Source: Burkholderiales bacterium
GTDB lineage: Bacteria > Pseudomonadota > Gammaproteobacteria > Burkholderiales > Casimicrobiaceae
Reading direction: 5' to 3'
Length of the DNA stretch: 33,646 bases
Assembly: GCA_025935675.1 (NCBI GenBank)
Contig: JAICUU010000011.1
Coordinates: 1-33,646, forward strand
Shown here: positions 1 through 33,646 of the stretch, piece by piece
Layout of the letters: the number at the start of each line of letters is the position of its first letter
Numbering within the stretch: the first letter of the stretch is position 1
The notes under the pieces: model-generated
The model's input: only the letters and a program-made list of their open reading frames with translations
Database searches by the model: none
Told to the model about the DNA's origin: nothing
Translations under genes and position numbers: made by a program

Positions 1-377
1 CCGACGTCGTAGAACCAGTCCGAGTCGCCGATCGCGTGCCTGAAGCCGCCGTAGAAGTCCCACTCGACGCTCGAGCGGTGGTAGGCGTTGAAGTCCTCGA
101 GCCAGCTCACGTTCGACGCCCAGGTGCCGACATAGAAGCCGCTCGCGTGCGCAAGGTCGAAGCCGCCCTGGATCGCCGGCTTGCCGGCAGTCTGGGAGAT
201 GCCACGGAAGATGTATTCGCTGAAAAGGCCGACGTTGGACGAGAACGTCCAGTCGGGCGCGGGCGCCGGTGGCGGGGCGGCGGCAGCGGGCGGCGGTGTC
301 TGCGCCGATGCGGCTGCAGCGAGCGACAACGCGAGCGCGGCGGCGACGATATGCGGCGAGCGGATGCGGCATTTCAT
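1..377 (-). CDS. TorF-family putative outer-membrane porin (5' part, cut by window edge)
   Basis: Reading from the ATG at 377 toward the window edge gives 125 codons with no stop. Residues 1-26 look like a signal peptide (basic start, Ala/Leu core, ASA-Q cleavage), followed by a Pro/Ala linker. Then comes SSNVGLFSEYIFRGISQT with KPAIQGGFDLAHASGFYVG, the typical opening strands of the Gcw_chp / TIGR02001 porin-like family often called TorF. The protein should be an outer-membrane beta-barrel; its cargo is unknown. A purine-rich GGGGAAAA lies about 6 bases before the ATG. In Burkholderiales, as I recall, this family sits beside glnK-amtB, which fits the sigma-54-type promoter seen upstream here. 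The C-terminal part lies outside the window. Confidence 0.85.
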   Translation of the reverse strand, partial: MKCRIRSPHIVAAALALSLAAAASAQTPPPAAAAPPPAPAPDWTFSSNVGLFSEYIFRGISQTAGKPAIQGGFDLAHASGFYVGTWASNVSWLEDFNAYHRSSVEWDFYGGFRHAIGDSDWFYDV

Positions 378-440
378 GCGGGTTTTCCCCGGTGGTTGGA
401 TGACGAATGGACGAGATCGCGTGCCTTTGCATGAGCTGTT

Positions 441-456
441 TGCACGCCCCGTGCCA
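441..456 (-). promoter_or_regulatory. Candidate sigma-54 (-24/-12) promoter for the TorF gene
   Basis: On the minus strand, bases 456 to 441 read TGGCACGGGGCGTGCA. This matches the sigma-54 consensus TGGCACG-N4-TTGCA at all but one defined base, with the required GG-N10-GC spacing. The predicted transcript would start near 430 and give a leader of about 50 bases before the ATG at 377. Sigma-54 control suggests nitrogen regulation, which fits the usual glnK-amtB neighbourhood of this porin family. Confidence 0.6.
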
Positions 457-518
457 TCGTCGAATCGCTCGTGGATTCAATGCGTTAGCTCGACGACGCC
501 GACATGTGCCCCGTCCGC

Positions 519-535
519 CGCACCGGTGCGGTGCG
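519..535. promoter_or_regulatory. Possible NtrC-type enhancer site upstream of the TorF promoter
   Basis: CGCACC-GGTGC-GGTGCG is a perfect dyad with a 5-base centre. It differs from the enterobacterial NtrC site TGCACC-N5-GGTGCA only at the outermost base of each arm. Its centre lies roughly 97 bases upstream of the transcript start predicted from the -24/-12 element, a normal enhancer distance. In DNA this GC-rich such a dyad can arise by chance. Confidence 0.4.
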
Positions 536-678
536 ACGCGACGGGGGTGGCGCACAGCGTTGGCGCAGGCAGGGCGCGAGGAGCGATGCGGCGACGGCGC
601 ATCGAGGGATTGCATCGGGTCGACGCGGTGCGCCCGCAGGTGGCAGCGGCATCGCGCCTCCACGCGCGAGCGCGGCAA

Positions 679-690
679 TGATGTACATGA
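679..690. promoter_or_regulatory. Putative GntR operator, site A (upstream of tctC promoter)
   Basis: TGATGTACATGA is an imperfect palindrome, one mismatch from TCATGTACATGA. It lies inside a 20-base stretch (675-694) that closely matches 7841-7860 beside the divergent gntR gene; there the core reads TCATATACATGA. The distance from the core to the following TTGACG is 25 bases here and 27 bases at the other site. The match to a self-regulation site of a nearby GntR gene is the reason for the call. Confidence 0.6.
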
Positions 691-715
691 CTCTCGCGGG
701 CGTGGACGGTGCGTC

Positions 716-745
716 TTGACGCCTTCACTGGGGCCGCACTACACT
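716..745 (+). promoter_or_regulatory. Sigma-70-type promoter for the tctCBA-ALDH-ligase unit
   Basis: TTGACG (716-721), an 18-base spacer and TACACT (740-745). The predicted start is near 752, inside the inverted repeat 751-781. The promoter of the divergent unit has the same -35 hexamer and an AACACT -10 at 7884-7912. Confidence 0.6.
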
Positions 746-750
746 GGGCG

Positions 751-781
751 CGAACTCATACAGATGACTTAGATGAGTTCG
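751..781. promoter_or_regulatory. 9-bp inverted repeat at the predicted tctC transcript start
   Basis: CGAACTCAT (751-759) and ATGAGTTCG (773-781) are exact reverse complements separated by 13 bases. The spacer and arm contain CATACAGATGAC, loosely like the CATATACATGAC of site B. It could be a second operator that blocks initiation, or a hairpin at the 5' end of the mRNA. Confidence 0.45.
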
Positions 782-906
782 AACGGTGAGCGGCGGAATC
801 GCCCGCGCGACGAGCGCGCGCTTCGCAGCGTGCCGATATGACGAGGCCCGGATCCGCCGCAGAATGCGGGCAGGGCGTGCAACCCACGTTCCGGAGGAGA
901 TCCACC

Positions 907-1878
907 ATGCGTCGTCCAAGCGCGCGCGCTGCCATCATCCCGTTGCTGGGCCTCGTCGCCGCGACGATGCTCATTCCCGTACCCGCTGCGGCGCAGGACA
1001 AGTACCCGTCGCGGCCGATCGAGTTCATCGTGCCCTGGGGCCCGGGCGGCGGCGCCGACCAGGTCGCGCGCAAGATCGGCCAGCTGCTCGAGGCCGATCT
1101 CAAGGTGTCGCTGCCGGTCGTCAACGTGCCGGGCGCCACCGGGCAGACCGGCCACGCGAAGCTCCTTTCCGCGAACGCCGACGGCTACACGATCGAGGTG
1201 ATGACCGGCGATACGTTCGCGCTGGCGGCGATGCCGAACTCGCCCATCAAGCTCGCCGAGGTCATCCCGATCGGCATCCTGATCCAGCAGGCGTCGGGCT
1301 TCTTCGTCGCCGAGAATTCGCCGATGAAGACCTGGGCCGACGTCGAGGCCGAGGCGAAGAAGCGCCCGCTCAAGGTCGCGATCACCGGCTTCAACAGTCC
1401 CGACGACCTCTCCGTCAGCTATTTCGCCGCGCGCGGCATGAAGCTGCAGCCGGTTCCGTACGCCAAGCCCGGCGAGCGCTACACGTCGATCATCGGCGGC
1501 CACGCCGATCTCCTCTACGAGCAGGCCGGCGACGTGCGCAACTTCGTCGACAGCAAGCAGATCCGGCCGGTGATCTTCTTCTACGGCAGCAAGGTCGACG
1601 CGTTCCCGAGCATCCCGACGTCGACGAGCCTCGGCCACGACATCACGCTGCCGCAGTTCCGCGTCGTGCTCGTCAAGGCCGGCACCGATCCCGCACGCGT
1701 CAAGATGCTCTCCGATGCGATCGGCAAGGCGGCGCAGAGCCCCGACTTCAAGGCGTACCTCAAGGAGCAGTACGCCGACGAGGCGAGCTACGTGCCCGCG
1801 GACAAGACGCAGGCCTACATGCAGAAATGGCTCGACGAGGCGCGCCACCTGATGGCGGCGATCGCCGCCAAGAAGTAA
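907..1878 (+). CDS. tctC: TctC/Bug-type periplasmic substrate-binding protein of a tripartite tricarboxylate transporter
   Basis: This 323-residue protein is the periplasmic receptor of a TTT transporter. Residues 1-28 form a signal peptide ending at PAAAQ. The mature start KYPSRPIEFIVPWGPGGGAD is the family hallmark: the glycine-rich loop (PWGPGGGAD) binds a carboxylate through main-chain amides. The length is normal for Bug proteins. The start at 907 is set by GGAGGAG at 893-899, seven bases upstream; an in-frame ATG at 838 would add 23 residues with no signal-peptide character. It is the first gene of the unit, ahead of tctB and tctA, downstream of a promoter with GntR-type sites. Bug proteins bind varied carboxylates, so the ligand cannot be read from sequence. 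Confidence 0.93.
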   Translation: MRRPSARAAIIPLLGLVAATMLIPVPAAAQDKYPSRPIEFIVPWGPGGGADQVARKIGQLLEADLKVSLPVVNVPGATGQTGHAKLLSANADGYTIEVMTGDTFALAAMPNSPIKLAEVIPIGILIQQASGFFVAENSPMKTWADVEAEAKKRPLKVAITGFNSPDDLSVSYFAARGMKLQPVPYAKPGERYTSIIGGHADLLYEQAGDVRNFVDSKQIRPVIFFYGSKVDAFPSIPTSTSLGHDITLPQFRVVLVKAGTDPARVKMLSDAIGKAAQSPDFKAYLKEQYADEASYVPADKTQAYMQKWLDEARHLMAAIAAKK

Positions 1879-1892
1879 TCTCTGCCGTCGTC

Positions 1893-1925
1893 GCGAGACG
1901 GTCCGGCGCCGCCGCGCCGTCTCGC
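1893..1925 (+). promoter_or_regulatory. Intercistronic hairpin between tctC and tctB
   Basis: GCGAGACGG (1893-1901) pairs perfectly with CCGTCTCGC (1917-1925) around a GC-rich 15-base loop. No T-run follows, so it is not a standard terminator. A hairpin here would suit 3'-end protection of the tctC message, since binding proteins are usually made in excess of their membrane partners. It ends a few bases before the tctB ribosome site. Confidence 0.5.
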
Positions 1926-1937
1926 CGGAGCCCTGCC

Positions 1938-2510
1938 GTGCCCCAACGCCTGCGCGCGCTCGCGCCGTACGTTGTCGTCCTCGCGATCGCCGCGTATTTC
2001 TACTACGTCGCGTCGAAGTTCGCGTTCACACCGCGCGGCGGGCGCCTCGGCCCCGACGTGTGGCCGCGCACGATCCTCGTGCTGACGATGATCGTCTGCG
2101 TGCTGCGCATCGCGGCCGGCCTGCGTGCGCCCCGCGGCGACGCGCCGGCGGACGCCGACGGCGGCCTGATCGCCGACGTCGCCAAGGACGCCGGGCATGC
2201 GAGCGATGCCGCAACCGAAGCGCCCGCCGAGCGCTACCCGGCGCGGCTCGCGATCGGCATCGCGCTGACGGTCGCGTACGTCGCCACGCTCGGCGTCGTC
2301 GGCTTCGCCGTCGGCACGTTCGTCTACATGCTCGCGATGACGGTGGTCGGCCGCTACCGGCGCTACGGCGTGGCGACGATCGTGTCGCTCACCGGCGCGC
2401 TGGTGCTCATGTTCGTGTTCATGAAGGTCGTCTACCTTTCGCTGCCGATCGGCGTCGCGCCGTTCGAGTCGGTGTCGCTGGCGCTGATGCGCCTGATGGG
2501 CGTGCGCTAG
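1938..2510 (+). CDS. tctB: TctB-like small membrane subunit of the TTT transporter
   Basis: About 190 residues starting at GTG 1938, with CGGAG seven bases upstream. No ATG is available before the first membrane segment. Hydrophobic segments are at about residues 10-27, 42-60, 95-125 and 130-150, the four-helix pattern of TctB, with FTPRGGRLGPDVWPR after the first helix as in the family (tip of the first loop, G-x-D-x-x-P). A charged, Ala/Asp-rich loop separates the helix pairs. It lies between tctC and tctA; TctB is the poorly conserved small subunit that partners TctA. Confidence 0.85.
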   Translation: MPQRLRALAPYVVVLAIAAYFYYVASKFAFTPRGGRLGPDVWPRTILVLTMIVCVLRIAAGLRAPRGDAPADADGGLIADVAKDAGHASDAATEAPAERYPARLAIGIALTVAYVATLGVVGFAVGTFVYMLAMTVVGRYRRYGVATIVSLTGALVLMFVFMKVVYLSLPIGVAPFESVSLALMRLMGVR

Positions 2511-2521
2511 GCGGCGCGGCG

Positions 2522-4039
2522 ATGCTCGACGTCCTACACCAGCTCGGCGGCGGCTTCGCGGGCCTCCTGCAGGTCGGCAATTTCGTCGCGTTGCTGGTGG
2601 GCCTCGTCGTCGGCATGCTGGTCGCGGTGCTGCCGGGTCTCACGCTGGTGATGGGGGTCGTGCTCGCGCTGCCGTTCACGTACGGGATGCCGATCACCCC
2701 GTCGATCATCCTGCTCACCGCGATGTACATCAGCGGCACCTACGGCGGCGCGATCACGTCGATCCTGTTCCGCATTCCTGGCGAGCCGATGGACGTGCCT
2801 CTGCTGTGGGACGGCTGGTCGATGGCGCACAACGGCGAGCCCGCGCGCGCGCTCGGCTGGACGCTGCTCGCCGCGCTGACCGGCGGCCTCATCACCGCGA
2901 CGGTGATGGTGACGCTGGCGGTGCCGTTCGCCAAGGTCGCGCTGACGTTCGATTCGCCCGAGTATTTCGCGATCGTGATGTTCGGCTTCACGAGCGTGGT
3001 CACGCTGGGCGGCGGGTCGGTGGCGAACGCGTTCATCAGCCTCTTCTTCGGCATGCTGATCTCGACGGTCGGCGTCGACGAGATCTATGGCGTCGACCGC
3101 TTCACGTTCGGCATCGGCATGCTGCGCGACGGCATCGGCTACCTGCCCGTTATGGTCGGCGCGTACGGGCTGGGCGAGGTGCTGGTGCGCCTCGAGCAGG
3201 GCTTCGCGTCGGCGCCGATGACCGGCACCGTGCGCGTCAAGACGCGCATCCCGAGGCTCAAGGAGGCGTGGAGCATTCGCGGCGCGTTCGCGCGCTCGTC
3301 GGTGATCGGCGTCGTCTGCGGGATCATCCCGGGCGCGGGCGCGACGATCGCGTCGTTCATCGCCTACGGCGTCGAAGGCCAGTACGGCAAGCGCCGCCGC
3401 GAGCTCGGCCGCGGCATTCCCGAGGGCATCGTCGCGCCGCAGGTCGCGTCCACCGCGTCGGTCGGCGGCCACATGGTGCCGCTGCTGACACTCGGCATCC
3501 CCGGCAGCGGCGCCACCGCGGTGATCCTCGGCGCGTTCCTGCTGCATGGCGTGCAGCCCGGCCCGCAGATCTTCGACACGCAGGCGGCGCTCGTCTACCA
3601 GATCTTCGCGTCGATGTTCGTCGCGGTGTTCGGCATGGGCCTGCTCGGCTACTTCGCGATCCGCCCGCTGGTGCGCGTGCTCTACCTGCCCGAGGCGCTG
3701 GTTTCGGTGTTCGTCATCATGTTCTGCCTGATCGGCGCATACTCGGAGCACAACAACATCACCGACCTCTGGATGATCGTCGTGTTCGGCGTCGTCGGCT
3801 ACCTGTTCGAGCGCTATCGCTTCCCGATCGCGCCGATGGTGCTTGGCGCGATCCTGGGCCCCGTGGCGGAGAACGCGTTCCTGACGTCGATGATCAGCTA
3901 CCAGAACGACTGGACGATCTTCTTCACGCGGCCGGTGAGCGGCATCGTGCTGGTGCTCGCGCTCGTCGCGCTGCTGTTCCCGCTGTACGGGCACTGGCGC
4001 CGCCAGCGCGCGGCGCGCCTCGTGGCGGCGGCGCGATGA
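2522..4039 (+). CDS. tctA: TctA large membrane subunit of the TTT transporter
   Basis: A 505-residue protein of the usual TctA length with about a dozen hydrophobic segments. It carries the two family signatures: VAVLPGLTLVMG near residue 35 and GIIPGAGATIASFIAYG near residue 263, followed by HMVPLLTLGIPGSGATAV. It forms the sodium- or proton-coupled permease that takes substrate from TctC. Translation starts at ATG 2522, 11 bases after the tctB stop. The stop codon is part of ATGA at 4036-4039, which opens a 12-residue mini-ORF leading to the next gene, so translation may be coupled downstream. Confidence 0.95.
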   Translation: MLDVLHQLGGGFAGLLQVGNFVALLVGLVVGMLVAVLPGLTLVMGVVLALPFTYGMPITPSIILLTAMYISGTYGGAITSILFRIPGEPMDVPLLWDGWSMAHNGEPARALGWTLLAALTGGLITATVMVTLAVPFAKVALTFDSPEYFAIVMFGFTSVVTLGGGSVANAFISLFFGMLISTVGVDEIYGVDRFTFGIGMLRDGIGYLPVMVGAYGLGEVLVRLEQGFASAPMTGTVRVKTRIPRLKEAWSIRGAFARSSVIGVVCGIIPGAGATIASFIAYGVEGQYGKRRRELGRGIPEGIVAPQVASTASVGGHMVPLLTLGIPGSGATAVILGAFLLHGVQPGPQIFDTQAALVYQIFASMFVAVFGMGLLGYFAIRPLVRVLYLPEALVSVFVIMFCLIGAYSEHNNITDLWMIVVFGVVGYLFERYRFPIAPMVLGAILGPVAENAFLTSMISYQNDWTIFFTRPVSGIVLVLALVALLFPLYGHWRRQRAARLVAAAR

Positions 4040-4074
4040 CGGCTCGCGGCACGCTCGCGACGGGGGCCCGGTGA
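4036..4074 (+). CDS. Bridging mini-ORF (12 residues) between tctA and the aldehyde dehydrogenase gene
   Basis: ATG at 4036 overlaps the tctA stop (ATGA), and the mini-ORF's own TGA (4072-4074) overlaps the GTG start of the next gene (GTGA). It encodes MTARGTLATGAR. The GGGGG inside it serves as the likely ribosome site of the next gene. A functional peptide is doubtful; a coupling role in translation is more plausible. Two other junctions of this cluster (10299-10367 and 11764-11958) have the same layout. Confidence 0.35.
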   Translation: MTARGTLATGAR

Positions 4075-5486
4075 CGCGCGACGACACGACGCCGCGCGAC
4101 GCGACCGTCGACGCGCTCGTCGCGCGTGCGCGCACCGCGCAGCGCGCGTTTGCGCGCGCCGACCAGGCGGCCGTCGACGCGGCCGTGCTCGCGGCAGGCT
4201 GGGCGATCATGGAGCCCGCGCGCAATCGCATGCTGGCCGAGCGCGCCGTCGCGGATACCGGCATCGGCGACGTCGGCGACAAGATCCGCAAGAACCATCG
4301 CAAGACGCTCGGCCTGCTGCGTGATCTCGCCGGCGCGAAGTCGGTTGGCGTCATTGCCGAAGACGCCGCGAGCGGCATCACCGAGATCGCGCGGCCGGTC
4401 GGTGTCGTCGCGGCGATCACGCCGTCCACCAATCCGGCGGCCACACCCGCGAACAACGTCATCTGCGCGCTCAAGGGCGCCAACGCGGTCATCCTCGCAC
4501 CTTCGCCGAAGGGTGCCGGCATCGGCGCGCTGCTGGTCGATTACATCCATGCCGAGCTCGCGAAAGTCGGCGCGCCGGCCGACCTCGTGCAGATCCTGCC
4601 TCCGCCGGTGACGCGCGAGGCGACGCAGGCGCTGATGGCGGCGGCCGATCTCGTCGTCGCCACGGGCTCGGCGGCGAACGTGCGCGCCGCGTACCGCAGC
4701 GGCACGCCGGCGCTCGGCGTGGGTGCGGGCAACGTCGCCGTCATCGTCGACCCGAGCGCTGATGCAGGGAAGGCCGCATCGCTGATCGCCGCGTCGAAGA
4801 CGTTCGACCACGCGACGAGCTGCTCGTCGGAAAACAGCGTGATCGCGATCGGCGCCGCCGATGCGCCGCTGCGCGCCGCGCTCGAGGCCGAGGGCGGCGT
4901 GTTCGTCGACGCTGAGGAGAAGGCCGCGCTCGCGCGCGCGATGTGGCAGGACGGCCGGCTCGCAACAGCGATCATCGCCAGGCCCGCCACGGCGATCGCC
5001 GCGGTGGCGGGCCTCGTGCGGCCCGCGTTCGAGACCGCGCGCTTCCTCGTCGTCGACGAGGACGGTGTCGGTCCCGCGCATCCGTTCTCTGGCGAGAAGC
5101 TGTCGCCGGTGCTCGCGTATTACCGCGTGCCCGACTTCGACGTGGCGAAGGCGCTGGTCGCGCGCATCTACGGCTACCAGGGCGCCGGGCATTCGGTCGG
5201 CATCCACACCATGTCGGACGAGCAACCGGTCGCGCTCGGTCGCGAGCTGCCGGTGGCACGCGTCATCGTCAACCAGGCGCACTGCTTCGCGACCGGCGGC
5301 AGCTTCGACAACGGGCTGCCATTCTCGCTGTCGATGGGCTGCGGCACGTGGGGCCGCAACAGCTTCTCCGATAACCTCAACTACCGGCACTACCTCAATA
5401 TCACGCGGGTCGCGCGCGTGATTCCCGAGCGCGTGCCGCGCGAGAACGAGATCTTCGGCGCATGGCACGCGCGCTACGGGCGATGA
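4071..5486 (+). CDS. CoA-acylating aldehyde dehydrogenase (SauS/AdhE-N-like)
   Basis: A 471-residue ALDH-superfamily enzyme that should interconvert an aldehyde and its acyl-CoA with NAD(P). Visible marks are ITPSTNPAATPANN (residues ~121-134), where ordinary ALDHs have their cofactor helix, GVGAGNVAVIVD, and FDHATSCSSENSV with the catalytic Cys at residue 251. The C-terminal MGCGTWGRNSFSDN matches the acylating branch (AdhE N-domain, EutE/PduP, sulfoacetaldehyde dehydrogenase SauS). The glutamate base of non-acylating ALDHs is not evident. Start is GTG 4071 after GGGGG. The adjacent acyl-CoA ligase makes a SauS/SauT-like pair, but no sulfoacetaldehyde acetyltransferase gene is in the window, so the aldehyde stays open. 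Confidence 0.85.
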   Translation: MTRDDTTPRDATVDALVARARTAQRAFARADQAAVDAAVLAAGWAIMEPARNRMLAERAVADTGIGDVGDKIRKNHRKTLGLLRDLAGAKSVGVIAEDAASGITEIARPVGVVAAITPSTNPAATPANNVICALKGANAVILAPSPKGAGIGALLVDYIHAELAKVGAPADLVQILPPPVTREATQALMAAADLVVATGSAANVRAAYRSGTPALGVGAGNVAVIVDPSADAGKAASLIAASKTFDHATSCSSENSVIAIGAADAPLRAALEAEGGVFVDAEEKAALARAMWQDGRLATAIIARPATAIAAVAGLVRPAFETARFLVVDEDGVGPAHPFSGEKLSPVLAYYRVPDFDVAKALVARIYGYQGAGHSVGIHTMSDEQPVALGRELPVARVIVNQAHCFATGGSFDNGLPFSLSMGCGTWGRNSFSDNLNYRHYLNITRVARVIPERVPRENEIFGAWHARYGR

Positions 5487-5565
5487 GGTCGGCGCGGCGC
5501 GCCGCGCGACGGGCAAGACGGCGCGGGGCGAGGCGACGGGACAGGCGGACGCGACGCTGCGCGAC

Positions 5566-7086
5566 GTGTTGCGCGATCATCTCGCGCACGCGCCCGAAGC
5601 GCCGTTCCTGATCGCGCCCGAGACCGGGCGCACGCTGCGCTACGCCGATATCGCCGCCGAGACCGCGGCGCTCGCCGCGATGCTCGACGCGCGTGGCCTC
5701 GCCGCCGGCGCAGTCGTCGGGCTCTTCCTGCCCAACGGGCTTCGCACCACGGCGCTGTTCCTCGCGACGATGCTCGCCGGTCGCGTCGTCGCGCCGTTCA
5801 ACCTGATCGCCCAGAAAAGCCAGCTCGCGCATTGCCTCGACCACGGCGACGCGCGGATCGTCTTTACGACGGCGCAGGAGCGCGCGCGGCTCGACGAGGC
5901 GCTCGCGGCGCTGCCCGACGCGCGCCGGCACGCGATCGAGATCGTCGCGGTCGATCCGGACACGCCCGGCGCCACCGCCGGCGCCGCGAGCGATCCAGGA
6001 CGCGCGCTCGCGGGGCTGCCGCCGATCGATACGGCGTCGCCCGCGCTTCTCATGTACACGTCGGGCACGACCGGGCTGCCGAAGGGTGCGCTGTTGACGC
6101 ATGGCAACCTGGTCGCCGGCGCGCGCGCGGTGGCGGCGTGGCACGGCCTCGGTCGCGACGACCGCTGCCTGTCGTCGCTGCCGCTCTATCACATCAACGG
6201 CCAGTGCATCGCCACGCTGACGCCGTTCGTGTCGGGCGGCAGCGTCGTCGCGCCGCGGCGCTTCAGCGTGTCGCAATGGTGGCCGCTGGTCGACGCGCAC
6301 CGGCCGACGTGGCTCAACATGGTGCCGACGATCATCGCCTACCTGATCAACGCGACTGACGGCGGTGACGGCACGCGCCGCGCATTCGTGCGCTTCGGGC
6401 GATCGGCGTCGGCGCCGCTGCCGCCCGAGCAACACCGCGCGTTCGAGGCGCGCTTCGGCGTCGGCGTCGTCGAGGCGATGGGCATGACCGAATGCGCGTC
6501 GGTCGTGCTTTGCAATCCGCAGGATGCGCCGCGCCGCAAGATCGGCTCGCCGGGATTGCCGTGCGGTGTCGAGCTCAAGGTCGTGAAGGTCGGCGACCCC
6601 GACGATGCGCCGCTGCCCGACGGCGTGCCCGGCGAGCTTTTGCTGCGCGGGCCCAACGTGATGGCCGGCTATTACAAGGAGCCCGAACTGACGGCCGCCG
6701 CGATCACGCGCGACGGCTGGCTGCGCACCGGCGATTTGGGCTACCGCGACGCCGACGGCTTCTACTTCATTACCGGGCGCCTGAAGGAGCTCATCATCAA
6801 GGGCGGCGAGAACATCGCGCCGCGCGAGATCGACGAGGCGCTGCTCGCGCACGAGGCGGTGCTGGAGGCGGCCGCGGTCGGCGTGCCCGATCCGCACTAC
6901 GGCCAGGAGATCCTCGCTTGCGTGGTGCTGAAGCAGGGCCGTCGCGCGACCGAAGACGACATCCGGGAGCATTGCCTGCGCGAGCTCGGCCGCTACAAGA
7001 CGCCGCGCACGATCCGCATCGTCGCCGAGCTGCCGAAGGGCGCGTCCGGCAAGATCCAGCGGTTGAAGCTGCTCGACCTCGCCTGA
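5566..7086 (+). CDS. AMP-forming acyl-CoA ligase (ANL superfamily)
   Basis: A 506-residue ligase that activates a carboxylate through an acyl-AMP to its CoA thioester. It has the P-loop-like A3 motif YTSGTTGLPKG (from residue 164), GMTEC in the A5 region, DGWLRTGDLGYRDADGFYFITGR (A7/A8 hinge, in two halves), GGENIAPREID, and PKGASGKIQR with the A10 lysine at residue 496. The start is not firm: GTG 5566 or TTG 5569 fit, no clear ribosome site is visible, and the 79 bases after the ALDH gene hold no better in-frame start. It is the last gene of the unit and converges with gntR, 10 bases away. It could make the acyl-CoA used by the acylating dehydrogenase; the substrate is unknown (sulfoacetate- or oxalate-type ligases are possible relatives). 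Confidence 0.88.
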   Translation: MLRDHLAHAPEAPFLIAPETGRTLRYADIAAETAALAAMLDARGLAAGAVVGLFLPNGLRTTALFLATMLAGRVVAPFNLIAQKSQLAHCLDHGDARIVFTTAQERARLDEALAALPDARRHAIEIVAVDPDTPGATAGAASDPGRALAGLPPIDTASPALLMYTSGTTGLPKGALLTHGNLVAGARAVAAWHGLGRDDRCLSSLPLYHINGQCIATLTPFVSGGSVVAPRRFSVSQWWPLVDAHRPTWLNMVPTIIAYLINATDGGDGTRRAFVRFGRSASAPLPPEQHRAFEARFGVGVVEAMGMTECASVVLCNPQDAPRRKIGSPGLPCGVELKVVKVGDPDDAPLPDGVPGELLLRGPNVMAGYYKEPELTAAAITRDGWLRTGDLGYRDADGFYFITGRLKELIIKGGENIAPREIDEALLAHEAVLEAAAVGVPDPHYGQEILACVVLKQGRRATEDDIREHCLRELGRYKTPRTIRIVAELPKGASGKIQRLKLLDLA

Positions 7087-7096
7087 CGGCGCGCGC

Positions 7097-7837
7097 TCAG
7101 CGCTGGCCGAGCACGCTGAGGTAACGGTGGTGCGCGGTGTTGACGAAGCGCACACGCGTGTCGACCGGCGTGCCGTCGTGCGCGTATGCCGTGCGCGCGA
7201 TGCGCAGCACCGCCGCGGGCTCGGGCAGTGCGAGGAGCTCGCGCACCCGCGCGTCGGCGACCGCCGCGGTAATCGACTCCTCGATGCGCACGACGGTGAT
7301 GTCGTAGCGCGACTGGTAGAGCGCGTAGACGGTGGTGTCGCGCTCGGTGAACACTTCCTTCGTCATGCCGGGAAAGAGCTCCGCGGGTAGCCGGATGCGG
7401 TCGAAGATCACCGGCGCGCCGTCGAGGTGCAGCAGCGCCTCGATCTGCAGCACCGGCGCGCCGGCGCGCAGCGCCAGCGCCTGCGCGCTGGCGGCGTCGG
7501 CGGCCGTGCGGCGGAACGACAGCGTCCGCGATTGCGGAAAGCGCTTCTCGCCGTGGCGGTCGACGATCGCGAAAAAGCGCGTCAGCATCACGTCGCGCGT
7601 GTGGCTGGCGACAAACGTGCCGCTGCCCTGGCGGCGCACCAGCACGCCCTCGGCGACGAGCTCGCCGACCGCGCGCCGCAGCGTGCCGACACTCGCGCCG
7701 AAGCGACGCGCCAGCGCGGGCTCGGGCGGCAGCGCCTGTCCGTGCCGCCAGGTGCCGTCGTGCAGCGCGTCGCCGAGCCGGCGCTTGACGGCCTTGTAGA
7801 GCGGCGCTTGGCCGGGCGTGCCGCGGGTCGATCGCAT
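7097..7837 (-). CDS. GntR-family regulator, HutC/UTRA type
   Basis: 246 residues. Residues ~12-75 form the winged helix (LYKAVKRRLGDALHDG, then LPPEPALARRFGASVGTLRRAV and the wing RQGSGTFV). Residues ~95-235 are a UTRA effector domain (VLQIEALLHLDGAPVIFDRIRLP, ending FVNTAHHRYLSV). It probably controls the two catabolic units on either side, using a metabolite of the pathway as effector. The ATG at 7837 begins about seven bases after a TATGAT -10 element, so the mRNA may be leaderless. The motif at 7845-7856 overlaps that -10, as expected for self-repression. No longer in-frame start exists because upstream ATGs are in other frames. Confidence 0.9.
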   Translation of the reverse strand: MRSTRGTPGQAPLYKAVKRRLGDALHDGTWRHGQALPPEPALARRFGASVGTLRRAVGELVAEGVLVRRQGSGTFVASHTRDVMLTRFFAIVDRHGEKRFPQSRTLSFRRTAADAASAQALALRAGAPVLQIEALLHLDGAPVIFDRIRLPAELFPGMTKEVFTERDTTVYALYQSRYDITVVRIEESITAAVADARVRELLALPEPAAVLRIARTAYAHDGTPVDTRVRFVNTAHHRYLSVLGQR

Positions 7838-7843
7838 CGCGCA

Positions 7844-7872
7844 ATCATATACATGACATTGTCAAGCGGCAA
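7844..7872 (-). promoter_or_regulatory. Promoter of the gntR gene
   Basis: On the minus strand: TTGCCG (7872-7867), exactly 17 bases, TATGAT (7849-7844). The expected transcript start falls at about 7837-7838, on the ATG itself. The GntR-type palindrome 7845-7856 covers the -10. Confidence 0.55.
7845..7856. promoter_or_regulatory. Putative GntR operator, site B (gntR / TSUP divergent region)
   Basis: TCATATACATGA is one mismatch from the palindrome TCATGTACATGA and nearly identical to site A at 679-690. The similarity extends outward: GCAAT precedes the cores of both sites. It covers the gntR -10 and lies 27 bases before the -35 of the opposite promoter, so it could serve both directions. 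Confidence 0.65.
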
Positions 7873-7883
7873 GGATTCGGCGA

Positions 7884-7912
7884 TTGACGGCTCGTGCGGC
7901 GCAGGCAACACT
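7884..7912 (+). promoter_or_regulatory. Promoter of the TSUP-enolase-mutase unit
   Basis: TTGACG (7884-7889), 17 bases, AACACT (7907-7912). This is the same -35 as the tctC promoter and a near-identical -10, at nearly the same offset from the operator. The predicted start is near 7919, with a leader of about 50 bases to ATG 7970. No cobalamin riboswitch fits in so short a leader. Confidence 0.45.
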
Positions 7913-7969
7913 ATCGGGGATAGATATAAATGAATTTGGCCCGCTGCGCGCGGCATGAAGGATGGTCCG

Positions 7970-8707
7970 ATGAGCGACCTCGTGGTCCTCGTCCTCGGTG
8001 CGGTGGCGGGCTCGCTGGTGTTCGGGGTGTCCGGATTCGCGTTCGCGCTGACGGCCTCTGCGATCTGGCTGCAGCGCCTGCCGCCGGCGCAGGTCGTGCC
8101 GCTTGCTGTCGTGTGCCCATTGATGCTGAACGTCGTCACCCTTCCCGCGCTGCGCCGTGACATTCGTGTCGCGGCGCTGTGGCCGTTCCTCGTCGGCGGC
8201 ACGTTCGGCGTGCCGCTCGGCGTCCTCGTCGTGCTGCATGGCGACCGCCTCGTGCTCGCGCGCCTCATCGCCGTCATCCTGATCGCATACAGCGCATTCG
8301 CGCTGGTGCGCAGGCGCGCCGTCGAGCTGCGGCTCGCGACCGCGCCGGGGCGCGTCGCGGACGGCGGCGTCGGGCTGGTCGGCGGCATCCTCGGCGGCAT
8401 CGCCGGACTGTCGGCGGTATTGCCGAGCCTGTGGATCGGCATGCGCGGCTGGACCAAGCCCGAGCAGCGCGGCCTCTTGCAGTCGTACGGCTTCTACACG
8501 CAGGCGCTGACGATCACCGTGTTCGCCGGCATCGCCGGATTCGATGCCGCGACGCTCGAGGCGCTCGCGATCTGCCTGCCGATCGCCGTCGTGGGCAGCC
8601 TCGTCGGCTTCAGGCTGTTCCGGCGCATGAGCGGGGATGCCTTCCGACGCGCGGTCCTCGCGATCGTGCTCGCCGGCGGCATCGGGCTGCTGGTGCGGAC
8701 GCTCTGA
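7970..8707 (+). CDS. TSUP (TauE/SafE-like) membrane transporter
   Basis: About 245 residues with roughly eight hydrophobic segments in two repeats: LVLGAVAGSLVFGVSGFAF at the start and GLVGGILGGIAGLSAVLPSLW in the middle, the repeated Gly-rich helices of the TauE/SafE/YfcA family. Members export sulfite, sulfoacetate or other small anions, or exchange organic acids; the family alone does not reveal the substrate. I prefer ATG 7970 because AAGGA (7958-7962) is well placed before it; ATG 7955 in the same frame would add five residues (MKDGP) without a ribosome site. It is the first gene of the rightward unit, six bases before the enolase-superfamily gene. Confidence 0.85.
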   Translation: MSDLVVLVLGAVAGSLVFGVSGFAFALTASAIWLQRLPPAQVVPLAVVCPLMLNVVTLPALRRDIRVAALWPFLVGGTFGVPLGVLVVLHGDRLVLARLIAVILIAYSAFALVRRRAVELRLATAPGRVADGGVGLVGGILGGIAGLSAVLPSLWIGMRGWTKPEQRGLLQSYGFYTQALTITVFAGIAGFDAATLEALAICLPIAVVGSLVGFRLFRRMSGDAFRRAVLAIVLAGGIGLLVRTL

Positions 8708-8713
8708 CCGGCG

Positions 8714-9847
8714 ATGAGCGAGCCACGCGCAACGCGGATCGAAATGATCGACGCGCACCTCCTCGCGGTGCCGCTGATCGAGCCCTACCGGCTCGCGTTC
8801 GGTCCCGTCGAGCGCTACGACACGATCATCGTCGGGCTCGCCGACGCCGACGGCCGGCGCGGATTCGGCGAGGCGACGCTGCTCACCGGCTACACCGACG
8901 AGACGATTGGCGAGGCGTGGCCGGCGGCGCGCGAGCTCGCGCAGTCGCTCGCCGGCCTCGCGCATGACGACGTCGCCGCGCGCGCCGATGCGCTCGCCGC
9001 ACGCGCGCCGTTCCTCGCGACCGCGTTCCGCAGCGCGCTCGACATGCTCGCGGGCCATCCGCTGCTCGATGTCGATCGCGTCATGCGCGTGCCGGTGCTG
9101 GGGCTCCTGCAGGGCGCCGATGCGAAGGCGCTGGACGACGCTTTCGCGCGGCTCCTCGACGAGGGTTACCGCACCGTCAAGGTCAAGGTCGGCTTCGACG
9201 TCGACGACGATCTCGCGCACGTCGCGCGCGTGCAGGCCGCCGTCGCGGGGCGCGCGGCGATCCGCGTCGACGCCAACCAGGGCTACGACGCGGCGAAGGC
9301 CGTCGCCTTCATCAAACGCGTCGATCCCGCCGGCATCGAGCACTTCGAGCAGCCCTGCGCCGCCGGCGACTGGGTCGCGCACCACGCCGCCGCCGACGCC
9401 GCGGCCCGTACCGGCCTGCCGCTGATGCTCGACGAGTCGATCTACGGTCTCGCCGACATCGAGCGCGCGGCGCGCGAGCACGCCTGTCGCAACCTCAAGG
9501 TCAAGCTGATGAAGTTCGCAGGACTCGACGCGCTCACCGCGGCGATCGCCCGCATCCGCGCGCTCGGCATGCGCCCCGTGCTCGGCAACGGCGTCGCCTG
9601 CGACGTGTCGTGCTGGATGGAGGCCTGCGTCGCCGCGCGCCACATCGACAACGCCGGCGAGATGAACGGCTTTCGCAAGGCGACGCGCATGCTGCTCGAT
9701 CCGCCGCTCGCGTTCGAGGACGGCCACATCGTGCTCACGCCGGGCCTGCGGCCGACACTCGACCGCGCCGCGCTCGATCATTACACGGTCGATCGCGTTG
9801 CCGCGCGGCGGGCGAGCGTGGCGATGGCCGGAGCGGTTCCGCGATGA
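8714..9847 (+). CDS. Enolase-superfamily enzyme, muconate-lactonizing / dipeptide-epimerase subgroup
   Basis: 377 residues. The N-terminal capping domain is followed by a TIM barrel with the subgroup's active-site set. K156-V-K158 is the KxK acid/base pair; D186 (DANQ), the glutamate of EHFEQP (209-214) and D240 (DES) are the metal ligands. [11 protein letters not shown] carries the opposite-face lysine (K264 or K267), close to the IKLMK-GG form seen in N-acylamino-acid racemases and dipeptide epimerases. Such enzymes abstract a proton alpha to a carboxylate, giving racemization, cycloisomerization or elimination. It is not a methylaspartate ammonia-lyase, whose sequence signature differs. 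Its stop overlaps the start of the GlmS-like gene (ATGA), so it is tightly coupled to the B12 mutase genes. The true substrate is unknown. Confidence 0.87.
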
Positions 9848-10302
9848 GCGCGCCGCGCGCCGCCACGGCGACCCCCTTCACGCTGGTGACCGGCGTCATC
9901 GGCGCCGACACGCACATCGTCGGCAATCGCATCCTTTCGATGGCGCTCGAGGAAGCGGGCTATCGCGTCGTGTCGCTCGGCGCGCTCACGCCGGCCGGCG
10001 ACTTCATCCGCGCCGCCGTGGAGACCGCCGCCGACGCGATCCTCGTGTCGTCGCTGTACGGCCAGGGCGAGCTCGATTGCCGGGGCTTTCGCGAGCTCTG
10101 CATCGAGGCCGGCCTCGACGACATCCTGCTCTACGTCGGCGGCAACCTCGTCGTCGGCAAGCAGCCGTGGGACGACGTCGAGCGTCGCTTCCTCGACATG
10201 GGCTTCGACCGCGCGTTCGCGCCGGGCACGCGCGTGCCCGAGGCGCTCGCGATGCTCGGCGCCGATCTTGCGGCACGCACGCCGAAGGCGGCACGACAGT
10301 GA
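9844..10302 (+). CDS. Cobalamin-binding small subunit of a glutamate-mutase-like enzyme (GlmS/MutS-like)
   Basis: 152 residues, slightly longer than clostridial GlmS because of a short N-terminal tail. The B12-binding signature is intact: D22-x-H24-x-x-G27 ([11 protein letters not shown]24 being the lower cobalt ligand), SSLYGQGE and [11 protein letters not shown]. It should bind adenosylcobalamin and pair with the GlmE-like subunit encoded downstream. Similarity to GlmS is high along its length ([17 protein letters not shown] and FAPGTRVPE segments). It starts inside the stop of the enolase-superfamily gene, and its own TGA is part of GTGA that opens the bridging mini-ORF 10299-10367. Confidence 0.92.
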
Positions 10303-10367
10303 GCGCACCGATGGCGTCGCTGCATGCAGCGCGAGCGGGGCCGCAAGCGCGGAGGCTTCGCCCGTGA
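10299..10367 (+). CDS. Bridging mini-ORF (22 residues) between glmS-like and mutL-like genes
   Basis: GTG 10299 overlaps the GlmS-like stop (GTGA). The TGA at 10365-10367 overlaps the GTG start of the MutL-like gene, again GTGA. The peptide begins VSAPMASL and ends ARRLRP. Its codons 17-20 (GCGCGGAGGCT) coincide exactly with codons 17-20 of the first unit of the 11764-11958 mini-ORF, and both contain the GGAGG used by the next gene. I read it as a translation-coupling linker rather than a protein gene; a real small peptide cannot be excluded. Confidence 0.4.
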
Positions 10368-11767
10368 GCCTCGCGCTCCTCATCGACTTCGGCAGCACGT
10401 ATACGAAGCTTCGCGCGCTCGATCTTGCGAGCGGCGACATCGCCGCCAGCGCGCAAGGCCCGTCGACGGTGACGAGCGACGTCAACGTCGGCCTCGACGC
10501 CGCGATGGCGGCGCTTGCACGCGTGCTCGGCGGCACGCCGCGCTTCGCGCACCGCCTCGCCTGCAGCAGCGCAGCCGGCGGATTGCGGATGGTCACCGTC
10601 GGCCTCGTCAAGGAGCTGACCGCGGAGGCCGCGCGGCAGGCGGCGCTCGGCGCGGGCGCGAAGCTCGTCGCGAGCCATGCGTACCGGCTGACTGCCGCGG
10701 ATGTTGCGCGCATCGTCGAGCGCGCGCCCGACATCGTGCTCTTGTGCGGCGGCACCGACGGCGGCAATCGCGACGTCGTCGTGCACAACGCGCACGCGCT
10801 CGCCGCGTCGACGCTCGCCTGCCCGGTGGTCGTCGCGTGCAATCGCGAGGCGGCCGACGACGTCGTCGCAGCGCTCGCCGCCGCGGGCAAGGCCGCGATC
10901 GCCACCGCCAATGTGCTGCCCGGCCTCGACACGCTCGACATCGAGCCCGCGCGCGCGGCGATCCGCGACGTGTTCATGCGCCGCATCGTCGCCGCCAAGG
11001 GCATCGAGCGCGCCGCCGCGCGCTTCGACGCCGTGCTGATGCCGACGCCGGCCGCGGTGCTCGAAGGCGCGCGCCTCCTGGCCGACGGCACGCCGCGGCG
11101 CAAGGGCCACGGTCCGCTCGTCGTCATCGACCCGGGCGGCGCGACGACCGACGTGCACTCGATCGGCCGCGGCGAGCCGTCCACGCCCGGGGTGATCCGC
11201 TACGGCCTGCCCGAGCCGTATGCCAAGCGCACCGTCGAGGGCGACCTCGGCATGCGCCACAACGCCGAGGCGATCGCCGCGGCGGCGGGCATCGACGCAA
11301 TCGCCGCCGATGCGGGTGTGCCGGTCGCGGTCGCGACGGACGCGATCGCGGCGTTGCACGCCGATGTCGAGACGCTGCCGCGCGATCCCGCGCAATTCGC
11401 GCTCGACGCCGCACTCGCGCGCGCGGCGATCCGCATCGCCATGACACGCCACGCCGGTACCTGCGAGACCGTGTACACCGCACAAGGACCGGTCAGCGTG
11501 CAGCGCGGCAAGGACCTCTCCGACGTCGGCCTCGTCATCGGCACCGGCGGCGCGCTCGTGCATGCGCGCAACCCTGCGGCGATCCTCGCGGTGGCCGCGG
11601 CGGACGCGGCCGATCCGCTGTCGCTGCGCCCGCGCGCGCCGCGCTTCGCGATCGACCGGCATTACCTCCTGTACGCCGCCGGCCTACTCGCCGAGGCGGC
11701 GCCCGACGCGGCGTTCGACCTCGCCACGCGACATCTCGATCTGCTGACCGAAGGAGCGACCGCATGA
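10364..11767 (+). CDS. MutL/GlmL-like ATPase, reactivase of the B12-dependent mutase
   Basis: 467 residues of the ASKHA (actin/Hsp70-fold) family. LIDFGSTYTKLRALD at the N-terminus is the phosphate-1 motif and VVIDPGGATTDVHS in the middle is the phosphate-2 motif. LACSSAAGGLRMVTVGLV and VLLCGGTDGGNRD are typical of the glutamate mutase MutL family. Its presumed job is to swap damaged cobalamin out of the mutase at the cost of ATP. The start is GTG 10364, with GGAGG at 10351-10355, and it puts the phosphate-1 motif right at the N-terminus as in the family. A longer in-frame reading from 10268 would run through the GlmS-like gene and is unlikely. The stop overlaps the ATG of the repeat mini-ORF. 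Confidence 0.92.
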   Translation: MSLALLIDFGSTYTKLRALDLASGDIAASAQGPSTVTSDVNVGLDAAMAALARVLGGTPRFAHRLACSSAAGGLRMVTVGLVKELTAEAARQAALGAGAKLVASHAYRLTAADVARIVERAPDIVLLCGGTDGGNRDVVVHNAHALAASTLACPVVVACNREAADDVVAALAAAGKAAIATANVLPGLDTLDIEPARAAIRDVFMRRIVAAKGIERAAARFDAVLMPTPAAVLEGARLLADGTPRRKGHGPLVVIDPGGATTDVHSIGRGEPSTPGVIRYGLPEPYAKRTVEGDLGMRHNAEAIAAAAGIDAIAADAGVPVAVATDAIAALHADVETLPRDPAQFALDAALARAAIRIAMTRHAGTCETVYTAQGPVSVQRGKDLSDVGLVIGTGGALVHARNPAAILAVAAADAADPLSLRPRAPRFAIDRHYLLYAAGLLAEAAPDAAFDLATRHLDLLTEGATA

Positions 11768-11958
11768 GCACGCCGGGCCGTCCCAAGTGCGAATCAGCCC
11801 CGAAGCGCGCAGCGCGGAGGCTCGTCCGATCCACGCCGGGCCGTCCCAAGTGCGAATCAGCCCCGAAGCGCGCAGCGCGGAGGCTCGTCCGATCCACGCC
11901 GGGCCGTCCCAAGTGCGAATCAGCCCCGCAGCACGCAGCGCGCAGGGTGGGCCAATGA
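11764..11958 (+). CDS. Bridging mini-ORF made of three 21-residue repeats, between mutL-like and glmE-like genes
   Basis: ATG 11764 overlaps the MutL-like stop (ATGA) and TGA 11956-11958 overlaps the ATG of the GlmE-like gene (ATGA). The 64-residue product is three copies of a very basic unit that starts STPGRPKCESAPKRAAR. Copies 1 and 2 are identical in DNA; copy 3 diverges at its end, where AGGGTGGG becomes the ribosome site of glmE. It has one cysteine per unit and no recognised domain. The unit length of 63 bases keeps the frame whatever the copy number. A coupling or spacing role seems likelier than an enzyme-associated peptide. Confidence 0.45.
   Translation: MSTPGRPKCESAPKRAARRLVRSTPGRPKCESAPKRAARRLVRSTPGRPKCESAPQHAARRVGQ
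11769..11957 (+). repeat. Tandem repeat, 3 x 63 bp
   Basis: Units at 11769-11831, 11832-11894 and 11895-11957. The first two are identical over 63 bases. The third matches for about the first two thirds, then differs where the start site of the GlmE-like gene lies. Units 1 and 2 each carry GGAGG (11816-11820 and 11879-11883) without a start codon at the right distance, as if a ribosome-site segment had been duplicated. Confidence 0.95.
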
Positions 11959-13466
11959 ACGACATCGCGAGCCCCAAAGCCGTCGCAGCGCCGCTGCGCG
12001 AAACGGCGATCCCGGACGACGATTTCCAGGCGATGCGCGTCGCCAACCTCGCGCGCTGGCCGACCGGCGCCGCCGTCGATTTCGACGAGGCGGTCGCGTT
12101 CCACCACGCGCTGCCGCCGCACAAGCGACTCGCCGATGCGATGCGCCGCGCGCACGACGGGCGGCGCTGCCTCACGCAACCGCGCGGCGGCTTCGGCACG
12201 CTGGCGATGCAAAAGGCGCTGATGATCGCGCTCGACCGCGACGGCCTCGCCGACATCGTGCCGACGACCACCGACAGCTACACGCGCAACGAGCAGTTCG
12301 CCGCGGCGGGGAAGGGCGTCGAGGAGTCCGAGCGACTCGGGCGCTCGCTGCTCAACGGCTTTCCGATCGTCAACTACGGCGTCGCCGCCGCGCGCGAGCT
12401 CATCGGCGCGATCGACAAGCCGGCGATCATGCTCACCGGCACGTCGATGCCGAAGCTCACCAGCGAGATCGGCTTCGCCGCGGGCTACACGGGCTACCTC
12501 GGCTCCGGCATCGCCTACACGACGTCGTACATCAAGGAGCTGTCGATCGCCGACGGCATCCGCAACTACCAGTACCTCGACCGCCTCGCCGCGCATTACG
12601 CGTCGCATGGCGTCGAGCTGCACCGCCGCCAGCCGGGTTTCCTCACCGGCACCAACATCCCGCCCTGCATCGCCATCGCGATCGCGGTGCTCGATTGCCT
12701 GCTCGCCGCCGCGCAGGGCGTTCGCCACTACGGCCTCGAGCTCGCGCAGACGCTGCACCTCGTGCAGGACGCCGCGGCGATCGCCGCCTGCGAGGCGCTC
12801 GCGCAGGAGTACCTCGCGAGGAAAGGCTATCGCGACGTGTTCACGCCGGTCACCTCACTGCACTGGATGGGCGCGTGGCCGCACGATGCCGCGCAGGCGG
12901 CAACGCTGGTGAGCTACGGCGGCACGCTCGCGGCGATCGGCGGCGCGACGAGCGTCACCACCAAGTCGACGCACGAGGCGCACGGCATCCCGACACCCGA
13001 GGCGAACGCCGAGGGCCTGCGGATCACGCGGATGGCGATCTACCTCGCGCGCGGCATTCGCCTCGACGGCCTCGCCGAATACGAGGCCGAGCGCACGCTG
13101 ATCGAGCGCGAGGTGCGCGCGATCGTCGACAAGGTGCTCGAGATGGGCGATGGCGACGTCGCGGTGGGCACGGTGCGCGCGTTCGAGGCCGGCGTGCTCG
13201 ACGTGCCATGGTCGCCCAATCGCCACGTGAAAAGCCGCGTGATGCCGGCGCGCGACGCGCGCGGCTACCTGCGCATCTTCGACGCCGGCGCGCTGCCGCT
13301 GCCGCGCGACGTGCTGGAGGTCCACGCCGAGGGCTTGCGCGAGCGCGCCGCACGCGAAGGCGTGGCGTGCGACCGCGAGCTCGCGATCCGCAGCGTCTAC
13401 GAGCTCTCCGAGCCGCTCGCGATGCTCGCGCCCGACCGGCCGATGCCCGCCGCGGCGGCCCGGTGA
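11955..13466 (+). CDS. Catalytic large subunit of a glutamate-mutase-like B12 enzyme (GlmE-like), substrate residues altered
   Basis: 503 residues, collinear with Clostridium cochlearium GlmE as I remember it (constant offset of 11 residues through the key positions). Shared stretches are ARWPTG, LTQPRGG, YTR, GRSLLNGFP-VNYGV, FLTGTNIPP, GTVRAFEAGVLDVP. Adenosine-binding Lys326 and Glu330 correspond to K337 and E341 (KSTHE). Of the substrate arginines, Arg66 and Arg100 are R77 and R111, but Arg149 is L160. Glu171, which holds the substrate amino group, is L182. Tyr177 and Tyr181 are kept (Y188, Y192). It should carry out an adenosylcobalamin radical carbon-skeleton rearrangement, probably not on glutamate. 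Start ATG 11955 is preceded by AGGGTGGG; an in-frame GTG at 11787 would only add repeat-encoded sequence. Confidence 0.9.
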   Translation: MNDIASPKAVAAPLRETAIPDDDFQAMRVANLARWPTGAAVDFDEAVAFHHALPPHKRLADAMRRAHDGRRCLTQPRGGFGTLAMQKALMIALDRDGLADIVPTTTDSYTRNEQFAAAGKGVEESERLGRSLLNGFPIVNYGVAAARELIGAIDKPAIMLTGTSMPKLTSEIGFAAGYTGYLGSGIAYTTSYIKELSIADGIRNYQYLDRLAAHYASHGVELHRRQPGFLTGTNIPPCIAIAIAVLDCLLAAAQGVRHYGLELAQTLHLVQDAAAIAACEALAQEYLARKGYRDVFTPVTSLHWMGAWPHDAAQAATLVSYGGTLAAIGGATSVTTKSTHEAHGIPTPEANAEGLRITRMAIYLARGIRLDGLAEYEAERTLIEREVRAIVDKVLEMGDGDVAVGTVRAFEAGVLDVPWSPNRHVKSRVMPARDARGYLRIFDAGALPLPRDVLEVHAEGLRERAAREGVACDRELAIRSVYELSEPLAMLAPDRPMPAAAAR

Positions 13467-14494
13467 TGAATTCGCGGATCGGCAGTGACGCCGTCGCGGC
13501 GACGATGCCCGCGGTCGCCGTCGACGCGTTCGGCGGTCCCGACGCGCTGGTGCTGCGCGACGTGCCGCGGCCCGCGCCGGGGCCGGGCGAGGTGCGCGTC
13601 AAGGTCCGCCGCGCGGGCGTCAACTACATCGACGTCTACATGCGCAACGGCACCTACGCACGCTCGCACACGTATCCGACGCCGCTGCCGATGATCCTCG
13701 GCATGGAAGGTGCCGGTGCCGTCGACGCGGTCGGCGAGGGCGCCGGCGCGTGGCGCCCCGGCACGCGCGTCGCATGGTGCTTAAGCCGCGGGGCCTACGC
13801 GGGCTTCGCGATCGTGCCGGCATGGAAGCTCGTCGCGGTGCCCGACGCGATTGCCGACGACGTCGCCTGCGCGCTGATGCTGCAGGGATCGACGGCGCAT
13901 TACCTTACGCATTCGGCGTACCCGCTCGCCGCGGGTCACACCTGCCTCGTGCACGCGGGTGCGGGCGGCGTGGGCCAACTGCTGATCCAGCTCGCCAAGG
14001 CGCGCGGCGCGGTCGTGATCACGACCGTCGGCAGCGACGACAAGGCGACGATCGCGACGGGGCTGGGCGCCGATCACGTCATCCGCTACCGCGACGTCGA
14101 CTTCGCGCCGGTCGTGCGCGAGCTGACGCAAGGCCGCGGCGTCGACGTCGTCTACGATTCCGTGGGCCGCGACACCCTCGCACGAAGCCTCGAGGTGCTG
14201 CGCCGCCGCGGCCTGTGCGTGCTGTTCGGCGCGAGCTCGGGCGCCGTGGAGTCGATCGCGCCGCTCGCGCTCGCCGAGGCGGGCTCCGTGTTCTTCACGC
14301 GGCCGCATCTCGCCGACTACATGGCCGACGCTGCGGAGATCCGCGCGCGCGCCGCGGACCTCTTCGCCGCCATCGCCGCCGGCCGCCTGCGTGTCGCCAT
14401 CGATCGCACGCTGCCGCTCGCGCGCGCGGCCGTCGCGCACCGGGCGATCGAGGCGCGCGAGACGCGCGGCAAGCTCCTGCTCGCCGTCGACTGA
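13466..14494 (+). CDS. Zeta-crystallin-type NAD(P)H:quinone oxidoreductase (MDR superfamily)
   Basis: 342 residues. GroES-like N-domain (PGPGEVRVKVRRAGVNYIDVYMRNG) and Rossmann domain with HAGAGGVGQLLIQLAKARGA, followed by GADHVIRYRDVDF and VDVVYDSVGRDTL, all typical of QOR. No zinc-binding cysteine/histidine set is visible. It reduces quinones or enones with NADPH; in this cluster it might reduce an unsaturated intermediate, which is inference only. ATG 13466 overlaps the GlmE-like stop (TGATG); ATG 13505 in the same frame is an alternative. It is the last gene of the unit, and no T-rich terminator follows. Confidence 0.88.
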   Translation: MNSRIGSDAVAATMPAVAVDAFGGPDALVLRDVPRPAPGPGEVRVKVRRAGVNYIDVYMRNGTYARSHTYPTPLPMILGMEGAGAVDAVGEGAGAWRPGTRVAWCLSRGAYAGFAIVPAWKLVAVPDAIADDVACALMLQGSTAHYLTHSAYPLAAGHTCLVHAGAGGVGQLLIQLAKARGAVVITTVGSDDKATIATGLGADHVIRYRDVDFAPVVRELTQGRGVDVVYDSVGRDTLARSLEVLRRRGLCVLFGASSGAVESIAPLALAEAGSVFFTRPHLADYMADAAEIRARAADLFAAIAAGRLRVAIDRTLPLARAAVAHRAIEARETRGKLLLAVD

Positions 14495-14589
14495 GGCGGG
14501 CCAGGCGTCCCCCGCACGGACGAGCAAATCGCCGCACCCGGCTTTGCTAGACTGCCTCGCATCGCTCTCACCCTCGCCGGAGGCGCCGC

Positions 14590-14847
14590 ATGATCAATAG
14601 CCACACGCTCGACGACCTCGCGGCGCGCATCGGCAAGCTTTTCGAGGGCTCGCCCGCCAAGGACATCGAGAAGAACATCAAGGCGGTGCTGCAAAGCGGG
14701 CTCGCCAGGCTCGACGTCGTCACGCGCCAGGAATTCGACGTGCAGCGCGAGGTGCTCGCGCGCACGCGCGAGAAGCTCGACGCGCTCGAAGCGCGCGTCG
14801 TGGTCCTCGAGGCGCGCGAATCGACGGCGGGCCGCGCCGGCGGCTAA
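14590..14847 (+). CDS. ubiK: UbiK (YqiC/BMFP-type) accessory factor for ubiquinone biosynthesis
   Basis: 85 residues, the normal size. The amphipathic N-terminus (LDDLAARIGKLF) is followed by NIKAVLQSGLARLDVVTRQEFDVQ and a coiled coil REVLARTREKLDALEARVVVLE, the pattern of the membrane-fusogenic BMFP/UbiK family that helps the soluble Ubi complex. GGAGG (14579-14583) sits six bases before ATG 14590. In many Burkholderiales, as I recall, this gene lies directly between torF and yifB/comM; here both intervals are filled by other genes. Confidence 0.9.
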   Translation: MINSHTLDDLAARIGKLFEGSPAKDIEKNIKAVLQSGLARLDVVTRQEFDVQREVLARTREKLDALEARVVVLEARESTAGRAGG

Positions 14848-15287
14848 GCGCGTCGCCGCGCAGCGCGCCACGCCTGTGGCCGCGGGTCATTGTTAGCGCG
14901 CACTCACTTGACCGACAGGCCGCGTGGGCCCGAACGTCGCCTTACTTTGTCGGCTACAGGCGGCCACCTGCCCACCCATCGCGTCGAGTCGCGCGCGGCG
15001 GTCGACCGTAGGCGGTGCAGGAGGCTCGCGCCATAGATGATTTCGTCGCGACCATCGTGTCGTGACGCGACATTTCGCGCATCGCCGCCGGGAAGCTCGA
15101 CGAGCGCCGCTGCGCGCTACAAAGGCGCTGCCGCACATCGATGTTGATCGTCCTGGACCCTGTTGGTGAGCAACGTGGCGTGAATAGTCACGTTGACGTG
15201 CCGCTTCGCGCGCCGTAGGGTGAGCGGCCTTTCGATCCGGAACGCCAGTTCCCGACCGATCACAACACGAGAAAGCCGGGGGTTTCC
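14848..15287. other. 440-base intergenic stretch upstream of the secreted protein gene
   Basis: I see no gene or RNA in it. Its right end holds a 7-base inverted repeat and a sigma-70-like promoter for the gene at 15288. The rest is GC-rich DNA without obvious structure. Confidence 0.6.
15171..15221 (+). promoter_or_regulatory. Promoter with overlapping inverted repeat, upstream of the secreted protein gene
   Basis: TTGACG (15193-15198), 17 bases, TAGGGT (15216-15221). CAACGTG (15171-15177) and CACGTTG (15189-15195) form a perfect 7-bp inverted repeat with an 11-base spacer whose right arm overlaps the -35, a plausible operator. The leader to ATG 15288 would be about 60 bases. Confidence 0.45.
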
Positions 15288-16967
15288 ATGAACGCGTTTC
15301 GCGCGGTCGCCCGTGTGGCGACGCTGCTGCTCGCGCTGGTCATGTTGTCGCCGGGCGCGGCATTCGCAGCCAACAAGACGTTTTCGTTGACGGTAAGCCC
15401 GACGTCGGGCAACGGAACGACGTCGTTCGTATTCACGTTCACGGCGACGAGCAATTCGACGTTCAACGCGTTGACGCTGTCGCTTCCCACGAGCGGCGGC
15501 TACGCGTTCGTTTCGGGCGCGACGGTGACGGCGAGCCGCGGCACGGCGAGCTTCATCGCCGGCGGCGTCAAGGTCGAGGACATCAACGTGCCGGTCGGCT
15601 CGCCGAGCGAGCAGATGACCGTCACGATCACCGGCGTCACGGCGACGGGCACCTGCGGATCGGCAGGCACGCCGGGAACGTGGTCGGCGGTGCCCTGGAC
15701 GGGCTCGACCGTCGGCAACGGCAACAAGTTCACGCCTTCGTCGTCGCTCCCGCAGACGACGGTCGCGCCGACCTGCTACACGATCAACGCCACCGCCAAT
15801 GCGGGCGGGTCGATCGCACCGCCGGGCACCACCAACGTCCCGAGCGGGGGCAGCCAGGCCTACACGATCACGCCGACGACCTCGACCGACCCCGCCTCGT
15901 ACGTCACCGACGTCACGGTGGACAACGTGTCGCAGGGCGCGATCGGCAGCTACACGTTCACCAACGTCGTCGCGAACCACACGATCGCCGCCACTTTTGC
16001 GCTCAAGGGGCTCAGCATCGCGTCGCCGCCGACTTCCGTGACGGCGGGTTCACCGTTCAACGTGACCGTCAACGTCACGCCGGGCGCGCCGATCACGTTC
16101 ACCAACACGTCGACCTGCGGCGCCACCTTCGGGTCGCCGGCATTCTCGGCGGGCAACACGGTCGCGACGATCCCGGTCACGATTCCCAACATCCCGCCGG
16201 GCGGCACTTGCGACGTCACGGTCGCCTCGTCAGGCTACGGCTCCGCGAAGATCAGCAACCTCAACGTGACCGGCATCCTCAACTGCGCCCAGTACTGGAG
16301 CGGCCCGGGGAATGCCAACGACCCGTCGATGGACCCCGACAACGATTCCGCGTACGTCGGCACGTCGACGATCGGCGGGCTGTGGGGCCTGCGCCGCGGC
16401 CAGAACGTCGATCCGACGCAAACGCCGTGCGTGCCGGTGAACTTCACGTTCCTCGTCAACCCCGACAACACCGCGAGCTTCACCTACGACAAGACCGGCA
16501 CGACGCCGCCGCAGAGCTCGGCCACGTTCAAGTACGTGATCCTGTGGAACGCGGTGCCGATCGACCCGAGCGGCCCGACGCAGGGCTTCGGCGGCCACCG
16601 CCCGCAGGTCTCGTGGGGCACGCCGGCGCCGCCAGTGGTGAACACCGACGACTATGTGCCGGCGCTGATGTGCACGGACGACGGCTCGGCCAGCGGCGGG
16701 TTCGATTCGCTGACGCCGGCGCAGCTCCAGGCACTGCTGCCGACGATTCCCGACGATCGCGCCGTCACCACAGGGGCGCCGACGGACGGGCCGTTCGCGA
16801 CGGCATACGCGAATGGGCGCACCCAGTACCAGTGGGGCCTCAAGGCGAAGATCTGCGTCGGGCAGCAGGGCCAGACGTCGGTGGGTCTCGACGGATCGGG
16901 CAACGTGCTGATCCAGTACTGGGACAAGTTCATCGACGAGTCCGACAGCTACGTGCGGATGCCGTAA
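15288..16967 (+). CDS. Secreted protein of unknown function with Ig-like/InlB-type repeat region
   Basis: 559 residues. Residues 1-27 are a clear signal peptide (LLLALVMLSPGAAFA). Residues ~28-160 are Ser/Thr/Gly-rich beta-sandwich-like. Residues ~165-242 (NATANAGGSIAPPGTTNV ... VVANHTIAATFAL) resemble the divergent InlB B-repeat found in many secreted proteins. Residues ~245-335 look like another Ig-like module. The C-terminal ~220 residues, starting LNCAQYWSGPGNANDPS, contain Trp-, Asp- and Pro-rich segments and paired cysteines that I do not recognise. No cell-wall anchor, PEP-CTERM or autotransporter barrel is visible, so it is probably periplasmic or released. It stands alone, with its own promoter and a strong terminator. 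Confidence 0.8.
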   Translation: MNAFRAVARVATLLLALVMLSPGAAFAANKTFSLTVSPTSGNGTTSFVFTFTATSNSTFNALTLSLPTSGGYAFVSGATVTASRGTASFIAGGVKVEDINVPVGSPSEQMTVTITGVTATGTCGSAGTPGTWSAVPWTGSTVGNGNKFTPSSSLPQTTVAPTCYTINATANAGGSIAPPGTTNVPSGGSQAYTITPTTSTDPASYVTDVTVDNVSQGAIGSYTFTNVVANHTIAATFALKGLSIASPPTSVTAGSPFNVTVNVTPGAPITFTNTSTCGATFGSPAFSAGNTVATIPVTIPNIPPGGTCDVTVASSGYGSAKISNLNVTGILNCAQYWSGPGNANDPSMDPDNDSAYVGTSTIGGLWGLRRGQNVDPTQTPCVPVNFTFLVNPDNTASFTYDKTGTTPPQSSATFKYVILWNAVPIDPSGPTQGFGGHRPQVSWGTPAPPVVNTDDYVPALMCTDDGSASGGFDSLTPAQLQALLPTIPDDRAVTTGAPTDGPFATAYANGRTQYQWGLKAKICVGQQGQTSVGLDGSGNVLIQYWDKFIDESDSYVRMP

Positions 16968-16987
16968 CGGCGTTCCCCGCAGCAACG

Positions 16988-17018
16988 AAGAGCGGCCCCG
17001 CGGGGCCGCTCTTTTTTG
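16988..17018 (+). terminator. Rho-independent terminator of the secreted protein gene
   Basis: A perfect palindrome AAGAGCGGCCCCG / CGGGGCCGCTCTT (16988-17013) runs into six T (17012-17017). It lies about 20 bases after the stop codon. On the minus strand there is no T-run after the stem, so it should work only for the rightward gene. Confidence 0.92.
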
Positions 17019-17035
17019 TGCGCGCAGGTCCGCAA

Positions 17036-20000
17036 CTAGGCCGGCAAGGCGGGGACCGGCGGCACCGCTCGCACCTTGAGCCGCGCGAGCGTGGCGCGCG
17101 TCTCGTCGACCATTTCCTGCGCGGGCTCGACGCCTTCGGCGCGGTCGATCGCGCACATCGACAGCATCGACAGCGCCGCTTCGAAATCGCTTTGGCGCTC
17201 GCGCGCGGCGGCGATGCTCGCCTCGAGCGCGTCGCGCGCGCCCCACAGGTCGCCCTGCAGCATCAGCGCATGGGCACGCACGCGGTGGACGATCGCCAGA
17301 ACGCGCGTGACGCCGGACGAATCGCCGGCGCGATCGATCAGCGCCTGCGTGAGCGCGAGCGCCGCATCGGGCTCGCCTTTCGCCACATGGCATTCGGCGA
17401 TGCGCGCCTCGATCGGTGGCACTTCCTCGTCCGCGCCGACTTCCACGAAGCTCGCCTTCGCCTCGTTCAGCAGGGCCATCGCTTCATCGAGGCGACCGGT
17501 GCGCATGCGCACGCGGCCGAGGAAGAACAAGCATCCGGCAAGGTAGTAGCGAAACTGGGACGCCTTCCACTGCGGCAGCACGTCGACCAGCGCACGTTCC
17601 GCCTCGCTCCACTCGCCGCGCTCGGCGAGGATCTCGGCGACGTTCATCCGCGCGAGCGCGGCGCCGACCGGGTCGCCGAGGCGGGTCGAGTCCTCGCGGG
17701 CCTGCTCGAGGTACGCAAGCGCGTCGTCCCAGCGTCCGGACCAATGGCACATCGCGCCGATGCTGAGGCGGATATCCGCCTGCCGGGTGCGATTGCCGGA
17801 GGCTTCGAACGCGGCGAGCGAGCGCTGCATCAGCTCGATGCCGCCTTCCTTGCCGAGCTCGCCGTGCGACCAGCCCATGACGAAGTACGCGTCGGCGAGC
17901 GCTTCCGACTCGCCCGCCTGCTGCGCCTCGCCGACCGTCCGCTCCGCCCACTCGAGCGCGTCGCCGCCGCGGCCGGCGAACTGCAGCAGCATCGCGTACC
18001 ATGCACCGGCGCGCGCCATCTGGCGCGCCGCCTCGTCGCCTTCGACGGCGTGCAGCGTGGCGCGAGCCTGTTCGGTCCACTTGAGCGCCTCGTCGAGCCG
18101 GCCGAGCTTGGCCTCGACGTGCGAAAGCTTGAGGAGGAGCTCGGCGTCGCGGCGCGAGTCCTTGTCGACCAGCACGCGCGCCGCCTCGAACGCCGTCGAC
18201 GCATGGCGGAATTGCGCGCCCCGATACCACGCGTCACCGAGTGCTTCCTGCGTTGCCGCGAGCTCGGCGCTCGGCAGGTCGGCAATCTCGCGGCCGGCCT
18301 TCACCGCACGCGTGTAGAAGTTCGCGGCCTCGATGTACGCGAACGACGCCTCGGCGCGACGTGCCGCGATGCCCGCGTACTTCCAGGCTTCGGGATAGCG
18401 CGCGGCCTCCAGGAAATGCAGCGCGAGGATGCCCGCATGCTCTTCGGGCACGTCGCTGTCCGCCTCGAGCCGCCGCGCCACCTCGCCATGCAGTTGCCGC
18501 CGCAGCCTGAACGGCAGGCCTTCGTACGCGGCGTCGCGCAGCAGCGAGCGCGAGAAGCGCATGTAGCCGTCCGGCTCCTGCTCGAAGATCCCCGCGAGCC
18601 GGTCCCATGCGGCCGCGTCGGGCGGCGTGAACTCGTCGTCGACCGCGAGCCACTCGATCATGCGCGGATGGAAGGTGAGGCCGAACACCGACGCGCGGCG
18701 CACCAGCGCGCGATCGTCGCGCGACAGCGCGTCGATCTGCGCCATCGCCGCCGCTTCCGCCGAGTCCGGCAGGTTCGCGGCGCCGCCCGATGCGATCGCC
18801 GTGCGCAGGAGGTCGCGCAGGAACTGCGGATTGCCGTTCGACCGCGTCGCGACGAGCGACAGTACGTGCGGCGGCAGCGGGTTGTCCTTGGTCGCGACTT
18901 GCGCAAGCCGCAGCGCGTCGGCGGCGGCGAGCGGATGGAGGTCGACGCGCACGACGGTCGGTGCATCGGGCGCCACGAAGCCGCCCTCACCCGGGCGACG
19001 CGCGACCGCGAACAGCCACGGCCGCGCGCCGACGCTGGCCGCGACGAATGCGAGGAGGTCCGCCGACGCCTCGTCCATGAAATGCGCGTTCTCGATCTCG
19101 ATGAGCGCGGGCACGGTGTTCGCGGCCGAGATGAACGCGAAGACGCTTTCGTGAAGTCGCGTGCGCCGGTTCTGCTCGGCGAGCAGGTCGACGTCGGGTG
19201 TCGACGGCACCTCGAGCCCGAACGCGATCGCGATCAGCGGGAACATCGGCGCGAGCTCGGGCGTGATCTTGCCGACCTGCACGCGCAGCAGCTCGACGAT
19301 CGCCTCCTCCGGGTCGTCGCGGCCGAATCCCATCGACTCGCGCAGAAGGTCCTTCCACAGCGCGTAGGGCGTGGTGGCCGTGTACGCCTCGCACGCCGCA
19401 TGGAGCTTGCGGAAGCCTTGCGCGGCATCGCGCAGCGCCTCGAGCAGGCGCGTCTTGCCGAGGCCCGCCTCGCCCGCGACGACGACCACGCGGCCCTCGC
19501 CCGAGCGCGCACTCGTGAACGCCTTGCGGATCACGCCGAGCTCGACATTGCGGCCCGTGACGGGCAGCCGCTGCTCGTCCTGCTGCCGCGAGCGCGAGCT
19601 CTTCGCCGCGCCGACCGACCAGGCGACGATCGGCTCGGCCTTGCCTTTCACCGCGAACGGCTCGAGCTCGGTGGTCTCGAACGTCGACTTCGAGCGCGCG
19701 AGCACGTCGCTCGTCGCGAGCACCTCACCCGGGCGCGCCTTCGCCATCAGCCGCGCGGCGAGATTCACCGCGTCGCCCATCACGGTGTACGTGCGGCGAT
19801 AGTCGGTGCCGATGTCGCCCGCGAACACCGCGCCGCGGTTGACACCGATGCGCAGCGCCAACGGCAGCGCGGCCGACGCGATCCGGCGTAGCGCGAGCAG
19901 CATCCGCTCCTCGTCGTCGCCCGACACGCGCGGCGCGCCGCCGGTGAGGATCAGCTTGCCGCCGTCGATGTCGACGTCGGAGCCGAGCAGCGACACGCCG

Positions 20001-20971
20001 TGCTCCTCGGCGGCCGCCGACACCGTCGTCACGATCGCGTGCAGCGCCTGCGCGGCCGACGCCTCGCCCTGCGTGTCGATCAGCGCGTCGCTGCCCTCGA
20101 AGCGGATGAACGCGATCGTGACGGGCCGGTGCTCGGGCATGCCGCCGCCGGCGAGCACATGCGCGCGGATCGGCGGCGACAGGCAGCGCGCGAGGAGCTC
20201 GGGCGCCACCGGTGGCGGGTCCGTCAGCGCGAGCACGGGGCTTTCCCCCGGCGGTGAAAGCGCGAGCAGCAAGCCCTCACCCTTCGCCGCGCCGACGCAT
20301 TCCGGCGGCAACGCGGCCGCGGTGTCCGCGCTGACGACGATCTCCCCGCCCGCGGCGACGTGCTCCATCGCGGCGACCCGGCTCCAACCCGGGCCGACCG
20401 GCAGGAGCTCGATGTGCGTCGCGCCGACGGCGAAGAAGTGAAAGAGGCCGGAATGCACGCCCACCGACATCTGCAGCGTGACGCTCGCATCGCGCAGGTC
20501 GATGCGGCCCACCTCGTCGAGCTTGCCAACCATCCGCGCGGCCGCGCGGCACGCGCGCTCGACATGGCCTTCGCCGTGGAACCAGACGAGCAGCGCGTCG
20601 CCGCCGAACTTGAGGAGGCCGCCGCCGTCGCGGTAGGCGATCGACAGCACCTCCTCGAACGAGGCGCGGATGATGTCGGTGATCTGCTCGGCGCCTTCAC
20701 GGCCCTTGCGCGCGAGCTGCTCGGAAAGCTGGGTGAAGCCGGCGATGTCGCAGAACACCGCGGTGCCCCGTGACGTCCACGCGGGCTCGTCCGGATGGTC
20801 GAGCAGGTGCTGTTGCTCGATTCGCGGCACGTACGGCCGCACGCGATCGGCGGGCGGCACCGGGATCGTGGGCGCCGCGCCCGCTGCGGGCTGCTCGGCG
20901 GCCGCTTCGTGAGCCGTCGGCGTTAAGGGATCGGTGATCATCGATGCCGCGCCTGACGAATCACCGATCAT
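17036..20971 (-). CDS. sAC-like protein: two cyclase domains, NTPase domain, TPR region
   Basis: About 1311 residues laid out as in soluble adenylyl cyclase (ADCY10). C1 (~68-250) has metal-binding D75 (FCDIAGFT) and D125 (LLKFGGDALLVW) but no Asn-Arg pair. C2 (~283-455) lacks the aspartates but has N403/R407 in YTVMGDAVNLAAR, so one complete active site can form between them. An NTPase domain follows, with Walker A GEAGLGKT (K506), then a helical TPR-like half reaching the C-terminus. It may make cAMP in response to a signal read by the NTPase/TPR part. Start: ATG 20971 (used) or ATG 20941; both lie in an inverted repeat, with no strong ribosome site. ATG 21058 would overlap the comM promoter region and adds a non-conserved tail. 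Confidence 0.85.
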   Translation of the reverse strand: MIGDSSGAASMITDPLTPTAHEAAAEQPAAGAAPTIPVPPADRVRPYVPRIEQQHLLDHPDEPAWTSRGTAVFCDIAGFTQLSEQLARKGREGAEQITDIIRASFEEVLSIAYRDGGGLLKFGGDALLVWFHGEGHVERACRAAARMVGKLDEVGRIDLRDASVTLQMSVGVHSGLFHFFAVGATHIELLPVGPGWSRVAAMEHVAAGGEIVVSADTAAALPPECVGAAKGEGLLLALSPPGESPVLALTDPPPVAPELLARCLSPPIRAHVLAGGGMPEHRPVTIAFIRFEGSDALIDTQGEASAAQALHAIVTTVSAAAEEHGVSLLGSDVDIDGGKLILTGGAPRVSGDDEERMLLALRRIASAALPLALRIGVNRGAVFAGDIGTDYRRTYTVMGDAVNLAARLMAKARPGEVLATSDVLARSKSTFETTELEPFAVKGKAEPIVAWSVGAAKSSRSRQQDEQRLPVTGRNVELGVIRKAFTSARSGEGRVVVVAGEAGLGKTRLLEALRDAAQGFRKLHAACEAYTATTPYALWKDLLRESMGFGRDDPEEAIVELLRVQVGKITPELAPMFPLIAIAFGLEVPSTPDVDLLAEQNRRTRLHESVFAFISAANTVPALIEIENAHFMDEASADLLAFVAASVGARPWLFAVARRPGEGGFVAPDAPTVVRVDLHPLAAADALRLAQVATKDNPLPPHVLSLVATRSNGNPQFLRDLLRTAIASGGAANLPDSAEAAAMAQIDALSRDDRALVRRASVFGLTFHPRMIEWLAVDDEFTPPDAAAWDRLAGIFEQEPDGYMRFSRSLLRDAAYEGLPFRLRRQLHGEVARRLEADSDVPEEHAGILALHFLEAARYPEAWKYAGIAARRAEASFAYIEAANFYTRAVKAGREIADLPSAELAATQEALGDAWYRGAQFRHASTAFEAARVLVDKDSRRDAELLLKLSHVEAKLGRLDEALKWTEQARATLHAVEGDEAARQMARAGAWYAMLLQFAGRGGDALEWAERTVGEAQQAGESEALADAYFVMGWSHGELGKEGGIELMQRSLAAFEASGNRTRQADIRLSIGAMCHWSGRWDDALAYLEQAREDSTRLGDPVGAALARMNVAEILAERGEWSEAERALVDVLPQWKASQFRYYLAGCLFFLGRVRMRTGRLDEAMALLNEAKASFVEVGADEEVPPIEARIAECHVAKGEPDAALALTQALIDRAGDSSGVTRVLAIVHRVRAHALMLQGDLWGARDALEASIAAARERQSDFEAALSMLSMCAIDRAEGVEPAQEMVDETRATLARLKVRAVPPVPALPA
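20929..20969. promoter_or_regulatory. 10-bp inverted repeat at the start of the sAC-like gene
   Basis: GATCGGTGAT (20929-20938) and ATCACCGATC (20960-20969) are exact reverse complements 21 bases apart. The right arm abuts the ATG at 20971 and the left arm follows the ATG at 20941 (minus strand). It could be an operator or an mRNA stem that controls translation; part of it may simply be coding. Confidence 0.35.
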
Positions 20972-21071
20972 AACCGCTCGCCGCAGGGCACGCGGGATGC
21001 AGGCTTGGCGTGCACCCGCGCGGGGCGGCGCGTCGGCCGTTCGGTCGAGGGCGTGCACCTTGCCCGGTCGC

Positions 21072-21077
21072 TACACT
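21072..21077 (+). promoter_or_regulatory. Possible -10 element of comM
   Basis: TACACT about 36 bases before the comM start, the same hexamer as the tctC promoter. No convincing -35 is visible at 17-18 bases upstream, so this is tentative. Confidence 0.25.
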
Positions 21078-21112
21078 CGATCGCCAACCAGTTCTCCCGA
21101 AGGTCGCCGGCG

Positions 21113-22639
21113 ATGGCCGTCGCCGTCATCCAGTCGCGCGCATTGCGCGGGCTCGACGCGCCGCCCGTCAGCGTCGAGGTGCACCTTGCCAACGGCCTGC
21201 CCGCGTTCAACATCGTCGGGCTGCCCGACACCGAGGTGCGCGAGGCGCGCGACCGCGTGCGTGCCGCGCTGCAGAACGCGCAGTGCGACTTCCCGGCGCG
21301 CCGGATCACCGTGAGCCTCGCCCCTGCCGACCTGCCCAAGTCGTCGGGGCGCTTCGACCTGCCCATCGCGCTCGGTGTGCTGGCGGCAACCGGGCAGCTG
21401 CCGGTCGACGGCCTCGGCGGCTACGAGTTCGCCGGCGAGCTCGCGCTCGACGGGCGATTGCGCGCGGTGCGCGGCGCGCTCGCGATGGTCGTGTCGGCGC
21501 GGCGCGATGCGCGCGCGTTCGTGCTGCCGGCGGCGAGCGCCGAGGAAGCGTCGTGGGTGGCCGATGCGCGCGTGTATGCCGCCGATTCGCTGCAATCGGT
21601 GTGCGCGCATTTGCGCGGCGACGCGGCGCTGGCGCACGTGCTGCCGGACGAAGCACGCGCGCGCCAGGAGGCGATGGCGACGTCGATGCACCTGCCCGAT
21701 CTCGCCGACGTGCGCGGCCAGGCCGGCGCCAAGCGCGCGTTGGAGATCGCCGCCGCCGGCGGGCATTCGCTGCTGATGAGCGGCCCGCCGGGCTCCGGCA
21801 AGTCGATGCTCGCGCAGCGTCTGCCGGGCTTGCTGCCGCCACTCGACGAGGAGGCCGCGCTCGAGACCTCGGCGATCCTGTCGCTCGCCGGGCGCTTCGA
21901 CGCGCGCCGCTGGCGGACTCCGCCGTATCGCGCGCCGCACCACACGGCGAGCGGCGTCGCGCTGGTCGGCGGCGGCTGCGACCCGCGCCCCGGCGAGATC
22001 TCGCTCGCGCACAACGGCGTCTTGTTCCTCGACGAGCTGCCCGAGTGGGACCGGCGCGTGCTCGAGGTGCTGCGCGAGCCGCTCGAGACCGGCGTCGTCA
22101 ACGTCTCGAGGGCGGCGCGGCAGGCGAGCTTTCCCGCGCGCTTCCAGCTCGTTGCGGCGATGAATCCCTGCCCGTGCGGGTGGCTCGGACATGCCCGCAT
22201 CGCGTGCCGCTGTGCGCCCGAGCGCATCAGCGGGTACCGGGCCCGCGTGTCCGGTCCGCTGCTCGATCGGATCGACATGACGATCGACGTGCCGGCGGTC
22301 GCCGCGCAGGCGCTCGACGTCGCGGCAACGCCGGTCGCCGACGGCGAGCCCAGCGTCGCAGTCGCCGCGCGCGTCGCCGCGGCCCGGCAGCGTCAGCGCG
22401 AGCGGCAGGGCGAGATCAATGCGCGACTCGATGTCGCCGGCGTCGCGCGCCATTGCGTGCCGGGCCGCGCCGCCGCGCTGCTGATCGCCAAGGCGATGAC
22501 CGAGCGGATGCTGTCGGCGCGCGCCTATCACCGCGTGCTGCGCGTCGCGCGCACCGTCGCCGACCTCGAGGGGAGCGCGGCGATCAGCGACGCGCATGCA
22601 GGCGAGGCGATCGGATACCGTGCGTTTCCAGCGGGGTAA
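21113..22639 (+). CDS. comM: ComM/YifB-family Mg-chelatase-like AAA+ ATPase
   Basis: 508 residues, the family norm. The N-terminal Lon-like (ChlI) domain contains HLANGLPAFNIVGLPDTEVREARDR and KSSGRFDLPIALG. The AAA+ core has Walker A GPPGSGKS and Walker B VLFLDELPEW, then MNPCPCGWLGH and GYRARVSGPLLDRIDM, followed by the Mg_chelatase_C domain. In Vibrio ComM is a hexameric helicase that drives branch migration when transformed DNA is integrated. The start is ATG 21113 after GAAGG; the longer in-frame reading from 21005 covers the promoter region. It converges with the next gene: the two stop codons lie in the palindrome GTAAGCGCTTAC (22636-22647). Confidence 0.95.
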   Translation: MAVAVIQSRALRGLDAPPVSVEVHLANGLPAFNIVGLPDTEVREARDRVRAALQNAQCDFPARRITVSLAPADLPKSSGRFDLPIALGVLAATGQLPVDGLGGYEFAGELALDGRLRAVRGALAMVVSARRDARAFVLPAASAEEASWVADARVYAADSLQSVCAHLRGDAALAHVLPDEARARQEAMATSMHLPDLADVRGQAGAKRALEIAAAGGHSLLMSGPPGSGKSMLAQRLPGLLPPLDEEAALETSAILSLAGRFDARRWRTPPYRAPHHTASGVALVGGGCDPRPGEISLAHNGVLFLDELPEWDRRVLEVLREPLETGVVNVSRAARQASFPARFQLVAAMNPCPCGWLGHARIACRCAPERISGYRARVSGPLLDRIDMTIDVPAVAAQALDVAATPVADGEPSVAVAARVAAARQRQRERQGEINARLDVAGVARHCVPGRAAALLIAKAMTERMLSARAYHRVLRVARTVADLEGSAAISDAHAGEAIGYRAFPAG

Positions 22640-22643
22640 GCGC

Positions 22644-25600
22644 TTACACCGAGAGGGTTGCCAATAACCCTTCTGCCACCTTCCGCTCGGCCACATCGAC
22701 GTCGTCGCCCGCCGCGTCGCACAGCGCGCGCAGCCGCGTGCGGCCCTCGTCGCGCAGCGCTGGATCGTCGAGCCGCGCGAGGTCGATCGCGGCGCGCAGC
22801 GCATGCAGCATCGCGCCCTGCTGGCGCGCGATGTCGAGCGCGGTGCGCAGCGACGCGGCGCTGGCGTCGAGATCGCCGGTCGCCTGCGCGGTCGCCGCGG
22901 CGAGCAGGCGATGGAGCTCGGGCACGTACATGCCTACGCCCGGCTCGCTGACCGTGTCGATGGCGGTGCGCAACAGCGTCGCCGCATCGGCCGCCCGGCC
23001 CGCGCGGAGCCGCGCGTCCCCCAGCAGCATCGCGTAGTAGCGGAACATCGGTCCGACGGCGGTGGCGCGCGGATACTCGGCTTCCATCGCCGCGAGGCCG
23101 CCATCGACGTCGCCGCCGGCGACGCGCGCCCAGCTCTCGACCATCGTCGCCTGCGCGCGATGAGGCGCCATCGTATAGCGCTCGGCGAGCTCGAGGAGCC
23201 TTCGCGACAGCTCGAGCGCGCCGCGATGATCGCCGGATTGCTGGTGACAGGCGAGGACGTTCGCCATCGCGTGGCCGAGCGACGGCGGGTGGCGCAACGC
23301 CTCGGCGAGCTCGAATCCCCGGGTCGCGCGGTCGAGCGCCGCGCCCTGGCGACCGGTGGCGGTGCAGGCGACCGCTGCGACGCAATACGCGCAGACCCCG
23401 GGGTCGTGGCCGCCGAATACGGGGCCCATCCACGCGTGCCTCGCGCGATCGTAGCGGCCTGCGCCTTCGTCGGACAGCGCGCGCGCCATCGCGAATTCGC
23501 CGCGGAACATCGCCGTCGACCAGCGGCAGTGGATGCTCTCCAGCGCGAGGTCATCGTCGCCGGTCCTGGCGGCGAGCTCGATCAGCGCGTCGGCGCGGTC
23601 GCGCGCGAGATCGAGCCGGCGACCGACGAGCACGGTGTACCACTGGCCCCACGTCGACTTGAACAGCGCCGCGGCGTCGTCGAGCGCGGTGGCGAGCGCC
23701 TGCGCGCGGTCATAGACCGCGGCGACGTCGGCATGCTGCACGCCGCGCAGGTTGGCGAGTACGGGACCGAGCTTCAGCGACAGTGCGAGCTCGCGCGCGG
23801 TGCGCGCCTCGGCCGCCTCCGCCTTCGCCGCCTGCGCCAGCGCGGCATGGTAATGCGTCGCCGCTTCGGCCATCGACGCGCGCGCCGCCGAGCGGTCGCC
23901 GGCGCGCTCGCTGTAGACCGATGCCATCGCCGCATCGCCCGCGTGCGCGAAATGCTGCGCGAGGAGCTCGGGCTCCGCCTCGGCGATCGCCGGGAACGAC
24001 GATAGCAGCGTGTGCGCGATGAGGCCGTGCAGCGCGTGGCGGCGCGTGCGCAAGAGGCTCTCGTAGGCGACGTCGCGCAACAGCGCATGCCGGAAGCGGT
24101 AGGCGAGCGCCACGCCGGCGCCCTCGCGGACCGCGATGCCCGCATCGACGAGGCTCTCCATGTGCATGGCGAGCGTGTCGGCCGGCGTGCCCGAGACACT
24201 GGCGAGAAGGACATACGAGAACTGCTGGCCGATCACCGCGGCGATCTGCGCCGTGTCCTTCGCGCCACCCAGGCGGTCGAGTCGCGCCATCAGCGAATCG
24301 CGCAGCGTCTCCGGGACGCTCACGTATTCCTGCATCGCCTCGACCACCGACTTGGCGAGCTCCTCGGCGTACAGCGGCACGCCGTCGGCCTTGGCGACGA
24401 TGTCGTCGACGAGCGCGCGCGGCAGCCGGTCGCGCCCGGCGATCTCGGCGACGAGCTGCCGGCATTGCGCGCCGTCGAGGCGATCGACGACGAGCGCGCC
24501 GACGTTGTCGCGCGACGGCCACGCAATGGCCGGCTCGGGCCGCGCGGTGACGACGACCATCACCGGCGCTCCCGCGATCGACTCGATCAGCTTCGTTAGG
24601 AGGTCGCGGGTCGACGGATCGATCCAGTGCGCATCCTCGAGGAGCAGCAGCACCGGGGCGTTCTCGGCGAGGCGCTTCAGCACGTCGACCAGCACGGCGA
24701 GCGTCGCCGACTTGCGCTGGAAGGGCAGGAGGTCGGGTGCCGGGTAGCGCGCCGCCGGCAGCGCGAGGAGATCGGCGAGGAGCGCGATCGACGTCGGATC
24801 GGTCGCGCCTTTCGAGTGCGCGAGCATCGCCTCGAGCTTGTCGAGGCGCGCGTCGGCGCCGTCGTCCGGCGCGAAGCCGGCGGCGCGCTCGAGATGGCGG
24901 ATCACCGGGTAGAGCGCGCTGTTGACGTGATACGGCGAGCATTGCAGCGTGACACGATTGCGCTCGGCGTCGGGAATGGAACGCACCAGCGCATCGACGA
25001 GCCGCGACTTGCCCATCCCCGCCTCGCCGGTGACGATGACCGCCTGCCCTTCGCGCGCCACCGCCCGCTGCCAGCGTGCCTGCAGGACGGCGAGCTCGAC
25101 CTCGCGGCCGATGACCGCGCCAATCGGCGACGGCCGCGATGCCGCGAAGCGGCTCTCGGCGGAGGCCTCGCACTGCACCTTGAACACGCGCACCGGCGCG
25201 TCGAATCCCTTGAGCGCGCGCGAGCCCAAGTCGGCGAGGTCGAAGCGGTGCGCCAGCAGGCGCGCGGTCGCGAGGCTGATCAGGATCGCGTCGGCGTCCG
25301 CCTCGGATTGCAGCCGCGCGGCGAGATTTGGCGTGTCGCCGGCGATCGAATGCTCGCGTGCGGCGCCACTGCCCACGATGTCGCCGACGACGACCATGCC
25401 GGTGGCGATGCCGGTGCGCGTGCGCGACGGCGCGCCGCCCGGCGTCGGGATGCCGGCCATCGCGTCACGCAGCGCGATCGCCGCCCGCACCGCGTGCTCG
25501 GCCGAGTCCTCGCTCGCGTGCGGGTAACCGAAGTACGCCAGCACGCCGTCGCCCATGAACTTGGCGACGAAGCCGTCGTAGCGGGCGATCGATGCCGACG

Positions 25601-25955
25601 CCGCCTCGCGGAATCGGCCGATGTAGTCGCTCAGGTCCTCGGGATCGAGCGCGCGCCCGATCGTCGTCGAGCCGACGAGGTCGCAGAAGAGGACGGTGAC
25701 CTGGCGCCGCTCGGCGTCGTGTGCCGCCGGCTGCGACGCGGCCGTGCCTGCCGCGGGCGCGGGCTGTTCGGCGCGCGCCCCGTCGGACTTGAGCGCGAGC
25801 AGGAGCTTGCGACGGTGGCCGAGCGTGAGCCCGAGCTTCTCGAGGTCGCCATCAGAGAGCTCGCCGACGAGCGAGCGATCGATGTCGTTCGCGGCGAAGA
25901 CCGGCGCGTACTGCTGCAGGCCATGCCGTGCCAGCCAATCCGCGAAGTCGTCCAT
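22644..25955 (-). CDS. SAM domain - class III cyclase - NTPase - TPR regulatory protein
   Basis: 1103 residues. Residues 1-58 are a SAM domain ([17 protein letters not shown] ... [15 protein letters not shown]). Residues ~84-260 are one class III adenylate/guanylate cyclase domain carrying both half-sites: D92 (FCDLVGST), D136 ([12 protein letters not shown]), N210 and R214 (PNLAAR). It could therefore act as a homodimer with two sites. Residues ~278-560 hold an NTPase with Walker A GEAGMGKS (K316) and Walker [12 protein letters not shown]. The rest is helical and TPR-like. The SAM domain suggests oligomerization or partner binding. ATG 25955 is preceded by GGGAGCGG; reading on to 26165 adds no conserved sequence. 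It shares domain order with the sAC-like neighbour, but that one has a split C1/C2 and no SAM domain. Confidence 0.88.
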
Positions 25956-26027
25956 GGGCCGCTCCCGCCGCAGCGCGTGCGTGACGACTGCCCCGTCGCG
26001 CGCGGCTCCCCCCACGTGCCGGCGCAG

Positions 26028-26033
26028 TGTATA
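26028..26033 (-). promoter_or_regulatory. Possible -10 element of the SAM-cyclase gene
   Basis: TATACA on the minus strand, about 70 bases before ATG 25955. The position 17 bases upstream has no good -35, so the call is weak. Confidence 0.3.
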
Positions 26034-26082
26034 CCTGCGGGTGCGGGCTCGGATGCTGCGCTGCGGTATGATCGATTCGACG

Positions 26083-29000
26083 ATGAACGCCTCCGACAAT
26101 GCGCTGTTGGACGAGCTCGCGACGCGAGCCGACGATGCCCCGCGGCTGCGCGAGATCCCGTACAACTACACGTCGTTCTCGGATCGCGAGATCGTCATCC
26201 GCCTGTTGGGCGCACCGATGTGGCGGTTGCTCGAGGAGCTGCGCGCGGAGCGGCGCACCGGACGCTCGGCGCGGATGCTCTTCGAGGTGCTGGGCGACAT
26301 CTGGGTCGTCGAGCGCAATCCGTACCTGCAGGACGACCTCCTCGACAACCCGCGGCGGCAGAAGCTCCTCGTCGACGCTCTGCGCCACCGCCTGCGCGAG
26401 ATCGACAAGCGCCGCGCCGAGGCGGCCGCCGATGTCGAGCCTGCGCGCGACGCCAAGGTCGCGCGGCTCGTCGCCGCGGCGAGCGACGCCGTCGAGCGCT
26501 TCGCGCGCGGCTTCGTGGACACGCGCGACCTGCGCCGGCGCACGGTGCGCGTGCTGTCGCGGCACACGCATCGCCAGAACATTTCGTTCGACGGCCTCGC
26601 GCGCGTGTCGCATGTCACCGACGCCACCGACTGGCGGATCGAATACCCGTTCGTCGTGCTCACGCCGGACAGTGCCGACGAGGTGCGCGCGCTCGTGGAA
26701 GGCTGCATCGAGCTCGGCCTTTCGATCATCCCGCGTGGCGGCGGCACCGGCTACACCGGCGGCGCGATCCCGCTTACGCCGCGTTGCGCGGTCATCAATA
26801 CCGAGAAGCTCGAGCAGCTGTCGCCGGTCGAGCGCGTCATGCTCGCCGGCCATTCAGAGCCGGTGGCGACGATCGATGCGGGCGCGGGCGTGGTCACCCG
26901 GCGCGTGATGGACGCCGCCGAGCGGGAAGGGCTCGTGTTCGCCGTCGACCCGACGTCGGCCGACGCCTCGTGCATCGGCGGCAACGTGGCGATGAACGCC
27001 GGCGGCAAGAAGGCCGTGCTGTGGGGCACCGCGCTCGACAACCTCGTGTCGTGGCGGATGGTGACGCCGGACGCGCAATGGCTCGACATCGAGCGCGTCG
27101 ATCACAACCTCGGGCGGATCCATGACGCCGCGCAGGCGACGTTCGCGCTCACCTGGCGCAGCGCCGACGACGCGCGCGTGCTGCGGCAGGAAACGCTGAC
27201 GATCCCCGGCGGCGGTTTCCGCAAGGTTGGCCTCGGCAAGGACGTCACGGACAAGTTCCTCGCGGGCCTTCCCGGCGTGCAGAAGGAGGGCTGCGACGGC
27301 ATCATCGTCGGCGCGCGCTTCGTGCTGCACCGGATGCCGCCGGCGATCCGCACCGTATGCCTCGAGTTCTTCGGCACGGCGCGCGCGTCGACGCCGGCGA
27401 TCGTCGAGATCAAGTCGCACCTCGATGCGCGTCCGCACGGCGCGATCCTCGCGGGGCTCGAGCATCTCGACGAGCGCTATGTGAAGGCGGTCGGCTACGC
27501 GACCAAGGCCAAGCGCCACGGACGGCCGAAGATGGTGCTGATCGGCGACATCGTCGGCGAGACCGACGACGGCGTCGCACGCGCCGCGTCCGAGGTGATC
27601 CGCATCGCCAACGCGCGCGGCGCCGAGGGCTTCGTCGCCGTGTCGGCGGAGGCGCGCCGCACGTTCTGGCTCGACCGCGCGCGCACTGCGGCGATCGCAC
27701 GCCACACCAACGCCTTCAAGATCAACGAGGACGTGGTGATCCCGCTCGACCGCCTCGGCGACTACACGGACGGGGTCGAGCGCATCAACATCGAGCTGTC
27801 GATCCGCAACAAGCTCGCGCTCGTCACGGCGCTCCAGGCGCTCTTCGCGTCGCCCGATTTCGCGCGGCTCCTCGACGTCGACGCGGAGAAGCGGCCCGGC
27901 GACGAGACGATCGCGGCCAGCAGGGAAGAGGCGCGCACGCTGGCCGAGAACGTGTCGGCGCGCTGGCAGGGTCTGCTGACTCGGCTCGACGAGACGTTCG
28001 CCGCGCTGCAGGACCATTCGCTCGTCGTGTCGTGGAAGGCCGAGCTGCGCGCGCCGCTGGCCGAGATCTTCGACGGCGCGGGCTTCGAGCCGGTGCGCGC
28101 TGCGATCGACCGCGCCCACGCGCGCGTGCTGAGAAGCCGCGTGTTCGTGGCGCTGCACATGCATGCCGGCGACGGCAACGTGCACACCAACATCCCCGTC
28201 AATTCCGACGACTATGCGATGCTCAGCGCGGCGAACGCGGCGGTGGCGAGGATCATGGCGCTGGCGCGCGCGCTGGGCGGCGTCATCTCGGGCGAGCACG
28301 GCATCGGCATCACCAAGCTCGAGTACCTGACCGACGACGAGCTCGCGCCATTCGCCGCGTACAAGCACAGGGTCGACCCGCACGGCCGCTTCAACCAGGG
28401 CAAGCTGCTGCGCCAGGACGCGCTGCCCGCCGACCTCACCAACGCCTACACGCCGAGCTTCTCGCTGATCGGCCACGAGAGCCTGATCCTCGAGCAGAGC
28501 GCGATCGGCGAGATCGCCGACTCGATCAAGGATTGCCTGCGCTGCGGCAAGTGCAAGCCGGTGTGCGCGACCCACGTGCCGCGCGCCAACCTCCTCTATT
28601 CGCCGCGCAACAAGATCCTCGCCACCTCGCTGCTGACCGAGGCGTTCCTCTACGAGGAGCAGACGCGCCGCGGCGTGAGCCTGCGGCATTTCGACGAGTT
28701 CGCCGACGTCGCCGACCATTGCACCGTCTGCCACAAGTGCAAGAACCCGTGCCCGGTCGACATCGACTTCGGCGACGTGTCGATCGCGATGCGCAACCTG
28801 CTGCGAAGGCAGGGCAAGCACCGCTCGAGCATGGGCACGCGCCTTGCGATGGCGTATCTCACCGCGACCGATCCGGCGACGATCAAGCTCTTGAAGACGC
28901 TGATGATCGACATCGGCTACCGCGCGCAGCGCGCCGCGAGCGCGATCGCGCGCCGCACCGGACTCGTGCGCCGGCAGGTCGCGCATCCGCCGGCGACCAC

Positions 29001-29940
29001 CGGCACGCCGTCGGTTAAGGCGCAGGTGATCCACTTCGTCAACAAGCCGATGCCCGGCGGGTTGCCGAAGCGCACGGCGCGCGCGCTCCTCGACATCGAG
29101 GACGACACGATCGTGCCGATCATCCGCGACGCCGCGAAGATCGACGACGATTCCGACGCGGTGTTCTATTTCCCGGGTTGCGGATCCGAGCGGCTGTTCT
29201 CGCAGGTGGGGCTCGCGACGCAGGCGATGCTGCATCACGTCGGCGCGCTGACGGTGCTGCCGCCGGGATATCTGTGCTGCGGCTACCCGCAGACGTCGGC
29301 GGGCAACCACGACAAGGGGCAGGCGATCACGACGTCGAACCGCGTGCTGTTCCACCGCGTCGCCAACACGCTCAACTACCTCGACATCAAGACGGTGATC
29401 GTGTCCTGCGGCACGTGCATGGACCAGCTGCAGAAATACGAGTTCGACCGGATCTTCCCGGGCTCGCGCCTCCTCGACATCCACGAATACCTGCTCGAGA
29501 AGGGCGTCAAGCTCGAAGGCGTCGAGGGCGTGCGCTACATGTACCACGACCCCTGCCACACGCCGATGAAGACGTACGCGCCGCTCACCGTGGTCAACAC
29601 GCTGATGGGTACGCCGGTGGCGGCGAACGAGCGCTGCTGCGGCGAGTCCGGCACGCTGGCGGTGACGCGACCCGACATCGCGACGCAGGTCCGGTTCCGC
29701 AAGGAAGAAGAGATGCGCAAGGGCGCTGCGGCGCTGCGCGCGGGCGATGCGCACACGAAGGTCAAGGTGCTGACATCGTGCCCGTCGTGCCTGCAGGGCC
29801 TGTCGCGCTTCGACGATGATGCCGGCACGACCGCCGACTACATCGTCGTCGAGATCGCGCGCCACGTGCTCGGCGCGAACTGGATGGCGGACTTCGTCGC
29901 GCGCGCGAACAACGGCGGCATCGAGCGCGTGCTGGTGTAG
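26083..29940 (+). CDS. DUF3683-type FAD-linked oxidase fused to a Fe-S / CCG-domain reductase
   Basis: About 1285 residues. The N-terminal ~130 residues ([20 protein letters not shown]) are the DUF3683 extension. A PCMH/VAO FAD domain follows, with [18 protein letters not shown] near residue 217 and [20 protein letters not shown]. The FAD-oxidase C-terminal domain ends [15 protein letters not shown] ... [14 protein letters not shown]. Two 4Fe-4S motifs follow, [11 protein letters not shown] (from C818) and [12 protein letters not shown] (from C880), then two CCG half-domains ([10 protein letters not shown] ... CCGYPQ; DPCHTP ... CCGESG). This resembles GlcD fused to GlpC/GlcF: a respiratory dehydrogenase for a 2-hydroxy acid such as D-lactate, glycolate or 2-hydroxyglutarate. 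ATG 26068 is an alternative start. TATGAT at 26067 could instead be a -10, which would leave almost no leader. Confidence 0.9.
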
Positions 29941-30274
29941 CGGCCGTTGCCGGCCCGGCGGGCAAAAAAATCCCGCGACGCCAGGAAGATTCGCGTTCCC
30001 CGGAACCCTTGAGCGCGCCGCGGGCGGAGGCAAGCCTCGCGATCGGATGCGCAGCCTCTGCCGGCACGCCGATCGCACCACTCGCAGCATAGGGGCGCCG
30101 CGTCGCGCGCGGCAGCGAAAACTCGACCCGCGGCTGTCGAATATTCACTTGTCGGTTCAGCGCCGCCACGTGGCGCCCCGGGCAACGGCCGACGCGGCCG
30201 CTGTGCTATAAGCTGCGCAATCGAGTGGCCCTCGCGAGGTGCCGCAGGACACGCTGTCGGCCACAGTGCGATCG
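29941..30274. other. 334-base stretch between the FAD/Fe-S gene and the next gene
   Basis: No gene is evident. After the stop there is a small GC hairpin region with an A-run (GCGGGCAAAAAAAT) but no T-run, so I do not call a terminator. TATAAG at 30207-30212 is a good -10 candidate for the next gene, without a recognisable -35. Confidence 0.5.
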
Positions 30275-31888
30275 ATGAACACGGACCTCCGCAACGCAGC
30301 TGCCGCGACCGCCCCGAAATCGCGGCCGCCGCTCGCCTTCAGCGATCCCGACAGCGCGCTGCGCTGGGCCAAGACGCTGCCGTTCCTCAACGTCGCGCAG
30401 GTCTACGAGCAGGTCATCGGCCAGCTCGGCGCGGTGAGCGCCGCCGACTTCTCGCCGCGCGAGCGCGCGACGATCGCGGAGCTGATGCGCGAGCAGGCGA
30501 TGCACCTGCACACCGAGCTCGCGCGCCGCTACGCGGGCAAGCCCGTGCCCGCGGTCGACCGCGAGCTCGAGGCCGCGGACGAGGCGCTCACGCTGTGGAG
30601 CGCGCTCTGGGAGCAGTACTCGGCGTGCTTGAAACCGCTGCTCGAGGGCGATCCCGAGCTCGCCGGCGTCAAGGCCAAGATCCTGCAGCGCGGCCTGCAC
30701 GTCGGCAAGCAGCTCCTCGTCGTGCACGGGCTCGCGCGCCGCGTGCCGCCGCCGTCGTTCTGGCAGGAGCTCCACGCGTACTACCGCCTCGCCGAGATCC
30801 TCGACTGCACGGTCACCGCCGTGTCCGACGACCTCAATCCGCATGCGGTGGGCACGTCGTGCTACTCGATGTACATGCACGCGCTCCTGATGGGGCTCGC
30901 CGACCCGTTCTCGATGTCGGTGCGGCAGATCGAGCTCGCCGACCGCTGGCTCGCGCAGTGGGCGCGCAAGGTGTTCCCGTACGACCAGGAGCGCGAGACC
31001 GAGGGCCCGGTGATCGTCGTCGACCTGGACAGCGCGTCGGGCGCGTCGCTCGTCGCCGCGACGCCGGCGGAACCGGCGGCATCGCTGCGCTTCTGCTACC
31101 CGGGCAAGCTCGCGATGAGCGTGCGCGGGCGCCTGAAGCGCCTGTCCACCGGCGCCAATCCCGCCGAGCTGCAGCTCGGTCACGACGTGTCGGTCGAGCA
31201 ATGCGTCGCGCTGCTCACGCACCTCGATCTCCACTGGTACCAGCGCGCGCCGGAGAAGGCGCCGGCGCCGCCGGCGCGCATCACGCTGTGCGGCGGCGGC
31301 GTGCCTGCCGCGTATTTCCGCGTCGGCGGCCGCACGTTCGACCGCCAGGATCCGCTGGGCCGGACGTCGTACCAGGGCACGCAGCACCTGCAGACGCTCG
31401 GCGCGCTCACCGACTACGACCGCAACAAGGAAGAGGCCGAGCGCACGTGGCCCTGGGAGCCGTGGACCGGCCGCTACGAATGGTCGGCGGCGGAAATCTC
31501 GCGCGATGCGCGCGGCCGGCACCGCTGGTTCCTCGACGCGCTGTGCGCGGTCAACGACGGCGAGCGCACGCGCCTGGGCTACGTGACGCGCGTCGCGCTC
31601 GGCGCCAACGAGCATCTCGCGTTGTCGCTCGCGCTGTGGCAGGGCAACCCGCGCACGATGGCGGTACGGCCGCTGTCGCATGCGTTCTCCGAGGATCCGC
31701 CGATGCCGGTGATCCTGCTGTCCGAGACGCCCGAGGAGAAGGCCAGCGCGATCGTGCCCCCGCGCACGTTCAGCCCCGGGCGCCTTCTGCGCTCGATGGA
31801 CGCGGGCCCGGAGCGCAACCTCAAGCTCCTGCGCCTCGTGCAGCGCGGCGCCGATTTCGAGCGCGTCGCGTTCGAGGAAACGCGCTGA
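30275..31888 (+). CDS. Conserved-looking cytoplasmic protein of unknown function
   Basis: 537 residues from ATG 30275, or 549 from GTG 30239; neither has a strong ribosome site. There is no signal peptide or membrane segment. Residues ~10-230 are largely helical (LRWAKTLPFLNVAQVYEQVIGQL, FWQELHAYYRLAEILDC). The second half is beta-rich with an acidic DLDSASGASLV and LCGGGVPAAYFRVGGRTFDRQD segment. It ends LRSMDAGPERNLKLLRLVQRGADFERVAF. The helical half followed by a beta-rich half recalls betaproteobacterial proteins carrying a degenerate PilZ-like C-terminus, but the RxxxR...D/NxSxxG signature is not present, so I assign no function. Its own -10 suggests a single-gene unit. Confidence 0.75.
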   Translation: MNTDLRNAAAATAPKSRPPLAFSDPDSALRWAKTLPFLNVAQVYEQVIGQLGAVSAADFSPRERATIAELMREQAMHLHTELARRYAGKPVPAVDRELEAADEALTLWSALWEQYSACLKPLLEGDPELAGVKAKILQRGLHVGKQLLVVHGLARRVPPPSFWQELHAYYRLAEILDCTVTAVSDDLNPHAVGTSCYSMYMHALLMGLADPFSMSVRQIELADRWLAQWARKVFPYDQERETEGPVIVVDLDSASGASLVAATPAEPAASLRFCYPGKLAMSVRGRLKRLSTGANPAELQLGHDVSVEQCVALLTHLDLHWYQRAPEKAPAPPARITLCGGGVPAAYFRVGGRTFDRQDPLGRTSYQGTQHLQTLGALTDYDRNKEEAERTWPWEPWTGRYEWSAAEISRDARGRHRWFLDALCAVNDGERTRLGYVTRVALGANEHLALSLALWQGNPRTMAVRPLSHAFSEDPPMPVILLSETPEEKASAIVPPRTFSPGRLLRSMDAGPERNLKLLRLVQRGADFERVAFEETR

Positions 31889-31917
31889 CGGAACGTGCCG
31901 TCACCGCGACGTCAGGC

Positions 31918-31999
31918 CGTCATCCCCGCGAAGGCGGGGATCCAGTCGTAGCGCCCAAGTGACTGCCACGGCTGGATTCCCGCCTTCGCGGGAATGACG
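31918..31999. repeat. Inverted pair of short interspersed repeats (REP/REPIN-like)
   Basis: A 28-base unit at 31918-31945 (begins CGTCATCCCCGCGAAGGCGG) and its near-perfect reverse complement at 31972-31999 (ends TTCGCGGGAATGACG), with 26 bases between. Each unit contains its own small palindrome (CCCGC-GAAG-GCGGG). This sequence family is common between genes in betaproteobacteria and gives rise to spurious HSREGGNP peptides when translated. It lies between the unknown gene and the YyaL gene. Confidence 0.9.
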
Positions 32000-32080
32000 A
32001 GTCGTCGGGTATCCTCGACGCTTTGCAACGCCCGCGTCGGCGCGCGCCGTGTCGCGACCCGCTTCGCTCATCCGATCGCC

Positions 32081-33646
<1,566 letters not shown>

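Follow-up and report, generated by a model that had tools for sequence, protein, structure and literature searches.

A glutamate mutase-like subfamily in a sulfonate gene context: a candidate B12-dependent sulfopropionate mutase beside a putative sulfoacetate module

What does a B12-dependent mutase of the glutamate mutase type act on when its genes adjoin those of a tripartite transporter, an acyl-CoA ligase and an acylating dehydrogenase? The question is posed by a 33,646-nucleotide stretch of DNA from a Burkholderiales bacterium (hereafter the window), for which a preliminary description proposed an undescribed regulon that imports an unspecified carboxylate, rearranges it and links it to CoA chemistry.

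Two gene units around a GntR regulator

Open reading frames and family scans confirm the enzyme set and its arrangement in two units that flank a GntR gene. The left unit consists of TctCBA, a SauS-type dehydrogenase and a ligase, and the right unit of a TauE-type carrier, an MLE-type enolase, GlmS/GlmL/GlmE and a QOR-type reductase. The features are as follows, with the 71 subfamily loci defined below.

756..767, +, candidate operator for GntR, TCATACAGATGA, ahead of the left unit (from a motif match alone)
907..1878, +, TctC, the solute-binding component of a tripartite tricarboxylate transporter (PF03401, 68.8 bits)
1938..2510, +, TctB, small membrane subunit, start codon tentative (position, ORF and tblastn to TctB of 20/71 loci)
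2522..4039, +, TctA, large membrane subunit (ORF and tblastn similarity to TctA of 24/71 loci)
4071..5486, +, SauS-type CoA-acylating sulfoacetaldehyde dehydrogenase (NF047625, 732.4 bits, equivalog cut-off 600)
5566..7086, +, AMP-forming acyl-CoA ligase, candidate SauT (sulfoacetate-CoA ligase) (PF00501/PF13193)
7097..7837, -, GntR/UTRA regulator (PF00392, PF07702)
7845..7856, +, candidate operator for GntR, TCATATACATGA, ahead of the right unit (from a motif match alone)
7970..8707, +, TSUP-family carrier (TauE/SafE) that may export sulfite or a sulfonate (PF01925, 76.8 bits)
8714..9847, +, MLE-subgroup enolase-superfamily enzyme (MR_MLE), candidate 2-sulfopropionate racemase (PF13378, 117 bits)
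9844..10302, +, GlmS-type cobalamin-binding subunit, motif DTHIVG (NF002612, 192.6, cut-off 110)
10364..11767, +, GlmL-type reactivating/accessory protein (NF040745, 561, cut-off 475)
11769..11946, no strand, tandem array of 2.8 copies of a 63-bp unit in the gap from glmL to glmE
11955..13466, +, GlmE-type catalytic subunit, glycyl-binding residues replaced, candidate sulfopropionate mutase (TIGR01503, 436.5, cut-off 390.1)
13466..14494, +, QOR-type reductase of the MDR family (closest relative of solved structure: 2-haloacrylate reductase)

Relatives of TctC in the PDB include 4x9t and Bug proteins, and the earliest ATG, GTG or TTG in the TctB frame is the GTG at 1938. The motif TCATNNNNATGA occurs in two exact copies (756-767 and 7845-7856), one per unit, and nowhere else in the window against an expected 0.08, a count that is no independent test because the motif was derived from these very sequences; with one mismatch allowed, its count in the window is not above chance. 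A degenerate copy of the left-unit candidate operator lies at 679-690. As a sequence pattern, the shared motif would be in line with a single regulon for both units.

The left unit is a putative sulfoacetate module of a described kind (TTT, SauS and a SauT-like ligase). In the available text of PMC12625764, TTT-SauS-SauT and SauXYZ-SauSCD modules are reported for sponge symbionts, Bilophila and Cupriavidus necator; the window shares TctCBA, SauS over its cut-off and an AMP-forming ligase with these modules, whereas its own module adjoins a GntR gene and a mutase unit in a genome with no recognised Xsc. For the TSUP-MLE-GlmSLE-QOR unit on the right, no earlier description was found. The candidate SauT falls in the general AMP-binding family, with an oxalate-CoA ligase as its best PDB relative and none over cut-off among the 25 NCBIfam models listed. 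No Xsc was recognised in the window genome (95.7% complete, 410 contigs), the best match reaching 283 bits against a cut-off of 676, so that the SauS product is without a recognised outlet there.

Recurrence of the set in other genomes is borne out by 71 loci of the GlmE subfamily (L013-L083, 1.02 Mb), which contain MLE (40), TctC (38), QOR (27), TctA (24), SauS (16), SdhA-like (12) and Xsc-like (11) genes. None of these was found in 20 hand-placed 20-kb control stretches (0.4 Mb) from 12 genomes of the same order. The AMP ligase fails this control, being present in 2/71 loci and 2/20 control stretches. Both the ligase and the QOR-type reductase are unaccounted for in the best explanation given below.

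Residue switches in the GlmE subfamily

The three mutase proteins exceed the equivalog cut-offs of TIGR01503, NF002612 and NF040745, as an ordinary glutamate mutase lying beside unrelated sulfonate genes would, and GlmE does so despite replacement of substrate-binding residues. According to the available part of PMC9545868, R66, R149 and E171 of glutamate mutase bind the glycyl half of the substrate (R149 and E171 its carboxylate and amine, respectively) and R100 and Y177 the acrylate half. R149L, E171L, G173S and P180S are found in all 75 subfamily rows with a letter there, and E214R in 76/76; R66, R100, Y177, Y181, K326 and E330 are unchanged. Both R149 and E171 are kept in 7 of 10 other matched rows, in the Clostridium cochlearium reference and in L113 and L114. 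The residues are retained in Gemmobacter fulvus and Ensifer adhaerens, whose GlmE is encoded beside genes annotated as methylaspartate ammonia-lyase.

Compared with the C. cochlearium GlmS/GlmE and GlmL system (1cb7/6h9e), the window has the fold, subunits, cobalamin motif and R100/Y177 in common, but differs at the five switched positions and in having no ammonia-lyase match in its genome. The model of the window GlmE (pLDDT 90.8) has TM scores of 0.92/0.96 to glutamate mutase, and in it L160, L182 and R225 are located at the C-termini of barrel strands 3, 4 and 5 or beside them. Membership in this structural family of B12 mutases follows from the fold together with a DxHxxG sequence in GlmS, which we take to be the cobalamin motif. 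The absence of an ammonia-lyase gene noted in the preliminary description extends from the locus to the window genome, where PF07476 has no match; the family exceeds 150 bits in 5/56 subfamily genomes and its 27-bit cut-off in 8/56. The suspicion that the GlmE-like protein is not an ordinary glutamate mutase is accordingly strengthened: that identity is unlikely, and its pairing with a merely chance sulfonate neighborhood is among the least probable explanations that we considered.

Loss of E171, the amine ligand, could also point to a carboxylate with neither amine nor sulfo group, such as glutarate/methylsuccinate, in which case Sdh-like and class I fumarase genes would encode methylsuccinate dehydrogenase and mesaconase, and the sulfonate genes would be mere neighbors. 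Class I fumarases can use mesaconate (PMC4682846, in the available text), and a fumarase is also found at both canonical GlmE loci examined. However, R149 is lost as well, no CoA-transferase or CoA ester lyase was found among the subset of neighbor proteins scanned, and Sdh-, Fum- and SuyB-like matches occur together in 17/20 regions (mostly selected for SdhA-SuyB nearness). This explanation is unlikely.

Sulfonate genes in subfamily genomes

Among 56 subfamily genomes, Xsc is found in 48, SauS over cut-off in 45, an SdhA-like flavoprotein in 49 (48 at >=61% identity) and a SuyB-like protein in 46. Hyphomicrobium sp. CS1BSMeth3 is a carrier of the mutase gene that has been cultured. Xsc, SdhA-like and SuyB-like matches number 6, 9 and 10 in 70 GlmE-negative genomes of the same order, a comparison of raw counts for these three families that ignores kinship and sets genomes from several classes against controls from one order. 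Across the phylum, Xsc is found in 26/398 genomes. The sulfonate context of the mutase subfamily is well supported, and C2-C3 sulfonates are the most likely compounds in place of the unspecified carboxylate first proposed. Because SdhA-like matches accompany Xsc in four of the six control genomes that have it, co-occurrence could reflect general sulfonate specialists and not a single pathway.

SdhA-like and SuyB-like matches are found together in 41/56 subfamily genomes. The window genome has one contig with ComC-, Sdh- and Fum-like genes (L115) and another with SuyAB-like and GntR genes (L116), neither with a match to SlcC, and Sdh-Fum, MLE-GlmSLE and ComC-SuyB matches lie within one 20-kb region at L130. 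These Sdh-Fum-ComC-SuyAB groups fit a trunk from 3-sulfopropionate through sulfoacrylate and sulfolactate to pyruvate and sulfite. All nine control genomes with SdhA-like matches carry SuyB-like ones and no GlmE match; a trunk without the mutase is expected if the mutase feeds it. As to the individual assignments, the SuyB-like protein, a candidate UxaA-type large subunit, has Pfam GD_AH domains in L037, to which the window-genome protein is 71% identical, and no NCBIfam equivalog match, only galactarate dehydratase being matched, far below cut-off. The SAF-type SuyA-like small subunit was recognised by sequence inspection only, and the ComC-like protein scores 208.5 against the NF040650 equivalog cut-off of 500, its L041 homologue matching PF02615.

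The step from 3-sulfopropionate via sulfoacrylate to sulfolactate is mentioned, by way of a cited thesis, in the available text of PMC11489063, where the 3-sulfopropionate route of Roseovarius nubinhibens and HpfXYZ of Enterococcus gilvus have these same three predicted intermediates. Some relatives share with those routes a SucCD-like ligase beside an acylating dehydrogenase, but no mutase was found in that text. With the sulfolactate module SlcC/ComC-SuyAB-TauE (PMC12421959, in the available text), the window genome shares SuyA-, SuyB- and ComC-like genes; it differs in adding Sdh-like and class I Fum-like genes, in a ComC-like protein below cut-off and in the missing SlcC match on the two contigs.

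A candidate sulfo-group mutase

Since a 1,2 shift connects 3-sulfopropionate to 2-sulfopropionate only, we propose a B12-dependent 2-/3-sulfopropionate mutase within a GntR-controlled regulon for small 2-sulfocarboxylates, an account offered tentatively and at somewhat below an even chance. TctCBA would bring the sulfonate into the cell, where the ligase and SauS, as a known type of module, would convert sulfoacetate to sulfoacetaldehyde; the TSUP protein suits a sulfite or sulfonate carrier, and may expel sulfite. The enolase-type enzyme would act as a racemase on the acidic alpha carbon of 2-sulfopropionate. With GlmL maintaining its activity, GlmS/GlmE would convert 2-sulfopropionate to 3-sulfopropionate and back; among sulfonates, these two acids correspond to methylmalonate and succinate. 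The linear product would then enter the trunk encoded elsewhere in the genome, an Sdh-like complex yielding sulfoacrylate, a Fum-like hydratase sulfolactate, and ComC-like (in some genomes also SlcC-like) enzymes with SuyAB pyruvate and sulfite. In methylmalonyl-CoA metabolism, epimerase and mutase likewise racemise a branched isomer and then rearrange it to the linear one; the proposed system would differ in using free acids, a sulfonate, the GlmE family and an enolase-type racemase. The preliminary description had tied the mutase to CoA chemistry, a link that was not demonstrated, and the trunk judged best supported would need no CoA.

In the active site, the 5'-deoxyadenosyl radical would abstract a hydrogen from the methyl group of 2-sulfopropionate, R111/Y188 (equivalent to R100/Y177 of C. 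cochlearium) would hold the acrylate half, and R77 with the new R225 the anionic sulfo group; SO3 would depart as a sulfite radical and re-add at the adjacent carbon. That the GlmE-type enzyme shifts SO3 between adjacent carbons in this way, via bound sulfite radical and acrylate, is possible but doubtful. Gene content, recurrence, fold, residue switches and co-occurrence are observations; the substrate, the direction, the group that migrates, the residues around the sulfo group, the racemase role, the trunk chemistry and the regulation are inferred. The literature search found no description of an enzyme with a radical 1,2-sulfo shift, no occurrence of 2-sulfopropionate and no natural source of it, and we know of none.

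Three other readings keep the sulfonate and change the chemistry. The mutase could run in the opposite direction, from imported 3-sulfopropionate to 2-sulfopropionate, which ligase, SauS and Xsc would desulfonate to propionyl phosphate and sulfite. The frequency of SauS and Xsc in subfamily genomes and the presence of SauS in the window operon and 16/71 loci favor this, as does the suitability of ligase-SauS-Xsc, acting on alpha-sulfo acids and aldehydes, for the product chemistry. We nevertheless consider it improbable, because the 41/56 genomes with SdhA-like and SuyB-like matches would offer a shorter route for 3-sulfopropionate, the window genome is without a recognisable Xsc, and SauS and Xsc would have to accept the C3 homologues.

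Alternatively, the mutase product 3-sulfopropionate could lose sulfite to the enolase-type enzyme and the resulting acrylate be reduced by the QOR-type enzyme. Some enolase superfamily members catalyse beta-eliminations, 14 of the 20 loci with both genes have MLE and QOR side by side, and the nearest solved relative of QOR is the 2-haloacrylate reductase 1wly. That relative scores a mere 12 bits or so above the chain ranked next, which is a quinone reductase, QOR is present in just 27/71 loci, and the co-occurrence of Sdh-Fum-Suy and SauS-Xsc would be unaccounted for, making this route quite unlikely. The enolase-type enzyme itself is of the MLE subgroup: K156, K158, D186, E212, D240, K264 and K267 are invariant in 20 sequences (alignment A1), and we take them to be the catalytic KxK, the Asp-Glu-Asp metal ligands and the second Lys. 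It is not always nearby, being absent from the available DNA in 16/54 loci with at least 1.3 kb before GlmS.

Lastly, a B12-dependent sulfite-lyase might eliminate sulfite by radical chemistry from sulfolactate or a related hydroxysulfonate, in the manner of the glycyl radical sulfite-lyases, among them IslA, which cleaves a C-S bond and in which the sulfonate is contacted by two arginines and a glutamine (PMC8473560, in the available text). The TauE carrier within the right unit would suit such an enzyme, but a candidate sulfolactate sulfo-lyase subunit, SuyB-like, is already present in 46/56 genomes, and the GlmE fold and acrylate-site residues are of the mutase type; this reading is very unlikely.

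If the proposed sulfopropionate mutase is correct, the glutamate mutase family would have a second role, in sulfonate breakdown as opposed to amino-acid fermentation, and radical sulfo-group migration could join enzyme chemistry. Automatic annotation of the GlmE subfamily as methylaspartate mutase is probably wrong. The analysis supplies candidate genes for the steps from 3-sulfopropionate to sulfolactate, and it ties to the turnover of C2-C3 sulfonates a group of bacteria, most of them uncultured, that carry the labels Alpha-, Beta- and Gammaproteobacteria.

Gene content of the window and its regulator

The window forms contig C130 in a genome of 3.68 Mb (410 contigs; completeness 95.7%) with a single match to PF06368. 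The preliminary description had arranged two gene units around a GntR gene, and all of its genes are present, with coordinates and strands unchanged:

907-7086, plus strand: left unit, with TctC, TctB, TctA, an acylating aldehyde dehydrogenase and an AMP-forming ligase
7097-7837, minus strand: GntR/UTRA regulator
7970-14494, plus strand: right unit, with a TauE/TSUP carrier, an MLE-type enolase, GlmS, GlmL, GlmE and a QOR-type reductase
11769-11946: 63-bp tandem repeat between glmL and glmE (2.8 copies, 97% match)

The repeat is read through by an ORF that starts at 11787 and is in frame with GlmE. Beyond the right unit, two large minus-strand ORFs (17036-21058 and 22644-26165) encode guanylate/adenylate cyclase and AAA_16 ATPase domains, with TPR on one and a SAM domain on the other, and the plus strand carries a Mg-chelatase-type protein (21005-22639) and a very long FAD-oxidase/4Fe-4S/DUF3683 protein (25696-29940).

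The regulon had been called undescribed-looking, a label that falls away for the left unit. The aldehyde dehydrogenase scores 732 bits with NF047625, the model for the acylating sulfoacetaldehyde dehydrogenase SauS (cut-off 600), and the unit is of an already known kind, because clusters of sauST with a tripartite tricarboxylate transporter (TTT) are described as putative sulfoacetate modules in excerpts of PMC12625764, which also cite sauSCD with SauXYZ in Bilophila, and an excerpt of PMC5812351 lists SlcHFG as a sulfolactate TTT. The sequence of the AMP-forming ligase is compatible with a candidate SauT; its closest solved relative is an oxalate-CoA ligase, and no curated model establishes SauT. 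At several loci, the AMP-forming ligase is replaced by CoA ligase genes of SucC-like type, SucD-like type or both, close to SauS (L022, L036, L043, L047, L048, L050, L063 and L081; the L047 pair was scanned for domains). A minus-strand gene of one cluster also neighbours SauS or TTT genes in L030, L043, L044, L048, L078 and L081, and is saccharopine-dehydrogenase-like in the sole member scanned (L078).

Two exact copies of TCATNNNNATGA occur in the window, one ahead of each unit (0.08 expected), making it a candidate GntR operator, and only a lead because the motif was derived from these same sequences. Related sites precede the nearest GntR relatives, exact in L017 and L018 and with one mismatch in L045, and a one-mismatch copy lies before the SuyAB-side GntR gene of L116, a short contig of the window genome. 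Exact copies number 2 in 3,850 bases before GntR genes versus 5 in the remaining 254,261 bases, where three copies overlap one another. Three of 14 regions have no copy even at one mismatch, and a one-mismatch scan of the window gave 6 sites against 3.97 expected, which is at chance level, with L115, a second short contig of the genome, similarly weak.

The active site of the GlmE-type protein

In alignment with C. cochlearium GlmE, the reference for positions, the window protein keeps R66, R100, N123, Y177, Y181, K326 and E330, and is changed at Q147I, R149L, H150T, E171L, G173S, P180S and E214R. According to excerpts of PMC9545868, R66, R149 and E171 of glutamate mutase hold the glycyl half of glutamate, while R100 and Y177 are the deduced contacts of acrylate. 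An alignment of 89 rows gives L149 and L171 in all 75 rows of the subfamily (GlmE-type proteins with R149 and E171 replaced) that have a letter there, and R214 in 76 of 76; of ten other matched rows, seven keep both R149 and E171, and L012, L084 and L085 keep R149 alone. Position 214, chosen beforehand as an active-site residue, subsequently appeared among the subfamily-specific switches. In an AlphaFold2 model of the window protein (pLDDT 90.8; TM 0.92/0.96 and rmsd 1.2 versus glutamate mutase), L160, L182 and R225, equivalent to 149, 171 and 214, are at or beside the C-terminal ends of barrel strands, R225 being placed solely by the model's secondary structure. By these residue switches and model positions, the site retains its acrylate half, has lost one carboxylate ligand along with the amine ligand, and has gained several hydroxyl residues together with a new arginine. 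The three proteins that keep R149 alone have T or P for E171, plus further site changes, and possibly represent further substrates in the family.

Glutamate fermentation via methylaspartate was rejected as a role for the set on the basis of the site residues, the absent ammonia-lyase and the different neighbours. The GlmE proteins of Gemmobacter fulvus and Ensifer adhaerens retain all compared site residues, and their annotated neighbours are methylaspartate ammonia-lyase, CoA-transferase, CoA ester lyase, and fumarase or a FumA/TtdB-type hydratase. PF07476, the methylaspartate ammonia-lyase family, has no match in the whole window genome, extending the earlier remark that the set lacks this gene; among 56 subfamily genomes it exceeds 150 bits in five and its 27-bit cut-off in eight. 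Given the invariant leucines, the GlmE-like protein is unlikely to be an ordinary glutamate mutase.

Recurrence of the gene set with sulfonate genes

A GlmE search of genome contigs gave 74 loci, of which L084 and L085 (31-34% identity) and L086 (a short match) were removed to leave 71. By tblastn at 1e-15, these loci, many of them short, contain GlmL in 65, GlmS in 57, MLE in 40, TctC in 38, QOR in 27, TctA in 24, TctB in 20, SauS in 16, and SdhA-like, Xsc-like, SucC-like and SucD-like genes in 12, 11, 10 and 8. Stricter clustering of locus genes placed nine loci in a cluster with the Xsc of L025 (932 bits against a cut-off of 676; the only Xsc of these loci scored by model), with 10 for SdhA and 8 for SucC. 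Twenty 20-kb control stretches, hand-placed at round coordinates across 12 genomes of the same order, had none of the tblastn locus genes except one SucC and one SucD, along with ligase in two and FumA in one. The joint recurrence that had been anticipated is therefore observed, to varying extent across the 71 loci, and the gene set is real and recurrent. The AMP-forming ligase was dropped as a marker (2/71 loci versus 2/20 control stretches).

MLE is present in 21 of 26 loci of at least 18 kb. Where at least 1.3 kb precedes GlmS (54 loci), MLE ends 0-199 bp ahead of GlmS in 18, is elsewhere or overlapping in 20, with none visible in the other 16; QOR adjoins MLE in 14 of the 20 loci with both. 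A luciferase-like protein occupies the place of MLE in L024, L027 and L039, which have V rather than I at GlmE position 147, an Xsc-cluster gene upstream and OadA-like genes downstream, some also with biotin, PRISE-type or thiolase-type genes. A MAG labelled Bacillota (L068) has a subfamily GlmE (60% identity), Sdh-like genes and, downstream of glmE, an enolase, an occurrence reflecting either transfer or a binning error. Plasmid records gave 30 matches, every one below 60% identity.

Whole genomes were profiled for 50 of the 71 loci (L013-L062) and for seven further genomes, giving 57, or 56 with the duplicate G400 and G100 counted once. Xsc is over its cut-off in 48 of the 56 (49/57 before merging) and SauS in 45; SdhA-like genes are found in 49 (48 at >=61% identity, one at 47%) and SuyB-like genes in 46. 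At least one of the four is present in all genomes but one (G428), whose GlmE locus, L042, ends in an Xsc-like fragment. Same-order controls (G001-G075 minus four with GlmE matches and one of 68% completeness), profiled for Xsc, SdhA-like and SuyB-like genes, gave 6, 9 and 10 of 70 GlmE-negative genomes (Fisher p 1e-19, 4e-18 and 8e-15, kinship ignored), and a phylum-wide draw gave Xsc in 26 of 398 genomes, with at most three candidates scored per genome. The window genome has no Xsc over the cut-off, which counts against the sulfonate reading; we consider a sulfonate role of the region likely.

A proposed 3-sulfopropionate trunk and a proposed mutase

Of twenty regions that surround SdhA-like or SuyB-like genes in 19 subfamily genomes, most were picked for SdhA-SuyB nearness and two were taken to view the window genome. 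SuyB, SdhA, FumA and FumB matches occur together in 17 of the 20, with SdhB and SdhC matches in most, ComC-like genes in 11, SlcC-like genes in 7, and TctC or TSUP matches between genes in several; the Fum matches of L123, L124 and L133 are just 28-36% identical. A related SuyA-type small ORF lies ahead of SuyB in 10 of 13 regions inspected. In the window genome, L115 carries ComC-like, SdhA, FumB, FumA, SdhC and SdhB genes, and L116 SuyB, SuyA-like and GntR genes. Sdh-Fum, MLE-GlmSLE and ComC-SuyB matches all fall inside 20 kb in L130; L041 has Fum beta, SdhA, SlcC-like and ComC-like genes downstream of the mutase, and in L037 SuyB-like, TctC, TctA, SlcC-like and ComC-like genes lie upstream of it. 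A sulfolactate module of SlcC/ComC, SuyAB and TauE is described in an excerpt of PMC12421959, and R. nubinhibens degrades 3-sulfopropionate via sulfoacrylate and sulfolactate (excerpt of PMC11489063, citing a thesis). By our own assignment, the Sdh-like and Fum-like proteins are expected to catalyse the steps from 3-sulfopropionate to sulfoacrylate and on to sulfolactate.

The mutase would feed 3-sulfopropionate into this trunk, in which case 2-sulfopropionate would be the only 1,2-shift partner, whichever group migrates over the two-carbon link. Acrylate and a sulfite radical would be the simplest pair of intermediates, because the acrylate site is kept and the glycyl site now presents leucines, an arginine and serine/threonine. 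The MLE-type enzyme, with both lysines, would fit a racemase at the alpha carbon of 2-sulfopropionate. Propionate metabolism pairs an epimerase with a mutase, and the proposed racemase and sulfopropionate mutase would resemble that pair. Excerpts of PMC8473560 cite a known 1,2-phosphono shift carried out by an enzyme, and describe IslA as binding a sulfonate by two arginines and a glutamine. In the literature searched, with subscription journals largely outside it, no paper ties glutamate/methylaspartate mutase to sulfonate degradation genes (one energy-conservation review merely contains both terms), 2-sulfopropionate does not occur, and sulfomutase and similar terms returned one unrelated paper. 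Both the direction and the migrating group are what we infer; a 2-/3-sulfopropionate mutase is a tentative assignment for the GlmE-type enzyme, and migration of the sulfo group is a rather doubtful one.

All nine SdhA-like control genomes also have SuyB-like genes and none has a GlmE match, so that in some bacteria the trunk is present without the mutase, which looks like an added feeder. The GlmE subfamily is probably mis-annotated as glutamate mutase.
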